Source of the DNA: Rheinheimera sp. SA_1
Lineage (GTDB): Bacteria > Pseudomonadota > Gammaproteobacteria > Enterobacterales > Alteromonadaceae
Direction of reading: 5' to 3'
DNA length: 64,000 nucleotides
NCBI RefSeq assembly: GCF_001669775.1
Contig: NZ_LXWK01000015.1
Coordinates: forward strand, 930,001 to 994,000
A model generated the notes under the pieces. It saw only the letters and a list, made by a program, of their open reading frames with translations, ran no database searches and was not told where the DNA came from. The translations under genes were made by a program, and so were the position numbers. Of the stretch, positions 1-64,000 are shown in pieces (positions within the stretch are counted from its first letter, which is position 1; each line of letters opens with the position of its first letter).

Positions 1-1
1 T

Positions 2-508
2 ATCGGCGAAGTCGAGGTCCATGGGGCGGAAGTTTCCGGTCACTGGCAGAGCGCCAATGCCTGGCAAATGCATTGGTCAGGTGCTTATCAAAGTGGTGAA
101 AAAGCCAATGGTGATCCGTATTTAAGCATCAACCCCTGGTCGGCAGTGCTAGGTATCAGTCATCAGCTGGATGCTGTGTCGCTGCAGCTGAACTCCAGAT
201 TTGTGCAAGGCAAACGCCGCGAGGACGCAACTATGACCCAAGCCAATGGCACTGTGGTTCCTGCAAGTACTTATTTAAGCAACAGTGCTGCGGTGCTGGA
301 TTTGTCGCTGCAATGGTATATCAACCCGCAGCTGCAACTCACTGCCGGCGTGTTTAACCTGCTGGACAAACAATATTATCGCTGGGAGCGCATTCGCTTT
401 ATTAATCAAAGCCCTGGCGCGGTGCTAGGTGGCGTGCTCGGTAATGGAATCGAACGTTTTAGTGAACCTGGCCGTTATGCCAGGATCGGTCTGGCTTATA
501 CCTTTTAA
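2..508 (+). CDS. TonB-dependent haem/haemoglobin-type receptor, C-terminal part
   Basis: The reading frame is open from the left window edge, so the N-terminal plug and most of the barrel lie outside. The visible 168 residues are alternating beta-strands, including a strand-turn motif GVFNLLDKQYYRWE and the closing strand ARIGLAYTF, with the terminal aromatic typical of outer-membrane barrels. The pattern NLLDKxYYRWE ... RFSEPGRYARIG resembles the C-terminus of haemoglobin/haem receptors of the HutA/HmuR type. Substrate is therefore inferred from a short tail only; another TonB receptor class is possible. A strong intrinsic terminator follows about 130 bp downstream. Confidence 0.8.
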   Translation: MGEVEVHGAEVSGHWQSANAWQMHWSGAYQSGEKANGDPYLSINPWSAVLGISHQLDAVSLQLNSRFVQGKRREDATMTQANGTVVPASTYLSNSAAVLDLSLQWYINPQLQLTAGVFNLLDKQYYRWERIRFINQSPGAVLGGVLGNGIERFSEPGRYARIGLAYTF

Positions 509-635
509 CCGCCAAAAGTGCTGGTAACAGCACGATGTTGATTAATGTTAGATATTTGAAATTCATAAAGTTGTAGTGCGTAAGCTGTCGTAACCCTGTG
601 TGTAAGAGTCTGTCCTGCGTAGAGCTTTTTGCTCG

Positions 636-665
636 GCCACAGTCGTTTGACTGTGGCTTTTTTTT
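636..665 (+). terminator. Rho-independent terminator after the TonB receptor
   Basis: A 9-bp perfect stem (GCCACAGTC / GACTGTGGC) with a 4-nt GTTT loop is followed by eight T residues. It ends the receptor transcript about 130 bp after its stop codon. Confidence 0.9.
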
Positions 666-687
666 CGCCGACATTGACCAGCTCTTT

Positions 688-861
688 TTAATGCGTTGAC
701 TGCTGTTGCGGCCGCCCCGGCAACAACGCCAGACTTAACAGTAACAATAATGGCGTCACCACCAGTTGAATAAATGGATCTGCTTCAATCCGCAGATTCA
801 GCCATAAGATCAAGCCCCATTGCAACGCTAACGCCATCAGTTGGATATGAATTTGTTTCAT
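688..861 (-). CDS. 57-residue inner-membrane microprotein
   Basis: This frame starts at ATG 861 and ends with TAA at 688, giving MKQIHIQLMALALQWGLILW... and finishing QQQSTH. It is preceded by AAGGAG eight bases before the start, a good ribosome-binding site. The peptide has two hydrophobic segments: roughly residues 7-21, and residues 31-46 with a run of leucines. Between them lies a short polar stretch (NLRIEADP), so it is probably a double-spanning or hairpin membrane peptide. It is divergent from the GlxA-type regulator and shares its promoter region, so that regulator may control it. I do not recognise a family. Confidence 0.65.
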   Translation of the reverse strand: MKQIHIQLMALALQWGLILWLNLRIEADPFIQLVVTPLLLLLSLALLPGRPQQQSTH

Positions 862-945
862 CCTGAACTCCTTGCTCTATCTGCTTTCACTGGTTATGCC
901 TTTACATCTGCAGCCACTTTACAGCGCTGGCAAATTCACCTAAAG

Positions 946-982
946 TGTCAGTATTGACATTTAAAAGGTGATAATTGACATT
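946..982. promoter_or_regulatory. Repeated TGACA half-sites in the divergent promoter region
   Basis: TGTCA-gtat-TGACA forms an inverted repeat at 946-959. The nonamer ATTGACATT occurs twice, at 953-961 and 974-982, exactly 21 bp apart, which is two helical turns. The second copy abuts the regulator's start codon. This arrangement suits an AraC-family dimer acting as autorepressor. The TTGACA words could also serve as -35 hexamers, so the assignment is inference. Confidence 0.5.
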
Positions 983-1966
983 ATGATTCAGGTCAGCATT
1001 GTGCTTTATCCGGGGGTTGCCAGCGGTCAGGTTTGTGGTATCGCCGATTATTTTCGCTTTTGTAATGATTTAGCGCAGTTCCAGCAGCCGGATTTGAAAG
1101 CGCCGCTGTATCAGGTGCAATTGATGGATATCAGCAATCAGCGGCAACATCAGGCCGGCATGATGAAGTTCGAGTGCCAGCCGCTCGATTTCCAGCACAG
1201 CCAGCTGATAGTGATCCCAGGCAGTTATGCCCACAACAATATCGAATTAACGGCGGTAATGAGCCTGTTTAGCACAGCAAAGCAGCATTTTGCTGATGCC
1301 CATCAGCGCCAGATCCCGATTGCCGCCAGCTGTAATGGCAGTTTTGCGCTGGCCGCCACCGGTTTACTGGATGGTAAAGCCGCTACCACCTGTTGGTTTT
1401 TAGCGGAGTTTTTCCGTTATTATTTTCCGCAAGTGCAATTACAGGTTGACCATAAAGTGTCGGAGCAAACCGGTCTCTATACCGCAGGCGCCACTAATGC
1501 TTATATTCAGCTGTGTTTAGCCTTAACCCAGCTGCACCAGGGCGTGCGTTTCAGCCAGCAAATGGCGAAAATTATGCTGACCGATCCAAACTGCAGTTCA
1601 CAAACCCCTTATTTGACCTTGTCGCAAATGGCACCGCAACGCGATGATAAAATCCTGAAAATTCAGCAGTATTTACAGGACCACCTGGCGGAAAATATTG
1701 AACTGGCCCAAGTAGCCAGTCACTTTGCGATGACCCAGCGCACCTTGATCCGCCGCTTTAAACAAAGTACCGGCGATACGCCGATGGCTTATTTACAAAA
1801 ACAACGGATTGAAAAAGCCAAACAATTACTGGAAAGCAGCCAGTTGCCAATTGAGCAACTGCTGAATGTGGTGGGTTATGAGGATTTATCGTCATTTCGA
1901 AAACTATTTCAGCAATACACCAGCCTGACGCCAAAGGCCTATCGCGAGCGGTTTTATCTTACCTAA
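983..1966 (+). CDS. GlxA-type AraC-family transcriptional regulator (DJ-1/PfpI domain plus HTH)
   Basis: This 327-residue protein has an N-terminal DJ-1/PfpI-like domain (about 1-185, with the nucleophile-elbow segment AASCNGSFALA) and a C-terminal double helix-turn-helix of the AraC type (about 220-325: IELAQVASHFAMTQRTLIRRF ... TPKAYRERF). The combination defines the GlxA family of activators. I chose ATG 983 because the DJ-1 domain begins at once with VSIVLYPG; an in-frame GTG at 968 would add five residues. Ligand and targets are unknown. The likely targets are the divergent microprotein gene and itself. It converges on the solute-binding protein gene, with about 40 bp between the stops. 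Confidence 0.85.
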   Translation: MIQVSIVLYPGVASGQVCGIADYFRFCNDLAQFQQPDLKAPLYQVQLMDISNQRQHQAGMMKFECQPLDFQHSQLIVIPGSYAHNNIELTAVMSLFSTAKQHFADAHQRQIPIAASCNGSFALAATGLLDGKAATTCWFLAEFFRYYFPQVQLQVDHKVSEQTGLYTAGATNAYIQLCLALTQLHQGVRFSQQMAKIMLTDPNCSSQTPYLTLSQMAPQRDDKILKIQQYLQDHLAENIELAQVASHFAMTQRTLIRRFKQSTGDTPMAYLQKQRIEKAKQLLESSQLPIEQLLNVVGYEDLSSFRKLFQQYTSLTPKAYRERFYLT

Positions 1967-2006
1967 ACGATATCGAACCTGAACTTTGGGAGCTTCACTT
2001 GAACAA

Positions 2007-2810
2007 TTAACCCTGATCCGGGCATTTTTTAGCGGGCGCGACCCCAGAAACAAAACCATGCTGTGGGTAATAACGCACCGGTTGTTGTAGCTGTTGCTGC
2101 CAGTGCAAAGCCAGTTTTGCCGGCGCCGCACTTTTGCTCCACTGTTTATAAGCTTGTTGCATTTTTTGAATGGTTGCTGCTGAAGTGCCAGGTGATAACG
2201 CCAGATAATTTTCGGAGCAGCGCAGCGGCAAAGCGATAGTTAACGGCTGCAAATGACCGGCCTGCTTTAAATGCAACCCCACTTCTAAATCATTGGTCAG
2301 CCATAAATGCGCCCGGCCGTGCAACAACATCTGCAAAGCCTGCTGATAATCGCCCACTTCCTGCACATCAATGCCTTGCCGGCGCAGTTCAGCACTGAGC
2401 CAACCACCACGTAGACCCACCACCACTAGACGGCGATGCTGAATATCGGCCAGGCTTTGCAGTGGTTTGAATGAAGCATCTTTGGCATATAAGGCATGAT
2501 TGCGGGTCGACAGCGGGCCAATATAAACAAAGCCTTGCTGTTGTCGTTGTTTGGTTTTACCCAGGGTGAAAATCAGGACTTCCGGGTTTTTCAACGCAGT
2601 ATCAAAGGCGCGTGGCCACGGCATGATCTCAATTGGCAGTGGCGGAATTTGCGGCAATAACGCATGTACAACGTCCACCGACATCCCCACGACCTGACCG
2701 TCCTGCTTAAAGTTGTAGGGCATTTTTTCACTGCTGACCACCGTCAGTTCCGTGGCGCTGGCATACCTGAACAACATCAGCAAACAACAGCTGTAAAATA
2801 ACAGTCGCAT
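2007..2810 (-). CDS. Periplasmic solute-binding protein, SBP_bac_3-like
   Basis: This 267-residue protein begins with a signal peptide (MRLLFYSCCLLMLFRYASA) and continues TELTVVSSEKMPYNFKQDGQVVGMSVDVV, the standard opening of family-3 amino-acid-type binding proteins. A later segment, HRRLVVVGLRGGWLSAELRR, fits the second lobe. ATG 2810 was chosen because GGAG lies seven bases upstream and the signal peptide starts there; an in-frame ATG at 2840 would add ten unneeded residues. No permease or ATPase genes are adjacent, so it may be an orphan sensor-type binding protein. A Crp-type palindrome lies 94 bp upstream of the start. Confidence 0.75.
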   Translation of the reverse strand: MRLLFYSCCLLMLFRYASATELTVVSSEKMPYNFKQDGQVVGMSVDVVHALLPQIPPLPIEIMPWPRAFDTALKNPEVLIFTLGKTKQRQQQGFVYIGPLSTRNHALYAKDASFKPLQSLADIQHRRLVVVGLRGGWLSAELRRQGIDVQEVGDYQQALQMLLHGRAHLWLTNDLEVGLHLKQAGHLQPLTIALPLRCSENYLALSPGTSAATIQKMQQAYKQWSKSAAPAKLALHWQQQLQQPVRYYPQHGFVSGVAPAKKCPDQG

Positions 2811-2903
2811 AACAACTCCACGAAAAACACCAAGTTTCAATTTTGCGCCCTGTAACCCCGGCTGTCAAAATCTGCAGTCAGCATTCGAACATTCTGCAAG
2901 TTA

Positions 2904-2919
2904 TGTGAGCTATCGCACC
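2904..2919. promoter_or_regulatory. Crp/Fnr-type operator, copy 1
   Basis: TGTGA-gctatc-GCACC is followed by GAC. It fits the 5-6-5 layout shared by seven sites in this region. It lies 94 bp before the minus-strand solute-binding protein start (2810). Confidence 0.5.
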
Positions 2920-3015
2920 GACGAGAAATACCTAAACCTTGATCATGCCAGCTCGTTGGATTTTGCTGCAGGTCACGGCTAAACAGTCGCGATGAGCTAA
3001 ACAAGGAGCGGTTTA

Positions 3016-3303
3016 ATGCAACTATTATTTTTTGTGGTGCCGCCAAGCAAAATTGCTGCTGTGGGCGGTAGTGACGTACACAACTATTTACAATTATATA
3101 GTAAAAACAGGAACAGCCGCTGGATGTGGCAACAGTCATGGAACCCTGCTGTCCAGAATTGGCGCGGGTTGACGATCACAAAGCTGACACAAAGCACCGA
3201 TACAATTAGCAGACTAAAGAATTTGCCAAAACAAAAACTGCAGCTGGCGGTCGCTGCTGCAGATTTACAAATCAAGCTATTCTTTAACTGCCGACCGCAT
3301 TGA
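3016..3303 (+). CDS. Doubtful 95-residue hypothetical protein
   Basis: An ATG at 3016 is preceded by a very good Shine-Dalgarno sequence (AAGGAG, seven-base spacer). The peptide starts MQLLFFVVPPSKIAAVG and then becomes a basic sequence of mixed composition without recognisable domains. The ribosome-binding site is the only support. It may be a short peptide gene or a decayed fragment. A Crp-type site lies 112 bp upstream. Confidence 0.22.
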   Translation: MQLLFFVVPPSKIAAVGGSDVHNYLQLYSKNRNSRWMWQQSWNPAVQNWRGLTITKLTQSTDTISRLKNLPKQKLQLAVAAADLQIKLFFNCRPH

Positions 3304-3351
3304 CTGAACAGAGCTGTTTTGTTTTTTTACTGAACATCAACCGAGGTAGTT

Positions 3352-3573
3352 ATGGCGTCCACCCTTCCACAGCAACCAGATTCACCAAACCCTATCAGGC
3401 CACGTAAAATCCTCACTGCAGGATTTAACAGCCCGGTTCCTGAATGCACACTTCAGGTATCGAGCCATTTCACCAAAACCAGGCGACAGGAATTTGCCAA
3501 GGAACTGAATGTCAGCAAAGCAGGCCCGCTGGTACAGCGTTCCTGGTTTGACCGGATATTGGAAATTTTCTGA
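3352..3573 (+). CDS. 73-residue hypothetical protein
   Basis: The frame starts MASTLPQQPDSPNPIRP with GAGG five bases upstream of the ATG, and ends RSWFDRILEIF. It is proline-rich at the N-terminus and has no membrane segment or cysteine pattern suggesting a fold. It lies just before the convergent first Crp/Fnr gene and could be the first small gene of the stress cluster. I do not recognise a family; an overlapping minus-strand frame looks less protein-like. Confidence 0.35.
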   Translation: MASTLPQQPDSPNPIRPRKILTAGFNSPVPECTLQVSSHFTKTRRQEFAKELNVSKAGPLVQRSWFDRILEIF

Positions 3574-3640
3574 AGACCTGAAGCTGGCTGCATAAGTTGC
3601 AGCCAGCGACAACCCAACATGGATGATGTTTACAAAACTG

Positions 3641-4498
3641 CTAACCGGCGCTGCTAAATCTTGGCTGGATGTCATGCTGGATGGTGGTAATACTGTCATG
3701 AGAAGACGTAGTATGAGCATTGCTGGTGTGCGTCTCATCGGCTACGGCCATACTGGCATGCGTCGTTTTCACAGTTCGGCCTTTTTGATAGACCCAGGGC
3801 AATAGCCGTTCAGTTTCCGTTCTGACCACCGCATAACATTCGCAGCACAAGGTTTCAAGAAGTGGCCGATCCAAAATACGGATATGACCTCGACTGTATT
3901 CCATGACACCAAGACGTTGCAAACGACCAGCCGCGTCCGTGATCCCTTCCCGTCTGACCCCCAGCATGTTCGAGATCAATTCCTGCGTCATATGCAGTTG
4001 ATCACTCGGCAGTCGATCATTGGACAGTAACAACCAACGACACAGCTGCTGATCAATACTGTGATGGCGGTTACAAACCGCCGTCTGTGACATCTGGGTG
4101 ATTAAAGATTGGGTGTATCGCAACAACAAATGCAATAAAGCGCCGTGGCGGTTAAATTCATCTTTTAAACGCTGGCCATTCAGCCGGTAAGCATTACCGG
4201 CACATTGTACCACTGCAAGGCTGGTGGTACTTTCACCGCCCATAAACAACGACACGCCAACGACCCCATCATTACCGACCATCGCGATTTGCGCTGAAGC
4301 GCCGCTTTCCATCACATACAACAACGAAACGATGGCATCGGTAGGGAAATAGACATATTGTGAGGTATCCCCACAATCATATAAAACTTTACCTAGCGGT
4401 AAGTTAACCAATTCCAACAGCGGAAACAACCGCTGCTGCACATCCTGTGGAAACTCTCTAAGCAAGTGATTTTGTTCAAAAAAATCCTCTTTGACCAT
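3641..4498 (-). CDS. Crp/Fnr-family transcriptional regulator 1
   Basis: This 285-residue protein has an N-terminal cyclic-nucleotide-binding-type beta-roll (about 20-130: LPLGKVLYDCGDTSQYVYFP ... GNDGVVGVSLFMGG) and a winged helix with recognition segment SNMLGVRREGITDAAGRLQ at about 176-194. The phosphate-binding Arg-Ser/Thr signature of true cAMP receptors is not evident, so the ligand is unlikely to be cAMP. ATG 4498 was chosen for AGGGA upstream; an earlier ATG at 4543 would add 15 residues. After the winged helix there is an unusual Ser/Thr/His-rich tail of about 40 residues. It lies in tandem with a second, divergent paralogue. A palindromic site at 4572 lies 74 bp upstream. Confidence 0.87.
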   Translation of the reverse strand: MVKEDFFEQNHLLREFPQDVQQRLFPLLELVNLPLGKVLYDCGDTSQYVYFPTDAIVSLLYVMESGASAQIAMVGNDGVVGVSLFMGGESTTSLAVVQCAGNAYRLNGQRLKDEFNRHGALLHLLLRYTQSLITQMSQTAVCNRHHSIDQQLCRWLLLSNDRLPSDQLHMTQELISNMLGVRREGITDAAGRLQRLGVMEYSRGHIRILDRPLLETLCCECYAVVRTETERLLPWVYQKGRTVKTTHASMAVADETHTSNAHTTSSHDSITTIQHDIQPRFSSAG

Positions 4499-4571
4499 GT
4501 GAATTGTCCCTGATTGCCGAGCATCCTGCCGGTTGCAGAGCAATCAGTATATACAGATCCTCACATTTATA

Positions 4572-4587
4572 TGTGTGCCAACGCACA
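4572..4587. promoter_or_regulatory. Crp/Fnr-type operator, copy 2
   Basis: TGTGT-gccaac-GCACA is followed by GAC. It sits between the two Crp/Fnr genes, 74 bp before the start of regulator 1, and would suit autoregulation. A second small palindrome, CACAT-ttat-ATGTG, lies immediately to its left at 4562-4575. Confidence 0.55.
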
Positions 4588-4602
4588 GACGGACAAATAT
4601 AT

Positions 4603-5343
4603 TCAATTATTCTTAGGTAATGGTTGGCTAAACCCAAACTGATACCAGTGTTTTAGTTGCTGATAACAACAACAGGCTTCGGCTTCCAGCCCTTGCCGAT
4701 TCACCATTTTCATGGTGCCGCGATGGTAACTAATCAGCCCCAGCTGCTGTAAACGCCCGGCTGCAACTGTGATGCCGCTGCGCCTGACTCCGAGCATTGA
4801 TGCCAGAAAATCGTGGGTCAAAAATAACTCTTTGCTGTTAGTTCGGTCAGCAGTCATTAATAACCAGCGCGCCAATCTTGGTTGTAGCTGATGAAAGTGT
4901 ACACAAGCACTCAGCATCGCCGCCTGTGCCTGCTGCACCACCAGATAATGCTGCAGAATAGTCGCCAATGCCGGTACTTTACTAAGCACCAGTGGCAGTT
5001 GCGCTGCCGGTAGCTGTAACGCCAAACCACGGCCCTGCACTATCGCATCCACCGGCGCCCACGACACCCCAAGTATAGTACTCGCACCCAGCATGCCTTC
5101 ATGACCGATCAGCGCCAGCTCAAAGGGCAAATGCCCCGGCAGCTCCGCCACCAGCGATAACACCGCATTCACCGGCCAATATAGATGGCTGATTGGTTTC
5201 CCTGCCTGATAGAGCAACCGGCCGAGGCTGAGTTCAACCGGCATACAATATTGCAGCAACTGCTGACGTTGCCTTGGTGGCAACTTCGCCAGCAACTGAT
5301 TTGCGCCAGAGCCAAAGTCTGAACCTATGGTTGAACTCGACAT
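4603..5343 (-). CDS. Crp/Fnr-family transcriptional regulator 2
   Basis: The product has a beta-roll sensor domain (LSLGRLLYQAGKPISHLYWP ... LIGHEGMLGASTILG) and a winged helix with recognition segment ASMLGVRRSGITVAAGRLQ, almost identical to that of the neighbouring regulator 1. Both probably read the same DNA word. The start is uncertain. ATG 5343 (246 residues) is used here, but in-frame ATGs at 5373 and 5517 exist and none has a strong ribosome-binding site. The residues upstream of 5343 do not resemble the family. It is divergent from the CsbD-like gene, with a Crp-type palindrome between them. Confidence 0.82.
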   Translation of the reverse strand: MSSSTIGSDFGSGANQLLAKLPPRQRQQLLQYCMPVELSLGRLLYQAGKPISHLYWPVNAVLSLVAELPGHLPFELALIGHEGMLGASTILGVSWAPVDAIVQGRGLALQLPAAQLPLVLSKVPALATILQHYLVVQQAQAAMLSACVHFHQLQPRLARWLLMTADRTNSKELFLTHDFLASMLGVRRSGITVAAGRLQQLGLISYHRGTMKMVNRQGLEAEACCCYQQLKHWYQFGFSQPLPKNN

Positions 5344-5523
5344 AAAAGGTGCCCCGTTCGCCGCCAGCACCATGCTGGTTTGACGCGAGTATGCAACGCT
5401 GTTGCAGCCAATGTTGTGCGCGACCACACATAACTGGCTAATTGCCTGACGAAATTTATTTCCACCAAAATTTACTGCCACTGAGTGGTGTGAGATTAGC
5501 TTTGTACGATAAACCACCGGCTA

Positions 5524-5539
5524 TGAGCGGCGGCGCACC
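5524..5539. promoter_or_regulatory. Crp/Fnr-type operator, copy 3
   Basis: TGAGC-ggcggc-GCACC is followed by GAC. It lies 97 bp before the CsbD-like gene (5621) and also upstream of divergent regulator 2. The left arm deviates at one base from the consensus. Confidence 0.45.
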
Positions 5540-5620
5540 GACAGCCTGTGCCCGCTTCCCTAAGCTTGGATTTCGCCGCGGTTGCAAACTCGCAATTTCC
5601 GGTGCAAGCCAGAGGTCAAC

Positions 5621-6004
5621 ATGAACAAATTCAGTGATCAGAACAAGGCACCAACCGGCAAGCGAAAAGATAACAGTCATGACGATCAGGATGACAGCAG
5701 CAAGGCGCAGAAAAAGCTTGCCGTGGTCGCCGCTGACAAATCGGCCGACAAAGCCAGCAAAACCCAAACCCCAGTTGCGACCACTGCAATGAAAGCTGCT
5801 GACAGACCTGATGCTTTAAAAAGTAAATGGAAATCAAAGGTGAATGCGGCCAAATCAAATTGGGGCAAGCTGAGTTCCAGCGAACTGCTCAAATCCGAAG
5901 GTGATGCAAAGAACCTGGCCGAACTGGTTCATCTGCGTTATTCGATCAGCCTGGGTGACGCAAACAAACAGGTCAAACAGTTTTTAGATAAGTGCAATTG
6001 CTAA
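5621..6004 (+). CDS. CsbD-like stress protein with a long charged N-terminus
   Basis: This 127-residue protein has two parts. The first 65 residues are Lys/Asp/Ser/Ala-rich and probably disordered. The C-terminal 60 residues (KSKWKSKVNAAKSNWGKL ... LRYSISLGDANKQVKQFL) carry the WGKLT-like and YGIS-like elements of CsbD-family proteins, small helical stress proteins of unknown biochemical role. ATG 5621 was chosen because AGAGG precedes it by about six bases. Two cysteines end the protein (KCNC), which is unusual for this family. It is the first plus-strand gene of the stress cluster and has a Crp-type site 97 bp upstream. Confidence 0.72.
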   Translation: MNKFSDQNKAPTGKRKDNSHDDQDDSSKAQKKLAVVAADKSADKASKTQTPVATTAMKAADRPDALKSKWKSKVNAAKSNWGKLSSSELLKSEGDAKNLAELVHLRYSISLGDANKQVKQFLDKCNC

Positions 6005-6140
6005 GCACAGGGCATTTCAGTGCGCAATGGTCAGCATCATCAGCCGACGGCTCATAACCAGTAACAGACCAACAGTGGCAGTGTATTCAGTAGTACTGCC
6101 TTTTATAGCGGCGTCGCCGTTTCGATTTTGGAGAAATACT

Positions 6141-6974
6141 ATGAACAAAGATTATCGCCAGTTTATGCTCGCTTCCGCCGTGCTGTTAACCATGTCAGCA
6201 CCCAATGTATTTGCTGCGGACGCCACTTCTACCGCGGTGAATGATGCCCGTCAGGAAGCACAAATCTGGACTACCTACGCGTTGAATCCTTATCTTCGCG
6301 CCAACGATCTAAAAGTAGTGGTACAAAACGGCAAAGCCGTACTCACCGGTAAAGTCGATGAAAAGGTCAACAAAGAGCTGGCCAACGCTATCGCATTGGG
6401 TGTTTCCGGTATTACTGATGTCGACAATCAGATTGAAATCGCCGCCGACTACCGGCCGACCCTGCCAGGTGGCAGTTATGGCGAACGGATGGACGATGCC
6501 AACATCACAGCAGCCGTGAAATCAAAATTGTTATGGAGCAAAAATACCGACGGCTCCGACATTGATGTCAGTACCAAGATGGGCGTGGTCACCTTAACAG
6601 GTCCGGCCGATACCCAGGCGGATAAAGACGCCGCTGGCAAACTGGCTTTAAACACCCGGGGTGTTAGCAAAATCAACAATGAGTTGAAAGTCCGCGGCAA
6701 ACCGCTGACTGCCGCCGAACGCACCAAAATCGCCAAAGACAAAAATGCTGACGAAAGCCACAACATTTCTGATGGCTGGATCACCACCAAAGTGAAATCC
6801 ACTTATTTGTATTCCAGCAATGTGGCTGGTACTGACATTAACGTCAGCACCAATGCCGGCATTGTAACCCTGACCGGCAAAGTCGACAGCGGCGCGGAAC
6901 GTTCGCTGGCCATTGAGCTGGCGCAAAATATCCGCGGGGTAAAAAGCGTGAGCTCGAAGGCGCTGACCTTCTGA
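6141..6974 (+). CDS. Periplasmic protein with three BON domains (OsmY-like)
   Basis: The 277-residue protein starts at ATG 6141 (GGAG upstream) with a signal peptide ending SAPNVFAA. Three BON repeats follow at about 36-100, 119-185 and 209-277. Each has the pattern of short helix, then xxVxVxxxxGxVTLTGxVxS, then helix and xGVxxVxNxL. BON domains are thought to bind phospholipid surfaces, and OsmY, with two copies, protects against hyperosmotic stress. The three-domain form is longer than OsmY. Neighbours are all envelope or stress genes. I see no convincing Crp-type palindrome in front of it. Confidence 0.88.
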   Translation: MNKDYRQFMLASAVLLTMSAPNVFAADATSTAVNDARQEAQIWTTYALNPYLRANDLKVVVQNGKAVLTGKVDEKVNKELANAIALGVSGITDVDNQIEIAADYRPTLPGGSYGERMDDANITAAVKSKLLWSKNTDGSDIDVSTKMGVVTLTGPADTQADKDAAGKLALNTRGVSKINNELKVRGKPLTAAERTKIAKDKNADESHNISDGWITTKVKSTYLYSSNVAGTDINVSTNAGIVTLTGKVDSGAERSLAIELAQNIRGVKSVSSKALTF

Positions 6975-7017
6975 AAAATATTGATCACATGAACTATTAC
7001 AGGGGCTGAGCAAGTTC

Positions 7018-7054
7018 TGTTGACTTCGAAGGGGTGACCCTCCCGACGTCAACA
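7018..7054. other. Stem-loop between BON and DUF4398 genes
   Basis: TGTTGAC (7018-7024) pairs with GTCAACA (7048-7054), and after one mismatch TCG pairs with CGA. The loop contains GGGTGACCC, itself able to fold. No T-run follows, so it is not an ordinary intrinsic terminator. It could be a leader structure, a transcription-factor site or an mRNA-stability element. Confidence 0.4.
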
Positions 7055-7137
7055 GCGGCTGCAGCACCCTGGTTTTCGCGTGGCTGATTTACTGGCAAAC
7101 GGTGGCCATCTCCACCGTCCTATAAAGGAAGTTATTT

Positions 7138-7548
7138 ATGAAATCTCGTTTACAAACAGGACAATGGACTGTGGGTGCCACCAGCCGCTGGCTGATCATG
7201 ACCACAGTGCTTTGCAGTGTGATGGCCTGTAGTTCAGTACCGGCACCGGTCGCTGAATTAGCCGCCGCCGAGCAGGCAATTTTAACCGCCGAGCAGGCGC
7301 GGGTGAATACTTACGCGGCTTCCGAACTGGCGGAAGCCCGGAAAAAACTACAGGACGCACGTGCAGCTGTCGTACAAAAAGACATGCTGCAGGCCAGTCG
7401 TCTGGCACAACAATCAAAGTTAGACGCTGAATTAGCTTTAGCCCGCGCTGGCGCTGCTGAGGCCATTGCCGTCAATGACGAAATGAAAAAAAGTACTGAA
7501 ATCCTGCAACAGGAAATGTTACGCAATCAAAGCGGAGTCAAACCATGA
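7138..7548 (+). CDS. DUF4398-domain lipoprotein
   Basis: This 136-residue protein has a signal peptide with lipobox SVMAC, giving a predicted lipidated Cys31. An Ala/Glu/Gln-rich helical region follows (VAELAAAEQAILTAEQARV ... ELAEARKKLQDARAAVVQ) and is typical of DUF4398. Such proteins are commonly encoded directly before an OmpA-type protein, as here: the stop overlaps the next start in ATGA at 7545-7548, so translation is coupled. A probable role is as a periplasmic coiled-coil partner tethering outer membrane and peptidoglycan. Biochemical function is unknown. Confidence 0.82.
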   Translation: MKSRLQTGQWTVGATSRWLIMTTVLCSVMACSSVPAPVAELAAAEQAILTAEQARVNTYAASELAEARKKLQDARAAVVQKDMLQASRLAQQSKLDAELALARAGAAEAIAVNDEMKKSTEILQQEMLRNQSGVKP

Positions 7549-8537
7549 ACAATTTGAAAAGGTCGGCTCCAACGGCTGTGGCTGCAGCGATCAGTTTAAT
7601 GCTGTTAGGCGCATGCGCCACCAAACCGGCAACACCTGAAGGCGCCATTTACGCCAGGCAACAACTGAATAAACTGCAGGCCAGTGCCGAACTTGCTGCG
7701 TTAGCACCGGTCGCAATCCGGCAGGCTGATGCCGCAGTACAGGATGCGGAAAAACCAACCAAAGACAAAGCGTTGTCTGATCATCTGGTGTTTATTGCCG
7801 ATCGTAAAGTGAATATTGCCTGGGCACAGGCGCAAGACAAACACGCGCAGGATCAACGCAAATTGCTGACCGATGCCCGTGATGCTGCCCGCCTTGATTC
7901 CCGTACCCGCGAAGCTGATTTAGCCCGTTCGGATGCCAGTGTCGCCCGCAATGACGCTGAACGTGCCCGTGACGAAGCGGTTGCAGCCAGAACTGCTGCA
8001 GAGCAGGAAAGAATGGCTGCTGAACAAGCCCGCACTGGTGCTGAGCAAGACCGTCTTGCCGCAGAACAAGCGCGTAATGCAGCGGCACTTTCGCAGCAGG
8101 AAGCTGACAGTGCCAACGCCAAATCAGCTGATTTACAAGCGCAAATAGCGGCTTTGAATGCAAAAACCACCGAACGTGGTTTGGTAGTGACGTTGGGCGA
8201 TGTGCTGTTTGACACTGCCCAGTCGAACCTGAAAGCCAGCTCCAGCAGCCATTTAGCCAATTTATCGGCATTCTTAAAAGCCTATCCGGAGCGCGGTGTG
8301 ATCATTGAAGGTCATACCGATAGCGTGGGCGATGAAGATTACAACTTCGGATTGTCACAACGCCGCGCCGATAGCGTGCAGGGTTATTTACTCGGCCAGG
8401 GCATCGCATCGAGCCGGATAACCACCGCCGGCAAAGGTGAATCTTTGCCGGTCGCCGGTAATGACAGTGCCTCTGGCCGCCAGCAAAACCGCCGGGTGGA
8501 AGTGATTATCACCGATGCGATGACTGCGTCGAAATAA
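7545..8537 (+). CDS. OmpA-family lipoprotein with DUF4398-like coiled coil
   Basis: The 330-residue protein has a lipobox (LLGAC, Cys24), then an Ala/Glu/Arg-rich coiled coil to about residue 205. The coiled coil contains repeats of the type AAEQARxGAEQDRLAAEQARNAA. A C-terminal OmpA-like peptidoglycan-binding domain follows (about 210-325). It has the signature IIEGHTDSVGDEDYNFGLSQ and the NRRVEVII end strand, the expected diaminopimelate-contacting elements. It overlaps the DUF4398 gene by four bases. It probably links outer membrane and cell wall under envelope stress. Confidence 0.9.
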   Translation: MNNLKRSAPTAVAAAISLMLLGACATKPATPEGAIYARQQLNKLQASAELAALAPVAIRQADAAVQDAEKPTKDKALSDHLVFIADRKVNIAWAQAQDKHAQDQRKLLTDARDAARLDSRTREADLARSDASVARNDAERARDEAVAARTAAEQERMAAEQARTGAEQDRLAAEQARNAAALSQQEADSANAKSADLQAQIAALNAKTTERGLVVTLGDVLFDTAQSNLKASSSSHLANLSAFLKAYPERGVIIEGHTDSVGDEDYNFGLSQRRADSVQGYLLGQGIASSRITTAGKGESLPVAGNDSASGRQQNRRVEVIITDAMTASK

Positions 8538-8593
8538 GTTAAGTTCTGAGCAAGGATGCTCAACCAAATATTTTGTTTAAAACTAACAACATA

Positions 8594-8625
8594 CCGGGCA
8601 AAGCACTAACACGTGCTGCGCCCGG
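8594..8625 (+). terminator. Probable terminator after the OmpA-type gene
   Basis: CCGGGC-aaa-GCAC-loop-GTGC-tgc-GCCCGG forms a strong hairpin with a small internal bulge about 60 bp after the stop codon. The following sequence is pyrimidine-rich (CTCCTTCCCTTCTTTTTC) rather than a pure T-run, so termination may be partial. Confidence 0.5.
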
Positions 8626-8700
8626 CTCCTTCCCTTCTTTTTCAACACATTTTTCAACAATTGCTCCAGCCGCTGTTTCTGTACGAAAAACCACCGTTTA

Positions 8701-8716
8701 TGTGCGATTGCAGACA
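8701..8716. promoter_or_regulatory. Crp/Fnr-type operator, copy 4
   Basis: TGTGC-gattgc-AGACA is followed by GAC. It lies 87 bp before the gene at 8788. The right arm is the weakest of the set. Confidence 0.4.
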
Positions 8717-8787
8717 GACAGCTTGCGGCTAAACAGCCAAACTGAGCATCTGTACGAACCACCGAATACTGCAGAGGGGCCAATGAC

Positions 8788-9357
8788 ATGTTGAAAAAAT
8801 TCAAGCCAGTACTTACCGATTCACCGATCAGTAGCATTGGCAACCGCCAGCACATGTTGTCGGGCAGACGTTTGGCCGCAGTACCGGTTCGACTAGTCGC
8901 CAGCCGTCGCCCTGCCGAACAAATGGAACCTAACACAAGTTCGCCGCAGCGCACGACAACCACTGTCACTAGCCATTGGCCTCAACCGGGCTATGGTTCA
9001 GTTCAGCCCGAAGATATCAACGCCGTTGGCTCGATGGAAAGCTGGCGTTTGTTGTTAAAGCAACTCAGTATGTTGGTTGGAACCGAAGGCAGCGCCGCAA
9101 TTTTTTTTCACAGCATCGGCCAGCTTGGCACGCAATACCCGGCGCTCGGTGCAATCAACCCAAAACATAGCTGGCCCGAGCAACTGGCAACAGTACAAAA
9201 TACTTTGCAACAATTGCCGCAGGCTTCTGCTGCTTTTGCCCGGCAATCATTATGGTTTCGTGGTTGTCAGCTGATTACCAAGCTGCTTGGATTGTCGCTG
9301 AGCCGTCGCTTGCTAAATCAGGTCGCTACCGTGCAGAGCACTTATCAACATGGCTGA
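8788..9357 (+). CDS. 189-residue protein of unknown function coupled to a diguanylate cyclase
   Basis: The frame starts MLKKFKPVLTDSPISSIG. It has a basic, probably disordered N-terminal half (to about residue 70) and a helical C-terminal half (SMESWRLLLKQLSMLVGTEG ... LLGLSLSRRLLNQVATVQ). The stop overlaps the start of the GGDEF gene by eight bases, so the two are translationally coupled and likely act together. I do not recognise a family. The C-terminal half resembles a regulatory or binding domain, and one guess is that it is a partner or input subunit of the cyclase. A Crp-type site lies 87 bp upstream. Confidence 0.65.
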   Translation: MLKKFKPVLTDSPISSIGNRQHMLSGRRLAAVPVRLVASRRPAEQMEPNTSSPQRTTTTVTSHWPQPGYGSVQPEDINAVGSMESWRLLLKQLSMLVGTEGSAAIFFHSIGQLGTQYPALGAINPKHSWPEQLATVQNTLQQLPQASAAFARQSLWFRGCQLITKLLGLSLSRRLLNQVATVQSTYQHG

Positions 9358-10213
9358 TCCTCAAATACACCCAGGATTTGCCGCCGCCCATCTCACGTTA
9401 AACAGTCTCCACCAACAAGCCGTGCAGTTCAAAATCGAACTGCTGCGGCTGCGACAAAGTCTGGATCTGCTACAAGCAGAATTCAGCCAAACTCATCACA
9501 GCGATTTAATCGCTGCGAACCAGCAATTGGTGTTATCCTCAATGCAAGCCGAGCAAGAACTGGAACAAGTGAAAAGCCACGTAGGCGAACTCACCCGCAC
9601 CAGTCAGCGTGATGCGCTCACCGATACACCCAACCGCACACTGATGTTGGACCGCATTTCCCGTTCAATCAGTTATGCCCGCCGCCATCACCGGCAACTC
9701 GCATTAATTTTTCTCGATCTTGATCATTTTAAGCAGATTAACGACAACATGGGTCATCAGACCGGTGATGACGTACTGAAGCTGGTGACGCGCCGGCTAA
9801 GCAGTGTGTTACGTGATTCCGATACCATCAGCCGCCATGGCGGCGATGAGTTTTTAATTCTACTGTCGGCGATCGACAGCGACGAAGCCGTTGCTGCCAT
9901 CGCCACTAAAATTCTGCAGGCACTGGCCGCTCCGGTGATTTTTGTCGATAAGCCAGTGCAGATCCGCGCCAGTCTTGGCATCGCGTTTTATCCGATCCAC
10001 GGCACCGAAGCGCAGATGTTAATTCAGGCCGCTGATGATGCAATGTACCAGTCGAAACGCCGGGGTGGCAGCTGTTTTAGTATTTACAGCGCCGATACCC
10101 ACAGCCATCACAATGGCCATGCTGTTGATCTGACTGGATTTTCGACAAAATCGTATTCTCACCTTGTGCGTGTGTTGACGCACCGACAACCAGGCCGGCA
10201 ACGGCCATACTGA
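9350..10213 (+). CDS. Diguanylate cyclase (soluble GGDEF protein)
   Basis: The 287-residue protein has an N-terminal coiled coil (about 15-85) followed by a GGDEF domain (about 88-250). It keeps an intact catalytic GGDEF motif (RHGGDEF, about 164-168), metal ligands in FLDLDHFKQIND, and an RxxD inhibitory site (RDSD) exactly five residues before GGDEF. It should therefore make c-di-GMP and be product-inhibited. No membrane segment is present. The last 40 residues are unlike the family, and their DNA overlaps a Crp-type palindrome that serves the next gene. It is coupled to the unknown protein just upstream. Confidence 0.9.
   Translation: MADPQIHPGFAAAHLTLNSLHQQAVQFKIELLRLRQSLDLLQAEFSQTHHSDLIAANQQLVLSSMQAEQELEQVKSHVGELTRTSQRDALTDTPNRTLMLDRISRSISYARRHHRQLALIFLDLDHFKQINDNMGHQTGDDVLKLVTRRLSSVLRDSDTISRHGGDEFLILLSAIDSDEAVAAIATKILQALAAPVIFVDKPVQIRASLGIAFYPIHGTEAQMLIQAADDAMYQSKRRGGSCFSIYSADTHSHHNGHAVDLTGFSTKSYSHLVRVLTHRQPGRQRPY
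10169..10184. promoter_or_regulatory. Crp/Fnr-type operator, copy 5
   Basis: CGTGT-gttgac-GCACC is followed by GAC. It lies inside the 3' end of the GGDEF gene, 101 bp before the DUF883 gene (10270), implying an internal promoter for the yqjD-like operon. Confidence 0.45.
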
Positions 10214-10269
10214 CTTTTTTACCAGCTTAGTCGCCAACTGGCGCACCAGGCACCTAACCCGAGGTTATT

Positions 10270-10614
10270 ATGTCTAATCCAAGTGATTTTATGTCGAACA
10301 ACAAAGACCAGAAAATTGAACAAGTACGTCAAAGTGTCAACAGTGCCATTCACCATGTGTCAGATGCTATCCACCCGGCAATCGACAGTGTGACCACCTC
10401 CGCCCACAATGCAGTGGACCGTTTAGCGGGTGCTGCTGGCCATGCTGCGGAAAATATGGAGCTGAAAACGGCAGAACTGAACGCTGCGAGGGTGCGTCTG
10501 ACCGAAAAAGTACGTGGCCAGATCCAGGCTCGTCCATTAACCACCATTGGCGTAGCCGTTGCTTCTGGCATTGTACTGAGCTGGTTACTGAAATCACGCA
10601 AGTCCAGCAACTAA
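10270..10614 (+). CDS. DUF883 (ElaB/YqjD-like) ribosome-hibernation-type membrane protein
   Basis: This 114-residue protein has an amphipathic helical N-terminal region. It then has the C-terminal anchor of the family, RPLTTIGVAVASGIVLSWLL followed by basic residues, which fits a C-tail-anchored inner-membrane protein. E. coli YqjD and ElaB are stationary-phase proteins that bind ribosomes at the membrane. The start ATG has GAGG seven bases upstream. The next two genes match YqjE and YqjK in order, so the E. coli yqjDEK arrangement is preserved. Confidence 0.85.
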   Translation: MSNPSDFMSNNKDQKIEQVRQSVNSAIHHVSDAIHPAIDSVTTSAHNAVDRLAGAAGHAAENMELKTAELNAARVRLTEKVRGQIQARPLTTIGVAVASGIVLSWLLKSRKSSN

Positions 10615-10615
10615 G

Positions 10616-11215
10616 GTGGCTGAACAAGCAAACAGAGTGACTGCTGATCCGGTTGATCAGGCCCTGACGGCTGGGTTAACCGACGCTGACAGTGCTGCAG
10701 CACCTTCTGAGGTAGCAGCGACTGTTGTAACGCCGGGAGAGGCAAGCGCAGCAGCAGACACAACCAATGCTGAACCCGCAACGCCCGACCGCAGTTTAAC
10801 AGCTGCGGTAGTGGCGTTGTGGTTTGGTTTTCGCCAGCGGCTATATTCACAACTGCAATTATTGACTCTGGAAACACAGCGCGCGGCCCAAAGTCTGGTG
10901 CATATGCTGATGCTGGCGTTATTCGCGGCTTTGTTATTAATTAGCTGCTGGCTCGGTTTGCTTGGTATTGGGGTGTTGTTATTAAAAAGTGTCGGATTAT
11001 CAACCCTGGCGGCACTTTGTTGCGTGTTGTTGCTGAACGTACTGGCACTGCTGCTTTGTCTGAAACTTATCCGGACACAAAGCTGTTATCTGTGTTTTCC
11101 GGCGACCATGGCGCTGTTAAAACCAACCTCAAAACCAACGATCGAACCCACCACAAAAACAACCACCGCGGCGGCTGAACAGCCCACAGCAACCGGGAAT
11201 AACCGCGATGTCTAA
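10616..11215 (+). CDS. YqjE-like (DUF1469, phage-holin-superfamily) membrane protein
   Basis: It begins with GTG at 10616, one base after the previous stop codon, so it depends on coupling. The 199 residues comprise an Ala/Thr-rich acidic N-terminus, a helix (FRQRLYSQLQLLTLETQRAA), two long hydrophobic segments at about 97-120 and 126-148, and a Thr/Pro-rich tail. The two-segment core matches DUF1469 proteins. The N- and C-terminal low-complexity extensions are longer than in E. coli YqjE. It overlaps the next start by eight bases. Confidence 0.78.
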   Translation: MAEQANRVTADPVDQALTAGLTDADSAAAPSEVAATVVTPGEASAAADTTNAEPATPDRSLTAAVVALWFGFRQRLYSQLQLLTLETQRAAQSLVHMLMLALFAALLLISCWLGLLGIGVLLLKSVGLSTLAALCCVLLLNVLALLLCLKLIRTQSCYLCFPATMALLKPTSKPTIEPTTKTTTAAAEQPTATGNNRDV

Positions 11216-11654
11216 GCAAAAAACCACGCCACAACCAGTCTATTCGCTGAATGAACAAATTCAGCAACTGCAACAACAGATCGCTGCCGAGCGTAAGTTG
11301 CAGCAACACAACCAGCTTCAGTTCCGGCAAATTCTGACCGAGCGCCTGACCAGTTGGCCGGTGTTACTGGGTGGCATTGCCGCTGGTGTTTTGTTGCGTC
11401 GGGCATACATCACCGAAAATGCTCAGGTACAACGCCCGCCCGAATTGGCGACAGCACCAACATCAGAAATGTCGGCAGATGCCTCGGCACCAATTGCAGC
11501 AGAACCGCAATCTTACTGGAGCACCTTACTCAGTTTGCCACTGTTAACCCAAAGTATCTGGTGGTTGCTGCAACAGTTATGGCAATCCCAGCTGTTTCGA
11601 GATGTGGTCCGGCATAAGCTGATTAAACTCAATCATCGACACCCGCCTTACTAG
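11208..11654 (+). CDS. YqjK-like protein
   Basis: The 148-residue product starts inside the end of the YqjE-like gene. It has a Gln-rich coiled coil (SLNEQIQQLQQQIAAERKLQQ) and then a hydrophobic segment around WPVLLGGIAAGVLLRR. It is assigned to the YqjK group mainly by position as third gene after the YqjD- and YqjE-like genes and by the coiled-coil-plus-membrane layout. The C-terminal half (SYWSTLLSLPLLTQSIWWLL) is an extra amphipathic part. Function is unknown; it is probably an accessory membrane protein of the trio. Confidence 0.65.
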   Translation: MSKQKTTPQPVYSLNEQIQQLQQQIAAERKLQQHNQLQFRQILTERLTSWPVLLGGIAAGVLLRRAYITENAQVQRPPELATAPTSEMSADASAPIAAEPQSYWSTLLSLPLLTQSIWWLLQQLWQSQLFRDVVRHKLIKLNHRHPPY

Positions 11655-11908
11655 ACCCATTTTAAAGAATATTGATCGACATGTTTGTCGGCGTATTCGC
11701 CAGTGCAGACCGGCCTGGTATTTCTAACAACTGATCTGGCTATCAAAGCTCAGTTTTTTCATCCATTTTTGCACCCATCACACAAATCCAAGCCGCAGCT
11801 CTGCGCGCTTTTAATGATGCAACAAAACCGGACTGCCATGCCATCGGCGACAGTCCGGGCTGATATGACTCAGCTATGACAAAGATTTAATCCGCGTATC
11901 CAAGGTGA

Positions 11909-12337
11909 TTAGCCGTGGTGATCAGTTTCCACACCATAATACGCATGGATCCGCTTGCCCCAATTGCTGTCCGCCATATCCGGCCAATGGCCTTTATCAA
12001 AACCTGGCGCATCTTTGAGCCGGTCCAGATCAACATTCAGCACAAAGCGTTTTTCAACAGTATCCAGCGTCAGAGCGCTCCACGGAACTGCGAATAATTT
12101 TTCGCCCATTCCCAGAAAAGTACTGAACGACAACACGGCATAAGCGATGCGACCACTTGGCACGTCCAGCATAATTTCTTTGATGTCACCGAGATCTTCA
12201 CCGGCCAAATTATAAACGTCATTACCAATCAGGGTTTCTGCGCCCATCAGTTGTGGTCCCGGACCACGTTCAGTGACGCCTGGAATAAAACCAGGACTTT
12301 TGTACATGCCATAGGTATCACGATCATGATAATTCAT
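11909..12337 (-). CDS. PRC-barrel domain protein
   Basis: The 142-residue protein contains a PRC-barrel at about 30-100 (MGAETLIGNDVYNLAGEDLGDIKEIMLDVPSG... with AYAVLSFSTFLGMGEKLFAVPW). The domain occurs in RimM, photosynthetic reaction-centre H subunits and many small stress proteins. ATG 12337 was chosen because GGAG precedes it by six bases; an ATG four codons earlier lacks one. The C-terminus (HWPDMADSNWGKRIHAYYG) is typical of the stress-associated subgroup. It runs against the plus-strand genes of the cluster. Confidence 0.85.
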   Translation of the reverse strand: MNYHDRDTYGMYKSPGFIPGVTERGPGPQLMGAETLIGNDVYNLAGEDLGDIKEIMLDVPSGRIAYAVLSFSTFLGMGEKLFAVPWSALTLDTVEKRFVLNVDLDRLKDAPGFDKGHWPDMADSNWGKRIHAYYGVETDHHG

Positions 12338-12552
12338 CGTCAACTCCATTGAATCTCAAAGGGCCGCGTCCGGACGCTGGCATGCATGCTCAAACGGCTT
12401 ACAACTGCTGCAAAGGTCGGGCGCGGTCACTGCCGGCGACAGGTTTGTCGCCAGACTTATCCTGAGCGATACACCGGACGCTGTCTGTACGGCACAACAC
12501 ACTGACATCGCCAGCAGCTCATTCGTTACTCGTTGCATTTAATTATGCGGCT

Positions 12553-12568
12553 GGTGCGCCAGCGCACC
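12553..12568. promoter_or_regulatory. Crp/Fnr-type operator, copy 6
   Basis: GGTGC-gccagc-GCACC is followed by GAC. It is the most symmetrical copy, with arms GGTGCGC and GCGCACC around a CA centre. It lies 84 bp before the DUF3309 gene. Confidence 0.6.
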
Positions 12569-12636
12569 GACACTGTTGATGGCCACTTTTACACTACAGC
12601 ACTGATACATAGGATTTTTGGCAGAGGAGTGACCTG

Positions 12637-12789
12637 ATGAGCACCATTTTATTGGTAGTACTGATTTTGTTGTTGATTGGCGTCCTGCCAACCTGGCCGC
12701 ACAGCCGGGAATGGGGTTACCGGCCTGGCGGCTTCCTTGGCGTGATTTTGATCATCGTTATCGTGCTGGCATTGACCGGACGCATGTAG
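12637..12789 (+). CDS. DUF3309 membrane microprotein (50 residues)
   Basis: The frame ATG 12637 to TAG 12789 encodes MSTILLVVLILLLIGVLPTW, then a short polar loop (PHSREWGYRPGG), then a second hydrophobic helix ending LALTGRM. This matches the DUF3309 family of roughly 50-residue two-helix membrane proteins, with the typical LPTWPHSxxWGYxPSG loop. AGAGGAG lies about seven bases upstream. Function is unknown. It has the best Crp-type palindrome 84 bp upstream and belongs to the stress cluster. Confidence 0.85.
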   Translation: MSTILLVVLILLLIGVLPTWPHSREWGYRPGGFLGVILIIVIVLALTGRM

Positions 12790-12898
12790 CAGCCGACTGG
12801 CGCAACATCGGTCAGCACTAAGTTTTTTAAACTTTCGACAAAACACAATTGATTAAACCAAAACACCATTTAAACCAAAACAATAGGATTGATTTGAT

Positions 12899-13210
12899 AT
12901 GAAGAGCTTAAAAATTATTACCGCGTTTTTTCTGACTCTGGCACTGGCTTCAACGATTGGCTGTGGCGCATCAACCAACAAAGAAAGTACCGGCGAATAC
13001 TTCGACGACAGCGTGATTACCAGCAAGGTAAAAACTGCGATCTTCGCCGAAGAGACACTAAAAGTTGCTGAAATTAACGTCGAAACCTTTAAAGGTGTGG
13101 TGCAACTGAGCGGCTTTGTCAATTCCAGAGGCGATATCGATAAAGCAGTCACTGTGGCACGTCAGGTCAAAGGCGTGACATCAGTTAAAAATGATATGCG
13201 GGTGAAGTGA
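12899..13210 (+). CDS. Single-BON lipoprotein
   Basis: This 103-residue protein has a signal peptide with lipobox STIGC (about Cys22) and a short Ser/Thr linker. One BON domain follows from about residue 35 (FDDSVITSKVKTAIFAEETL ... VVQLSGFVNSRGDIDKAVTVA ... GVTSVKNDMRVK). It is probably an outer-membrane-anchored lipoprotein of the OsmY/DolP type. It is separated from DUF3309 by about 110 bp, so it may have its own promoter. Confidence 0.87.
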   Translation: MKSLKIITAFFLTLALASTIGCGASTNKESTGEYFDDSVITSKVKTAIFAEETLKVAEINVETFKGVVQLSGFVNSRGDIDKAVTVARQVKGVTSVKNDMRVK

Positions 13211-13318
13211 TCAGTCGCTGTTGACGATGGCCATTATCGCTGGCAAAGAATTGTTCGTAGGAAGTAAAACCGGGGCATCAACCGGCCCCCTCACTTTAAA
13301 TGTAGATGGAGCTTTATC

Positions 13319-13639
13319 ATGAAATTATTCCAACCTGTAACTTTCGCCCTGCTGTTATTGGGTACGCCGCTGCTGGCTGTCGCCGCAGTTGCCGACGCAC
13401 CAAACGACCAGACCACGGTCGCCGCACAGACCGACACTGACATTAGCAACCGCGTCAAACATGCGCTGCAAAGTGACAGTATGATGAAAAGTTATGAAAT
13501 TATGGTCACTAGTAATGATGCAGCAGTTGAACTCAGCGGTGAAGTAAACAAGCAGGCCGAAGTTGATCAGGCGCTGCGGGTCGCTACGGCAGTCGCTGGG
13601 GTAAAATCAGTCAATAACCGACTGACAATCAAAGAATAA
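13319..13639 (+). CDS. Single-BON periplasmic protein
   Basis: The 106-residue product has a cleavable signal peptide (LLLLGTPLLAVAAVA) without a lipobox cysteine. One BON domain follows (TDISNRVKHALQSDSMMKSYEI ... AAVELSGEVNKQAEVDQALRVA ... GVKSVNNRLTIKE). It is the third of four BON proteins in the cluster and converges on the binding-protein gene at 13670, with only 30 bp between the stops. Confidence 0.86.
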   Translation: MKLFQPVTFALLLLGTPLLAVAAVADAPNDQTTVAAQTDTDISNRVKHALQSDSMMKSYEIMVTSNDAAVELSGEVNKQAEVDQALRVATAVAGVKSVNNRLTIKE

Positions 13640-13669
13640 CCGTTAAAAAAATCATCAATCACCGATTGA

Positions 13670-14527
13670 TTATTTTGAAGACTTTGGTGGGTTCACATCA
13701 CTAATAAACTGCGGTAAGTATTTTTGCAGCTGCAGTTGGCGGTGTGGACTTAACCACTGCATCATCGAGGTCTGATAAGCCTTGGTCGAACGCAACTTTT
13801 GGAGTGCCCGGTTAATATCCCGCAACCGCAATTCCCCTTCCGCACTATCCTGACAAGCTGCATATGAAACCATCAACGGATCTAGTCCGCGGATAGGCAA
13901 GTCAACCAACTGGCTTTTTTGCGGTGCAATCGATTGGAAATATCGAACCCTGTCTGGAAATTCAATCAGATAATCAAAGCGGTTTGCCAGCAGCAAATCC
14001 ACCGGATTAATATTTTGCAGTGACTGACTGCTTAAATTACTGTCGGCAACGTCCAGATATTGTTTCACGATTGCCGGGTAACCACGATTGCGCTCAACCA
14101 TGCCATTAATCGCCGGATCGGCGGTCACTTCGGCCAGCGCCACTCCGGCTCCGGTTTGCCATTGCCGTGCTAACGGGTGTTCTGCCCTTACATGCAACAT
14201 CACATTCACCGAAATCACCGCCGGAATACTGTAACGCATGGTTTTGGCGCGGGTCTCATTGTAAAGCAACGAAAAAATGCAAGTTTGAGCTGTGGGTGCA
14301 GCTAAGGCCTGTTCTACTCTGGCGAAATTACTGTAGTGCACCTGATGTCGATATTGCGGTAATTCCGCCATCAACATTTGCTGCATCTGATCAACGTGCC
14401 CCTGACCTTTTTCGGCACCATCAGCAATGCGAAATGGCGGCCAGTGCACGCTGAGCCAGTCAATGCCAGGTTTGGCCAGCACAGTGCCGGATATCAGTGG
14501 CAATACCAACAACACAACAGCCTTCAT
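13670..14527 (-). CDS. Periplasmic substrate-binding-like protein
   Basis: The 285-residue protein starts with a signal peptide (MKAVVLLVLPLISGTVLA); ATG 14527 was chosen for GGAG six bases upstream. It continues PGIDWLSVHWPPFRIADGAEKGQGHVDQM, a variant of the SBP_bac_3 opening in which the ligand pocket begins with WPPF. It resembles the orphan binding-protein group often annotated as TIGR02285. No transporter genes are adjacent. It is divergent from the BON lipoprotein gene at 14721. Its ligand is unknown. Confidence 0.72.
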   Translation of the reverse strand: MKAVVLLVLPLISGTVLAKPGIDWLSVHWPPFRIADGAEKGQGHVDQMQQMLMAELPQYRHQVHYSNFARVEQALAAPTAQTCIFSLLYNETRAKTMRYSIPAVISVNVMLHVRAEHPLARQWQTGAGVALAEVTADPAINGMVERNRGYPAIVKQYLDVADSNLSSQSLQNINPVDLLLANRFDYLIEFPDRVRYFQSIAPQKSQLVDLPIRGLDPLMVSYAACQDSAEGELRLRDINRALQKLRSTKAYQTSMMQWLSPHRQLQLQKYLPQFISDVNPPKSSK

Positions 14528-14630
14528 CACCACTCCGACTCGTTCTTTTATACAAAATAGCATCTGCAGCTTTTATCGTACAAGTTTTCTACAGCTTCGA
14601 AGCCAGTCCGCAACACCACACATCCATTGA

Positions 14631-14646
14631 GGTACGCCAGCGCACA
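14631..14646. promoter_or_regulatory. Crp/Fnr-type operator, copy 7
   Basis: GGTAC-gccagc-GCACA is followed by GAC. It lies 90 bp before the BON lipoprotein gene (14721) and about 105 bp upstream of the divergent binding-protein gene. Confidence 0.5.
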
Positions 14647-14720
14647 GACCGGACTTTGGTACCAGTGCAGTATGGTGGTGACCTCTTTCGCCCGAAAGTG
14701 GCTTACCAGTGAGAGCACAC

Positions 14721-15071
14721 ATGAACATAACCAGAAATATCATCAAGCCATTAGGGATACTGTTGCTGACCACCAGCAGCTTACTGGTAGTCAGTGGTTG
14801 CGATAAACCGCCTTCAGTCAAACCAGCGCCTTACACCACCGAAACCGTGCCGGTGGAACCCAGCGATCTGGCGTTAACCGCAGATGTGAAAGCAGCACTG
14901 CTGGAAGCGCCGGAAATTAATATGTTTGATATCGCAGTCGAATCAACCAAGGGTGATGTCAAGTTGACCGGCTTATTGGGCACTCAGGCGCAGATTGATG
15001 AAACGGTGCGGTTGGTAAAATTAGTCAATGGTGTGAAAGCGGTGAACAACGAACTGGCCATTAAACAATAA
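14721..15071 (+). CDS. Single-BON lipoprotein
   Basis: The 116-residue protein has a signal peptide with lipobox VVSGC, a Pro/Thr/Val-rich linker and one BON domain (about 48-115: LALTADVKAALLEAPEINMF ... DVKLTGLLGTQAQIDETVRLV ... GVKAVNNELAIKQ). ATG 14721 was chosen; a GTG at 14709 would add four residues. The linker is longer than in the lipoprotein at 12899. It is the last gene of the stress cluster. Confidence 0.86.
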   Translation: MNITRNIIKPLGILLLTTSSLLVVSGCDKPPSVKPAPYTTETVPVEPSDLALTADVKAALLEAPEINMFDIAVESTKGDVKLTGLLGTQAQIDETVRLVKLVNGVKAVNNELAIKQ

Positions 15072-15087
15072 GCCAGCTTGTGTCGGG

Positions 15088-15121
15088 ACAAATGCTGAAG
15101 CTGTGAAGGGTCAGCATTTGT
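15088..15121. terminator. Hairpin between convergent genes
   Basis: ACAAATGCTGA (15088-15098) pairs perfectly with TCAGCATTTGT (15111-15121) across a 12-nt loop. It ends against the stop codon of the convergent GGDEF gene. It lacks a long T-run but could end transcripts from both sides. Confidence 0.55.
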
Positions 15122-16819
15122 TCAGGCCACAGTATTGCGGCCCGCATCTTTGGCTTGATAAAGCGCATTATCGGCCTGCCGTAAAATCATGTCATAGTCG
15201 GCAGGCCCGGCTCGCTCCAGTGACGTCACGCCAATACTGACCGTTACATAAGGTGCCGCCAGATTGTGCTCGTGCGGAATGGCCGCCTGTCCCACCAGTT
15301 CCTGTAGCTGATGTGCCAACGCTAGCGCGCCGATTTTGTTGGTATTGGGGAGGATCACTACAAATTCCTCACCGCCGTAACGCGCCACACTGTCGGTCGC
15401 GCGGTTAAAACCTTGCTGCAACAACCCGGCAATTTGCTGTAAAGTCCGATCACCAGCCTGATGGCCATAATGATCGTTAAAGGCTTTAAAGCAATCGACA
15501 TCAATCATCAGTAACGACAACGGCCATTGTTGCCGTTGCGCCTGTGCCAGCTGCTCAGCCAGCCGCAGTTCCAGCGCACGGCGATTGGCAAGCCCGGTCA
15601 GACTATCGGTGTAAGACAACAATTCCAGTGCTTGCTGTTGTTGTTTCACGGTGGCAGCGAAAAACTGAAACGATCGGGCAATCGCAGCAATTTCGTCATG
15701 ACCGGAAATTTGATGAGCTGCCGGTTTACCTTGCATCTGTTTCAGCACATTGGTGTTTAGTTGCTCCAGCCGGCGCACTACCCGCAAATGCACCAGATAA
15801 ATACCAGCCGCCAGAAACAACAGTGCCAACGCTGACACCAGCAGAATTTGCTGACTGTACTGACGGATTTGTGTATTGCTGAGCTCGGCATCGGCCAGCA
15901 CTGTGACGCTGACATCATAAGCGCTATTTTCAGCGAGCCTGGCATAATCGAGCACTAAATTGCGCACAAAATTACTACGGCCATTGGCGCGGCCGGTCAC
16001 CACCAGCTGCTCGATACGTAGTGGAAACACACCATCATCGGCCAGCAGTAGCTGCTGTAATTGCTGTTGCAACAAATTAGTTTTACTGGCGACAGCCTGC
16101 GGACTTCCAGGCGCAACTTGTGCAAGTTGCTTGCTCACCTGCTGCTGTAATTGCCGCAGCATCAACAAACGATTGATGGTCAGAGCTTTACCTGATTGCG
16201 CAACAACTTCAGCGACGTCCAGCAAACCTACGGCTTGCTGCCCGCTGGCAGAAGTTTCAGTTTTGGCGGCGCGCTGTAATTGTTCATACAGCAGATACAC
16301 CTGGGTCAGTCGCGTTTGCACTTGCTGCTGTAGATCCAGCCGCTGGCTGGTCAGTTCGTTCAGACTGTGGAGCTCTTCGGTTAGCGCGACCAATTGCGCT
16401 TCCTGATACAACACACTTTGCCGATCGGCAGTCAGCTGCTCTAAACCTAGCAAATTTTGCTGAATATCCAGATAAAGATTATGCCTTACTGCCTGGCTGG
16501 GCGCCTGACCCATCGCTTCGGTTAAATAAAGTAACTGATTGATTTTACTGTACACTTTACTTGAGTGCACCACAGATGGAATAGCATTAGTGGCGATATC
16601 ACCAATATTCCCCTGCAGCCGCATTAACCGGCTTTGCATCATGGCAGCCATGCAAATCAACAACAGTAATACCAGCGACGACGTTAACGTCAGCATGGTG
16701 GTAATCGAATAACGGCGTTTAATCGGCACCATACCGCGCAGTTCAGCAATTGGCAGGGTCAGCGGCTTGTGGCTACTTGTTTTGTCATGACCCGTTTTGT
16801 CGTGGCTGGCATAGCTCAT
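15122..16819 (-). CDS. Membrane-bound diguanylate cyclase with periplasmic sensor region
   Basis: This 565-residue protein has a transmembrane helix at about 42-60, a helical, Gln/Leu-rich periplasmic region to about 322, a second transmembrane helix at about 323-345, a HAMP-like linker and a GGDEF domain (about 400-565). The active motif is RYGGEEF at about 480. An RxxD site (RATD) lies five residues before it, so it is probably active and feedback-inhibited. Its start overlaps the stop of the upstream 5'-nucleotidase-like gene in ATGA, so the two are made together. The periplasmic helical region could read the state of that partner. Confidence 0.9.
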   Translation of the reverse strand: MSYASHDKTGHDKTSSHKPLTLPIAELRGMVPIKRRYSITTMLTLTSSLVLLLLICMAAMMQSRLMRLQGNIGDIATNAIPSVVHSSKVYSKINQLLYLTEAMGQAPSQAVRHNLYLDIQQNLLGLEQLTADRQSVLYQEAQLVALTEELHSLNELTSQRLDLQQQVQTRLTQVYLLYEQLQRAAKTETSASGQQAVGLLDVAEVVAQSGKALTINRLLMLRQLQQQVSKQLAQVAPGSPQAVASKTNLLQQQLQQLLLADDGVFPLRIEQLVVTGRANGRSNFVRNLVLDYARLAENSAYDVSVTVLADAELSNTQIRQYSQQILLVSALALLFLAAGIYLVHLRVVRRLEQLNTNVLKQMQGKPAAHQISGHDEIAAIARSFQFFAATVKQQQQALELLSYTDSLTGLANRRALELRLAEQLAQAQRQQWPLSLLMIDVDCFKAFNDHYGHQAGDRTLQQIAGLLQQGFNRATDSVARYGGEEFVVILPNTNKIGALALAHQLQELVGQAAIPHEHNLAAPYVTVSIGVTSLERAGPADYDMILRQADNALYQAKDAGRNTVA

Positions 16820-18345
16820 GGCTGGCTCCGCGCAGTATTGACCAACCGTTGCTGCAGCACAGGCGCAATATTTTTTTGCATTTTGATGTAATCGACCACC
16901 ACTTCGGCAATCAGCTTGTTCATTTGATTGCTGTAATTAAGCTGCGGCAACTCAACCAGCGCTTTGTAGCCATCACCCCCTTCGGCCAGATAATCAAAAG
17001 TCGCCAGCTTATATTGCTGTTTGGGTACTAAAGGCTGACCATTAATGAGCACTGAAATCACCCTTTTTCCAACAGGTTGGCTCGGGTCAAACTGCATTTG
17101 CATCCCACTGAGGTGGGCAAAACGGCCGCGCAATAATTCAAATTCACTTAAGCTGTTTTCAAGTGCCGCCAGCAGTTGTTTGCCGGTCACCTGCACCAGC
17201 ACTACCTGATTGCGGTAGGGTAACTCCATCGCAATATCGCGCCTTGTTAAAGTAGTCCCGGCCGGATAGTGTTTTTCACCACGAATATTACCGGCATTGA
17301 CCAGCGCGATATCGGCGCCGGTATGCCAGACCATGGCATCAACCACCAGATTCGCCAGCGCATTTTCCTGACTACGCACCAGACGGCGGTTGGTATCCAG
17401 CTCGACCGTGGTGGTGCCAATGGTTTCACCTAATAATTGTTCCAGTCGGGCGGAGTGACTTTTCACCACCTTCAATACTGCCGGATCCGCCTGCTGCGCT
17501 TTCAGCTGTTGAAAGGTAGGTTTGAGTTGCAAAGTTTCCGGCGCGCCGGCGGTCCAGTGTAAATCGACCACCGCCACTTCACCTGGTGCGCTTAAGTTAA
17601 TATTGGCAGGCAGCGTTTTGGGTAACTCGGTTTTAGTCAGCCGGAACAGTTCGTTTTTGCGCAAAGCAACATCGACCACCCGTTGTTGGATCAGACCGTC
17701 GACAAAATCAAAATTGGCGGAATATAACAACACAATCAGCTCAGCGCCGGCTTGTCGTAACAACACCGATTGCTCACGGACTGCTTCTTCAGGCGACGTA
17801 ATCATCACCCGGTTAAGCGGATATTGCTCGGCAGCTGCCGGCGAAAACACCGCTATTACACCTAAACGAACATCACCTTGTTGCACAATCACTGACGATT
17901 CGAGGCCATCCAGATTACCTCCGGTAATAGGATCAAACAGATTGCTGGCCACCACCGGAAAGGATGCTTCATAGCTGCGCAGTGATAACTCGTCTTCAAA
18001 AAAGCTGAATTCACGTTTCGCCACGCCCATCGCGTCCGGCTCCAGCAAATTCAGGATATCAATAATGTGTGAACCGCGGTCAAAGGAAGCCAGAGTACTG
18101 GGCCCTAAGCTATCGCCGCCAAACAGAAAAAAAGTAGGTATGGGTTGCTTACGCTGGGTTTTGACGATGCTGGCAAGCTCGGCGTAATCGCCTTGTTCGG
18201 TTTCGAGAATGCGGGGCAATTCGGCGGTAAAAATCAGCCGGGCCTGACGTTCAGCGGCGACAGCATGACCGGTCAACAGCGACAGTAAGCAAGTGCCAAG
18301 CAACAGGCAAGTGACAGGCAATGACAAATACGACAACAACTTCAT
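16816..18345 (-). CDS. 5'-nucleotidase/UshA-like periplasmic protein with degenerate metallophosphatase motifs
   Basis: The 509-residue protein has a signal peptide (MKLLSYLSLPVTCLLLG...) and a metallophosphatase-like N-terminal domain. A well-conserved 5'-nucleotidase C-terminal domain follows (ENALANLVVDAMVWHTGADIALVNAGNIRG ... ELPYRNQVVLVQVTGKQL ... AEGGDGYKAL). In the N-terminal domain the usual metal motifs are mostly missing. The DxH position reads FTAELPR, the GNHEFD position reads AKREFSF, and the later histidine motifs are absent; only GGDSLG remains. It is therefore probably a catalytically dead ligand-binding protein. ATG 18345 was chosen at the signal peptide; a TTG further upstream would add 27 residues. 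It overlaps the GGDEF gene by four bases. Confidence 0.8.
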   Translation of the reverse strand: MKLLSYLSLPVTCLLLGTCLLSLLTGHAVAAERQARLIFTAELPRILETEQGDYAELASIVKTQRKQPIPTFFLFGGDSLGPSTLASFDRGSHIIDILNLLEPDAMGVAKREFSFFEDELSLRSYEASFPVVASNLFDPITGGNLDGLESSVIVQQGDVRLGVIAVFSPAAAEQYPLNRVMITSPEEAVREQSVLLRQAGAELIVLLYSANFDFVDGLIQQRVVDVALRKNELFRLTKTELPKTLPANINLSAPGEVAVVDLHWTAGAPETLQLKPTFQQLKAQQADPAVLKVVKSHSARLEQLLGETIGTTTVELDTNRRLVRSQENALANLVVDAMVWHTGADIALVNAGNIRGEKHYPAGTTLTRRDIAMELPYRNQVVLVQVTGKQLLAALENSLSEFELLRGRFAHLSGMQMQFDPSQPVGKRVISVLINGQPLVPKQQYKLATFDYLAEGGDGYKALVELPQLNYSNQMNKLIAEVVVDYIKMQKNIAPVLQQRLVNTARSQP

Positions 18346-18528
18346 CCTGAGTGGCAGTCTCCGATAATGGTTTGAATGAGCTAATTCTAAAGCGTCCAGC
18401 TTGCTTGAATTTTCAGCTTTTAGCAAAACTTTGCGGCTGTTTTACAGCGAAAGTCAGCCATCTATTGCCAGCATGACAAAGCCCACAGCCAACTGCAAGC
18501 AGGCTCGTGGTTATTCGGCAGAAAAACG

Positions 18529-18570
18529 TTGCCATCAGCAACCAATATGATATAAATGAAAGCGCTTACA
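18529..18570 (+). promoter_or_regulatory. GH3 promoter with LacI-type operator
   Basis: A candidate promoter, TTGCCA (18529-18534), 16 bp, TATAAA (18551-18556), is followed directly by the palindrome TGAAAGCGCTTACA (18557-18570). The operator would cover the transcription start, the classical position for repression. The palindrome matches those at 44057 and 53132. The leader to the GH3 start is about 160 bp. Promoter hexamers are my reading, not measured. Confidence 0.75.
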
Positions 18571-18727
18571 GCAGCATATTCCATAATTATCAGGTGGCAT
18601 CTTTGCTGATTTTGTGTCGCTCTTTGTCGGCTCTGCCGCTTTGGAGCACGGCACAATATCATCAGCATTGGGTTGAGCTTTGCAAAGCTACCTTTAAAAA
18701 TAATCGCTGAAACAAGGACTTGACTAA

Positions 18728-21343
18728 ATGATGCCATCTTTACCACACCGCCGTTTATTCGTCGGCCTGACACCTGTTGCTGCCGCTTTGCTGATGGCGC
18801 TGACGGGTTGCCAGCCAAAATCAGCTGCACCTGAAACAACATCTCCCGCAGAACCTACTGTTGCCGCCAACGAAGCTACTGTAACTTCAGATCCAGCAGC
18901 TATCTGGCCCAAACTACAGATCCCACGTCAGGGTAATGCCGAAGAAGAAGCTAAAATCGCCAAGCTATTAGCGGCAATGACGCTGGAACAAAAAATTGCA
19001 CAGATGATTCAGCCGGAAATCCGCGATATTACCGTTGCAGATATGCGCAAATATGGTTTTGGCTCTTACCTCAATGGTGGCGGTTCTTTCCCGGCCGGTA
19101 ATAAACACGCCACACCGGCAGACTGGATTAAACTGGCTGAAGATATGTATCAGGCGTCGATTGATGCCAGCCAGGATGGTTCAACCATTCCAACCATGTG
19201 GGGCACTGACGCCGTGCATGGCCACAATAACGTGATTGGTGCGACGTTATTTCCGCACAATATTGGTCTTGGCGCTGCCAATAACCCAGATTTAATTGAA
19301 CAAATTGCCAAAGCTACCGCCCGCGAAGTGATGGTGACCGGCATCGACTGGGTATTTGCACCGACCGTTGCCGTAGTACGCGATGACCGCTGGGGCCGCA
19401 CTTATGAAGGTTACTCCGAAGATCCAACCATTGTCCGCAACTACGCCGCGGCTATTGTCAAAGGTTTACAAGGCGCACCGGATGCCGACTTTTTAGGTGA
19501 TGAACGGGTCATCAGTACAGTGAAGCATTTCCTTGGTGATGGCGGCACTGAAGGCGGTATTGATCAGGGCGACAATATTTCGACCGAACAACAGCTGTTT
19601 GATATCCATGCCCAGGGTTATGTCGGTGGTTTGCAGGCAGGCGCGCAAACAGTGATGGCGTCTTTTAACAGCTGGCATGGTGAAAAAATCCATGGTAACA
19701 AATACTTACTTACTGATGTGTTAAAAACCCGGATGGGTTTTGATGGTCTGGTGGTCGGTGACTGGAATGGCCATGGTCAAATTAAAGGTTGCAGTAACGA
19801 TAACTGCGCTGCCGCTGCTAACGCTGGCTTGGACGTATATATGGTGCCAACTCCGGCCTGGAAACCATTGTATGAAAACCTGATTGCACAGGTGAAAAGT
19901 GGTGACATTGCACAAAGCCGGATTGATGATGCCGTGACCCGGATTTTACGGGTGAAAGTTCGTGCCGGTTTATTTGAAAAACCAAGTCCGGCCAAGCGGC
20001 CACTATCTGGTAAAACCGAAATTATCGGCTCGGCCGAACACCGTACTGTGGCAGCTGCCGCTGTGCAACAATCTTTGGTGTTGTTGAAAAACCAACAAAG
20101 CTTGCTGCCGTTAAAGCCAACCCAGAAAATTCTGGTGACAGGCCAAGGGGCTGACAATATCGGTATGCAAAGTGGCGGCTGGACCATCACCTGGCAAGGC
20201 ACTGGCAACAATAACGCCGATTTCCCTGGCGGCAGCTCAATTTATGCCGGTATTAAAACCCAGGTCGAAACCGCTGGTGGCCAGGTACAACTGAGTAACG
20301 ACGGCAGTTATCAGCAAAAACCTGATGTGGCGATTGTGGTATTTGGCGAACAGCCTTATGCCGAAGGCAATGGTGATATCGACAATGTCGAATATCAGCG
20401 TGGCAATAAAACCGATTTAACGCTGCTGAAAAAATTGCAGGCCGATGGCATTAAAGTGGTGTCGTTGTTTATCAGCGGCCGGCCATTATGGGTCAATGCC
20501 GAGCTGAATGCTTCGGACGCCTTTGTCGCCGTTTGGTTACCAGGTAGCGAAGGCCATGCCATAGCGCCGGTATTATTTAGCGACAAAGACGGCAAAGTGC
20601 AGCAAGATTTTCGCGGTAAGTTATCATTTTCCTGGCCAAATGGTCCGGATCAAACCAAAGTCAATAAAGCTGATACCGACTATCAGCCGCTCTTTGCCTA
20701 TGGTTATGGTTTAACTTATGCCGATACACCTGAGCAAGCGGCCAGCTTGTTTAGTGCGCCACTGCCGGAAACCAGTAGCACCAGCAACACCCTTAGTGCG
20801 CTGCCGTTGTTTGACCGCGACATTAAAGCGCCATGGCAGTTTGTGCTGCAAAGCGCTGAACAATCCGCCGCAGTTAGCAGCAACCAACAGACGCTGGGTG
20901 CAGTGAAATTACAAAGTTTTGACCGCAATGTACAGGAAGATGCGCGTTTAATCAGCTTTGATGGTTCGGCCAAAGCCAGTGTGGCCCTTCGCAGTAATTT
21001 CCCACGGGATTTACGCGCATTTGGTGGCAAAGAAGCGGTGCTGAGTTTAATGCTGAAAGTGGATGCAGCAGTGACGGCGCCGGTGGATCTGTCGATGCAC
21101 TGTAACGAACAATGTAGCGCCAGCTTCGATATCAGCCCACAGTTACAACAGCTTAAAGCCGGTGTCTGGACTGAACTACAAGTGGACGTCAGTTGCTTTA
21201 CCGGTAAAGGCGTGGATTTAGCGCAAATTGCAGTTCCGCTGGCGCTGAGCAGCAGCGCCAAGTTGCAACTAAGTTTCGCCGAGCTGAAGTTATTACCACA
21301 AGGCACAGCTGATGCGGTGAAACTGCAGTGCCCACAAAGCTGA
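18728..21343 (+). CDS. GH3 beta-glucosidase / exo-1,3-1,4-beta-glucanase lipoprotein
   Basis: The 871-residue protein has a lipoprotein signal (MALTGC, about Cys28). The GH3 N-terminal barrel begins around residue 75 (MTLEQKIAQMIQPEI). The catalytic nucleophile lies in GFDGLVVGDWNGHGQIKG (Asp345). The C-terminal alpha/beta sandwich contains KNQQSLLPLKPTQKILVTG and the glycine-rich GGWTITWQGTGNN. The last 170 residues form an extra beta-rich module, as in exo-acting glucan glucohydrolases of marine bacteria and Cellvibrio. It probably releases glucose or cellobiose units from beta-glucan oligosaccharides at the outer membrane. It is the first gene of the LacI-operator-controlled cluster. Confidence 0.92.
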   Translation: MMPSLPHRRLFVGLTPVAAALLMALTGCQPKSAAPETTSPAEPTVAANEATVTSDPAAIWPKLQIPRQGNAEEEAKIAKLLAAMTLEQKIAQMIQPEIRDITVADMRKYGFGSYLNGGGSFPAGNKHATPADWIKLAEDMYQASIDASQDGSTIPTMWGTDAVHGHNNVIGATLFPHNIGLGAANNPDLIEQIAKATAREVMVTGIDWVFAPTVAVVRDDRWGRTYEGYSEDPTIVRNYAAAIVKGLQGAPDADFLGDERVISTVKHFLGDGGTEGGIDQGDNISTEQQLFDIHAQGYVGGLQAGAQTVMASFNSWHGEKIHGNKYLLTDVLKTRMGFDGLVVGDWNGHGQIKGCSNDNCAAAANAGLDVYMVPTPAWKPLYENLIAQVKSGDIAQSRIDDAVTRILRVKVRAGLFEKPSPAKRPLSGKTEIIGSAEHRTVAAAAVQQSLVLLKNQQSLLPLKPTQKILVTGQGADNIGMQSGGWTITWQGTGNNNADFPGGSSIYAGIKTQVETAGGQVQLSNDGSYQQKPDVAIVVFGEQPYAEGNGDIDNVEYQRGNKTDLTLLKKLQADGIKVVSLFISGRPLWVNAELNASDAFVAVWLPGSEGHAIAPVLFSDKDGKVQQDFRGKLSFSWPNGPDQTKVNKADTDYQPLFAYGYGLTYADTPEQAASLFSAPLPETSSTSNTLSALPLFDRDIKAPWQFVLQSAEQSAAVSSNQQTLGAVKLQSFDRNVQEDARLISFDGSAKASVALRSNFPRDLRAFGGKEAVLSLMLKVDAAVTAPVDLSMHCNEQCSASFDISPQLQQLKAGVWTELQVDVSCFTGKGVDLAQIAVPLALSSSAKLQLSFAELKLLPQGTADAVKLQCPQS

Positions 21344-21425
21344 TGCGATGAAACTCCGGGTTGGTTCGCCAGCCCGGAACAACATGCCGGATGCAGTATC
21401 GCCGATGAAAAATAAACAGTTCTAA

Positions 21426-21965
21426 ATGAAAATTGGTAACGTAAAAGTGCAGGCACAACCTCAGACCTTGATTATCATGGGCGTTGCTGGCAGTGGGAAA
21501 TCCACCGTCGGTAAGCTGTTGGCGGCCGAATTAAATTACCTGTTTCTGGAAGGTGATGATTTTCACAGTGATGAAGCCAAAGCGATGATGGCGTCGGGTA
21601 CCCCGCTTCGCAGCGATTTACGTCAAGAGTGGGTCGACCGGCTAGCTGTAACTCTGATGCAGCATGCCGCCACTGACAAGCCTTGTGTGCTGAGTTACTC
21701 AGGTTTAATTGCCAGCCAACGCCAGCAGTTACGTGAAGCCGGGTCACAGACCCGCTTTATTTATCTGCAGGGTTCGGCTGAGCTATTAGCGGCACGACTG
21801 GCAGAGCGCAGTGGTCATTATATGCCAGCCAGTTTGCTGCAAAGTCAGCTCGACAGCATGCAAAATAGTAGCAGCGAAGTTGATGTACAACCTTTTTCGA
21901 TTGACCAAGAGCCCGCGGCATTATTGCAGCAGATCCTGCACTGGTTAAAACCGCCGGGCACCTAG
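21426..21965 (+). CDS. gntK: Gluconokinase
   Basis: The 179-residue protein carries a P-loop (GVAGSGKST, 19-27), the gluconokinase segment FLEGDDFHSDEAKAMMASGTPLRSD, and RSGHYMPASLLQSQL, corresponding to the family's GHFMxxxLLxSQ. It phosphorylates D-gluconate to 6-phosphogluconate with ATP. The usual Asn in the DDxHxxxN segment is replaced, but spacing is kept. The ribosome-binding site before ATG 21426 is weak. Its position between GH3, a sugar symporter and a GH94 phosphorylase suggests that gluconate is produced inside the cell from an oxidised disaccharide. Confidence 0.9.
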   Translation: MKIGNVKVQAQPQTLIIMGVAGSGKSTVGKLLAAELNYLFLEGDDFHSDEAKAMMASGTPLRSDLRQEWVDRLAVTLMQHAATDKPCVLSYSGLIASQRQQLREAGSQTRFIYLQGSAELLAARLAERSGHYMPASLLQSQLDSMQNSSSEVDVQPFSIDQEPAALLQQILHWLKPPGT

Positions 21966-22026
21966 CAGCCACAAGCTTCACGAGCCCGGCGTAATTTGCA
22001 TTTTTTGCAATGAAAAGAGCACCCAG

Positions 22027-23460
22027 ATGTCACAGCAACAGGCCGATATAGCTTTTTCAGATCAGAGCAACACTTCAAATCTTATCCATACATCCCCACT
22101 ACGCTGGCGCGAGAAAATCAGTTATGGCCTGGGCGATATGGGTTTTAACTTTTATTGGGCTAATATCTCGGCCTTTTTATTAATTTATTACACCGATGTG
22201 TTTGGCATTTCAGCCGCTGCCGCTGGCACCATGATGCTGATCACCAAAATCATTGATGCCATTACCGATCCGCTGATGGGTGCAATTGCCGATCGCACAC
22301 AGAGCCGCTTTGGCAAATTCCGGCCTTATTTGTTGTGGATGGCATTGCCGCTGGCCGGCGCTGGCGTGCTCACTTACTCCACGCCAGACCTGTCTGAAAA
22401 CGGCAAACTGCTGTGGGCTTATGGCACTTATTCGCTACTGATGCTCTGTTATACCGCGATTAATATTCCTTATTCGGCGCTGTCCGGTGTGATGACCGGC
22501 GACAGTCAACAACGCACGCAGTTAGTAAGCTTGCGCTTTATCGGCGGTTTTAGCGGTGGGATAGTGGTGACTTATCTGACACCAAAACTGGTGGTGTGGC
22601 TGGGTCAGGGCAATGAAGCGCTTGGCTGGCAGCTGACAATGGGCTGTTTTGGTATCGCGGCTGCACTGATGTTTTTAATCACCTTTGCCAATTGCCGCGA
22701 GCGAGTGCAACCGATTGCCGCCAAGCCAGCTGCTGTATCGCAAGATTTGAAAGACTTAATGCACAACAAAGCCTGGCTGGTGTTGTTTGCGCTGGCGCTG
22801 ATCATTATGGTGACCATCACCATGCGTGCCAGCAGCGCGGTGTATTACCTGAAATATTATCTGCAGCGGCCGGATTTAGTCGGTGAGTTTTTATCCTCAT
22901 ATATGCTGGCACTGGCACTTGGCGCGGCCTGCACGCCGTTGATGACCAAATTTTTGGATAAAAAACCCTTATTAATGCTGCTGATGACTTTGGTCGGATT
23001 GTTATCAATCAGCCTGTATTTTGTGCCAGCCGATGCCGTCAGCCTGATCTTTGGCCTGAATTTATTGATTGGCTTTTTACTCGGGCCAAAATCGCCGCTG
23101 GCGTTTTCGATGTATGCCGACACGGCGGATGACAACGAATACCGCACCGGTCGGCGCGCCACAGCAATGACCTTTGCAGCCGCCACTTTTTCGCAAAAAC
23201 TCGGTGGTGCTCTGGCTTCGGCGATGATTGGCTGGCTGCTGGCTGCCATTGGCTATGTCGCCAATGCCGAACAAAGCGCGGGTTCGCAGCAAGGCATTTT
23301 ATGGCTGATGACGATTATTCCTGGGGTGATTGCGTTACTGGCGGCCTGGGTAATGCGGTTTTATCCACTGACTGAAGCCCGGCTTTCGGAAATCCAGCAA
23401 CAATTGCAGGTGCAAAAAGCTGCGGCTGTAGCATCAAACTCATCTGCCGGAGCGGTCTGA
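22027..23460 (+). CDS. GPH-family sugar:cation symporter 1
   Basis: This 477-residue protein has about 12 membrane segments and the family's opening block KISYGLGDMGFNFYW ... LLIYYTDVFGISAAAAGTM, followed by DAITDPLMGAIADRTQSRFGKFRPYLLW, the conserved loop 2-3 signature of glycoside-pentoside-hexuronide symporters. It is followed two bases later by the GH94 gene, so the two are co-translated or nearly so. The substrate is inferred to be cellobionate or a related beta-glucoside disaccharide. A paralogue with the same signature lies at 41090-42418 beside a GH1 enzyme. Confidence 0.92.
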   Translation: MSQQQADIAFSDQSNTSNLIHTSPLRWREKISYGLGDMGFNFYWANISAFLLIYYTDVFGISAAAAGTMMLITKIIDAITDPLMGAIADRTQSRFGKFRPYLLWMALPLAGAGVLTYSTPDLSENGKLLWAYGTYSLLMLCYTAINIPYSALSGVMTGDSQQRTQLVSLRFIGGFSGGIVVTYLTPKLVVWLGQGNEALGWQLTMGCFGIAAALMFLITFANCRERVQPIAAKPAAVSQDLKDLMHNKAWLVLFALALIIMVTITMRASSAVYYLKYYLQRPDLVGEFLSSYMLALALGAACTPLMTKFLDKKPLLMLLMTLVGLLSISLYFVPADAVSLIFGLNLLIGFLLGPKSPLAFSMYADTADDNEYRTGRRATAMTFAAATFSQKLGGALASAMIGWLLAAIGYVANAEQSAGSQQGILWLMTIIPGVIALLAAWVMRFYPLTEARLSEIQQQLQVQKAAAVASNSSAGAV

Positions 23461-23462
23461 TT

Positions 23463-25916
23463 ATGTCTTTGCTTGAAAAAAATGCGCTGCAACCAATCAT
23501 GCAACCCACAGCAGATGGCCAGCGTTATCAGCTATTTAGCCCAACGGCGATGCCAGCCGCCTGCAGCTTTTTATGGAACCCGATGCTTCTGCTGCAGCTC
23601 AATTGCCGCGGTTTTGCCACAGCGCAATTTATGCAGCCGGAGCCGGCTAAATATGCCCATGCGCCGGTGCTGGAAGCCAAAACCTTTATGCAGCCGGAGC
23701 AACCTTATTTTGCCCATCATCCGGGGCGGTTTGTGTATCTCAAAGATGAGCAGGATGGCCGCATTTTTTCGCTGCCCTATGAACCGGCAAGGCAGCAGGC
23801 CGAGCAGTTTTGTTTTTCGGTTGGCAAAAGTGATGTGCAGTGGCAGGTGCAACAAGCTGGTTTAGCACTAAATTGGCAAGTGACGTTAAGCCCGGATGCG
23901 CCGCATGAGCTGTGGCAGCTGACCGTGCAAAACTTCAGCTCCACAGATGAGCATGCGCAGCCACGCCAACTCAGCATTTACCCTTATTTTCCAGTCGGTT
24001 ATATGTCATGGATGAATCAATCCGGTGACTTTAACGCTGATTTGAATGCGGTAGTTTGCACAAGCGTGACGCCATATCAAAAATACCCGGACTTTTTTAA
24101 ACAGCAGTTTTTTAAAGATCAGACCTTTTTACTGGCGGAACAACCGCCTATCGCCTGGTGCGCCAATCAAAACCTGTTTGAAGGCGAAGGTGGTTTACAG
24201 CGACCCGATGCACTAATGGGCTCGACTTTAGGCAATCAAGCGGCGCACTATCAGACGCCGGTCTGCGCCATGCAATATGCGCTGACCTTAGCGCCGGGTG
24301 AAAGTAGGGTTTACCGTTTTGTATTTGGCCCGGCTTATGACAAGTTTGAGATTGCGGCAGTACGGCAACGCTATTTTGGCGATACAGCACTGCAATCAAC
24401 GGCAGCCTCACCTGCTGACGGTTTTACCCAGGCCCAACAACAAGCCGCCAACCGTCTAAATGAGCTCAATCCTTGCCTGCAAATCCATACGCCTGATGAA
24501 ACACTGAATAATTTCGTCAATCACTGGCTGCCACGCCAGCAGTTTTATCATGGCGAAAGTAACCGTTTTACCACCGATCCGCAGACCCGCAATTATCTGC
24601 AGGATCATATGGGGATGTGTTATTTAAAGCCTGATTCTTTCCGTCAGGCCCTGCTAAAAGCTTTGTCGCAGCAACATGCCAGCGGCGAAATGCCGGATGG
24701 TATTTTGCTGCACCCAGAGGCCATGCTTAAATACATCAATCAGGTGCCGCATACCGACCAATGTGTCTGGTTACCGGTGTGTTTGACTGCTTATCTGGCG
24801 GAAACCGCTGACTATGCGCTGCTGGATGAGTTAGTGCCTTTTTCCGACGAAACCATTGCACAGCCGGTTTTTGAGCACCTAAAGCGCGCCATGGCCTGGC
24901 TGGTGCTGAAAAAAGACCAACGCGGCTTAAGTTATATCGAACAAGGCGACTGGTGCGATCCGATGAATATGGTGGGCTATAAGGGCCGCGGCGTGTCGGG
25001 TTGGTTGTCACTGGCCAGTGCCTACGCGCTGAACTGTTTTGCCGACATCTGCCAGCAGCATGGTTTGCCAGAACTTACCACACACTATCGGCAAGAAGCG
25101 GCGCAGTTTAACCAGGCAGTGAATACCCAGCTTTGGGATGGTAACTGGTATGGACGTGGTATCACCGATGATGGCCGGATCTTTGGCGTCAGTGCCGAGA
25201 CTGAAGGACGGATGTACCTGAATCCACAAAGTTGGGCCATGCTGTCGGGCGCGGCGGATGCCAACAAAATTCGGTTGCTGCTAAATGCGATCCAGGAGCA
25301 CTTACAAACGCCTTATGGCGTACAAATGCTGGCGCCGGCTTATACCCGGATGGTGCAGGATATTGGCCGCTTAACCCAGAAATTTCCGGGCTCAGCCGAG
25401 AATGGTTCGGTCTATAACCATGCGGCGGCCTTTTATCTGTATGCGCTGTATCAGATTGGTGAAGCGGATTTGGCCTGCGAGCTATTAAAACAAATGCTGC
25501 CTTCTGACGACGTCGCCGATCAAAAACAACGCGGCCAACTGCCAGTCTTTATCCCCAATTACTATCGCGGCGCCTATCAAACCCTGCCCGGCACCGCCGG
25601 TCGCTCCAGCCAATTGTTTAATACCGGCACCGTTGCCTGGGTTTATCGCGCTTTGGTCGAAGGGATGTTTGGGGTGAAAGGTTGTGCCGATGGCCTACGT
25701 GTCGAACCACAATTACCCTCGCAATGGACCGAAGCCAGTATTGTCCGGTTGTTTCGTGGCGCGCGTTTTGATATCCGGTTTAGCCGTGCAGCGGGTGTCG
25801 ATACACCGCAGTTGTGGCTGGATGGAGTGTTATTACCAGAGTTATTGATCCGCGAGTTTAGGGTAGGACAGAGTTATCAGGTCGTCGTGTTTTTGCCTTT
25901 GGTGGGGGCGGATTAA
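23463..25916 (+). CDS. GH94 phosphorylase, probably cellobionic acid phosphorylase
   Basis: The 817-residue protein has the GH94 layout: N-terminal beta-sandwich (to about 300), helical linker, (alpha/alpha)6 barrel (about 345-745) and a C-terminal beta-sheet. The catalytic region reads IEQGDWCDPMNMVGYKGRG, with the candidate general acid in GDW at residue 496; cellobiose phosphorylases have DWND here. GH94 enzymes split beta-glucosides with phosphate to glucose 1-phosphate. The adjacent gluconokinase and the variant active-site segment favour cellobionic acid as substrate, giving glucose 1-phosphate and gluconate. Cellobiose, cellodextrin or laminaribiose phosphorylase activity remains possible. 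It is the last gene of the cluster. Confidence 0.85.
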   Translation: MSLLEKNALQPIMQPTADGQRYQLFSPTAMPAACSFLWNPMLLLQLNCRGFATAQFMQPEPAKYAHAPVLEAKTFMQPEQPYFAHHPGRFVYLKDEQDGRIFSLPYEPARQQAEQFCFSVGKSDVQWQVQQAGLALNWQVTLSPDAPHELWQLTVQNFSSTDEHAQPRQLSIYPYFPVGYMSWMNQSGDFNADLNAVVCTSVTPYQKYPDFFKQQFFKDQTFLLAEQPPIAWCANQNLFEGEGGLQRPDALMGSTLGNQAAHYQTPVCAMQYALTLAPGESRVYRFVFGPAYDKFEIAAVRQRYFGDTALQSTAASPADGFTQAQQQAANRLNELNPCLQIHTPDETLNNFVNHWLPRQQFYHGESNRFTTDPQTRNYLQDHMGMCYLKPDSFRQALLKALSQQHASGEMPDGILLHPEAMLKYINQVPHTDQCVWLPVCLTAYLAETADYALLDELVPFSDETIAQPVFEHLKRAMAWLVLKKDQRGLSYIEQGDWCDPMNMVGYKGRGVSGWLSLASAYALNCFADICQQHGLPELTTHYRQEAAQFNQAVNTQLWDGNWYGRGITDDGRIFGVSAETEGRMYLNPQSWAMLSGAADANKIRLLLNAIQEHLQTPYGVQMLAPAYTRMVQDIGRLTQKFPGSAENGSVYNHAAAFYLYALYQIGEADLACELLKQMLPSDDVADQKQRGQLPVFIPNYYRGAYQTLPGTAGRSSQLFNTGTVAWVYRALVEGMFGVKGCADGLRVEPQLPSQWTEASIVRLFRGARFDIRFSRAAGVDTPQLWLDGVLLPELLIREFRVGQSYQVVVFLPLVGAD

Positions 25917-26179
25917 AAAACGTGGGTTGGCGTATCCGACGTGGAAAAACCAACCACCGATAACGACTCCGTTCGCCCGTTCGCGCCTCCGGCGCTCACT
26001 TTTGATTGCTCACTGCGCAATTGCCGGTTGTTGGTTTTGGCTTCTGATAAATGAGCGAAGCTGATACGGGCAACCTCCATCGCATCTAGTGCATAGAAAC
26101 TTGTCAGAAGAGCATCCGCTGAATTGGTACGTTTGCCTGGATCGGTAAAACGCATCAGCGGAAGCTGTTTTTGAATTCG

Positions 26180-27202
26180 CTATGCAATATGCATCGGGCT
26201 GCGCTGCAGTTTGCCGCGCACTTTTTCAATCCGCCGCCAGCTACTTTCATCGTTCATGGTAATCCATCGCCGTTCTTCACTGCGATAAAACCAGTCCTTG
26301 TCATGTTGATAGAACACTTGCAGGTTTTCACCTTCCAAAATGTTCAGAATTTCATTGCCATGCGCTCGCATCTCGTCAAAGTCTGTGGTCGCCTTTTGAC
26401 CCATTTCGCTATACAGACGATTGAGCTCAAGCAAAAGCGTATTGATTTCTTTGTTCAGCGGCATCGCTTTCAAGCCAATTTTAACCGCTTCATTGAGCAT
26501 GATCGGATAGTTATGGGATGGATATTTCGAATTCAGCGTTGCAGCGATCTCATGTGCTTTTCCCTCGTCTTCAATATGGTAAGACAGTAGCTCACGACAC
26601 AACATCACGGACAGCGATTCAGCTCTGTCTACCGCGCCAATCACCAACGGATGTACAAATGAAAATAGTGTTTTATATGGATTGTCAGTCGAATCGTGCT
26701 GTTCGGCGCGCCAGCGATTGATGACCCGATTTATCTCATCAAGGCTGACACTGACTCGATCGTTATTGCGATCTACCGGGGAAAGTGAATGGTTCAGTGA
26801 CGTATCAACAGCGGTTAAATAAGCCGTGGGCCCCATTCTGATTTCATCGGCACCTAGCGAAATCATGGTGGCTGCAGATGCACATTCAAGCGGCACTAGC
26901 ACCACAAGTTTTTGGCAATGTTGCCGTAAAAGGTTCACAAAACGCAGTGACGCCTGGCCACTTCCGCCATCTGATTTTAGAAAAAGATAAATTATTTCGT
27001 GCGAACCTACGCGTTCAAGGATTTCATTTAATGCAACCACATCATTTGCGCAGACCGAGCCACGTGGATTATTCCAATAAGTAATCAGCGGACCACCAAG
27101 CAAACTACTCGCTTGCGCTATGACGGCTTGAGTTTTACTGAACAGCACTGGCGGTTGCTTTATTTTGCGGGGAAGATTGGTGTTTTGTTGTTCCATATTC
27201 AT
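26180..27202 (-). CDS. ClpP-fold serine protease of the SDH/S49-like group
   Basis: The 340-residue protein has the fold pattern of the serine-dehydrogenase-proteinase family. GGPLITYWNNPRG is followed by IIYLFLKSDGGSGQAS (oxyanion-type loop), then VVLVPLECASAATMISLGADEIRMGPTAYLTAVD, where Ser109 would be the nucleophile of the SAATxIxLxADEI motif. No signal peptide or membrane helix is visible, so it is probably cytosolic. The C-terminal 80 residues (LNRLYSEMGQKATTDFDEMR ... WFYRSEERRW) look like a separate substrate or partner region. It lies in a gene-poor accessory stretch with a toxin-antitoxin pair. Its target is unknown. Confidence 0.75.
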   Translation of the reverse strand: MNMEQQNTNLPRKIKQPPVLFSKTQAVIAQASSLLGGPLITYWNNPRGSVCANDVVALNEILERVGSHEIIYLFLKSDGGSGQASLRFVNLLRQHCQKLVVLVPLECASAATMISLGADEIRMGPTAYLTAVDTSLNHSLSPVDRNNDRVSVSLDEINRVINRWRAEQHDSTDNPYKTLFSFVHPLVIGAVDRAESLSVMLCRELLSYHIEDEGKAHEIAATLNSKYPSHNYPIMLNEAVKIGLKAMPLNKEINTLLLELNRLYSEMGQKATTDFDEMRAHGNEILNILEGENLQVFYQHDKDWFYRSEERRWITMNDESSWRRIEKVRGKLQRSPMHIA

Positions 27203-27490
27203 AAATTCCTTAAGTTTTTCACGCTGATCGACAGCTAACTAAATTGCGAATTAAATGGCTTGTTGCTTGTGACGGAAGATATATCTGTTGGAATGGTTTT
27301 GAACCTTTCTTGATTGCCACACCCAATGTTAATTCAGATGGATATTTTGTAAAATAAAAACATCAATCTATTGGGTGTTTTTTGAGGCAAGGCAACATAT
27401 TGCAATGAGATTTCTAGCTATTTGATCAAATCAATTGAGTGACGGGTTGTTGGTTCTGCTATCTGCGGTGCTGTTGAATCAATCTATTGG
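27203..27490. other. A+T-rich intergenic stretch
   Basis: This 288-bp stretch is visibly richer in A and T than its surroundings. It contains upstream sequence for the minus-strand protease gene and no convincing gene. The compositional dip, with the toxin-antitoxin pair next to it, suggests acquired DNA. Confidence 0.4.
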
Positions 27491-27793
27491 TCAACGTTTA
27501 TCCAACATATATGCACGAAGCTGCCGCTCTTCCCGCATCACCAATAGGATCAAAACTCTGTTACCACCTTCACGATAAAAAATCCGCAGTGGCGGTACGA
27601 CTAACTCACGGTAAATGGAATTCGATAACTCGGGAGGGACGCGTCCAGATTGCGGGAAATCTGCTAACCGCTCGGTTTTGTCAAAAACCGTTTTAACCAG
27701 CTGGCTTGCCGCAGCGAAATTATCCAAAGCGATGTAGTCAGCAATAGCATCCAGCTGTTGTAACGCCGGATCAGTCCAGATTACTTCAGCCAT
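27491..27793 (-). CDS. ParE/RelE-family toxin
   Basis: The 100-residue protein matches the ParE/RelE superfamily. VIWTDPALQQLDAIADYIALDN forms the opening strand and helix, FPQSGRVPPEL is the family's P-x-x-G-R motif, and YRELVVPPLRIFYR followed by VLILLVMREERQL gives the closing strands. It would poison DNA gyrase or translation unless bound by the antitoxin. Its ATG lies inside the antitoxin gene (13-bp overlap), the usual antitoxin-first order. Confidence 0.9.
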   Translation of the reverse strand: MAEVIWTDPALQQLDAIADYIALDNFAAASQLVKTVFDKTERLADFPQSGRVPPELSNSIYRELVVPPLRIFYREGGNRVLILLVMREERQLRAYMLDKR

Positions 27794-28038
27794 TTGCTCA
27801 TTTTCGCTTTGGCTTCATTTTGGGTATGCATTCTTCCCTCAAACACCGCCAACTCGCCGCGCGACAGCCCTTCAAGCAACTCCAATCGACGCTGCATAAA
27901 CTCAAAATCCTGCACATCAACCAGATACGCGGATGGCAGGCCATGTTCAGTGATCAACACAGGTTCCTTGGTCAGATGAAGATCGGCCAAGATCTTGGTG
28001 GCTTGACGTTTCAGGTTAGTTACAAGCTCAACTTTCAT
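27781..28038 (-). CDS. Phd/YefM-family antitoxin
   Basis: The 85-residue protein has the Phd/YefM N-terminal DNA-binding fold (MKVELVTNLKRQATKILADLHLTKEPVLITEHGLPSAYLVDV) and a C-terminal helix (MQRRLELLEGLSRGELAVFEG) that would cover the toxin. It precedes and overlaps the toxin gene. An imperfect palindrome at 28063-28082 upstream is the likely autoregulatory operator. Confidence 0.9.
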   Translation of the reverse strand: MKVELVTNLKRQATKILADLHLTKEPVLITEHGLPSAYLVDVQDFEFMQRRLELLEGLSRGELAVFEGRMHTQNEAKAKMSKWLK

Positions 28039-28062
28039 AGACTCGCCTTGAATTAGTCAGAT

Positions 28063-28082
28063 AGTAGCACTTTAGTGTCACT
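28063..28082. promoter_or_regulatory. Candidate operator of the toxin-antitoxin pair
   Basis: AGTAGCACTTTAGTGTCACT is an imperfect palindrome with AGT and CACT matching in both arms. It lies 25-45 bp before the antitoxin start, next to an A/T-rich -10-like TATAGA on the minus strand. Autorepression by a Phd/YefM dimer is the usual mode for this family. Confidence 0.5.
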
Positions 28083-28222
28083 CTATAATTTTAGCAACCA
28101 CAAAACCCTCAGCCTGCGCTTAATAATCAGGGCTAAAAAACCGCCACGATGGTTCCTAAATATCCCTTGTTGAAAACAAGGTCAATGTGATGTTTTGCTA
28201 CATCGATCTGCAATCTGTCTGC

Positions 28223-28525
28223 TCAGTGAGATTCCCTCATAGAACTGCGACACACTGTCTGATTATCGTTGATAAACTCTTTAGCTAAGTAAAATGGGAA
28301 AATTTCGGCTTTTGTTTTAAGCCTGTCATAAGCTGTTGTCGCATGTTCCACATACGCAGAAAAATTGCCATGAGCATTTACATCGCAACTATGTGCATAC
28401 ACCTGAAGTAGTCGTATTGAAACAAGAATTTCTCTTTGATAATCATCGGTCTTATGGACAAGCAACGCTCGCTGAGAGATATATTCTGATAAGCCATAAC
28501 CTGCTGTAAAGGCCAATAACATCAC
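28223..28525 (-). CDS. 100-residue hypothetical protein with N-terminal hydrophobic segment
   Basis: The frame starts MMLLAFTAGYGLSEYISQRA, a short hydrophobic segment. A helical region follows (DDYQREILVSIRLLQVYAH ... YVEHATTAYDRLKTKAEIFPFYLAKEFI), and it ends with a Cys- and Ser-containing tail. It could be an exported or membrane-anchored small protein. No good ribosome-binding site is visible and I do not recognise a family. It lies between the toxin-antitoxin pair and REP-like repeats, a region typical of gene remnants. Confidence 0.4.
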   Translation of the reverse strand: MMLLAFTAGYGLSEYISQRALLVHKTDDYQREILVSIRLLQVYAHSCDVNAHGNFSAYVEHATTAYDRLKTKAEIFPFYLAKEFINDNQTVCRSSMRESH

Positions 28526-28647
28526 GATAATTTTTAATTACTTCAACGACCCCCTCGGAATATAAAGTCTTTTTGCAATGGTAATCGCCATGGCGGCGGT
28601 AGTACAAGGGATGGTGATTTGATAGGAGTCGGCTTTATGGCGGACTA

Positions 28648-28736
28648 GCCTGCGGCTGAGTCGCGCCCTACGGTCAATATTCGCTTAACATATTGAATTC
28701 AAAAAATAGTAGGGCGATACTCGCCGCGACAGCGGC
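28648..28736. repeat. REP-like inverted repeat pair
   Basis: GCCTGCGGCTGAGTCGCGCCCTAC-type sequence at 28648-28671 is matched in inverted orientation by GTAGGGCGATACTCGCCGCG and following bases at 28709-28736. About 37 bp of A/T-rich sequence separates them. The GTAGGGCG...ACTC...GCCGC pattern resembles bacterial REP/BIME-type palindromic repeats. The rest of the 28526-28786 gap shows no gene. Confidence 0.5.
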
Positions 28737-28786
28737 AGTACGTCATTTGCCACAAACCCAAATACTAAAACCAACAAAGCCAGCTA

Positions 28787-29332
28787 TCACTGCAACTTCT
28801 TACTCATCAACACCACGTTCCGCACGCCGTGTGACTCTAATCGCTCCAGCACGAACCAGCCCAATTTCTGGTAAAAACCTTCAGCGGTATCAGCAGATAA
28901 ATACAAGGCAGACACGCCAAGCTCGCGGGCTTTGTCTTCAAGAGCAGTGACAATTAAAGCGCCAAGCCCGAGGCCTCGTTGCTGTTCTTTGATATAAATA
29001 CCACCAAGCCATGGCGATAAACCTGGTTTGGTGCCGGGTTCGTCCAGTTTAATGCTGCCGGCGCCGAGCAATTGGCCGTCTGTGGCGATAGCGACCAGCG
29101 TGAGGGGTAATTGGTTGGTGGCACAGCGCAGCTCTAAAGCAGTCGTCAGATCTTGTTTGGTCAGCCCTGCTGCCTGATAAAGATCGGCCCATTCGTTGTA
29201 TAACAAAGTGCTGAGCTCAGGGATCACCGTAGAGTGATTGGCCAAATAGTCGATGCGGATGCCGCCGGTTTTAGCAGCTGTGTTGAATTTATGCGGTGAG
29301 TCGGCTTTTTGAGTAACGTTGTCTATGTCCAT
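28787..29332 (-). CDS. GNAT-family N-acetyltransferase
   Basis: The 181-residue protein has a GNAT core. TLVAIATDGQLLGAGSIKLDE (beta2-beta3) is followed by WLGGIYIKEQQRGLGLGALIVTALEDKARELG, with the acetyl-CoA-binding Q-x-x-G-x-G segment QQRGLGLG, and then LYLSADTAEGFYQKLGW, the family's Y-x-x-x-GW end. The N-terminal 30 residues are not part of the domain and may be partly untranslated. The substrate cannot be read from sequence. It lies just downstream of the terminator of the TonB receptor on the same strand. Confidence 0.85.
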   Translation of the reverse strand: MDIDNVTQKADSPHKFNTAAKTGGIRIDYLANHSTVIPELSTLLYNEWADLYQAAGLTKQDLTTALELRCATNQLPLTLVAIATDGQLLGAGSIKLDEPGTKPGLSPWLGGIYIKEQQRGLGLGALIVTALEDKARELGVSALYLSADTAEGFYQKLGWFVLERLESHGVRNVVLMSKKLQ

Positions 29333-29351
29333 ACCAATATCCTGAGCAAAT

Positions 29352-29396
29352 AAAAAAGGCCGGAACTCAGTGGGTTAACCCTGAGTCCCGGCCTTA
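29352..29396 (-). terminator. Rho-independent terminator of the TonB receptor at 29458
   Basis: On the minus strand GGCCGGGACTCAGGGTT pairs with AACCCACTGAGTTCCGGCC, one mismatch inside, and is followed by six T residues. It lies about 60 bp after the receptor's stop codon and separates it from the acetyltransferase gene. Confidence 0.9.
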
Positions 29397-29457
29397 TCAT
29401 AGCCAGTTATTTCTTTATAAAGCTACCCGCTTAACAAGCTATTTGCTTCTAAAGCGA

Positions 29458-31542
29458 TCAGAACCGGTAACGGGCACCAATTTCAAAAGAACGTTCAGGG
29501 CCGACATAAATACCTTCACGCAAACCGCTGATATACCGTTTATCGGCCAGGTTTTTCACTGAACCTGACACACTAAAGTTTTCAGTAACCTGATACTGAC
29601 TGAGTAAATCGACCACGGTGTAAGCCGGAATTAAACCACCCCAGATGCCGCTGGCGGCATTGGTTGGAATGGCCACGATGTTGGTCGGGTCACCAAATTG
29701 CTCGCCACGGTGGTGCAGATTTAATGACAGATCCAGTTTCTCCAGCTGATAGTTCAAGCCGAGGTTCGCCAGAATTTTTGGCGCATAGGACAAACGCTTA
29801 CCGGCATTGGTTCCGGTCTCGAATTCCGACTCCGGCACCCAGGTAGCGTTGGTATCAAGGCGCAAACCGGCAGTTAGTGGCTGGCTAAAGCTAAATTCCA
29901 TGCCGTGATGGCTGGTTGCACCGGCATTGGACAAAGACAAGGCCGGGTTACTATTGCCGGTCACCACCTGATTGCTGAAATCCATCACAAAGGCAGCCAC
30001 TTCATAGTTGGCAGTACCAGCCACGCCGCGCACGCCAATTTCGTAATTGACGGAACGCTCACCGTCCAGTTGCTGATCGGTCAGGCCTGTCAGAGCAACG
30101 GCGTTGGTCGCAGGTGAAAATGCCCGGTACACACCGCCGTACAGCTGTGCAGCTTCGGTCAGTTCATAGGTCAGACCCACACCAGGCAACACTTCAGTAT
30201 TCGAAGTTTTAGCCAAAGCATTGGTTTGCAGATTAAGACGTTCTTGTTCGTAAGATTCAATCCGCAGACCAGGTGTCACCGCCAGCTTGTCACTGAGTTC
30301 CAACCGGCTTTGCACATAACCTGCCACGCTGTCGGCGCTGTCTTGTAAATGACCGGCAATAGTGCCGGTGCGATCAGCGGCGCGGGTTGCGGTGATCCGC
30401 AGATCATTGGACTTTTCATGCATCAAGCGCAGGCCAACTTCAGTGGTGGCATTCAGCCCGAATAATGGCTGATCCAGAGTCAAGCGACTTTCGGCGCCGG
30501 CTCGTTCAAAAGAGCGGTTATTCCCGGTCAGGCTGTTGGTATAAACCCAGCGGCCAGCCGCATTTGACGCTGCAGTATTGACCGCATAACGCCAGTAATC
30601 GCGGGTGACATCACTCCAATACAACAACGTTTTTAAGGTGGCGCTATCGCTTAACAACCATTCATGATTGATATCAAAAGCCACCCGGTCGGTCAGGTAA
30701 TCGTCATCCGGTGCCGGGTTATAGTCGGCGCCAGCCTGATAATCACCCAGCAGTAAACCGCGGTACGACATATTAACGTCGTTTTCATGCCACGACAGTT
30801 TTACGCCCAGCTTCTGGTTATTGCCAAACTCGACGCCGGCTTTGGCCATCACGTCGTTCATGGTGTAGCCTTTGTCCATAAAACCATCGCTGGTGGCATG
30901 AGTGGCAACGATCCCGGCAAAAGCATCACCAGCGGCGTTTTTATTACCGGCTTCAATGCCAACTTCTTTCATATTAAAAGAACCGGCGCGCGCAGACAGC
31001 TCAACACCGTCATCCGGTGTTTTGGTCTGATAATTCACCACGCCGCCAATAGTAGAAGGGCCGTAGCGTAAGGACGATGAGCCTTTGAGCACTTCAACCC
31101 GCTCCACCCTTTGAATACGAGGGTTGTAATAACGGTCGTTGCCAATAAATAATCCAGGCGCTACTGGTACACCGTCTTCCAGCATCAGCGATTTAGACTC
31201 GCTGGCCGATAAACCGCGGATACCAAAGTTGGCGACAACTGAGGTTTCTTCTTCACTCTTAATATTCACACCAGGAATACGACGCAACACATCTTCGGTC
31301 GATAACGGTTGCACCCGTTGAATATCTTTAAGCTCAACCAGATTCACCGAACCGGTCGCTTCAAAACGGTGATCTTCTTTTTGCCCAACGACTTTCACCA
31401 CTTCCATGCCGGTGTAACGAGACTTTCTGGTTTCGGCTGCATCCTCTGCACTAGCAGCGGTGGCTAGAGTACTGGCAGCAATAGCGACGGCAACAGCCAA
31501 TCGGGATGGACGGAAGTGGGTGCTGAATGGGTTCGAAGACAT
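29458..31542 (-). CDS. TonB-dependent siderophore receptor (FecA/ferric-citrate-like)
   Basis: The 694-residue protein has a signal peptide ending TAASA, then a TonB box-like EVVKVVG. The plug domain contains DVLRRIPGVNIKSEE, FGIRGLSAS, SLMLEDGVPVAPGLF and RVEVLKGSSSLRYGPSTIGGVVNYQTK. The barrel ends SFEIGARYRF. The plug wording is that of FecA-like ferric citrate and related siderophore receptors. There is no FecA-type N-terminal signalling extension, so it should be regulated by iron directly. A Fur-like A/T-rich repeat lies about 110 bp upstream and a strong terminator follows. Confidence 0.9.
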   Translation of the reverse strand: MSSNPFSTHFRPSRLAVAVAIAASTLATAASAEDAAETRKSRYTGMEVVKVVGQKEDHRFEATGSVNLVELKDIQRVQPLSTEDVLRRIPGVNIKSEEETSVVANFGIRGLSASESKSLMLEDGVPVAPGLFIGNDRYYNPRIQRVERVEVLKGSSSLRYGPSTIGGVVNYQTKTPDDGVELSARAGSFNMKEVGIEAGNKNAAGDAFAGIVATHATSDGFMDKGYTMNDVMAKAGVEFGNNQKLGVKLSWHENDVNMSYRGLLLGDYQAGADYNPAPDDDYLTDRVAFDINHEWLLSDSATLKTLLYWSDVTRDYWRYAVNTAASNAAGRWVYTNSLTGNNRSFERAGAESRLTLDQPLFGLNATTEVGLRLMHEKSNDLRITATRAADRTGTIAGHLQDSADSVAGYVQSRLELSDKLAVTPGLRIESYEQERLNLQTNALAKTSNTEVLPGVGLTYELTEAAQLYGGVYRAFSPATNAVALTGLTDQQLDGERSVNYEIGVRGVAGTANYEVAAFVMDFSNQVVTGNSNPALSLSNAGATSHHGMEFSFSQPLTAGLRLDTNATWVPESEFETGTNAGKRLSYAPKILANLGLNYQLEKLDLSLNLHHRGEQFGDPTNIVAIPTNAASGIWGGLIPAYTVVDLLSQYQVTENFSVSGSVKNLADKRYISGLREGIYVGPERSFEIGARYRF

Positions 31543-31650
31543 ATCAAAGTCCTTAGCTAAAGTAGTGATTGCAGCGATACTCAGGCTGCAAATTTGCGCG
31601 CGAGTCTAACCGTGAATAGCAATTATTGTCAATTAGCTTTGCTATCAGGA

Positions 31651-31668
31651 ATCATTCTTATTTTTATC
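31651..31668 (-). promoter_or_regulatory. Putative Fur site of the FecA-like receptor
   Basis: Read on the minus strand, GATAAAAATAAGAATGAT gives three consecutive hexamers close to GATAAT (5/6, 4/6, 4/6). It lies about 110 bp before the receptor start. The match is moderate; iron regulation of the gene is expected from its class. Confidence 0.42.
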
Positions 31669-31718
31669 ACGATACGTGTTTCATACGGATTTGGATTAGA
31701 AAATAATTTGATCAATTT

Positions 31719-31734
31719 TTATACGACGGTATAA
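31719..31734. promoter_or_regulatory. Perfect palindrome upstream of the lysozyme-family gene
   Basis: TTATAC-gacg-GTATAA, with 6-bp perfect arms, lies about 130 bp before ATG 31867. It may be a regulator site; no candidate regulator is adjacent. Confidence 0.4.
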
Positions 31735-31866
31735 GTTCTGGCGGTATTTGCGGCTATGCTTGCTCAGGTCTGGCAACTATCGCAGCTGACAACATCACCG
31801 ATCGATAACGGAGGTACGATCGATAAATACCGCGACACATACCGCGCAAAGGAACAGGAAACGACC

Positions 31867-32670
31867 ATGTCTAAGATTGTGCTCACTGCCGCACTTCGGG
31901 CGGACTATCAAAGATTGTTTGACCAATGCCAAATTAACTCCGCCAAAGCCCCCTTAGTTGAACAAACCATTCAGAAAATAATGAACAACAAAACGCGCTA
32001 CCAGGCCGTCAGTGCGCTCAGCGGCGCACCTTGGTACGTGATTGCAGTGATTCATCTGCTGGAAGCTTCACTGAATTTTAATAGCCATCTGCATAATGGT
32101 GATCCACTCACCGCCCGCACCGTCCAAGTACCGGCCGGTCATCCGAAAAAAGGCAATCCGCCTTTTACCTGGGAAGAAAGTGCTTTGGATGCACTGAGTC
32201 TGAAAGGGGTAAACAAGGTGAAAGACTGGAGCTTGCCAGCTCTGCTATACACGCTGGAATCATACAATGGCATGGGTTATCGCATATACCACCCGCATGT
32301 GCCCTCTCCTTATTTGTGGGGGTTCAGCAATCATTATGTCAGCGGCAAATATACCCATGACGGGCGATGGTCAGATTCCGCAGTGTCGCAACAATGTGGT
32401 TGCGCGGTGATTTTGCGCCGGATGGCCGAGCTTGATTTAATTGAATTTGCCGACCAGCCAGTGGCAGAGGCCAGTCAATGGCAGGTGCATTACAGCGAAC
32501 GCGCTTTTACCGATCCAGCACAGCAGGCTAAAGCTGTTGCCTTACAGGAATGGCTAAACACCCATCCGGGTATTTTTGTGAAACCGGATGGTATTCCAGG
32601 GCGACGCACCTCGGACGCGAATTTTCGGATCAGCGGGCATTATCTGCCACAGGATCCGTTGCATCCTTGA
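31867..32670 (+). CDS. Lysozyme-family protein
   Basis: The 267-residue protein contains YQAVSALSGAPWYVIAVIHLLEASLNFNSHLHNGDPLT followed by PPFTWEESALDAL, LYTLESYNGMGYR and SPYLWGFSNHYVSGKYTHDGRWSDSAVSQQCG. This block is shared by proteins annotated as lysozyme-family or phage-type peptidoglycan hydrolases, with the catalytic Glu probably in HLLEAS. ATG 31867 was chosen for AGGA eight bases upstream. There is no signal peptide, so export, if any, is by another route. The C-terminus (LQEWLNTHPGIFVKPDGIPGRRT) resembles a peptidoglycan-binding motif. It is isolated among unrelated genes and could be a phage-derived cargo gene. Confidence 0.7.
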   Translation: MSKIVLTAALRADYQRLFDQCQINSAKAPLVEQTIQKIMNNKTRYQAVSALSGAPWYVIAVIHLLEASLNFNSHLHNGDPLTARTVQVPAGHPKKGNPPFTWEESALDALSLKGVNKVKDWSLPALLYTLESYNGMGYRIYHPHVPSPYLWGFSNHYVSGKYTHDGRWSDSAVSQQCGCAVILRRMAELDLIEFADQPVAEASQWQVHYSERAFTDPAQQAKAVALQEWLNTHPGIFVKPDGIPGRRTSDANFRISGHYLPQDPLHP

Positions 32671-32740
32671 GCTGGCAGCGGCATCGGGTGGTCTAGTACA
32701 ACGCGCGGCTTTACACAACGTGCGGCTTTGACCAAAAAAT

Positions 32741-34150
32741 TTAGCCGCCCGGATCCGCTAGCCTCGCCGGATCCAGCAAAACCCGCAGTTCCGCTTCCGA
32801 CAGGTTAGTAAGCTCCAACGCGACATCCAGCACCGGTCGTTGCTGGCTGTAGGCCATTTTGGCGATTTTCGCCGCCTGTTCGTAACCAATCACCGGATTC
32901 AGCGCCGTAACTAAAATCGGATTTTTCGCCAGCGCTGCAGCAGCGGTGTCCTGACGGATTTTCAGGCCGGTGATGGCTTGGTTGGCCAAGGACGAACAAC
33001 TACCCGCCAGCAAACTGATGCTATCAAGTAGATTGTTTGCTACCAGTGGCAACATCACATTAAGTTCAAAATTGCCGGACTGGCCGGCAATGGTGATGGC
33101 GCTATCATGACCAATCACCTGCGCACAAGCCATCACCACCGCTTCCGGGATCACCGGATTGACTTTGCCCGGCATAATCGACGAACCCGGCTGCAATTCC
33201 GGCAGTTCAATTTCGGCAAGTCCAGCCAGAGGTCCGGAATTCATCCAGCGCAAATCATTGGCAATTTTCATCAGCGCCACCGCCAGCGTTTTTAGCGCAC
33301 CGGAACAGGCAACCGCCACATCCTGGCTGCTTAAGCTGAAAAAGAAATTGTCTGACGGCGTGAAGCTAAGGCCGGTGGTTTTACTAAGTTCAGCGCAGCA
33401 CAAAGCGGCAAATTTTGGATGCGCATTCACGCCGGTGCCTACTGCAGTGCCGCCTTGCGCTAGCTGTTGTAAACCGGATAACTGCTGACGAAGATGGTTT
33501 TCAGCATGTGATAGCTGCGCCAGCCAACCGCTGAAGACCTGACTAAACCGCACCGGCATCGCGTCCATTAAATGGGTGCGGCCAGTTTTCAAAATATCAC
33601 CCTGCTCCGCACTTAACCGGGCAATGGCGTGTTGGAATTGGGTCAGCGCCGGCAGCAATTCGAGCGCAATCGCCAGGCTGGCACTGACATGAATGGCACT
33701 TGGAATGGTGTCATTGCTGCTTTGGCCAAGATTGACATGATCGTTGGGATGGATTTTCTCAGCAGACTCTTGAGTGACGCCCTCATAGGCTTTGGTGCTA
33801 AGGATTTTGCTGGCAAGGGTCGCCAACACTTCGTTGGCATTCATATTGGAACTGGTGCCGGAGCCGGTTTGATACAGACTGACCGGAAATTGCGCCAAAT
33901 CCAGGTGTTGCAGCTGCTGCTCCACTGCCGCAGCGATCGCGTTTGCCTTAGCTTCACTTAACAAACCAAGCTGCTGATTAGCGCGGGCAGCGGCTTGTTT
34001 AATCAATAATAAAGCGCGGATAAATGGCGCCGGCATCGTTGCCGGATGCAGCCGAAAGTTCTGTACCGCGCGTTGTGTCTGCGCCTGATACAACGCATCC
34101 GCCGGCACTTGCAGCGGTCCCATCGAGTCGTGTTCAATCCGGAAATTCAT
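32741..34150 (-). CDS. fumC: Fumarate hydratase class II
   Basis: The 469-residue length is typical. The protein carries the superfamily signature GSSIMPGKVNPVIPE, plus YQTGSGTSSNMNANEV, HPNDHVNLGQSSND (active-site histidine region) and GRTHLMDAMP. It catalyses the reversible hydration of fumarate to malate without an iron-sulphur cluster. The gene is divergent from a siderophore receptor, with a Fur-like box between them. That would suit use of the iron-free fumarase under iron limitation, as known for FumC in other bacteria; the link here is inference. Confidence 0.95.
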   Translation of the reverse strand: MNFRIEHDSMGPLQVPADALYQAQTQRAVQNFRLHPATMPAPFIRALLLIKQAAARANQQLGLLSEAKANAIAAAVEQQLQHLDLAQFPVSLYQTGSGTSSNMNANEVLATLASKILSTKAYEGVTQESAEKIHPNDHVNLGQSSNDTIPSAIHVSASLAIALELLPALTQFQHAIARLSAEQGDILKTGRTHLMDAMPVRFSQVFSGWLAQLSHAENHLRQQLSGLQQLAQGGTAVGTGVNAHPKFAALCCAELSKTTGLSFTPSDNFFFSLSSQDVAVACSGALKTLAVALMKIANDLRWMNSGPLAGLAEIELPELQPGSSIMPGKVNPVIPEAVVMACAQVIGHDSAITIAGQSGNFELNVMLPLVANNLLDSISLLAGSCSSLANQAITGLKIRQDTAAAALAKNPILVTALNPVIGYEQAAKIAKMAYSQQRPVLDVALELTNLSEAELRVLLDPARLADPGG

Positions 34151-34296
34151 CTTGGCTTCCTTTCAATGTGAATCGACAAAAAACTATCAGCGATGGCATA
34201 TCGAGCGCTGTCCTACAACAACATAGGCCTGCCACAGCCCGCTGTCTACTCCGGAAATCGCCAACCCTGTTGCATCAAGTTACCTTTTCACTTAAC

Positions 34297-34315
34297 ATAA
34301 ATGCGAATCATTATC
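34297..34315. promoter_or_regulatory. Fur box between fumC and siderophore receptor
   Basis: ATAAATGCGAATCATTATC on the plus strand reads GATAATGATTCGCATTTAT on the other. That matches the first nine positions of the consensus GATAATGATAATCATTATC and keeps CATT. It lies 47-65 bp before the receptor start and could act on both divergent genes. Confidence 0.75.
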
Positions 34316-34361
34316 ATTTATATCCAATGCAAGTCCAAGCTCAGGAGTCGTCAGTTCAGTT

Positions 34362-36596
34362 ATGGGTACTTTTCAAATTCGTCAGTGTCACCACCAATCT
34401 CTATCAGCCATTGCTCACACCAATGCTAACACCAACCCTGCAGCAAAATTTCGCCAATTGCCCTTAGCGCTGGCGATGACTCTAGCTTTGGGCAGCCCGC
34501 AGCTGCTGGCAGAAACGCAGGGTGATGCTTCAGCGCAGCGTAAAAACAGTGAAACTGCCATCGAAAAAATCACCGTCAACGGCAAAAAAATGACCGTCAG
34601 CACCCCCACCCGGCTGCCACTGACTGCCCGTGAAATTCCGCAATCAATTAGCGAAGTCTCGGCTGAACTGATGAGCGCCATCAATATGCTGGACATCAAC
34701 GATGTGATGATGCATGTGCCTGGTGTGAATGTGACTTTGTACGATACGCAGCGGCCGCTGTATTTTGCCCGCGGTTTTCAGATCACCGATTTTCAGGTCG
34801 ATAGCATTCCAACTTACAGCGGTAATACCAATCAGGAGTACGATACGGCGCTGTATGAACGCGTCGAGGTGATCCGCGGTGCTAATGGCTTGTTTTCCGG
34901 GGTCGGCTCGCCTTCAGCTACGGTGAATTTGCTCCGGAAAAGACCAGGTAAAGAATTTGCGGCATCGGTGTCGGCTACGGTCGGATCCTGGCAAATGCGC
35001 CGTGGCGTGCTGGATGTTTCCAGTCCGTTTGATAGTGAAGACGCAGTGCGCGGCCGGGTGGTCGTGGCGACTTTAGATTCCGACAGTTTTCGCGATCGCT
35101 ATCATGAAAAGAAACTGGCTGGCCTTGCCATTATTGAAGCTGATTTAACCGAACAAACCACAGTTGCATTTGGTTTGCAGGATCAGGACAACCAACCAGA
35201 AGGCACCATTTGGGGAACGGTGCCGATTTATGCCGCTGACGGCAGCTTAGCAAATTTGCCAGTCAGCAGCAGTTTCGCGCCAGAATGGACCCACTGGCAG
35301 CGTAAATCCGGCACTTTATTTGCCGATGTCACCCATCAATTTAATGAAACATGGCAGCTCAAAGCCGCGGTCAATCAAACCGAAGGCGATGTCTCCAGCT
35401 TACGGGTTTACGCCACTGGTTTTCCGGATAAAACCGCCGGCCAGGGCTTAAAACTGCTGGCCGGTGTCGGCGCTGGCGAGGATACCCGCAGCAGCTTCGA
35501 TCTGTACTTAACCGGCAGTTATCAGGCCTTTGGTCTGGATCATGACATCATCGCCGGTGCCAGTGTGTCAAAGCTGGAGTCCACCACCGATCTATTCAAT
35601 TCAGTCGCCGGTTGGTCTTACAACGTGCCGGATGCCTGGAACTATGACGGCAAAGCGCCAATGCCGGTGTACAACCCAACCGGCGCTTACCGCATTGCCA
35701 GTACTGATCAACAGGGTATTTATCTGGCCAACCGCTTCCGGTTGAGTCAGGACTGGTCGCTGGTCGGCGGTGCGCGTTTCAGCAACTGGGAAACCGCCAC
35801 CGATAATTTCAATACCGCCGGCAAATACACCACGACCAGCGGCGCTTATAAAGTCAACGATGAAGTCACACCTTATGTCGGTCTGGTGTGGGATCTGACC
35901 GAGCAGCATGCGTTGTATCTGAGTTACACCGACATTTTTACCCCGCAAAACTACAAAGACAAAGACAATAACCTGTTAGCGCCGGTGCTTGGTAACAACC
36001 TGGAACTGGGTCTGAAAAGCAGTGTGCTGGATGGCGCGCTGGCGCTGAACGCGGCGATTTTCAAAACCGCCCAGGACAATTACGCCGTACGAGATCTGAC
36101 CCAGCCGGAAAACTCGTTACCGGACGGCAGCTCGGCTTATAAAGGTATTGATGGGACTGAGAGCCAGGGTTTTGAAATCAGTGCCAGCGGTCAGCTGACG
36201 GATGGCTGGCTGGTCAACGCCGGGTACAGTTATGTCGACACCAAACGTCATACCAACGACAAGATCTGGACCAACTTGCCGGAGCATTCGGCACAGTTAT
36301 CCAGCCACTATGATCTGGGTGGCGCCCTGGCTGGCCTGACACTGGGCGGTGGTTTTAACTGGCAAAGCGAAACCATTGGTTATGGCATTGTCCATCCGCT
36401 GGAAAAAGCCGGTGCTACTTATACCCAAAAGGCCTACTTACTGGCGAATCTTTACGCCAGCTGGCATTTCGCCGAAAACCTCAGCAGCACCGTCAGTGTT
36501 ACCAATCTGTTTGATGAACTGTATTGGGCCAATATCGACTACGCCAACTACGGTAAACCACGCCAAGTTAACCTCAGCGTGAAATGGCAGTACTGA
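34362..36596 (+). CDS. TonB-dependent siderophore receptor (FhuE/FoxA-like)
   Basis: The 744-residue protein has a long N-region, a signal peptide (LPLALAMTLALGSPQLLA) and a TonB box region (EKITVNG). The plug has the ferric-hydroxamate pattern: REIPQSISEVS, DINDVMMHVPGV, YFARGFQITDFQVDSIP, YERVEVIRGANGLFSGVGSPSATVNLLRKRP. The barrel ends NLSVKWQY. This is the FhuE/FoxA/FpvA-type siderophore receptor group. A Fur box precedes it, and the PepSY, DUF3649 and DUF3325 genes that often accompany such receptors follow. Its stop codon lies four bases before repeat element A. Confidence 0.92.
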   Translation: MGTFQIRQCHHQSLSAIAHTNANTNPAAKFRQLPLALAMTLALGSPQLLAETQGDASAQRKNSETAIEKITVNGKKMTVSTPTRLPLTAREIPQSISEVSAELMSAINMLDINDVMMHVPGVNVTLYDTQRPLYFARGFQITDFQVDSIPTYSGNTNQEYDTALYERVEVIRGANGLFSGVGSPSATVNLLRKRPGKEFAASVSATVGSWQMRRGVLDVSSPFDSEDAVRGRVVVATLDSDSFRDRYHEKKLAGLAIIEADLTEQTTVAFGLQDQDNQPEGTIWGTVPIYAADGSLANLPVSSSFAPEWTHWQRKSGTLFADVTHQFNETWQLKAAVNQTEGDVSSLRVYATGFPDKTAGQGLKLLAGVGAGEDTRSSFDLYLTGSYQAFGLDHDIIAGASVSKLESTTDLFNSVAGWSYNVPDAWNYDGKAPMPVYNPTGAYRIASTDQQGIYLANRFRLSQDWSLVGGARFSNWETATDNFNTAGKYTTTSGAYKVNDEVTPYVGLVWDLTEQHALYLSYTDIFTPQNYKDKDNNLLAPVLGNNLELGLKSSVLDGALALNAAIFKTAQDNYAVRDLTQPENSLPDGSSAYKGIDGTESQGFEISASGQLTDGWLVNAGYSYVDTKRHTNDKIWTNLPEHSAQLSSHYDLGGALAGLTLGGGFNWQSETIGYGIVHPLEKAGATYTQKAYLLANLYASWHFAENLSSTVSVTNLFDELYWANIDYANYGKPRQVNLSVKWQY

Positions 36597-36600
36597 TGCT

Positions 36601-36728
36601 TATACCCTTCAGCCTTGAAGGTGCAGGGGTGTTGGCCGCCTTCACCCACCCCAGTCACATAGGACAACTATGCTCCTGGGGATGGGTTCAGTTGCCGCCT
36701 ACCTGCACCTCCAATGCTTTTGGGTATA
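36601..36728 (-). repeat. TATACCC/GGGTATA palindromic repeat, copy A
   Basis: This 128-bp imperfect palindrome lies between the siderophore receptor and the PepSY gene. Compared with copies B (42496) and C (61306) it is in inverted orientation. Its minus strand reads TATACCC AAAAGCATTGGAGGTGCAGG ... AGGAGCATAG ... CTATGTGACTGGGG ... CCTGCACCTTCAAGG ... GGGTATA. The outer arms pair over about 25 bp and an inner CATAG/CTATG hairpin caps the structure. Confidence 0.88.
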
Positions 36729-36750
36729 ACGTAGAGACAGGAGAGTCAAG

Positions 36751-38409
36751 GTGAAAGCCAGATTCAGAGACAGTATGAACTGGCTGCACACCTGGGCTGG
36801 GTTGGTGGTTGGTTGGGTGTTGTTTGCGGTTTTCCTGACCGGCACCCTGGCTTATTTTCAGCATGAGATCAGCCGCTGGATGCAGCCTGAACTGCCCGCC
36901 GCCGCTTCGCCAGAGCAGGCGGTCGCGCAGGCGCAGCAGTATTTACAGCAACATGCGGCAGGCTCGGATCGCTGGACCATAGTGTTGCCAGGCGATCGTG
37001 GTTTCACCACCGATTTGTTCTGGCGACCGGCGCCGATGGCTGAAGCTGCAACTTCGGCGGCCAATTCAGCAACAAATGCAGTGTCAAATAAAGAGTCAAC
37101 TAAAGAGTCAACTAAAGAAAAACGTCCAGCCAATCGGCGGTTTGAACGGGCAAGTTTAGCCGGCGATGGCACTGCAGCAACTGCACGCGAAACGCGTGGC
37201 GGGCAGTTTTTCTATCGTTTTCATTTTGATTTGTACCATCTGCCGGTAGTTTGGGCGCGCTGGATTGTCGGCGTCTGCAGCATGTTGATGCTGCTGGCGC
37301 TTTGCACTGGCATCGTGATCCACAAAAAAATCTTCAAAGATTTTTTCACGCTGCAGTGGCGCAAAGGCCATAAAAGCTGGTTGGACGGTCATACCCTGAC
37401 TTCGGTGCTGGCGCTGCCGTTCCATCTGATGATTACCTATACCGGGTTGATTACCTTGATGTTTATGTATATGGCGCTGGCGGTATCGGCCAATTTCCCG
37501 AGCAGCCAGCAGTTTTTTGCGCAGCTGCAAGGTGATACGCCGCCAATCGTCGCCAGCGGCCAGCCTGCTGCATTAGTGCCGCTGGAACAGATTTTGCGTC
37601 AGGCACAAACTGAGCTGCAGGGCGCAGACATCAGTCTTATCACCGTGCATCAGCCGGGTGATGCGGCCGCGGTGATTGAATTACGCGAAGCATCCACCAA
37701 CAGTCTGGGCTCAGGTGGCCGCGAACTGCGCTATTCCGGCAGCAGCGGGTTATTACTAAACGCCGCGATCGCAGCGCCTTATCCAGAGCAGATCCGACAT
37801 CTGCTGATCAACCTGCACTCCGGCCGTTTTGCCGATCCGCTGCTGCGCTGGCTGTACTTTTTATCCGGTCTGGCCGGGACTGCGATGATCGGCAGCGGGC
37901 TGATTTTATGGTCGGCGCGCCGTGCCAGTCAGCCGGGTGCCGCGCATTTTGGCCACAAATTGGTGCACTGTTTAAACGGCGGTACAGTGCTCGGTTTACC
38001 GCTGGCCGTGGCCTGTTTTTTCTGGGCTAACCGCTTGCTACCGCTGCAATGGCCCGACCGTCCGGAATGGGAAATCCATGGCTTTTTTGCGGGCTGGCTG
38101 CTGATGTTGTTGTTTAGCCTGCTGCGAAACCCAAAACTGCTGTGGCGTGATGGCCTGCAGCTATTGGCGGCGGTTTATCTGTTATTGCCACTGTGGAATT
38201 TTTTCAGCAGCAACCGTCACCTCGGCTACAGCCTATGGCACACCGATTGGGTGTTTGCCGGTATTGATCTGGTATTTTTAGTCACCGGGCTTTGCTGCCT
38301 GCAAACGGCCAGAGTATTACAACGACGCCGAGAGACCCGAAGCCAAAGTGCTATTGGCGGTGCTGCAACTGCAGATTTAACCGGAACTGCAGGAGCATCC
38401 ACCCGATGA
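36751..38409 (+). CDS. PepSY-associated transmembrane protein of an iron-uptake cluster
   Basis: The 552-residue protein starts at GTG 36751 (AGGAG seven bases upstream). It has four to five membrane helices: the first in LHTWAGLVVGWVLFAVFLTGTLAYF, others at about 165-190, 220-245, 370-395 and near the C-terminus. It contains His pairs typical of PepSY_TM proteins (LHTW ... RFHFDLYHLPVVWARW ... LLINLHSGRF) that resemble haem or flavin-linked ferric-siderophore reductases. The loop at about 113-125 contains a small tandem repeat (KESTKESTKEK). It probably helps release iron from imported siderophore. It overlaps the DUF3649 gene by four bases. Confidence 0.87.
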   Translation: MKARFRDSMNWLHTWAGLVVGWVLFAVFLTGTLAYFQHEISRWMQPELPAAASPEQAVAQAQQYLQQHAAGSDRWTIVLPGDRGFTTDLFWRPAPMAEAATSAANSATNAVSNKESTKESTKEKRPANRRFERASLAGDGTAATARETRGGQFFYRFHFDLYHLPVVWARWIVGVCSMLMLLALCTGIVIHKKIFKDFFTLQWRKGHKSWLDGHTLTSVLALPFHLMITYTGLITLMFMYMALAVSANFPSSQQFFAQLQGDTPPIVASGQPAALVPLEQILRQAQTELQGADISLITVHQPGDAAAVIELREASTNSLGSGGRELRYSGSSGLLLNAAIAAPYPEQIRHLLINLHSGRFADPLLRWLYFLSGLAGTAMIGSGLILWSARRASQPGAAHFGHKLVHCLNGGTVLGLPLAVACFFWANRLLPLQWPDRPEWEIHGFFAGWLLMLLFSLLRNPKLLWRDGLQLLAAVYLLLPLWNFFSSNRHLGYSLWHTDWVFAGIDLVFLVTGLCCLQTARVLQRRRETRSQSAIGGAATADLTGTAGASTR

Positions 38410-38801
38410 AACTGGATCTATCCCCAATAGCCAGCGCGCCACCTGCTGCGGCCAAACAACCTTTGTCGCAGGTAGCGAGCTTAGTGTGGCGGATCCTGCT
38501 GGCGACTGTTGGCGGTTATTTTTGTACCGTCGCTGTGATTAGCCTGACCGCCAGGTTATTAGCTGTGCTATTTGACGTGCCACTGGCCAATAGTTTACTC
38601 AGCGGTATGCTGCTGAGTTTTCTGCTGTATAGCATCATCATAATGGCGGTGTTTGCCAGCCAGCGACTTGTCCGCACCAGCCTGTGGCTGTTGGGAGCGG
38701 GCGTTGTAGCGACGCTGCTTTGTCAGTTGCCGGTGCTGGCTGATGTTTCAGAGACCGTTGTGATAGCTGGAGTTGTGTTCGAGGGAGTGAAAGTAAGCTG
38801 A
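38406..38801 (+). CDS. DUF3649-like membrane protein of the iron-uptake cluster
   Basis: The 131-residue protein begins at ATG 38406, overlapping the PepSY stop (ATGA). It has three hydrophobic segments (WRILLATVGGYFCTVAVISL, LLSGMLLSFLLYSIIIMAVF and WLLGAGVVATLLCQLPVL). Small three-helix proteins of this kind, annotated DUF3649, accompany PepSY proteins beside siderophore receptors. The assignment rests on size, topology and gene order. The next gene starts within its stop codon (TGATG). Confidence 0.72.
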   Translation: MKLDLSPIASAPPAAAKQPLSQVASLVWRILLATVGGYFCTVAVISLTARLLAVLFDVPLANSLLSGMLLSFLLYSIIIMAVFASQRLVRTSLWLLGAGVVATLLCQLPVLADVSETVVIAGVVFEGVKVS

Positions 38802-39091
38802 TGGGCTATGTCATTTGTTTTTTCAGCATGCTGTTGGCATTGGTCTGGCTGGCGCAAAGCATGGCCAGACATGGCAAACAAATTTGGGGCAAAGCACTGC
38901 CGGATCCTGCTGAGCTCAAGCGCAGAAGCTGCGGCTGGCTCGTGCTGGGGCTCAATTTTTTACTGCTGTGGTATGTGCTTGGCCTGGCGTTGGCACTGCT
39001 GATCTGGCTGGGATATGCAACTCTCGCCAGCCTGATCATCGCGTTCGTTTTGAGCTACCAGCCACGCTGGTTAAGATTGCCGGGGCTATAA
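38801..39091 (+). CDS. DUF3325-like membrane protein
   Basis: The 96-residue protein has an N-terminal helix (VICFFSMLLALVWLAQSMARH), then LPDPAELKRRSCGWLVLGLNFLLLWYVLGLALALLIWLGYATLASLIIAFVLSY-type hydrophobic segments. The overall layout, with RxxGWLLL in the second helix, fits DUF3325, the usual third partner after PepSY and DUF3649 in iron-uptake clusters. It overlaps the preceding gene by one base. Confidence 0.75.
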   Translation: MGYVICFFSMLLALVWLAQSMARHGKQIWGKALPDPAELKRRSCGWLVLGLNFLLLWYVLGLALALLIWLGYATLASLIIAFVLSYQPRWLRLPGL

Positions 39092-39105
39092 TTCCGCCGC
39101 CAAAG

Positions 39106-39915
39106 CTAATACTCTGCCGCCGGCTTCGTTAAACTGCGCACCCGAATATTTCTGAAAAATGTTTCGGCCCCTTCAGACTGAATTTGTAATTTGCCGCGCG
39201 TAAGTGGCGCAAAACCGCCGGCAATCGGCTGACGGGAATTAAAACCACGGAACACTTCGTGGCCATTTACTTTGTGGATCAGGGTTTTACCGTCGGTGAT
39301 GACTTCGAGCAGATCCCATTCTCCGGCCGGTTTTTCATGTAGACCCAGCTTCAAAACCCGATCCGCGATGTTTTTGCGCAGTGGCGCTTTGGGATCGTAT
39401 TTATAAAATTTCCAGTCGCCGATATGGGTATCCGTGGCATGCACATCAATAATCACCCCATCCAGACTATGGTAATCACCATGGTCGCCTTGTTGAATTT
39501 GAAATTCGTGGCTGCGCATCCAATGACCGCTTTGCGCACCTTGTGGTCCAACGGCGAAATACAACAAGCCGCTGTCCATCGGCGCTTCCAGCCTTGGATA
39601 CCATTTTTGCTTGCCCCACTTCACTTCCAGCTGCAGGTGGAAATTTTCAAATTCGTCGACGCTGGTCAGGCCGCCCCATTCCGCGCCCGACACACGCAAC
39701 AAACCATCGACCACCGAAAAAATCCGGTTTGGATCGTTATTTAAACCTTGCGGTTGCTGTTTTGAAATTAAATTGTGGGCGTTGGTTTCAGGTTGATAAC
39801 TGACATAAGGCTGCCAGCCTGTAAGGTCTTTACCGTTAAATAACGACCGCCATTCGCTGGCAAGTAACGGCTGACTGAGCATGAGACATAAAGACGAGAT
39901 TAAAACAGCTTTCAT
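39106..39915 (-). CDS. DUF1080 (3-keto-disaccharide hydrolase-type) secreted protein
   Basis: The 269-residue protein has a signal peptide (MKAVLISSLCLMLSQPLLA) and a concanavalin-like domain with the DUF1080 blocks WRSLFNGKDLTGWQPY, GLLRVSGAEWGGLTS, FENFHLQLEVKWG, MDSGLLYFAVG, SHEFQIQQGD and an FRNIRVRSL end. Members hydrolyse glycosidic bonds or 3-keto-glycosides in the periplasm. ATG 39915 was chosen for GGAG six bases upstream. It lies about 110 bp after the LacI gene on the same strand and is probably the last gene of the beta-glucoside operon. Confidence 0.85.
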   Translation of the reverse strand: MKAVLISSLCLMLSQPLLASEWRSLFNGKDLTGWQPYVSYQPETNAHNLISKQQPQGLNNDPNRIFSVVDGLLRVSGAEWGGLTSVDEFENFHLQLEVKWGKQKWYPRLEAPMDSGLLYFAVGPQGAQSGHWMRSHEFQIQQGDHGDYHSLDGVIIDVHATDTHIGDWKFYKYDPKAPLRKNIADRVLKLGLHEKPAGEWDLLEVITDGKTLIHKVNGHEVFRGFNSRQPIAGGFAPLTRGKLQIQSEGAETFFRNIRVRSLTKPAAEY

Positions 39916-40029
39916 CGGGACTCCGGTTTGAATGAACTGAATGATTTTTTCGCCCTGGATAACCATTTGGTTAAACATCAGCGTTGAACATCAGCCAGTC
40001 ATTTCAACGACAGTGCAACGACCAGCTGC

Positions 40030-41037
40030 TTATTTATTGCCCGGTCGGCGCGCCGATCCACGCACCACCAGCTCTGGCACAAACACATTGGTCACTTCCA
40101 GCTGATCGTTTTTATAAATATTTTTAAGTAGCCACAACGCCGCCATCTTGCCCATTTCATGAATTGGGTTGTTGACTGTGGTGAGCTTTGGCGAAATGTA
40201 ACGGGCAAAAGGAATATTATCGTACCCAACAAAAGACAAATCGCCCGGCACTTTCAGGCCACGTTCCAGACAGACCGAAATCGCGCCTGATACCATCTGG
40301 TCGTTGGCGCAGACCACTGCACTAAACCGCTGCGCGCTATCGAGCAAATGTTCCATGGCAACCACACCACCATCTTCTTTGTAATCACCTTCGAAGCACA
40401 ACGAGGGCTTATACACCACGTCAAATTCAGCCAGAGCTTTTTTGTGCCCTTCCAACCGTTCATTGGCGTCGTGTTTACGTTTTGGCCCTGAGACATAAGC
40501 AATATCGCGATGACCCAGCTCCAGCACATGGCGGGTCGCCAGATAACCGCCTAGTTCGTTATCAAGATAAATACAACGCTCGCTGATCTCGCTGATATAG
40601 CGGTTAATCAGCACAATCGGTGTGGCGCCCTGGCTCAGTTCAATCAGGTATTCATCGGAAACTGCTTCCACATCGAGGATCAAGGCGTCACAGCCGCGCC
40701 CCAGCAAAAACTCAACACTGTCAATTTCCTGCGCCGCGTCACTGTGACCCACGGCAATAATCACGTGCTTATTGGCCGCCCGTAGTGCCGATTCAATTTC
40801 CGCCATCATCGGACCGTAATATGGACCATCCAGTTGCGACACCAACACGCCAATGCTGTTCGAACTATTCGACGCCAGCGACTGGGCAAAAGTATTAGGG
40901 CGATAATCTAGCTCGGCCATCGCCGCCAACACTTTTTGTTTGGTCTTTTCACCGACATTGGTGTTTTTATTCATCACCCGCGACACCGTCGCCAATGAAA
41001 CACCTGCCCGCTCTGCAACGTCGTAAATGGTAGCCAT
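40030..41037 (-). CDS. LacI-family transcriptional repressor
   Basis: The 335-residue protein starts with the LacI helix-turn-helix (MATIYDVAERAGVSLATVSR) and hinge helix (RPNTFAQSLAS). The ligand-binding core follows, with NSIGVLVSQLDGPYYG, ALILDVEAV, ANDQMVSGAI and SFVGYDNIPFARYISPKLTTV. It is the only LacI-type regulator in the window and is embedded in the GH1-symporter operon. It is the obvious candidate to bind the TGTAAGCGCTTACA palindromes at 18557, 44057 and 53132, and an oligosaccharide or glucose derivative would be the inducer. It follows the symporter gene by about 50 bp. Confidence 0.93.
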   Translation of the reverse strand: MATIYDVAERAGVSLATVSRVMNKNTNVGEKTKQKVLAAMAELDYRPNTFAQSLASNSSNSIGVLVSQLDGPYYGPMMAEIESALRAANKHVIIAVGHSDAAQEIDSVEFLLGRGCDALILDVEAVSDEYLIELSQGATPIVLINRYISEISERCIYLDNELGGYLATRHVLELGHRDIAYVSGPKRKHDANERLEGHKKALAEFDVVYKPSLCFEGDYKEDGGVVAMEHLLDSAQRFSAVVCANDQMVSGAISVCLERGLKVPGDLSFVGYDNIPFARYISPKLTTVNNPIHEMGKMAALWLLKNIYKNDQLEVTNVFVPELVVRGSARRPGNK

Positions 41038-41089
41038 AAGTCCTTGATCACATAATCGTCACGAAAAGTTGGCGTTAGCTTATCAGCTT

Positions 41090-42418
41090 TTAAACGGGCA
41101 CTCTTCTCAAATCCAGACTGATCTGGTCAATTTTTTCATTGGTCAGAATGTACCAACGCATCACAAAGGCCACGACAATGGACCCAATTGCCGGATACAG
41201 GCTGAAAGAAATTAAAATGCCTTGTTTAGCGGTATCGGTTTGGGTGACATCGGCCTGATAGCCATAACCCGCCAGCAACCAGCCCGCCGCTGCGCCGCCA
41301 ATGGCGAGGCCTAGCTTGATAAAAAATACAATCGACGAATACACCATGCCGGTGCTGCGCACGCCGGTTTTCCACTGACCGTAATCAACGGTATCGGCCA
41401 TTTTCGCCCACAACAATGGTGTACCGGCGTTAAAAAACAGGTTCCACAGAATAAACAGTGCAAACGCCAGTTCTACCTGGTCGGCTGCCACAAAATAACT
41501 TGCAATACAAAGGGATGCGGCAATCAGCTGAATACCAATGTACAGTTTCACTTTGCAGAACTTCTTCGCCAACGGCTGCGCCACAATACAACCAACAATA
41601 CTGCCGACCATGCCGAGCGTAATAAATAAACTAATGCTGCCTGGTAATTCCAGGTAGTACTTCACATAATAAATCGCCAAGGTGTTACGCAGCACCGAGC
41701 CGGACAGTAAAAACAGCGCCGCGACCGAAAGTACCCGCCATTGATCATTCTGCCACAGCATTTTGAAATCATTTTTCATACTGCCTTGCGCCGCAGCAGG
41801 TGGTTGCACCCGTTCTTTCGTGCCGTAAAAACACGCCAGAAACATCCCAACGCCTAAAATACTCATCGCCAAAATCGTCAGCTGATAACCTTTGGCTTTA
41901 TCGCCGGCACCAAAATACTCCACCAGCGGTAAGGTACAAGCCGACACCAGCACGCCACCGAGCATCGCAAACACAAAGCGGTAAGACTGCACCGACACCC
42001 GCTCTTTTGGATCGGCCGTTAACACACCACCCAAAGCACAATATGGAATATTGATTGCTGTATACACCATCATCAACAAGGTATAAGTGATAAAGGCGTA
42101 CCACATTTTACCGTTTTCAGAAAAATCCGGTGTGGTAAACGCCAGCACGCTAATCAGGCCAAACGGTAAGGCAAACCACAACAAATAAGGCCGGAATTTA
42201 CCGTGTTTACTGTTGGTGCGATCGGCAATAGCCCCCATCAACGGATCAGTAATCGCATCAATCACCCGCACCGCTAAAAACATGGTGCCGACAAAAGCCG
42301 GTGAAATGCCGAAGATATCAGTGTAAAAAAATGTCAAAAACAACATCACAGTTTGAAACACTATATTGCTGGCGGTATCGCCCAGCCCATAGGCAATTTT
42401 TTCTCTTACACTGACCAT
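41090..42418 (-). CDS. GPH-family sugar:cation symporter 2
   Basis: The 442-residue protein has 12 predicted membrane helices and the family blocks REKIAYGLGDTASNIVFQ, FFYTDIFGISPAFVGTMFL and DAITDPLMGAIADRTNSKHGKFRPY. It is a paralogue of symporter 1 at 22027. The start is at ATG 42418 (or 42421), both just after AGGGG; an upstream ATG at 42442 places the ribosome-binding site inside the gene. It lies between GH1 and LacI and probably imports cellobiose or another beta-glucoside for GH1. Repeat element B lies between it and GH1. Confidence 0.92.
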   Translation of the reverse strand: MVSVREKIAYGLGDTASNIVFQTVMLFLTFFYTDIFGISPAFVGTMFLAVRVIDAITDPLMGAIADRTNSKHGKFRPYLLWFALPFGLISVLAFTTPDFSENGKMWYAFITYTLLMMVYTAINIPYCALGGVLTADPKERVSVQSYRFVFAMLGGVLVSACTLPLVEYFGAGDKAKGYQLTILAMSILGVGMFLACFYGTKERVQPPAAAQGSMKNDFKMLWQNDQWRVLSVAALFLLSGSVLRNTLAIYYVKYYLELPGSISLFITLGMVGSIVGCIVAQPLAKKFCKVKLYIGIQLIAASLCIASYFVAADQVELAFALFILWNLFFNAGTPLLWAKMADTVDYGQWKTGVRSTGMVYSSIVFFIKLGLAIGGAAAGWLLAGYGYQADVTQTDTAKQGILISFSLYPAIGSIVVAFVMRWYILTNEKIDQISLDLRRVPV

Positions 42419-42495
42419 CATCTTCCCCTGCTTTAACGCCATTTATCATTGTTGTTTTTAGTTTTTTTAGTAGCTTTTTATTATTTTTTGCAGAC

Positions 42496-42653
42496 TATAC
42501 CCAAAATCATTGAAGATGCGGGTAGGCGGCATCTGAGCGTATCTGGAACGCCAGTCCGACCCAGAGCATAGCAGTCTATGTGACTGGGCCGGGCTGGCGC
42601 ACCAGTTCGCGAAGGCTGCCAACAACCCCGCATCTTCAAGGATGACGGGTATA
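42496..42653 (+). repeat. TATACCC/GGGTATA palindromic repeat, copy B
   Basis: This 158-bp imperfect palindrome starts TATACCCAAAATCATTGAAG and ends CTTCAAGGATGACGGGTATA. It has the core AGCATAGCAGTCTATG followed by TGACTGGG. It is about 30 bp longer than copies A and C in the central arms. Its last 18 bases overlap the 3' end of the GH1 gene and supply its stop codon. It lies inside an operon, so its transcript would fold into a long hairpin between GH1 and the symporter. Confidence 0.88.
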
Positions 42654-43982
42654 GCTGCGGCTGTTGATTAAGTCGCGATACGCCAGACCACTTTGTTTAA
42701 TCACGCGCTGCTGACTTTGATAATCGACATACACAATACCAAAACGTTTTAAATAACCTTCAGCCCATTCAAAATTGTCCATCAGACTCCAGGCGAAATA
42801 ACCATCGACCTTGACACCCTGGCGGATAGCGGAATCCAGTGCCAGCAGATGTTGCTGGTAATAACTGACCCGGTCAAGGTCTTGAACCTGACTTTGCACC
42901 AGTTTGTCATCCATCGCCGCACCATTTTCGGTGATGTAAATTGGTGGCAGCGTATAAAGCTGATGCAAAGAAACTAATAAATCAGTGAAGGCCTGCGGAT
43001 AAATTTCCCAGCCAATATCGGTTTTTGGCGCATCAACCATATCGACAGGGGCAAATCCGTTTTCAGCACAAGCCTGATAGACGGTGCGGGTATAAAAATT
43101 CACCCCCATAAAATCCAGCGGTGTGCTGATAATGGCAAAATCGCCATCATGGATAGTGGGTTTATCACTATCCGCCAGCAAGGCAAAACTATCCGGATAA
43201 CAACCATCCAGCACCGGTTTGATATACCACTGATTAAAATAGTCGTCCGCCAGCTGCGCTGCAGCAATATCGGCCGGATCGTCACTCTGCGCGTAACAAG
43301 GAGTGAAGTTCAGCACCAGGCCATTCATGGTGTGCGGGCTGTTTTGCTGCAGTACACGTAGCGCCAGGCCGTGCGCTAACAACAAATGATGCGCCGATTG
43401 CCGGCCACCGGCTTTACTGCGTAGGCCAGGTGCATGAATGCCGGCTTCATAGCCTAAATATGAACTGCAAAATGGCTCGTTTAAGGTGGCGTAGGAATAC
43501 ACTCTGTCGCCAAAAGCGCGGCTGATTTTGTCGGCATAATCAGCAAATAGATAGGCGGTTTCACGATTGAGCCAACCGCCGTTATCTTCTATATGTTGCG
43601 GTAAATCCCAATGATACAAAGTGACAAATGCTTTGATTTGATTTGCTTTCAGTTCATCAAGTAATTGAATATAAAAATCAACACCTTCGGCATTTAAACT
43701 GCCGTCCTGATGCATCACCCGCGGCCAGGAAATCGATAATCGGTAAGCGTCGACACCCAGTGATTTAATCAGTTGCACGTCTTCACGCCATAACCGCAAA
43801 TGGTCGCAGGCAACCAGACCATCTGAGCCATCGCGGATCTTGCCAGGCGTGGCACAAAAAGTATCCCAGATACAAGGCAAACGGCTGTCCGCACCGCCTT
43901 CAATCTGAAAGGACGCTGTGGCCACCCCAAACAAAAACTGGTGGGTGTTTAGCTTTGAATCTATTGGTAATTCAATTTTCAT
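42636..43982 (-). CDS. GH1 beta-glucosidase
   Basis: The 448-residue cytosolic enzyme has the GH1 opening FLFGVATASFQIEGG, the acid/base Glu in YATLNEPF (Glu169), the nucleophile in YITENGAA (Glu352) and the sugar-binding WSLMDNFEWAEGY. It would hydrolyse cellobiose and similar beta-glucosides to glucose. The natural C-terminus appears to be near YRDLINSR. The last five residues (YTRHP) and the stop codon come from repeat element B. It is the first gene of the GH1-symporter-LacI operon and has a LacI-type operator 75-88 bp upstream. Confidence 0.95.
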   Translation of the reverse strand: MKIELPIDSKLNTHQFLFGVATASFQIEGGADSRLPCIWDTFCATPGKIRDGSDGLVACDHLRLWREDVQLIKSLGVDAYRLSISWPRVMHQDGSLNAEGVDFYIQLLDELKANQIKAFVTLYHWDLPQHIEDNGGWLNRETAYLFADYADKISRAFGDRVYSYATLNEPFCSSYLGYEAGIHAPGLRSKAGGRQSAHHLLLAHGLALRVLQQNSPHTMNGLVLNFTPCYAQSDDPADIAAAQLADDYFNQWYIKPVLDGCYPDSFALLADSDKPTIHDGDFAIISTPLDFMGVNFYTRTVYQACAENGFAPVDMVDAPKTDIGWEIYPQAFTDLLVSLHQLYTLPPIYITENGAAMDDKLVQSQVQDLDRVSYYQQHLLALDSAIRQGVKVDGYFAWSLMDNFEWAEGYLKRFGIVYVDYQSQQRVIKQSGLAYRDLINSRSYTRHP

Positions 43983-44056
43983 AAGTTCACTTCGGCTCTT
44001 TTAAAATCTGCACTGGTCAATTGCTTGCACTGAAATTTGTTCTTTTTTAACACAAC

Positions 44057-44111
44057 TGTAAGCGCTTTCAAAGTGTTTCAGCAGTGTAGTTTGCATGCAG
44101 GTGATGATCAA
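44057..44111 (-). promoter_or_regulatory. GH1 operon promoter with LacI-type operator
   Basis: On the minus strand TTGATC (44106-44111), a 17-bp spacer and TACACT (44083-44088) make a candidate sigma-70 promoter. Twelve bases further on comes the palindrome TGAAAGCGCTTACA (plus strand TGTAAGCGCTTTCA, 44057-44070), which covers or closely follows the transcription start. A promoter here would let GH1, symporter and LacI be expressed separately from the halogenase genes upstream. Confidence 0.75.
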
Positions 44112-44129
44112 TCATCCGCTACCCCTTGT

Positions 44130-44861
44130 TCAGGCTAAAAAGTTGATAAATATATTGGCGGTCAACCGACCTTTGCTGATGGAAGCTGCAATATCGGTCG
44201 CCGGATTAACCAGGCTGGAATGTAGTAAATTCCCAGGATATATGACCAAACGGTTTTGCCGGTATTCGAGCTTTTGGTATAACTCAAAATGATCGTTGGT
44301 TTCGATACAATAACCTTGTCGCGGTGCGCCAAAGCGGGCTAAATGCTGCTCGGCTGCCTGAAAATACCCGGACTGAGTGGCCGCAGTGATTTTTTCAAAT
44401 CCGGTCGGCCGATGGCGAAACAAGCCGGTGCCACCATGGGGCTCCGGACTCAAATAATGCAGCAGCGCAAAATAATACGGATCAGTGCTGTCAAAATGCG
44501 GTAAACATTGCAGTGGTTTTAAATCCTGTTCTGCAGTGGTGATCAACGAATAATAAATATCCTGCGGCTTGAGTCGTCGCTCGCGCGGCACCTGATAGAC
44601 CTGGTAAATCAGCTGATACACCGCATCCAGCACTGCAATCACATAAGGCCGCGGCAACATCGCCCGCACGCCGGGGTAATAAGAATGCGCGTCGGTCTGA
44701 AAATCAGCGCTAGAAGCATCCGCCAGCAATACCGACAGATCCGCAGCCAGATCATCAATGATCAATATCGGCGTTTGCTGCGCGCCGACATAAATCAACT
44801 GCGGTTTTAGAGCGGTATTGATCGCAAAAGCGCGCGCTGCATCACTCGCAAAATCGGTCAT
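44130..44861 (-). CDS. DUF6445-type 2-oxoglutarate/iron oxygenase-like protein
   Basis: The 243-residue protein has a double-stranded beta-helix pattern: CLPHFDSTDPYYFALLHYLS supplies an H-x-D, GGTGLFRHRPTGFE forms the middle strands, and RLVIYPGNLLHSSLV supplies the distal His. This fits the DUF6445 proteins found beside flavin-dependent halogenases and SapC in TonB-receptor clusters. Its substrate is unknown. Its start lies three bases after the stop of halogenase 1, so the genes form one operon. Confidence 0.78.
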   Translation of the reverse strand: MTDFASDAARAFAINTALKPQLIYVGAQQTPILIIDDLAADLSVLLADASSADFQTDAHSYYPGVRAMLPRPYVIAVLDAVYQLIYQVYQVPRERRLKPQDIYYSLITTAEQDLKPLQCLPHFDSTDPYYFALLHYLSPEPHGGTGLFRHRPTGFEKITAATQSGYFQAAEQHLARFGAPRQGYCIETNDHFELYQKLEYRQNRLVIYPGNLLHSSLVNPATDIAASISKGRLTANIFINFLA

Positions 44862-44864
44862 GAC

Positions 44865-46385
44865 TCAGACAATCGCCGACTTACAGTAATACTGCAAAAA
44901 CTCTTGATGCGTTGGGAAATTCTGCACCGTTTTCTGCACATTAGCGGCAATGGTGCCAAGGAAATCCGTTAGTTCACCATCGCTCATCGCATCGACAATC
45001 GGGTGATATTGCGCCGGTAAAATCCCTTGACCCATCATCACCTGGATCCAGGAGCTTTCGCCAAATAGCTCCTGCGCAAACTTATACACTTTGCCCGATT
45101 GCGCGAATAAATCCATCCGATGCGTCAACGATTCAGGCACCGCCATATCGCGGCAATAACGCCAGAATTTGCTGTCGTCGCGCTGGGTGGCTTTGTAATG
45201 CAAAATAATAAAGTCGCGGATATTGTGCATTTCAATCTGCGTTTGTTTATTAAATTCATCCACTTCCGCAGTTTGAATGCCGTTGGATGGAAACATCTGC
45301 AACAAGCGCACAATGCTGCGCTGAATAAGGTGAATACTGGTCGATTCCAGCGGTTCTAAAAAGCCACTGGATAAACCAATGGCGATACAGTTTTTATTCC
45401 AGTGCTGGTGGCGGGTGCCGGTGCGAAATTTAATCACCCGCGGTTCAATCAACCGTTCCCCTTCAATATTTGCCAGCAACAAAGCTTTGGCTTCATCATC
45501 GCTCATAAATTTGCTGCAAAACACCATGCCATTACCTACGCGGCTTTGCAGTGGAATTTTCCACTGCCAGCCCGACGGATGGGCGATTGCGCGGGTATAA
45601 GCGACTGGCGATTCAGTGGTTTTAGTTTGCACGGCAATGGCGCTGTCGCAGGGTAAAAAGTGGCTCCAGTCTTCGAAACCGGTATTCAGGGTTTGTTCGA
45701 TCAATAAGGCCCGAAAGCCGGTGCAATCGATAAATAAATCCCCTTCAATCAGCTCGCCTGACATCAGCTTCAACGCACTGATGTGGCCGTCAGCATGTTG
45801 CTGTACTTCGGAAATTTTACCTTCTACCCGCTTCAGACCATGTTGCTCGGCCAGCTTGCGCAGATATTTGGCATAAATCGTCGCATCCATATGATAAGCA
45901 TGGTTTAAATCCTGATTCGGTAACACCGCAAACCGGCCTTGGCGTGCCGCCAGATGTTCCACACAATAATCGCCAATCTCGCGGGCGATGCCACGTTGCT
46001 GTGCTTTGCTCCAAAAATGCTGAAAACCACAGGCCCAACAATCTTTGCCAAGAAAACCAAAGGAGTGCAGATACTTCTGATCGCGTTGCAGCCAGTTTTC
46101 AAACATGATCCCCAGCTTAAAAGTAGCGTTGGTAGCGGCCATAAACTCCTGCTCATTGATGCCGAGCAAGCGGTGGAAAATATGCAAGGTTGGAATGGTG
46201 GCTTCACCGACGCCAACAGTGCCGATTTCATCCGATTCCACCAGCACCACTTCCAGGTTTTTCCCCAGCAGTTTGCTAATGGCCGCACCGGTCATCCAGC
46301 CCGCAGTGCCACCACCGGCGATCACTACTTTTTTAATCGGCCTTTGCGTGTCACTCGCTGCGGCACTGAAATTGACCTGTTGCAT
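44865..46385 (-). CDS. Flavin-dependent tryptophan-halogenase-family protein 1
   Basis: The 506-residue protein has the FAD-binding VIAGGGTAGWMTGAAISKLLG, the halogenase motif WxWxIP (GWQWKIPLQSRVGNG) and a conserved Lys in ATFKLGIMFENW, the position that forms the haloamine in PrnA-type enzymes. SGFLEPLESTSIHLI provides the active-site Glu and Ser. It should need FADH2 from a reductase not present here. Similar enzymes in TonB-receptor/SapC clusters have no proven substrate. It lies about 20 bp after the cupin gene and 3 bp before the DUF6445 gene. Confidence 0.9.
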   Translation of the reverse strand: MQQVNFSAAASDTQRPIKKVVIAGGGTAGWMTGAAISKLLGKNLEVVLVESDEIGTVGVGEATIPTLHIFHRLLGINEQEFMAATNATFKLGIMFENWLQRDQKYLHSFGFLGKDCWACGFQHFWSKAQQRGIAREIGDYCVEHLAARQGRFAVLPNQDLNHAYHMDATIYAKYLRKLAEQHGLKRVEGKISEVQQHADGHISALKLMSGELIEGDLFIDCTGFRALLIEQTLNTGFEDWSHFLPCDSAIAVQTKTTESPVAYTRAIAHPSGWQWKIPLQSRVGNGMVFCSKFMSDDEAKALLLANIEGERLIEPRVIKFRTGTRHQHWNKNCIAIGLSSGFLEPLESTSIHLIQRSIVRLLQMFPSNGIQTAEVDEFNKQTQIEMHNIRDFIILHYKATQRDDSKFWRYCRDMAVPESLTHRMDLFAQSGKVYKFAQELFGESSWIQVMMGQGILPAQYHPIVDAMSDGELTDFLGTIAANVQKTVQNFPTHQEFLQYYCKSAIV

Positions 46386-46406
46386 GGTTGTCCCCTTGTT
46401 TTTAGG

Positions 46407-47465
46407 CTAACGCTTTAATTTATTCTGTAAATCGGCCCGCAGTTGCCGGGCGCTAAGTTCATCCAGCGGTTTTTGCAGCATGCCTTTGGCAGCTTCAGGC
46501 ATCGCTGGCTCTGGTGCATCTTCGTGTTCAAAAATGTAATAGTTAAACAGTGCTTGCCAGGCTTGGCGCTGTGCTTTAGGTAAACTGCGCAGGCTTAACA
46601 TACTATGCAACAAGGCATTGGTTGGCCGCCCCAAATAAGCCGGACTATCGCGCCACCAATGACTGACCAGAATATTCAGCGCGTCGTGCCCCTGCACGTG
46701 GTGCCACCACATACTCGGGATAAACAGCACATCGCCCGGTGCTAATGCAGCAATCGACGCCGCTTGTTGCGCCTTGGCAAATCGTGGAAATTGGTCTAAA
46801 TCCGGGTTCAAAAAATCGACCAGACTGATGTCCTGGCCACCAGGTGCAAACTCCATCGGCCCTGGGTATAAATTCTCGATTTGCTCTGGCGGCAATAAAG
46901 TAAAAGTCCGATGTCCGACCACGTTACAAGCCAGGTTTTGTGGAAAATCAAAATGCGCCGGGATCCGCGCCTGATTGCCAAGCCAGACGCTGGTCAGCGG
47001 CTGCAACAATAAGTGTGCCAAACTATTGTGCTCAGCGAGCCCGGTAAACCAGCGGTGAATTTCGGTTGAGCCCATATACCAGATAGATGCAGGCTTCCCG
47101 GCCGCTTGCTGCTCTGCGCTTTGCTGTAATTGTTTGAACAACAGCGGCAACGGTATTTTGCCCGCCTGATAGTTAAAGCCAGAAAAGTCCGCATTATAGA
47201 ACACCCGCCCCTGCGTTTCCGGCGCCAGCTGACAGACACTGACCGGCTCGCCCTGCTCAAACTGCAGCAAATAATCGGCAGCAGCGGCGTCAGACACCAG
47301 CCCGGCTTGCACCAGCGGCCAGTTCAGACATAAACCTTTTAGAATCAGCGGCGTGGTGCGGTTTTGCAGCAGGTTTTGCAATTCAGGTAACAGCGCCGCA
47401 CTATCGGTTGCATCGATAGATTCGACTGCAGGCGCCTGTTGTTGCCACAAAGCCAGCCCTTGCAT
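46407..47465 (-). CDS. JmjC/cupin-8-like hydroxylase-type protein
   Basis: The 352-residue protein has a cupin-like core with the Fe(II) motif H-x-D in RIPAHFDFPQNLACNVVGHRTFTLLPPEQ and the distal His in DVLFIPSMWWHHVQG. Both belong to the factor-inhibiting-HIF/JmjC-like group, which hydroxylates proteins or other substrates using 2-oxoglutarate. The C-terminal 80 residues are helical. It lies between SapC and halogenase 1, with only a few bases between genes, and is a regular member of these clusters. Its substrate is unknown. Confidence 0.83.
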   Translation of the reverse strand: MQGLALWQQQAPAVESIDATDSAALLPELQNLLQNRTTPLILKGLCLNWPLVQAGLVSDAAAADYLLQFEQGEPVSVCQLAPETQGRVFYNADFSGFNYQAGKIPLPLLFKQLQQSAEQQAAGKPASIWYMGSTEIHRWFTGLAEHNSLAHLLLQPLTSVWLGNQARIPAHFDFPQNLACNVVGHRTFTLLPPEQIENLYPGPMEFAPGGQDISLVDFLNPDLDQFPRFAKAQQAASIAALAPGDVLFIPSMWWHHVQGHDALNILVSHWWRDSPAYLGRPTNALLHSMLSLRSLPKAQRQAWQALFNYYIFEHEDAPEPAMPEAAKGMLQKPLDELSARQLRADLQNKLKR

Positions 47466-47468
47466 GGC

Positions 47469-48206
47469 TTAACCCGCCGCCTGCTGTACCAGCTGATTTT
47501 TCAGCCGTAATAAAGTACGGACATTCGACTGCGACGCCAGCGCCATATAGATCGCCTGCAAATAACCCCGCTGATGTAAAGCGGTCAAAGCTTCAGCCGA
47601 CAGCGCCTTTAACTTGTCTTCGTTGATGGTATAGAACCCAATCATCTGATGTTTGGTACCATCGTCCAGCTGCACATCCAGCGCAAAAGCTTCCAGCAAC
47701 TCCAGCGCCAACAGCTGTTCAACAAACTGCTGACTGTCCTGCAAGCCAAAATGCAAAGTTTCCAACATACCGGCCACTTGTTCCAGATAGGGACTGTTGC
47801 CACCAAAAGGTAAAAACAACGCTTCGCCTTGCTCTTTGCTCACGCGCGGATGCTCGACATCAATATGAATCACTCTTTGCTGATGCTCGACACCATCTTC
47901 GCGCACAGTTTGCCGACCAATCAAGAATGGCAACCGTAGTACAGATAGCGGAATATAACTGTGCTGCCAGTTATTGGTTTGTAAGAACAGGTTTTCCTGA
48001 TGACTAAAGCCAAACAACGCCACTGGAAATAATTTACCGGTCTGTTGATCTTTATGGAAAAAAATCGGGTATTGCGCCTGCACACTGCGAAATTCCAGTG
48101 GAAACGTTGGCGTAAACCATAAGTTGTCGCCGTATGCCGCGCCGCGTGCGGTGATTACTTTTAATGGCTGATGTTCAACACTGTTCAGTAAGGCAATTTT
48201 TGTCAT
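47469..48206 (-). CDS. SapC-family protein
   Basis: The 245-residue protein matches SapC: LNSVEHQPLKVITARGAAYGDNLWFTPTFPLEFRSVQAQYPIFF, then FPVALFGFSHQENLFL, YIPLSVLRLPFLIG and a C-terminal AIYMALASQSNVRTLLRLKN. The family takes its name from a Campylobacter S-layer-associated gene and has no proven activity; here it lacks a signal peptide. It is regularly found between a TonB receptor and halogenase-like genes in sugar-responsive clusters. Confidence 0.88.
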   Translation of the reverse strand: MTKIALLNSVEHQPLKVITARGAAYGDNLWFTPTFPLEFRSVQAQYPIFFHKDQQTGKLFPVALFGFSHQENLFLQTNNWQHSYIPLSVLRLPFLIGRQTVREDGVEHQQRVIHIDVEHPRVSKEQGEALFLPFGGNSPYLEQVAGMLETLHFGLQDSQQFVEQLLALELLEAFALDVQLDDGTKHQMIGFYTINEDKLKALSAEALTALHQRGYLQAIYMALASQSNVRTLLRLKNQLVQQAAG

Positions 48207-48266
48207 CTCAGATCCCTGTCATTTTAATTTTGTTGTAGTTATGATTTTATCTTCGCAATCTTTTGG

Positions 48267-49853
48267 TTAAATCGTCGGTAAACCATGCAGGCGGATTTTC
48301 TGTAATAAACCGCGATTATCATCCAGAGCTTTCTTTAACGTTTGAATTCGTTGGATATTTTCATTAAATAGCTGCTGTGCTTTGCGTTGCAACGAAGGTT
48401 TCTGACTGCCGGATAACTGGGTCTGGAAACCCATCCCATACAATACATACTGATAACTGGCCGCAGGAAATAACACATCGCTGTGGCTAATATCCATGGC
48501 TGAAGGTACCTGATATCGCCACAGCCGTAATGCGTCCTGCAACGACGCTGGTATTGACGACGATTCGCGGTGATCATGCCAATAATCGTGATCCGCCCGC
48601 TGACTCAGCACATAGTGTAATTTCAAAAATTCGATGATCTGCTGCCAGTGCTGCAAAAATGCTTTATTCAGCCGGGCCGCAACAATGTCCATCACAGCGC
48701 GATTGGCCGGTAACTGGCTGCTCAAGGTTTTGGCGGTCCATTCCACCAGCGCCAGAGCAGAAGCTTCCAGTGGCTCGATAAAACCAGCGGCCATGCCAAT
48801 GGCGATGCAGTTATTTTTCCAGCACAAGGCGCGATGGCCAGGCGCTATGCTGAGTTTACGAAATTCGGCGCTATTCGCTGCTGTTTCGCCGAAATCTGCT
48901 GTTAAATAACTGCGTAATTGCTGCTCGGCGGCACTGTCTGAAATGTGTGACGATGAATAAACATGGCCGATGCCACGGCGTGTCGGCAAACCAATATCCC
49001 AAATCCAACCACAGCTTTGGGCAGTGGAATGGGTGCAAGAGGCGATGGGTGCGTCGGCAGTCGGATATGGCATTTGCACCGCCAGCGCACTGTCGTTAAA
49101 CAGCACCTGCTGTTGGCTAATCATTGGCACCTGCAAATGTTCACCAAGCAGTATCGAACGCAGACCGGAGCAATCGATAAACAAATCGCCGGCAATCTCA
49201 CCGTGCTCGCGGGTCGCGACACTTTTAATATCACCATTCACTTGACTATGAATGGTTAACACATGATCGGCGATGTAGCGGACGCCTAATTTTTCAGTGA
49301 TGTGTTTCTGCAGTAACTGACTGAATTTACCTGCATTTAAGTGATAACCATAGTTATTGATAAAGCTGTATTCAGCGGTGGCAATTTGTTTTGGCGCCAA
49401 GCCCAGTTCCGTCAACTGGAATTGCTGGCACACCGCATCGGCAAAAGCGACGTCCTGCTGATGGGGTAACCAAAATGGACACAGATTTAATTCCTGCTGG
49501 CCAATTGGCAAACTAAAGGGGTGTAAGTAGCTGTCCGGTAAAGTGCGATTGGCCGTGGTCTGCCCACGCCAATTGATAAATTTTGAACCTTGTTTAAAGC
49601 TGGCCTCACAACAGAGCAAAAACTCGGTTTCGCTGATGCCGATTTTCTGCAACGTTAGCCGCATTGACGGCCAGGTGCCTTCACCGACACCAATAATAGG
49701 CACATCGGGTGACTCGATCAGGCTAATAGTCAGTTTGGGAATGGCCGCCAGTACACCCTGATCAGCATTATGTTCCGCTGCCAGTAAACCAGCGGTAATC
49801 CAGCCTGCAGCACCGCCGCCGACGATTACAATATTGCGGATTGAGTTGTCCAT
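48267..49853 (-). CDS. Flavin-dependent tryptophan-halogenase-family protein 2
   Basis: The 528-residue protein has NIVIVGGGAAGWITAGLLAA for FAD binding, the conserved Lys in EASFKQGSKFINW and the Glu in AGFIEPLEASALALV. The WxWxIP motif is changed to WxWxIG (CGWIWDIGLPTRRG), and the Ser after the active-site Glu is replaced by Ala-Ser. The altered motif suggests a changed substrate or loss of halogenation. ATG 49853 was chosen because AGGT precedes it; an ATG at 49886 would add 11 residues. It shares only general architecture with halogenase 1. Confidence 0.88.
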   Translation of the reverse strand: MDNSIRNIVIVGGGAAGWITAGLLAAEHNADQGVLAAIPKLTISLIESPDVPIIGVGEGTWPSMRLTLQKIGISETEFLLCCEASFKQGSKFINWRGQTTANRTLPDSYLHPFSLPIGQQELNLCPFWLPHQQDVAFADAVCQQFQLTELGLAPKQIATAEYSFINNYGYHLNAGKFSQLLQKHITEKLGVRYIADHVLTIHSQVNGDIKSVATREHGEIAGDLFIDCSGLRSILLGEHLQVPMISQQQVLFNDSALAVQMPYPTADAPIASCTHSTAQSCGWIWDIGLPTRRGIGHVYSSSHISDSAAEQQLRSYLTADFGETAANSAEFRKLSIAPGHRALCWKNNCIAIGMAAGFIEPLEASALALVEWTAKTLSSQLPANRAVMDIVAARLNKAFLQHWQQIIEFLKLHYVLSQRADHDYWHDHRESSSIPASLQDALRLWRYQVPSAMDISHSDVLFPAASYQYVLYGMGFQTQLSGSQKPSLQRKAQQLFNENIQRIQTLKKALDDNRGLLQKIRLHGLPTI

Positions 49854-49994
49854 CGGATGACCTGTGCCATTGATAAAATGCATCAAAATAATCTACAGCA
49901 TCTGTGTGCAAAGCAACATCTGGGCTGCAGATTAAAGTCATGGCCAGCACCGGCTGACCATGGGCTTTTGCAGTATGTCTGGTGAGAATAGAAC

Positions 49995-50027
49995 CGGACA
50001 ATCAATGGCTAAAGCATTGAGTATCCG
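49995..50027. other. Stem-loop between TonB receptor and halogenase 2
   Basis: CGGACAATCAATG pairs imperfectly with CATTGAGTATCCG around a short loop. It lies 28-60 bp after the receptor's stop codon and has no T-run. It may stabilise the receptor mRNA or reduce read-through into the halogenase genes. Confidence 0.35.
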
Positions 50028-50054
50028 ATCCATTCACACCTTGCGCGCTAATGC

Positions 50055-53033
50055 TTAGAAGCTGTAGCGAGCACCGATACTATAACGGGCACCTGTTTCG
50101 ACCAGGCTTAACACCTGTTCTTTGGCACGCCCATGTACCCGCATATACTCGTCCGTCACGTTCAGACCTTCCAGGTAAATGGTCAGGCCTTCCACTTGTG
50201 GCAGGTCGTAACTAACCGACACATCAATCTGCGAATAGGCTTCGGTGTATTTCGGGTTAGCGCCGGTGTCCTGACCGCGGGAGTTCAGGAACTCGTCACG
50301 CCAGTTGTAAGCAATCCGCGCTTGAAAGCCAAAGTTTTCATAAAACACAATGGCGTTGGCGGTATCACTTAAACCGATGAGGGCTGGTTGGTCTTTCAGC
50401 AGGAAGTTGTCATAAGTCTGACCACTATCCACAATCGTGTAGTTACCGATCACGCCAAAACCACTCTCACCAAAGGCATGCTGGACGGCCAATTCCCAAC
50501 CGGTGATCGCTTCAGAGGTATCGCCATTTGAAGGCGTATTGATCTTGAAGTTCATCAGGTTGTCTTCGCCGGATTTACCGCTGATTTTCTTACCGGTGAC
50601 ATCCACTGTTGGATCGTTTGGATAGTTAGCGAAAATCCAGTTACGGATTGCCGCTGCATCAGCGCCGACAGCAGCTAAAGCTTCACGGTATTTCTTACCA
50701 TCAGCTGGGTTGAAAATACCTGCAATAGTCGTGTCTACCACAATGTTACTAATGAAGTTACTGGTGTCTTTACGGAAATAGCCAACCGACGCATAACTGG
50801 TTGGTGAATAGTACCATTCAACCGACAAATCGATGTTTTCCGATTCCAGTGGCAAAAGACTTGGATTACCAGCTGCACCACCGCCACCTGAACGGTTAGC
50901 CAACGTGTCCAATACGGTACCGCCCTGGATTGCTTTATAATCCGGCCGGCCGATAGTTTCACTGTAGGCTGCCCGCACCATCACATCGTCAATAACTTCA
51001 ATGTTAAAGTTCAGATTTGGCAACACATAATCGTAATCACCTTTCAGGTTCTGATAATCACGCTGACCGCTGGCCACTAATGCAATTTCAGTATCTGCTA
51101 TCCAATTCGCACCGTTATAAGCTGCAACCGCAGCGGTTGAAGATACGTCGGTACTTTCAACCCGCACCCCCACATGCACATCATAAGGGCGGCCTTTGAA
51201 TTCAGACGCAAAGTTATATTGCACGTATGCCGCTTGCGTCTCTTCTAAGGTGTAACGGTCAGTATCACGCGCATAATCCGTAGTTGGGCAGAAATCAGTA
51301 CCACAATCGCCAAAACCTTGGTAACCCGCCGGGGTATAAAGTTGTTCGGCACGGTCACGCACCGCATGGAAATCCCAGAAGAAAATCCGGTTTAACAGCT
51401 CGTAAGTTTTACCTGGTGCTGCTGAGAAATCGCCTTTGTTGGCAGAGAATTTGTCGTGAATAGTACCAGCCGGGAACCAGCTGTCGTCAAAGTCACCGGC
51501 TTTACCGACGCCACCCCAGTCATTACGCTGCACGTTGACCGATTTTGAATGGTTGTCGACATCGGTCAACGAAATACCAAAATCGATACTTCCGGCTTCT
51601 TCTAAATCGTAACTTGCTTTGACCTGATACTGGTCGATTTCCGAGCGATTGGTGGAATTACCAAACACACTACCGGTTACCCGCATATCGGATGGCTTGA
51701 CAGCGTTGCCACCACCCACCGCCAGTGCCGGTAAATCACCACTGAAATCAGTCGCAGCATAAGTCCGGATAAAACCGGCAGTACTTAAGGTGTTGTTAGA
51801 ACCAAAGATATTGTTTGGTTTGATTTCGGCGTCCGATTGATGCGCGTCAAAATTAACTTTTAACCGATCAGTTGGCTGCCATTCCAGATTTAAGCCTAAA
51901 GAACCACTTTCGTTGCGCACGCCAAAATCACCGGCACCCATCGATAAGTCGGCAGGAGTGGCGTAATTTTCAGCGTAAATCAGTGGTGACGAAATTGGAC
52001 CATCAGTCCAAACGTTTTGCGAAGGCGCAAAAGTAAACCAGGCCGAAACATCATTGTATTGAGTGTCCACGTCATTACGCATGTAGGTGTAATCAAGCGT
52101 GGCCTTGATGGAATCGTTTGGACTGTATTGCAACACCAGTTGACCGTTGGTACGAACCCGCTGTTGTTCTTCAAATTTGTAGATAGTGGTTTGTGGTACT
52201 GAATAAATATCCGCTGGGCCTGGACGATTGACCTGGCCGGTTTGTGGCACACCGCCCCACTCGCCGGTACCTGCGTCATAGTTGTCATCAGCTTTGCCTA
52301 AAAAGCTGCGCCAGCCGGTGCCAACATTGGCCTGTTGGTTACCACTTTCACGCTCCTGATAACTACCGGAAACCATCACACCGAATTTATTGTCATCAAA
52401 AGTGTTTGAATATAAACCAGAAAATTCCGGTGTCGCCGAGCCGGTTTCAGTTGATTTATCGTCAACCATCGCCACGTTGGCAATTGCCTTCATGCCTGGC
52501 GAGTTTAACGGCCGTAAGGTTTCAACATTGATAGTAGAACCGATACCACCGGTTGGATTGGCGGCGTAAGCTGTTTTGTGAACCTGGACACCGCTGATCG
52601 AATCAGACGCAATGTTGGCAAAATCAAAAGAACGCGAACCGGTCGTAACCGGCATTTGACGGCCATTTAACGTAACTAAGTTAAAATCCGGGCCAAAACC
52701 CCGCACTGAAACTTTACTACCTTCACCATTGACCCGGTCAATCGACACACCGGCAATTCGCTGCAGCGATTCAGCTAAGTTAGTATCCGGGAATTTACCA
52801 ATATCTTCAGCGGAAATAGCATCGACTACCCCGTCGGAAGAACGTTTGATATCCATGGCTTTAATTAAGCTGCCACGGATACCGGTGACGGCAATCACTT
52901 CAATTTTGTCGGATTTTTTCGCGGTATCCGTGCCCACGGCATCCTGCGCCTGTGCTGGCAGCATAGTTCCCACACCCAACACCAAGGACAAACTGGTGGC
53001 GAGTCTGGTCTTTCTAAATGTTATCGGTTTCAT
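50055..53033 (-). CDS. Large TonB-dependent receptor, Caulobacter/Xanthomonas carbohydrate type
   Basis: The 992-residue protein has a signal peptide (SLSLVLGVGTMLPAQA) and a plug with KIEVIAVTGIRGSLIKAMDIKRSSDGVVDAISAEDIGKFPD-type wording, RIAGVSIDRVNGEGSKVSVRGFGPDFN and NLVTLNGRQMP. A long barrel follows, ending VETGARYSIGARYSF. This is the large receptor class that imports oligosaccharides. ATG 53033 was chosen at the signal peptide, with AGGGA nine bases upstream. It heads the halogenase-SapC operon. A perfect LacI-type palindrome lies about 100 bp upstream, so it probably carries beta-glucan oligosaccharides to the GH3 and GH1 enzymes. Confidence 0.93.
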   Translation of the reverse strand: MKPITFRKTRLATSLSLVLGVGTMLPAQAQDAVGTDTAKKSDKIEVIAVTGIRGSLIKAMDIKRSSDGVVDAISAEDIGKFPDTNLAESLQRIAGVSIDRVNGEGSKVSVRGFGPDFNLVTLNGRQMPVTTGSRSFDFANIASDSISGVQVHKTAYAANPTGGIGSTINVETLRPLNSPGMKAIANVAMVDDKSTETGSATPEFSGLYSNTFDDNKFGVMVSGSYQERESGNQQANVGTGWRSFLGKADDNYDAGTGEWGGVPQTGQVNRPGPADIYSVPQTTIYKFEEQQRVRTNGQLVLQYSPNDSIKATLDYTYMRNDVDTQYNDVSAWFTFAPSQNVWTDGPISSPLIYAENYATPADLSMGAGDFGVRNESGSLGLNLEWQPTDRLKVNFDAHQSDAEIKPNNIFGSNNTLSTAGFIRTYAATDFSGDLPALAVGGGNAVKPSDMRVTGSVFGNSTNRSEIDQYQVKASYDLEEAGSIDFGISLTDVDNHSKSVNVQRNDWGGVGKAGDFDDSWFPAGTIHDKFSANKGDFSAAPGKTYELLNRIFFWDFHAVRDRAEQLYTPAGYQGFGDCGTDFCPTTDYARDTDRYTLEETQAAYVQYNFASEFKGRPYDVHVGVRVESTDVSSTAAVAAYNGANWIADTEIALVASGQRDYQNLKGDYDYVLPNLNFNIEVIDDVMVRAAYSETIGRPDYKAIQGGTVLDTLANRSGGGGAAGNPSLLPLESENIDLSVEWYYSPTSYASVGYFRKDTSNFISNIVVDTTIAGIFNPADGKKYREALAAVGADAAAIRNWIFANYPNDPTVDVTGKKISGKSGEDNLMNFKINTPSNGDTSEAITGWELAVQHAFGESGFGVIGNYTIVDSGQTYDNFLLKDQPALIGLSDTANAIVFYENFGFQARIAYNWRDEFLNSRGQDTGANPKYTEAYSQIDVSVSYDLPQVEGLTIYLEGLNVTDEYMRVHGRAKEQVLSLVETGARYSIGARYSF

Positions 53034-53380
53034 TCTGTAATCCCTGTCGACTGTGTTATGGCTACTATTTTTATAAGTGCGTTGTTTTGTTGAGCGCCGA
53101 CCAGGTTGTAAACAGACTTCAAACAACTAACTGTAAGCGCTTACACAACTTAGGTGATTTTGATTCTGGCGTCAATACGCCACCGGGGGAAAGTTCCGCT
53201 TGCACCGAAAAAAAGCAGGGATACTGACAAGAAAAAACCATAATCCGAGGTATAGGATCACGGTCTATCTGCATGATTTATATGAATTTAAGATAAGTTA
53301 AAAAATTTCATCAGCCATGAGCAAAAATCTGTCATTTGCCACAAAAAGCAGCAACCGCGCCACGGATGCGCCAGAATGGT
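53034..53380. other. Control region between TonB receptor and GGDEF-EAL genes
   Basis: The left half carries the receptor's promoter, a LacI-type operator and a second palindrome, TGGCGT-caat-ACGCCA (53167-53182), overlapping the -35 region. The right half (53183-53380) is A/T-rich towards 53300 and shows no gene or hairpin that I can support. Confidence 0.5.
53132..53175 (-). promoter_or_regulatory. TonB-receptor promoter with perfect LacI-type operator
   Basis: On the minus strand TTGACG (53170-53175), 17 bp and TAAGTT (53147-53152) form a candidate promoter. The perfect palindrome TGTAAGCGCTTACA (53132-53145) follows one base later. This repeats the promoter-then-operator order seen before the GH3 gene. 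Confidence 0.78.
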
Positions 53381-55618
53381 TCAACAGTTGCGCTGCCAAC
53401 TGGCAGGCGGTTGCCACTGCTCCACCCAATCAAACACCGCTGCAGCGGGCATTGGTTTTGCGATCGCGTACCCCTGCGCCAGTTGATAACCAAGTTGCAA
53501 TAATTTCACTCCGTGGCGCTCGGTTTCGACACCTTCAGCAATAATTTCCAGTGCAAATGCCTGTGCCAGCGCCAGAATACCCTGCAAGATCGGCAGGTCG
53601 TCATCATCAATGGTGATATCACGGACAAAACTCTGATCGACCTTCAGCAAATGCAGCGGCAGTTTTTTCAGATAGGACAACGACGAATAACCGGTGCCAA
53701 AATCATCCAGCGCAAAGGTCACCCCAAGTTCACTGCACTGTTGCATGATAGTGCTGACCAGACTGATATCTTCCAGCGCGCTGGATTCAAGAATTTCCAG
53801 TTCCACCAGCCCGCTAATTTGTGGCTGTGGCAGTAATAACGCCGACAATTGCCCGACAAATCCGGCGCTTTGCAGATGATTGGCGGCAATATTGATACTA
53901 AGCGGCAAGGTTAAGCCTTGTTGCTGCCAAAGCACCAATTGTGAAATAGCGTTGGTCACCACCCATTGCCCCAGTAAAATGCCAACCGGATGTTGTTCCA
54001 GCTGCGGTAAAAACAACGCCGGTGCCAATAAACCCCGCTGCGGGTGTTGCCAGCGCACCAGCGCTTCATAGCCAATCACCTGTCCGGTGTGCATATTTAC
54101 TTTGGGCTGGTAATAGAGCACAAACTGTTGCAACGAAATGCCCAGTCGGATTTCTTCGATTTGCTGATGATAACCACGCAGCAACTCTTCCTGCGCCGCA
54201 TCAAAACACTGATAGCGGTTTTTACCGCCTTGTTTTGCCAGATACATCGCCTGATCGGCCTGTCGTAACAACTGATCAGCTTCCAGCGGTTGCCGTTGTG
54301 GATAAAAAGTAACGCCAATACTGCCGGACAATTGCAGCGAATATTCATCGAGTTGCAGTGGCTGCTGTAGTTGTTGCAGCAGCAGCGACAATAACTCAGT
54401 GCCTTCGTCCTGACTTTTCAACCCATTCAGCAACACCACAAACTCATCACCACCAAACCTGGCCAGCATATCCTGTGGCCGCATCAATTGTTGCAACCGC
54501 GCCGCCAGCAGTTGCAACACCTGATCGCCAAGCGCATGCCCATAACGATCATTAATCACTTTAAAGCCGTCTAAATCCAGATAGGCCAAACCTATTAATG
54601 CTGCGGGTTTACGGCGGATCGCCTGCTCCAACGTTTGCAGCAATAACAATCGATTGGCCAGACCGGTGAGTGCATCGTAATGCGCCAGATGTTCCAACCG
54701 GTGCTGCACTAACGCCCGTTTTTCATCCATCTGCATCAGCCGTTGTTCGGTTTTCGCCAACCAGCCTAAAACGGTATCTTGTCTTGCTGCGTCAACTTCA
54801 ATTGGCTTTCCTTGCAATTCTGAACCTAAGGCACTGATATATTGATATAAAACCGGCAGTGAAGTACCAAGTACCGCGCTGAAATAGCGGCGGATTTGCC
54901 ACAATAAATACAACAGCCAACAGCCAATGGCGACAAACAAATAGCGAGCGGCATCGGCCACAATCATTGCCTGCTGCAAGTCATTGGTACTTCGAATATC
55001 AATCATCTGATAAAACTGATCGATGGGCTGCATAATACCGGCTTTGGCTTGGTGGTAACGTTGGTCGAACAACATCGCCACCGCTTGGCGGTTCAGCTCC
55101 AAAGCTTCCGGCGCGGGCATAGTGCGGGCCTGTTCGTGCAACTGCATGGCTTTAAATTCAATTTTGGTTAAATCGTCCGAATACCCTTTGGCCTCCGCCA
55201 GTTTTGCGAACTCAGCAGCGGTAAAACCGGCTTGTTGCATCAATACCAGTAAAGGAACTGCAGGTTCGGATGGCCGTGGCCGCATCGCATCTTCAGTGAC
55301 TAAATCCCAATACACCCGCTGATAAAACCTTGGTCTTGGCGCTTTGCCATCGCGAATGGCCATAATTTCCTGAAAATGCGCTTTATAACGTGACTCGCCG
55401 GTCACCACGTAACTGCGAACCATCCGGGTTAAATCGTCAGAGGATTGGCGCAAAATATCTGCCAGTACAAAGGAGTTTAGTCGTTGCTGATTCGCCGCAT
55501 CGATGGCGCGTTCGGTGCTGACATACCAGAAAAAGCTGGTGACAAAACCGGCTAGGACCACCAGCGTCAGTCGAAACAAAAATTGCAAACGCGACAACTG
55601 TTTACTGGCAGCAGACAA
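53381..55618 (-). CDS. Membrane GGDEF-EAL c-di-GMP enzyme
   Basis: The 745-residue protein has a transmembrane helix (about 10-32), a periplasmic helical sensor region (to about 215), a second membrane helix, a GGDEF domain and an EAL domain. The GGDEF domain has RFGGDEFVVLL at about 388, with RxxD as RPQD five residues before. The EAL domain (about 480-735) has YEALVRWQHP, NIAANHLQ, DDFGTGYSSLSYLKKLPLHLLKVDQSF and AEGVET. Both catalytic motifs look intact, so it could make and degrade c-di-GMP. No partner gene is adjacent; its signal is unknown. Confidence 0.93.
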   Translation of the reverse strand: MSAASKQLSRLQFLFRLTLVVLAGFVTSFFWYVSTERAIDAANQQRLNSFVLADILRQSSDDLTRMVRSYVVTGESRYKAHFQEIMAIRDGKAPRPRFYQRVYWDLVTEDAMRPRPSEPAVPLLVLMQQAGFTAAEFAKLAEAKGYSDDLTKIEFKAMQLHEQARTMPAPEALELNRQAVAMLFDQRYHQAKAGIMQPIDQFYQMIDIRSTNDLQQAMIVADAARYLFVAIGCWLLYLLWQIRRYFSAVLGTSLPVLYQYISALGSELQGKPIEVDAARQDTVLGWLAKTEQRLMQMDEKRALVQHRLEHLAHYDALTGLANRLLLLQTLEQAIRRKPAALIGLAYLDLDGFKVINDRYGHALGDQVLQLLAARLQQLMRPQDMLARFGGDEFVVLLNGLKSQDEGTELLSLLLQQLQQPLQLDEYSLQLSGSIGVTFYPQRQPLEADQLLRQADQAMYLAKQGGKNRYQCFDAAQEELLRGYHQQIEEIRLGISLQQFVLYYQPKVNMHTGQVIGYEALVRWQHPQRGLLAPALFLPQLEQHPVGILLGQWVVTNAISQLVLWQQQGLTLPLSINIAANHLQSAGFVGQLSALLLPQPQISGLVELEILESSALEDISLVSTIMQQCSELGVTFALDDFGTGYSSLSYLKKLPLHLLKVDQSFVRDITIDDDDLPILQGILALAQAFALEIIAEGVETERHGVKLLQLGYQLAQGYAIAKPMPAAAVFDWVEQWQPPASWQRNC

Positions 55619-55776
55619 AGCAGGTTCTCCAACTCAATGCCAAAAAATGGTCCAGCTTCCAGTGTAGCCGTTGCAGACAAAAACTACATGCACAGACAAT
55701 TTGAAATCTGCGGGTCGGCAAGCGACGCCAGTCAAGGTACAATCCGGACAGTTTTAGTTTTCTGAGTCTTTTTCTG

Positions 55777-57267
55777 ATGTCCAATTCCACCAGCCAACAA
55801 CCCGCAGCGACGATGCAGATTGACCACAGTTACGCCGGTCTGCCCGAAGTTTTATTTGAACTGTGCGCGCCGACGCCGGTTGCCGCGCCGCGTTGGCTGG
55901 CGTTTAACCATCCGTTAGCAGCCGAATTGGGTTTTGATCCGGCATTGGCCGAAACCGCCGCCGGTTTGCAACTCCTTGCTGGTAACCAACTACCTGGCTG
56001 GACCAAACCACTGGCCCAAGCCTATAGCGGCCATCAGTTTGGCCATTTATCGCCGAGACTAGGTGATGGCAGGGCCTTGTTACTGGCTGAAATCATCGAT
56101 AAACAACAACGCCGGCGTGATATTCAACTCAAAGGCGCGGGCCCGACACCCTATTCCCGCCGCGGTGATGGCCGTTCGGCGCTCGGCCCGGTGATCCGCG
56201 AATATCTGGTCAGCGAAGCGATGTTTGCGCTGGGCGTTCCGACCAGTCGTGCCTTGGCGGCGGTGATCACCGGCGAAACGGTGTATCGCGACCAACCCAA
56301 GCCGGGCGGCATTTTGACGCGGGTTGCCGCTAGTCATATCCGGATTGGCACTTTTCAGTTTGCCAGCATGTTGCAGGATGGCAGTTCCCTGAAAAGTTTG
56401 GCCGATTATGTGATCAATCGTCATTATCCGGCGTGTGCAGATACGCCACAGCCATATCTGGCCTTATTAAACCAGGTGATCCGCGCTCAAGCCGCACTGG
56501 TCGCACAGTGGATGAGCCTTGGTTTTATTCACGGGGTGATGAACACCGACAATATGTCGGTCAGCGGTGAAACCATTGATTACGGCCCTTGCGCTTTTAT
56601 CGACCAGTTTGACCTTAATACAGTGTTTAGCTCGATTGATCAGCAAGGCCGCTACGCCTATCGCAATCAACCGATGATTGCGCAGTGGAACCTGGCCCGG
56701 CTGGCTGAAGCTTTGTTGCCGTTGCTGGCTGAGTCCGAAGCCAAGGCCGTTGAACTCGCAACCGCCGCACTCAATGAATTCCCGGAGGTATATTACCAAG
56801 CCTGGCAAGACCGGATGAGCGCGAAGTTGGGTTTAGCATCCACCGCTGCGGCCAAAGCGCTGGCTGAACAATTGCTGCAGCTGCTGGCCGCCAACAACGT
56901 CGATTTTACGATTTTTTTCAGAAAGTTAGCCTTTGCCGTCAGCGATACGACCGATCCACAAGGGCCCGCAGCACTGTTTGCCGATCAGCAAAGCTGGCTG
57001 GTGTGGGCAGCGCAGTGGCAACAGCAGTTAAGCGGCGATCCGGCGGCAATTCAGCACAGCATGAACGCGGTAAATCCGTATTTTATTCCACGAAATCATC
57101 AGATTGAACTCATTATCAGTCAAGTAACTGAACATAATGATTTCACGTTATTTCAGCAATTTGCCCGGGATTTAACCATGCCTTTTACTGAAACTACCGA
57201 CAATCAACGCTGGTCGGCAACAGCGCCGGTATCAGATGTGCCGTACCGGACTTTTTGTGGCACTTAG
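55777..57267 (+). CDS. selO: Protein adenylyltransferase SelO (YdiU)
   Basis: The 496-residue protein has the SelO blocks AQAYSGHQFGHLSPRLGDGRA, IQLKGAGPTPYSRRGDGR, FIHGVMNTDNMSVSGETIDYGPCAF and the C-terminal PYRTFCGT. The pseudokinase-like core binds ATP upside down and transfers AMP to Ser, Thr or Tyr of target proteins. The C-terminal Cys (selenocysteine in eukaryotic relatives) takes part in redox control. It stands alone, divergent from the GGDEF-EAL gene, and fits a role in oxidative stress. Confidence 0.95.
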   Translation: MSNSTSQQPAATMQIDHSYAGLPEVLFELCAPTPVAAPRWLAFNHPLAAELGFDPALAETAAGLQLLAGNQLPGWTKPLAQAYSGHQFGHLSPRLGDGRALLLAEIIDKQQRRRDIQLKGAGPTPYSRRGDGRSALGPVIREYLVSEAMFALGVPTSRALAAVITGETVYRDQPKPGGILTRVAASHIRIGTFQFASMLQDGSSLKSLADYVINRHYPACADTPQPYLALLNQVIRAQAALVAQWMSLGFIHGVMNTDNMSVSGETIDYGPCAFIDQFDLNTVFSSIDQQGRYAYRNQPMIAQWNLARLAEALLPLLAESEAKAVELATAALNEFPEVYYQAWQDRMSAKLGLASTAAAKALAEQLLQLLAANNVDFTIFFRKLAFAVSDTTDPQGPAALFADQQSWLVWAAQWQQQLSGDPAAIQHSMNAVNPYFIPRNHQIELIISQVTEHNDFTLFQQFARDLTMPFTETTDNQRWSATAPVSDVPYRTFCGT

Positions 57268-57374
57268 TGGTCGGTACATAAAGATTTAACGAAGTTCAGT
57301 TTTTGCCAGCCGCGAACTGGCCGATTGGTGTTTTCATCTGCTAACTTTGATCTAATCAATGCATCAAAGCCTGC

Positions 57375-58325
57375 ATGGCTGAGTACATCATGAGCACCAA
57401 CCACTCTGCATTTTCGCAAAAACTCCTTGAATTTATTGATGTTTGTAACGATGGCTACGCTATTTTAACCGCCGATGACAAGCTGCTTGGCTGCAATCAG
57501 GCGTTCGCCGATATTTTCTATCAAGAGTATCGCACCATGCAGGGCATTCATTTTGACGAGCTGATGCGCCGCTCTTTTGTCGAGCGCAAAGGCATCCGTA
57601 TCGAAGCCGCAAATATCGATCTTTGGTTACAAGAAGCGCATCAACGCCGTCGCCAGAACCCATTCCGGTTATTCGAAGTGGACCTTATAGATGGCCGCTG
57701 GTTTTTAATGTCAGAACAACTATTGCCAACTGGCGAAATGTTGTTGCAGGCCAAAGAAATTACCAAGCAAAAAGTCCTTGAAGATCAACTGCATTCACGG
57801 GTAGCAACCCTGAGCGAACTAGCGCTGACTGATGAGCTGACCAAAGTTGCCAACCGGCGCTGTTTTGTCGAATCCACCAATACCGAACTAGGGCGTTGTC
57901 AGCGTCAGGATCTTCCTTCTGCTCTGCTATTACTGGATTTGGACTTTTTTAAATCAGTCAACGACTTATATGGTCATCAGGCCGGTGACGAAGTGTTAAA
58001 GGCCACCGCCAACCGCATTAAAAAAGCCTTACGGGAATACGATATTTTTGGCCGCATTGGCGGTGAAGAATTTGCAGTATTTTTATCGGAAACCAGCCCA
58101 CAAACCGCATTGCAAGTAGCCGAACGGGTTCGCTCGTTATTGGCCAGTTTCCCCATCAAAGCCGGACCGGTCGAACTCTGTATCACCGTCTCGATTGGCA
58201 TCGCCTTGTGCAAAGGCGACAGCACTTTTGAAGACTTATATACCCAGGCCGATTCAGCTTTATACGCTGCAAAGCGCAATGGCCGTAACCGTGCAGAATT
58301 GTACAAATTACTGGGCGACGATTAA
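57375..58325 (+). CDS. PAS-GGDEF diguanylate cyclase
   Basis: The 316-residue soluble protein has an N-terminal PAS domain (about 15-135: FIDVCNDGYAILTADDKLLGCNQAFADIF ... LQAKEITKQK), a short coiled linker and a GGDEF domain with LDLDFFKSVND and RIGGEEFAVFL at about 229. An RxxD inhibitory site (REYD) lies five residues before GGEEF. It is probably an active, product-inhibited cyclase. A second ATG at 57390 is possible as start; neither has a clear ribosome-binding site. Confidence 0.92.
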   Translation: MAEYIMSTNHSAFSQKLLEFIDVCNDGYAILTADDKLLGCNQAFADIFYQEYRTMQGIHFDELMRRSFVERKGIRIEAANIDLWLQEAHQRRRQNPFRLFEVDLIDGRWFLMSEQLLPTGEMLLQAKEITKQKVLEDQLHSRVATLSELALTDELTKVANRRCFVESTNTELGRCQRQDLPSALLLLDLDFFKSVNDLYGHQAGDEVLKATANRIKKALREYDIFGRIGGEEFAVFLSETSPQTALQVAERVRSLLASFPIKAGPVELCITVSIGIALCKGDSTFEDLYTQADSALYAAKRNGRNRAELYKLLGDD

Positions 58326-58448
58326 ATTATCGAAGCGGCAATCCCATCTTCCGAGATTAACGCTGGCAACAAAAAATTTAATCACTTTAAATTCAAATCG
58401 TTAACTACAGAATGGCAAAAAACCAAAAATAAAACTTGCACAATAATA

Positions 58449-58585
58449 GTTATCGCAATAATATTATATCACACCCTGATGACGACCACAGTGTGACAGC
58501 AGATTGCTGATGTGGTGCACGTAACAGGAATGCAGGAACCAATTTTTTTAACCGTTAAATTATCGCGATAACAGTTATCGCTAAC
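58449..58585. promoter_or_regulatory. Palindromic operators upstream of ohr
   Basis: The perfect palindrome TTATCGCGATAA (58560-58571) is followed by the imperfect GTTATCGCTAAC (58574-58585). A further copy, GTTATCGCAATAAT, lies at 58449-58462. They sit 18-155 bp before the ohr start. A MarR-type regulator such as OhrR is the expected binder for this gene class, but none is encoded in the window. Confidence 0.65.
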
Positions 58586-58603
58586 AAACCCAGGAGATAT
58601 ATC

Positions 58604-59020
58604 ATGCAAGTAATTTATAAAGCAACCGTAACCAGTACTTCAGGTCGTGATGGTCGCGCTGTTTCTAGCGACAACTTTTTAGATGTCAAACTGTCGACAC
58701 CACGTGAATTAGGCGGTGCCGGTGGTGAAGCAACCAATCCTGAACAATTGTTCGCCGCAGGTTATTCAGCTTGTTTTTTAAGTGCGATTAAATATGTCGC
58801 TGGCCAAAGCAAAATTGCGTTGACTGCAGATAGCAGCGTTCGGGCAGAAGTAGGTATCGGCCAAATTCCAGGTGGTTTTGGTTTGGATGTTGAACTATTT
58901 ATCAATTTGCCTGGCATCGCTGACGCAGTGGCTGATGACTTAATCGCCAAAGCGCATCAGGTGTGTCCTTACTCAAACGCCACCCGCAACTCATTAAAAG
59001 TTCGGTTAACGTTAGTATAA
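58604..59020 (+). CDS. ohr: Organic hydroperoxide resistance protein (OsmC/Ohr family)
   Basis: The 138-residue protein has the two reactive cysteines of Ohr, Cys57 in GYSACFLSA and Cys121 in HQVCPYSNATRN. It also has the N-terminal YKATVTSTSGRDGRA and LGGAGGEATNPEQLFAAGY blocks. It reduces organic hydroperoxides, including fatty-acid hydroperoxides, using lipoylated proteins as electron donors in known cases. AGGAG lies seven to eight bases before the start. The operators upstream and downstream indicate a peroxide-responsive unit with the esterase. Confidence 0.95.
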   Translation: MQVIYKATVTSTSGRDGRAVSSDNFLDVKLSTPRELGGAGGEATNPEQLFAAGYSACFLSAIKYVAGQSKIALTADSSVRAEVGIGQIPGGFGLDVELFINLPGIADAVADDLIAKAHQVCPYSNATRNSLKVRLTLV

Positions 59021-59054
59021 ACACCATTTTATACTGATTTATTTAATCATTAAC

Positions 59055-59066
59055 TTATCGCGATAA
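59055..59066. promoter_or_regulatory. Palindromic operator upstream of the esterase gene
   Basis: TTATCGCGATAA is identical over 12 bp to the main ohr operator and is followed by CTGTAACTG. It lies about 120 bp before the esterase start, so the two genes are probably controlled by the same regulator. Confidence 0.65.
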
Positions 59067-59184
59067 CTGTAACTGCAAATGTGATTCGGGCACTGCGTTT
59101 TAGCAGCGGCCCGACACACATTCGCAACTGCAAACTGGCTATTCCAGGCTCGCGACAGCAACCATTTTCAACGAGGAGCATCGA

Positions 59185-60237
59185 ATGAAACTTTTAAACC
59201 GTACTTTCCGCCGCAGCATGTTGGCTTTCACTCTGGTGTCAGCTGTCGCAAGCCCGAGCATATTTGCAGCAGAAACAGTCACTTCCGCTACAGAATTACC
59301 AAGAGTTGAACAAACTACAGCCGCTTTTTTAAATGCACTGGCACAAGGCGGTGACACACCGCTGGAACAACTGAGTCCAAAAGATGCGCGTGCCGTGTTA
59401 AGTGGCGCGCAGGCCGGTGCCAAATTACCGGCAGCAAATGTCAGTGAAAAATGGATTACCCTGAATGGCGAAAAACTGAAGCTGGTGATAGTCCGGCCAG
59501 CCGGCAGCACAGGTACCCTCCCCGCTTTTATGTTCTTCCACGGTGGTGGTTGGGTGTTGGGTGATTTTCCAACCCATGAACGCTTGATCCGTGATTTAGT
59601 CAGCCGCTCTGGTGCTGCTGCTGTGTATGTTGATTACACACCGTCACCGGAAGCCAAATACCCAACCGCCATTAATCAGGCTTATGCCGCAACACAGTGG
59701 GTTGCCGAACATGGCGCAGAAATTCAGGTTGATGGTCAGCGTCTGGCAGTGGCCGGCAACAGTGTCGGCGGTAATATGGCGGCAGTTGTTGCACTGAAAG
59801 CCAAAGCAGCCGGGACACCAAAACTGAAATTCCAGTTATTGTTATGGCCGGTGACTGATGCCAACTTTGACAATGCCTCGTACCAGCATTTTCAACAAGG
59901 TTATTTTTTAAGCCGCAACATGATGCGCTGGTTCTGGGACAGCTACACCACCAATCCGGCAGAGCGTTCCGAGATTTATGCCTCGCCACTGCGTGCCAGC
60001 ATTGACCAACTGAAAGGTCTGCCACCAGCATTAGTGCAGACTGCTGAACTGGATGTACTGCGCGATGAAGGTGAAGCATATGCGGTGAAACTGAATCAGG
60101 CTGGCGTGAAAGTGACTTCGGTGCGCTACAACGGCATGATCCACGATTTCGGTCTGCTGAATGTGCTGAGTGAAGTGCCGGCAGTGAAAATGCAGTTGGA
60201 CCAGGCGGGTCAGGCATTGAAGGTGCACCTGCAATAA
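59185..60237 (+). CDS. Secreted alpha/beta-hydrolase (hormone-sensitive-lipase-type esterase)
   Basis: The 350-residue protein has a signal peptide (MLAFTLVSAVASPSIFAAE), the oxyanion motif FFHGGGWVLGD (119-123), the nucleophile elbow AGNSVGGNMA (Ser193), and a probable Asp290 in AELDVLRDEGEAYA with His320 in GMIHDFGL. This is the HSL/bacterial esterase group acting on short-chain esters. It is exported to the periplasm, which is uncommon for the group. GAGGAG precedes the start. It shares an operator with ohr and is followed by a terminator. Confidence 0.93.
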   Translation: MKLLNRTFRRSMLAFTLVSAVASPSIFAAETVTSATELPRVEQTTAAFLNALAQGGDTPLEQLSPKDARAVLSGAQAGAKLPAANVSEKWITLNGEKLKLVIVRPAGSTGTLPAFMFFHGGGWVLGDFPTHERLIRDLVSRSGAAAVYVDYTPSPEAKYPTAINQAYAATQWVAEHGAEIQVDGQRLAVAGNSVGGNMAAVVALKAKAAGTPKLKFQLLLWPVTDANFDNASYQHFQQGYFLSRNMMRWFWDSYTTNPAERSEIYASPLRASIDQLKGLPPALVQTAELDVLRDEGEAYAVKLNQAGVKVTSVRYNGMIHDFGLLNVLSEVPAVKMQLDQAGQALKVHLQ

Positions 60238-60284
60238 TCAGCAAACGATTTGTTTGCTAAGCAATAAATGACCTTTCCCGCCAC

Positions 60285-60315
60285 AGCAGCCTCCAACTTC
60301 ATGGGGCTGCTTTTT
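60285..60315 (+). terminator. Rho-independent terminator after the esterase gene
   Basis: AGCAGCC (60285-60291) pairs with GGCTGCT (60305-60311) and is followed by TTTT. A smaller hairpin, AGCAAAC-gattt-GTTTGCT, lies directly after the stop codon at 60240-60258. Confidence 0.8.
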
Positions 60316-60423
60316 CCCGTTTATGGCAAGTCGCATTTTTGCTGATTATCCGGTACTGTGGTTATTTCAGGGTCAACCACGTATCGAACAACGCAACCCG
60401 ACATCGCCATAAGAAGGTCAACT

Positions 60424-61269
60424 ATGTCATTCAAATCGTTTATTTTACTTAGCTTTTCGCTGGCATTGCCCGTCGCCGCAACACCTCAACTTGAACTGTT
60501 GTGGCACACCAAAGATCTACGGATCCCTGAATCGGTATTACTAGGCACTGCAGCGAAAGCTCCAACGCTGTTTGTATCGGAAATTGAAGGTCAGGGTAAT
60601 GCGGCTGATGGTCAGGGTGGTATTGCTTTATTAAACGTCGATGGCAGTATCCGTCAGCAAAACTGGCTGCGTGGTCTCAATGCACCCAAAGGTTTGGCCA
60701 GCTTTCAGGGCAAACTTTACGTCGCCGATCTAACCGAGCTGGTGGTGATCGATATCGAAACCGCCAAAGTGCTGGAAAAAATCAGTGCGCCCGACTCGGT
60801 GTTTCTGAATGATGTAGCAGTTGACTCACAAGGGACTGTTTATGTGTCCGATACCCGCAAAAACCGGCTGTACCGGTTGCAGCAGAATAAACTCAGCCCT
60901 TGGCTGGAAAATGTTGAAGCAGCCAACGGCCTGACTTTTGTTGGCGAACAGCTGTTTATCGGGGCGGGCGATAAACTGTTTAAAGCAGACGGCCAAGGTA
61001 ATTTAACCACTGTTGCCCAAGGATTTGCTGAGCGCGCCGATGGTGTTGAACATGTTGGTAATGGCGATTTTATTGTGAGTTGCTGGGCGGGATTAGTCTA
61101 TTACGTGCATGCCGATGGCAAGCTCGACTTATTGCTCGACAACCGGCCGCACAATCTCAATACCGCCGATATTGGCTGGGATAGCACCAAACAAATTCTG
61201 TATGTACCGACTTTTTTGGGCAATTCAGTGCAGGCTTATCAGCTGAAAAAGCCTAAACATAATGGGTAG
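60424..61269 (+). CDS. Secreted SMP-30/gluconolactonase-like beta-propeller protein
   Basis: The 281-residue protein has a signal peptide (FKSFILLSFSLALPVAA) and six-bladed propeller repeats: APKGLASFQGKLYVADLTELVVIDIET, FLNDVAVDSQGTVYVSDTRKNRLYRL, AANGLTFVGEQLFIGAG and IGWDSTKQILYVPTFLGNSV. These resemble SMP-30/gluconolactonase proteins; NDVAVDS and SDT correspond to metal-site loops. ATG 60424 was chosen for AGAAGG upstream. It may hydrolyse a lactone or bind a ligand in the periplasm. Its 3' end lies 37 bp from repeat element C but is not altered by it. Confidence 0.75.
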   Translation: MSFKSFILLSFSLALPVAATPQLELLWHTKDLRIPESVLLGTAAKAPTLFVSEIEGQGNAADGQGGIALLNVDGSIRQQNWLRGLNAPKGLASFQGKLYVADLTELVVIDIETAKVLEKISAPDSVFLNDVAVDSQGTVYVSDTRKNRLYRLQQNKLSPWLENVEAANGLTFVGEQLFIGAGDKLFKADGQGNLTTVAQGFAERADGVEHVGNGDFIVSCWAGLVYYVHADGKLDLLLDNRPHNLNTADIGWDSTKQILYVPTFLGNSVQAYQLKKPKHNG

Positions 61270-61305
61270 ATCCTGCATAAAATAAATTTTACAGCTGCTG
61301 CAATT

Positions 61306-61432
61306 GATACCCAAAATCATTGGAGTTGCAGGTAGGCGGCAACTGAAGGAAACCCCAGGAGCATAGCAGTCTATGCGACTGGGGTGAGTGAAGGCGGCCA
61401 ACACCCCTGCAGCTTCAAGGATGACGGGTATC
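61306..61432 (+). repeat. TATACCC/GGGTATA palindromic repeat, copy C
   Basis: This 127-bp imperfect palindrome starts GATACCCAAAATCATTGGAG and ends CTTCAAGGATGACGGGTATC. CCCCAG-gag-CATAG-cagt-CTATG-cga-CTGGGG forms the central hairpin, and the outer arms (GGAGTTGCAGG / CCTGCAGCTTC) pair as well. It lies between convergent genes. Its right end supplies the last five codons and stop of the alcohol dehydrogenase gene. Confidence 0.9.
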
Positions 61433-62431
61433 ACGTTCTAACACTATCCGATACCGGGCTTTACCACTTTTCAGATGTGCTATTGCTTCGTTAATCTGTG
61501 AAAATTTAAAGGTCTCGATCACTGGTTTGATCTCGTGCTGCAACGCAAAATCCAGCATTTTTTTAATGGTAGCCGGACTACCAACCGGCGATCCCGACAC
61601 CGATCGCTGCGCCATAATCAGGCTAAATACGTTTAAATCCAAAGGCTCCAGCGTTGCCCCGACAAAATGCAATCGGCCTTTAGGTTTTAACGTCGAAAGA
61701 TACAGGTTCCAATCAAGCTTCACGTTGACTGTGGTCAGAATAAAATCAAAACGTCCGGCAGCAGCGGCAATTTCATCGGCATTTCTTGAATTGATGCAGT
61801 GATGCGCACCCAGCTCCTTAGCCTCTAAGGTCTTACTGTCACTGGAGCTAAATGCTGTCACTTCACAGCCCCAGGCTCGTAAAAATTGCAAAGCTATATG
61901 CCCCAAACCCCCAATGCCAATCACTGCGACTTTGTCGGTCGCTTTCACATCAAACTGCACCATTGGATTAAATACGGTGATGCCACCACAGAATAAGGGC
62001 CCGGCGGTTTTGGCGTCCATCCCGGCCGGCAACGCCACCACGCTTGAGGCATGGGCCCGGACTTTGTCGGCAAAACCACCATGCCGACCGACAATAGTAC
62101 CCTGCGCCCCGGCACATAAATTCTGATCACCACTGCCGCAGCTGGCACACACCTGACAATAACCACTATGCCAGCCCAATCCAACGACTTGCCCCAGCTG
62201 CAGGTGCCTGACATCCGCCCCCAGTGCGGCAATACGCCCCACCACCTCATGCCCGGCCACCAGCGGATAACTCGACATGCCCCATTCGTTATCGATCATC
62301 GATAAATCCGAATGGCAAATACCACAATAATCGACATCAATTTCAACATCTTGCCGACCAAGTTGACCAGGATCGTATTCTATCAGCGCCAGTTGGGAGC
62401 CCGCCGCCGTTGCTGCATATGCCTTAATCAT
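61415..62431 (-). CDS. Zinc-dependent NAD(P)-linked alcohol/aldehyde dehydrogenase (YahK/CAD-like)
   Basis: The 338-residue protein has the catalytic zinc elements DYCGICHSDLSMIDNEWG and YPLVAGHEVVG, a four-cysteine structural zinc loop (CQVCASCGSGDQNLC), and the nucleotide-binding VAVIGIGGLGHIALQFLRAWG. This is the cinnamyl-alcohol-dehydrogenase/YahK subgroup that reduces aldehydes with NADPH. ATG 62431 was chosen because GGAGG precedes it by four bases. The C-terminus ARYRIVLERDTRHP ends in residues encoded by repeat element C; the native end would lie around IVLE. Confidence 0.93.
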   Translation of the reverse strand: MIKAYAATAAGSQLALIEYDPGQLGRQDVEIDVDYCGICHSDLSMIDNEWGMSSYPLVAGHEVVGRIAALGADVRHLQLGQVVGLGWHSGYCQVCASCGSGDQNLCAGAQGTIVGRHGGFADKVRAHASSVVALPAGMDAKTAGPLFCGGITVFNPMVQFDVKATDKVAVIGIGGLGHIALQFLRAWGCEVTAFSSSDSKTLEAKELGAHHCINSRNADEIAAAAGRFDFILTTVNVKLDWNLYLSTLKPKGRLHFVGATLEPLDLNVFSLIMAQRSVSGSPVGSPATIKKMLDFALQHEIKPVIETFKFSQINEAIAHLKSGKARYRIVLERDTRHP

Positions 62432-62514
62432 CATTCCTCCAAAATTCCATTGTTTTGCTACCACGACAGCAACAGTATTGTTGAGAATTCAGGAAGTGCA
62501 GCTGTTTGCCGAAT

Positions 62515-63999
62515 TTATTCAGGCTGCAACCACTGATTAATTTCTTCGATATCAACAAAATCGGCATCCCAGGTGCCTGATTTAATCTTATATTTGCGAC
62601 AGAATTTTTTGTGGTCTTGATGGGTTGGATCGGTTAACACAGCCCGTATATGATTGTAAAAACTGATGCCACCAATATCTTCCGGCGGGCAATCGCCTTT
62701 GGCTTTAAGCAGCTGTGTTGGGATATTGCTACGCCCGGCCGGCAGCACTTTTTCAAGGGTGATCTGATGCTCCCACCAATCGCCAAAATCATAGACATAT
62801 GTCATCTTATCATCTTGATTTTTCAGCAAATCGCGTAGTTGACCTTCATTGCTATTAAAAGACCCATCGGTAAATTCGAACCAAGGGGGCACAAAACTCA
62901 ACTCGGCATTTTTGAATTCGTAACTGTGTTCCATCTCCCAGCCCATCGCAATTTGCAGAATTTCGTGCAGAGATTCCAGACTCACTGTATTCATCACCAG
63001 CAAAGTACGGCTGATCACCGGTTTACTACCCTTGAGCTGAATTTTCAGCTGATACACGGCGCGTTTGATCCGCTTGGTGGGATCAAGCTCTGGCAGTCCC
63101 ACGTCGAAGCCAGCTGCAAGGTTGTCCAATTCGGTAGCCATAACACGCGTTAAATCTTCAATAGCCAAGCCGTTTGCTGCCAATAATTGCTGCAGCAAAT
63201 CATCGGCTTGATCTAACTGACCAAGGCTGTGGATGGCAATCACTTTGATGGCGTCGATGCCAATCAATGGCAGCCCTGCAGCGATATCCGTAGCAGCCTG
63301 AAAAAGTTGCTGCATATCATTGGCTGTTTTTGCAAACACCAAAGCCGTCAATAAAAAACGTTCACGCCAGACTTCCCGCATTGGCTCCATCTGCGTATTG
63401 ATATAGTTAGAGAGGTCTTGCTTGGGCTGGTTTGATAGTTTTGCCCAGCCAGCCAAAAACTCAATCAAGTCCAGCTTATTTTTACGGTTTTTCTGCCCTT
63501 GCAACGCAGTTCGGACTTGCGCTTCGCTAATGGCGTGTGGCGTTCCCCAGACATCAGCGGTTAGTTCCCGAAACAAAAATAGCGCCAGCGGCAAGCGATT
63601 TTGCTCACGGCTGGAGATCAAAAAATGCTCCAGCAATGCCACCAGCACTTCGTTATCGATCGCGACCACCGGCATTTCACCATGGATATTCGATTTCATT
63701 TCATTCAGGTTTTTACGGGTTAAAGGTGGCGTAATAAACGCATCTTTAATGCCGTCACCTTGTTTGAGCATAAATGAAAACAGCAAAAAATGACGATCTT
63801 GCTTCAATTCGACAATCAGCATCATGGTGCCATTGTTATCAAACGGCGTTGCTGAGGCTGCGGTAATCGTGACCTTTTCGGGAATAGGAGCCACCGGCAA
63901 TTGTTGGCGCTGCAACAACTTGATACACCGGTCCAGCGTTGGATGAGCGTCCTGTTGCAGCCAGTTACGTAACCACACCAGACGCTGCAAATCGATTGA
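62515..63999 (-). CDS. pRiA4b ORF-3-family protein, N-terminus beyond the window
   Basis: The frame stays open to the right window edge, so the start lies outside. The visible 494 residues contain a helical N-terminal part of unknown type. The pRiA4b ORF-3 domain (about 315-490) carries YQLKIQLKGSKPVISRTLLV, LESLHEILQIAMGWEMEHSYEF, MTYVYDFGDWWEHQITLEKVL, CPPEDIGGISFYNHI and a DFVDIEEINQWL end. The domain is common in plasmid- and transposon-associated proteins, but its function is unknown. Nothing in the flanking DNA shows a mobile element. It is preceded on the same strand by sequence outside the window. Confidence 0.82.
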   Translation of the reverse strand, partial: SIDLQRLVWLRNWLQQDAHPTLDRCIKLLQRQQLPVAPIPEKVTITAASATPFDNNGTMMLIVELKQDRHFLLFSFMLKQGDGIKDAFITPPLTRKNLNEMKSNIHGEMPVVAIDNEVLVALLEHFLISSREQNRLPLALFLFRELTADVWGTPHAISEAQVRTALQGQKNRKNKLDLIEFLAGWAKLSNQPKQDLSNYINTQMEPMREVWRERFLLTALVFAKTANDMQQLFQAATDIAAGLPLIGIDAIKVIAIHSLGQLDQADDLLQQLLAANGLAIEDLTRVMATELDNLAAGFDVGLPELDPTKRIKRAVYQLKIQLKGSKPVISRTLLVMNTVSLESLHEILQIAMGWEMEHSYEFKNAELSFVPPWFEFTDGSFNSNEGQLRDLLKNQDDKMTYVYDFGDWWEHQITLEKVLPAGRSNIPTQLLKAKGDCPPEDIGGISFYNHIRAVLTDPTHQDHKKFCRKYKIKSGTWDADFVDIEEINQWLQPE

Positions 64000-64000
64000 G

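Follow-up and report, generated by a model that had tools for sequence, protein, structure and literature searches.

It is asked here whether gene blocks that lie far apart in one stretch of a Rheinheimera genome are controlled together. The preliminary description of this stretch, which is 64 kb long and is called the window below, had read three copies of one palindrome as joining the blocks into a beta-glucoside regulon. This reading is supported in silico by the uniqueness of the sites, by their co-occurrence with the repressor in 196 genomes and by their placement in relatives. We propose a model in which the three palindromes are the operators of the LacI-family repressor encoded in the window, a counterpart of Shewanella BglR, with a regulon of three arms (Table 1); from the sequence comparisons, we put the probability of this model at roughly 0.85. 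If the model is true, the regulon is compact and fully listed, with three exact operators in the whole genome, and the predicted BglR regulon would be extended to Rheinheimera, with a halogenase-SapC block and a cellobionate branch added to it.

Table 1. Positions in the window of the predicted operators and of the genes and elements around them
Feature	Position	Strand	Basis or remark
Operator 1, BglR-type (predicted), TGAAAGCGCTTACA	18557..18570	+	157 nt upstream of GH3 start codon
Operator 2, BglR-type (predicted), TGAAAGCGCTTACA on minus strand	44057..44070	-	74 nt upstream of GH1 start codon
Operator 3, BglR-type (predicted), perfect palindrome TGTAAGCGCTTACA	53132..53145	-	98 nt upstream of receptor ATG
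Divergent genes (5'-nucleotidase C-terminal domain, GGDEF)	16816-18426 and 15122-16819		divergent from GH3
GH3 glucosidase with Exop_C domain, first gene of proposed operon	18728..21343	+	PF00933, PF01915, PF18559
Gluconokinase, GntK/IdnK type	21426..21965	+	TIGR01313, 136.9 bits (above cut-off 113.75)
GPH-family symporter, proposed cellobionate importer	22027..23460	+	PF13347, TIGR00792 above cut-off; substrate inferred from context
GH94 phosphorylase, proposed cellobionic acid phosphorylase	23463..25916	+	PF17167, PF06165; 4zle match
3-keto-disaccharide hydrolase-domain protein after LacI	39106..39978	-	PF06439
LacI-family repressor, proposed BglR	40030..41037	-	HTH (PF00356) and sugar-binding domain (PF13377); motif co-occurrence
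GPH-family symporter, proposed BglT (beta-glucoside importer)	41090..42442	-	PF13347; context
Interspersed hairpin repeat between GH1 and symporter-LacI genes	42496..42645	-	overlaps last GH1 codons
GH1 beta-glucosidase	42636..43982	-	TIGR03356, 591.5 bits (above cut-off)
DUF6445, flavin-dependent halogenase, cupin-8, SapC, second halogenase block	44130..49886	-	PF20043, PF04820, PF13621, PF07277, PF04820
TonB-dependent receptor	50055..53033	-	TIGR01782, 637 bits; PF00593, PF07715; start set at ATG 53033 instead of listed TTG 53126

Predicted operator sites in the window and the genome

All three 14-mers were found where they had been described. The word TGNAAGCGCTTNCA has exactly 3 places in the 5.16-Mb genome (5,163,701 bases, 22 contigs), all inside the window and preceding the GH3 gene, the GH1 gene and the TonB-receptor operon, so that the genome scan, rather than finding it at many unrelated genes, finds it at the proposed promoters. 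The reversed-pattern control has 0 places in the same genome, and an order-2 Markov model from the window gives an expectation of 0.65 per genome and 0.008 per 64 kb. With up to 3 mismatches, the window contains 3 matches versus 3.11 expected, all three having 0 or 1 mismatch, and the whole genome contains 153 places versus 175 in the reversed control, implying that the degenerate copies are background, and thus a wider regulon is not claimed. The 8-bp core AAGCGCTT has 4 copies in the 64 kb, with a shuffle mean of 1.94 and with 13 of 100 shuffles reaching 4; by itself the core thus shows no clear enrichment here, and it is the whole 14-mer that carries the claim. The fourth core copy (22616) is within a symporter gene and is without the operator flanks.

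Note also the sites with one mismatch elsewhere in the genome. The one at C12:1015159 sits within a long ORF. Those at C1:1435995 and C20:85276 (TGTAAGTGCTTACA) lie outside the surrounding long ORFs and are candidates for extra sites of the regulon; a single relative shares each of them, G203 the former and G157 the latter, and TGTAAGTGCTTACA is present in only 3 of the 22 genus genomes. An Rfam scan of the window gave no match at gathering scores.

The description had also placed a −10 hexamer or a transcription start directly before each site, which holds up only weakly. At its threshold, the sigma-70 scan places no correctly oriented promoter at any of the three operators, the sole match being near site 2 and pointing the opposite way. 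By eye, sub-threshold −35/−10 pairs that are plausible as promoters can be read at all three: TTGCCA-16-TATAAA at site 1, its end directly abutting the operator, TTGATC-17-TACACT at site 2, its end 12 nt upstream of the operator, and TTGACG-17-TAAGTT at site 3, its end 1 nt upstream. In G157, the nearest relative, the operator and the candidate hexamers are identical at site 1; at site 2 the operator and the candidate −10 are kept and the candidate −35 differs by one base; and at site 3 the operator and the candidate hexamers are kept and the spacer differs.

Conservation of the sites in relatives

Across 196 family genomes the motif has 609 places, versus 37 for the reversed control, and all 22 genus genomes carry at least one site. 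At least two sites are present in 127 of the 138 genomes having a strong LacI relative, defined by a best E of 1e-90 or lower (a cut-off picked after the table was seen), versus 5 of the 58 other genomes, where the genomes are related and the independence is thus overstated; zero sites are present in 4 of the 138.

The matching genes of Shewanella and of other Rheinheimera are likewise preceded by the motif. Allowing at most one mismatch and going no further than 500 nt upstream, a site is present for 19 of 24 GH1 genes in 60 family loci and for 40 of 43 in 51 named loci (the two sets overlapping partly), leaving 5 and 3 GH1 genes, respectively, without one. For the TonB receptors with 50% identity or more the counts are 10 of 10 and 18 of 18, and the reversed control gives 0 in each gene class; these counts leave out receptors and GH genes below 50% identity and genes too close to the locus end. 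For GH3 they fall to 10 of 21 and 4 of 28, which may be because the published Shewanella unit has glcP ahead of the second glucosidase. The phosphorylase operon has a site in 20 of 36 cases, the 16 misses comprising 8 with a GntR-like gene and 8 with neither.

Proposed regulon and alternative readings

In Shewanella, BglR is predicted to be a regulator of the LacI type (Rodionov et al. 2010, PMC2996990) whose gene shares an operon, bglA-bglT-bglR, with those for GH1 and a GPH symporter; sites are predicted ahead of this operon, of the operon for a second glucosidase and of the gene for a TonB-dependent receptor. The window is like this regulon in gene set, order and the three site placements, and the regulator at 40030-41037 fits BglR; the operator in Shewanella was read from the loci here, and the likeness to BglR rests on genes and site placement. 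The GH1-symporter-LacI order is the same in the Shewanella loci, where the LacI relatives have 57-73% identity (best segment) to the window protein. By contrast, the second glucosidase operon is glcP-bglA2 in Shewanella (PMC2996990) and would be GH3-gluconokinase-symporter-GH94 in the window, and in the main text of that paper the words halogenase, SapC, cellobion-, gluconokinase and Rheinheimera are all absent. The core of the regulon is thus already known, and the cellobionate cassette appears to be the new part.

Based on the model, without inducer the repressor would occupy the three promoters, at or just downstream of them. This would block the TonB receptor together with the halogenase-SapC-cupin block behind it (arm 1), the GH1-symporter-bglR genes, making bglR autoregulatory (arm 2), and the GH3-gluconokinase-symporter-GH94 genes (arm 3). 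The repressor would be released by a beta-glucoside, for example cellobiose, or by one of its products. The cellobionate branch of arm 3 would import cellobionate, split it by phosphorolysis into glucose 1-phosphate and gluconate, and phosphorylate the gluconate.

That the sites belong to this repressor, as the preliminary description had it, gains from the co-occurrence over the 196 genomes and from the same-gene placement in relatives, and loses from the fact that the genome encodes seven LacI-type proteins, any other of which might recognise the three sites. Two paralogs, with V-A and T-A in place of L-A, differ at one of the two displayed recognition positions. A third, with the helix SIKTVSR, is preceded at about 200 bases by TGTATGCGCTTACT (C17:296286), which departs from the operator at two positions. 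However, the motif co-occurs with relatives of the window protein and sits at their own operon, and paralog C1:925128 has a different palindrome of its own nearby, TGTAATCGATTACA at 924045 and 925520, so that recognition by a different LacI-family protein is considered very improbable. The helix SLATVSR belongs to the window repressor alone among the six LacI proteins of the genome that were read, and S-[LIV]-ATVSR is present in 49 of the 51 named loci, the other 2 being unread.

How far each operator would act is judged from the gene layout, for operator 1 through the genes behind GH3 and for operator 3 through the halogenase block. It could be supposed that the operators are real and each governs the first gene or genes only, with separate transcripts for the cellobionate cassette and for the halogenase block. 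A terminator-like hairpin at 49962-49939, in the 168-nt gap after the receptor, makes read-through from the receptor to the block uncertain, and 82 nt separate GH3 and gluconokinase in the window genome. However, the halogenase block lies behind the receptor in many Shewanella loci and also in Rheinheimera loci, the gluconokinase gene in G157 begins almost directly after GH3, and the GntR-like operator pattern discussed below has no match between GH3 and gluconokinase; we thus regard such short units as unlikely. Less likely again is that the GH3 site serves the divergent 5'-nucleotidase-domain and GGDEF genes instead of, or besides, GH3. Site 1 does lie in the intergenic region common to them and GH3, and L098, L120 and L152 also have the site between GH3 and a GGDEF gene, but the TATAAAT abutting operator 1 points towards GH3, and L096 and L107 have the GH3 site without a GGDEF-type neighbour, though there it is common to a divergent receptor gene.

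Within the GH1 arm of the proposed BglR regulon, read-through from GH1 to the symporter-LacI genes is made uncertain by the hairpin repeat between them, which recurs at 40 or more other places in the genome and has a fold z of −7.47; it has no match in the relatives' loci examined, G157 having a gap at this place. The 3-keto-disaccharide hydrolase-domain gene after LacI, which is found also in G157 (L094) and L115, is of uncertain membership in the GH1 operon.

The proposed cellobionate cassette and its possible regulators in Rheinheimera

The preliminary description had listed a GH94 gene in the regulon. The gene is present, but as a relative of cellobionic acid phosphorylase and not as a plain cellobiose enzyme: its protein gives 1078 bits to PDB 4zle, versus at most 190 for every other among the matches listed. 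This structure is deposited as a putative b-glycan phosphorylase, and we take it to be the Saccharophagus CBAP. In the Saccharophagus enzyme the acceptor-site Arg and Lys are presumably R609 and K613; GRLTQK of the window protein is aligned at these positions, and 34 of 36 sequences, among them that from the window, have GRxTQK. The gene resembles that of a cellobionic acid phosphorylase within a gluconokinase-symporter-phosphorylase cassette. Nihira 2013 and Nam 2015 are reportedly references on this phosphorylase pathway.

The cassette is like the Neurospora cellobionic acid phosphorylase pathway (PMC4537572) in having phosphorylase, gluconokinase and transporter, and the passages of that paper covered here do not mention bacterial control by a LacI-type protein. 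In the literature on cellobionic acid with LacI such regulation is not evident from titles and abstract openings; most subscription papers are outside this scope, so that publication elsewhere is possible.

The phosphorylase gene is present in 16 of the 22 genus genomes, and 14 of these 16, which are also the only 14 of the 22, have a close GntR-like repressor gene. In 13 it adjoins the phosphorylase gene on the opposite strand, with an exact BglR site not nearby. The two without it are the window genome and G157, the same two in which the cassette follows a GH3 gene with a BglR site; in the window genome no close relative of the regulator was found (best E 4e-43, 31% identity). The regulator of the sister Rheinheimera matches best the NCBIfam GntR model (389 bits for a shortened protein, the cut-off being 400) and can be likened to the GntR/IdnR gluconate repressors (Ravcheev et al. 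2014, PMC4052901); unlike in that case, the window cassette is preceded by GH3 and a BglR-type operator. A pattern for the GntR-like operator, derived by eye from the sister loci, is absent from the window at 0 or 1 mismatch; allowing up to 3 mismatches gives 16 matches versus 37 expected.

In other Rheinheimera the same cassette adjoins a divergent GntR-like repressor gene of its own. We slightly favour a regulator swap within the genus, where the cassette goes with the GntR-like gene in most Rheinheimera having it and with a BglR-controlled GH3 promoter here. In the phosphorylase tree, the eight GntR-type sequences are set apart together by a branch with 84/78 support that is not starred; neither Rheinheimera as one clade (p 0.173) nor the grouping with genus g18 (p 0.205) is rejected, and thus no direction is assigned to the swap. 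If the swap is true, the use of oxidised cellulose fragments would be tied to the cellobiose signal, and the sister lineages are available for testing how an operon changes its regulator.

Proposed operator sites and the genes that they precede

It is noted that the three palindromes claimed in the preliminary description, on which a beta-glucoside regulon had been postulated, are all present, as confirmed by the motif scan, and that the regulon reading is well supported in silico. In the whole genome of 5,163,701 bases the flanked word TGNAAGCGCTTNCA is found only three times, each time inside the window, with a count of 0 for the reversed control (the same scan with the motif pattern reversed), and the Markov model built on the window expects 0.65 occurrences per genome and 0.008 per 64 kb. 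The 8-bp core by itself shows no rarity across 64 kb. Looser versions of the motif were considered as further sites and rejected, being at background level in the genome scan.

Features of the proposed regulon and its surroundings in window coordinates
Feature	Position	Strand	Basis or remark
Operator palindrome before GH3	18557		motif scan
Operator palindrome before GH1	44057		motif scan
Operator palindrome before TonB receptor	53132		motif scan
GH3	18728-21343	+	domain profile match
GntK-type gluconokinase, GPH symporter, GH94 phosphorylase		+	profile matches; listed with GH3
ParE-type toxin and Phd/YefM-type antitoxin gene pair	27494-28056		beyond the GH94 gene
TonB receptor, halogenase, SapC, cupin-8, halogenase, DUF6445, in that order		-	profile matches
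GH1, second GPH symporter, LacI protein, 3-keto-disaccharide hydrolase-domain protein		-	profile matches; after DUF6445
LacI protein (proposed BglR)	40030-41037	-	
Halogenase	44865-46385		closest relative 6y1w, putative tryptophan halogenase
Interspersed hairpin repeat, about 150 nt	42496-42645		fold z -7.47; between GH1 and symporter-LacI genes

Among the PDB sequences listed, the GH94 protein matches 4zle with 1078 bits and the others with at most 190 bits. The deposition name of 4zle is putative b-glycan phosphorylase, and we take it to be the Saccharophagus cellobionic acid phosphorylase (CBAP). A structure of Saccharophagus CBAP is on record in the literature. The genome has one LPMO_10 gene, the putative product of which may generate oxidised sugars.

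Two single candidate sites outside the window are also noted. TGTAAGTGCTTACA, at position 1501 of locus L013 (C20:85276 in the window's own genome, G000), is kept in the nearest relative, G157, and lies 35 bases before GTTCCACGTGAAAC, which resembles a parS site, with a TonB-receptor ORF starting about 390 bases off. TGTAAGCACTTACA, at position 1501 of locus L011 (C1:1435995 in G000), stands directly before a 471-codon ORF and is kept in genome G203 (L212).

The LacI protein and its proposed action

The genome encodes seven LacI-type proteins, and among the six whose recognition helices were read, SLATVSR is carried by the window protein only. Over the 196 family genomes the motif count is 609, with 37 for the reversed control. 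Where a genome encodes a strong relative of the window protein (a best E of at most 1e-90, a cut-off picked after the table was seen), as 138 do, the mean is 4.2 sites, with at least two in 127 of these genomes and none in four, whereas the other 58, which take in eight genomes without any match, have a mean of 0.6 sites, with at least two in 5 of 58, a contrast that is inflated by kinship among the genomes. Two copies of TGTAATCGATTACA and a one-base variant (G000 C1:924045, C1:925406 and C1:925520) surround another LacI gene, and are probably the own operators of that protein.

The window protein would most likely act as a classical repressor, with the operators at the promoter or just past it, would regulate itself by way of the GH1 operon and would be released by a beta-glucoside. 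Judged by consensus, the promoters at the sites are weak, though G157 retains the operators as well as the candidate -10 hexamers. Note also that the hairpin repeat, which overlaps the final codons and stop of GH1, recurs at 40 or more other places in the genome and is absent from the corresponding place in G157, might reduce read-through to the gene of the repressor.

Predicted sites of Shewanella BglR precede three units, namely bglA-bglT-bglR, glcP-bglA2 and a gene for an outer-membrane receptor, and many other Alteromonadales are reported to have the beta-glucoside pathway too (PMC2996990). BglR also stands among the LacI regulators of glucosides in Ravcheev et al. 2014 (PMC4052901). The proposed regulon of the window matches the Shewanella description (PMC2996990), and its core therefore adds one more instance to a regulon already described; what is new is the proposed branch for cellobionate and the possible swap of its regulator.

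Placement of the sites in relatives

Sites with 0 or 1 mismatch at most 500 nt upstream were counted in 60 family loci and in 51 named loci (L115-L165, mapped out of 76; mostly Rheinheimera and Shewanella, also Ferrimonas and a few others), two sets that overlap, some named records being the same genomes; genes below 50% identity (phosphorylase below 40%) or too close to the locus end were dropped. In the family and named loci, respectively, a site precedes GH1 in 19/24 and 40/43, the TonB receptor in 10/10 and 18/18, and GH3 in 10/21 and 4/28; it precedes the phosphorylase operon in 20/36 family loci, with none among the named loci. The reversed control gave 0 for every gene class. Sixteen phosphorylase operons were thus scored without a site, eight with a GntR-like gene and eight with neither. 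Among those with the GntR-like gene, the operon of G045 does have a site with one mismatch ahead of gluconokinase, which went uncounted because the count began at the symporter.

The order receptor-halogenase-SapC-cupin-halogenase-DUF6445 is found again in many Shewanella loci. The receptor-halogenase block may be gained or lost as a unit, since it is absent from L098 (G083), where one site lies between a GGDEF-EAL gene and GH1. In L202 (G033) and L205 (G065) phosphorylase, GH3 and GH1 stand together, with a LacI relative adjoining in L202; the sequence covered there contains no site at up to one mismatch, which may reflect drift of the operator.

Two possible regulators of the phosphorylase cassette

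Within the 22 genus genomes, the phosphorylase is present in 16 and a close relative of the GntR-like repressor (80% identity or more) in 14, and only the window's genome and G157 have the former without the latter. In these two, GH3 and one BglR-type site precede gluconokinase-symporter-phosphorylase. In 13 of the 14 genomes with the GntR-like gene, this gene lies on the opposite strand, no more than some 4 kb from the phosphorylase, the two being on different contigs in G204; by coordinates, none of the 14 has an exact BglR site close to the cassette. The loci were read for six of the 14 (G192, G111, G176, G137, G045, G205) and for G017 and G063 from another genus: all eight have a divergent GntR-like repressor, and seven have no site at up to one mismatch in the stretch read, G045 being the sole one with a site, at one mismatch. 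The best NCBIfam score of the repressor is to GntR.

Comparison of these sequences suggests a switch of regulator, which may have run in either direction, this lineage passing to BglR or the others taking up the GntR-like gene. In the phosphorylase tree the sequences of the window, G157 and eight GntR-type loci group together with support 100/100, and the branching among these ten does not tell the two directions apart. In many more distant genera the cassette stands behind BglR-type sites in a different gene order, symporter-phosphorylase-gluconokinase.
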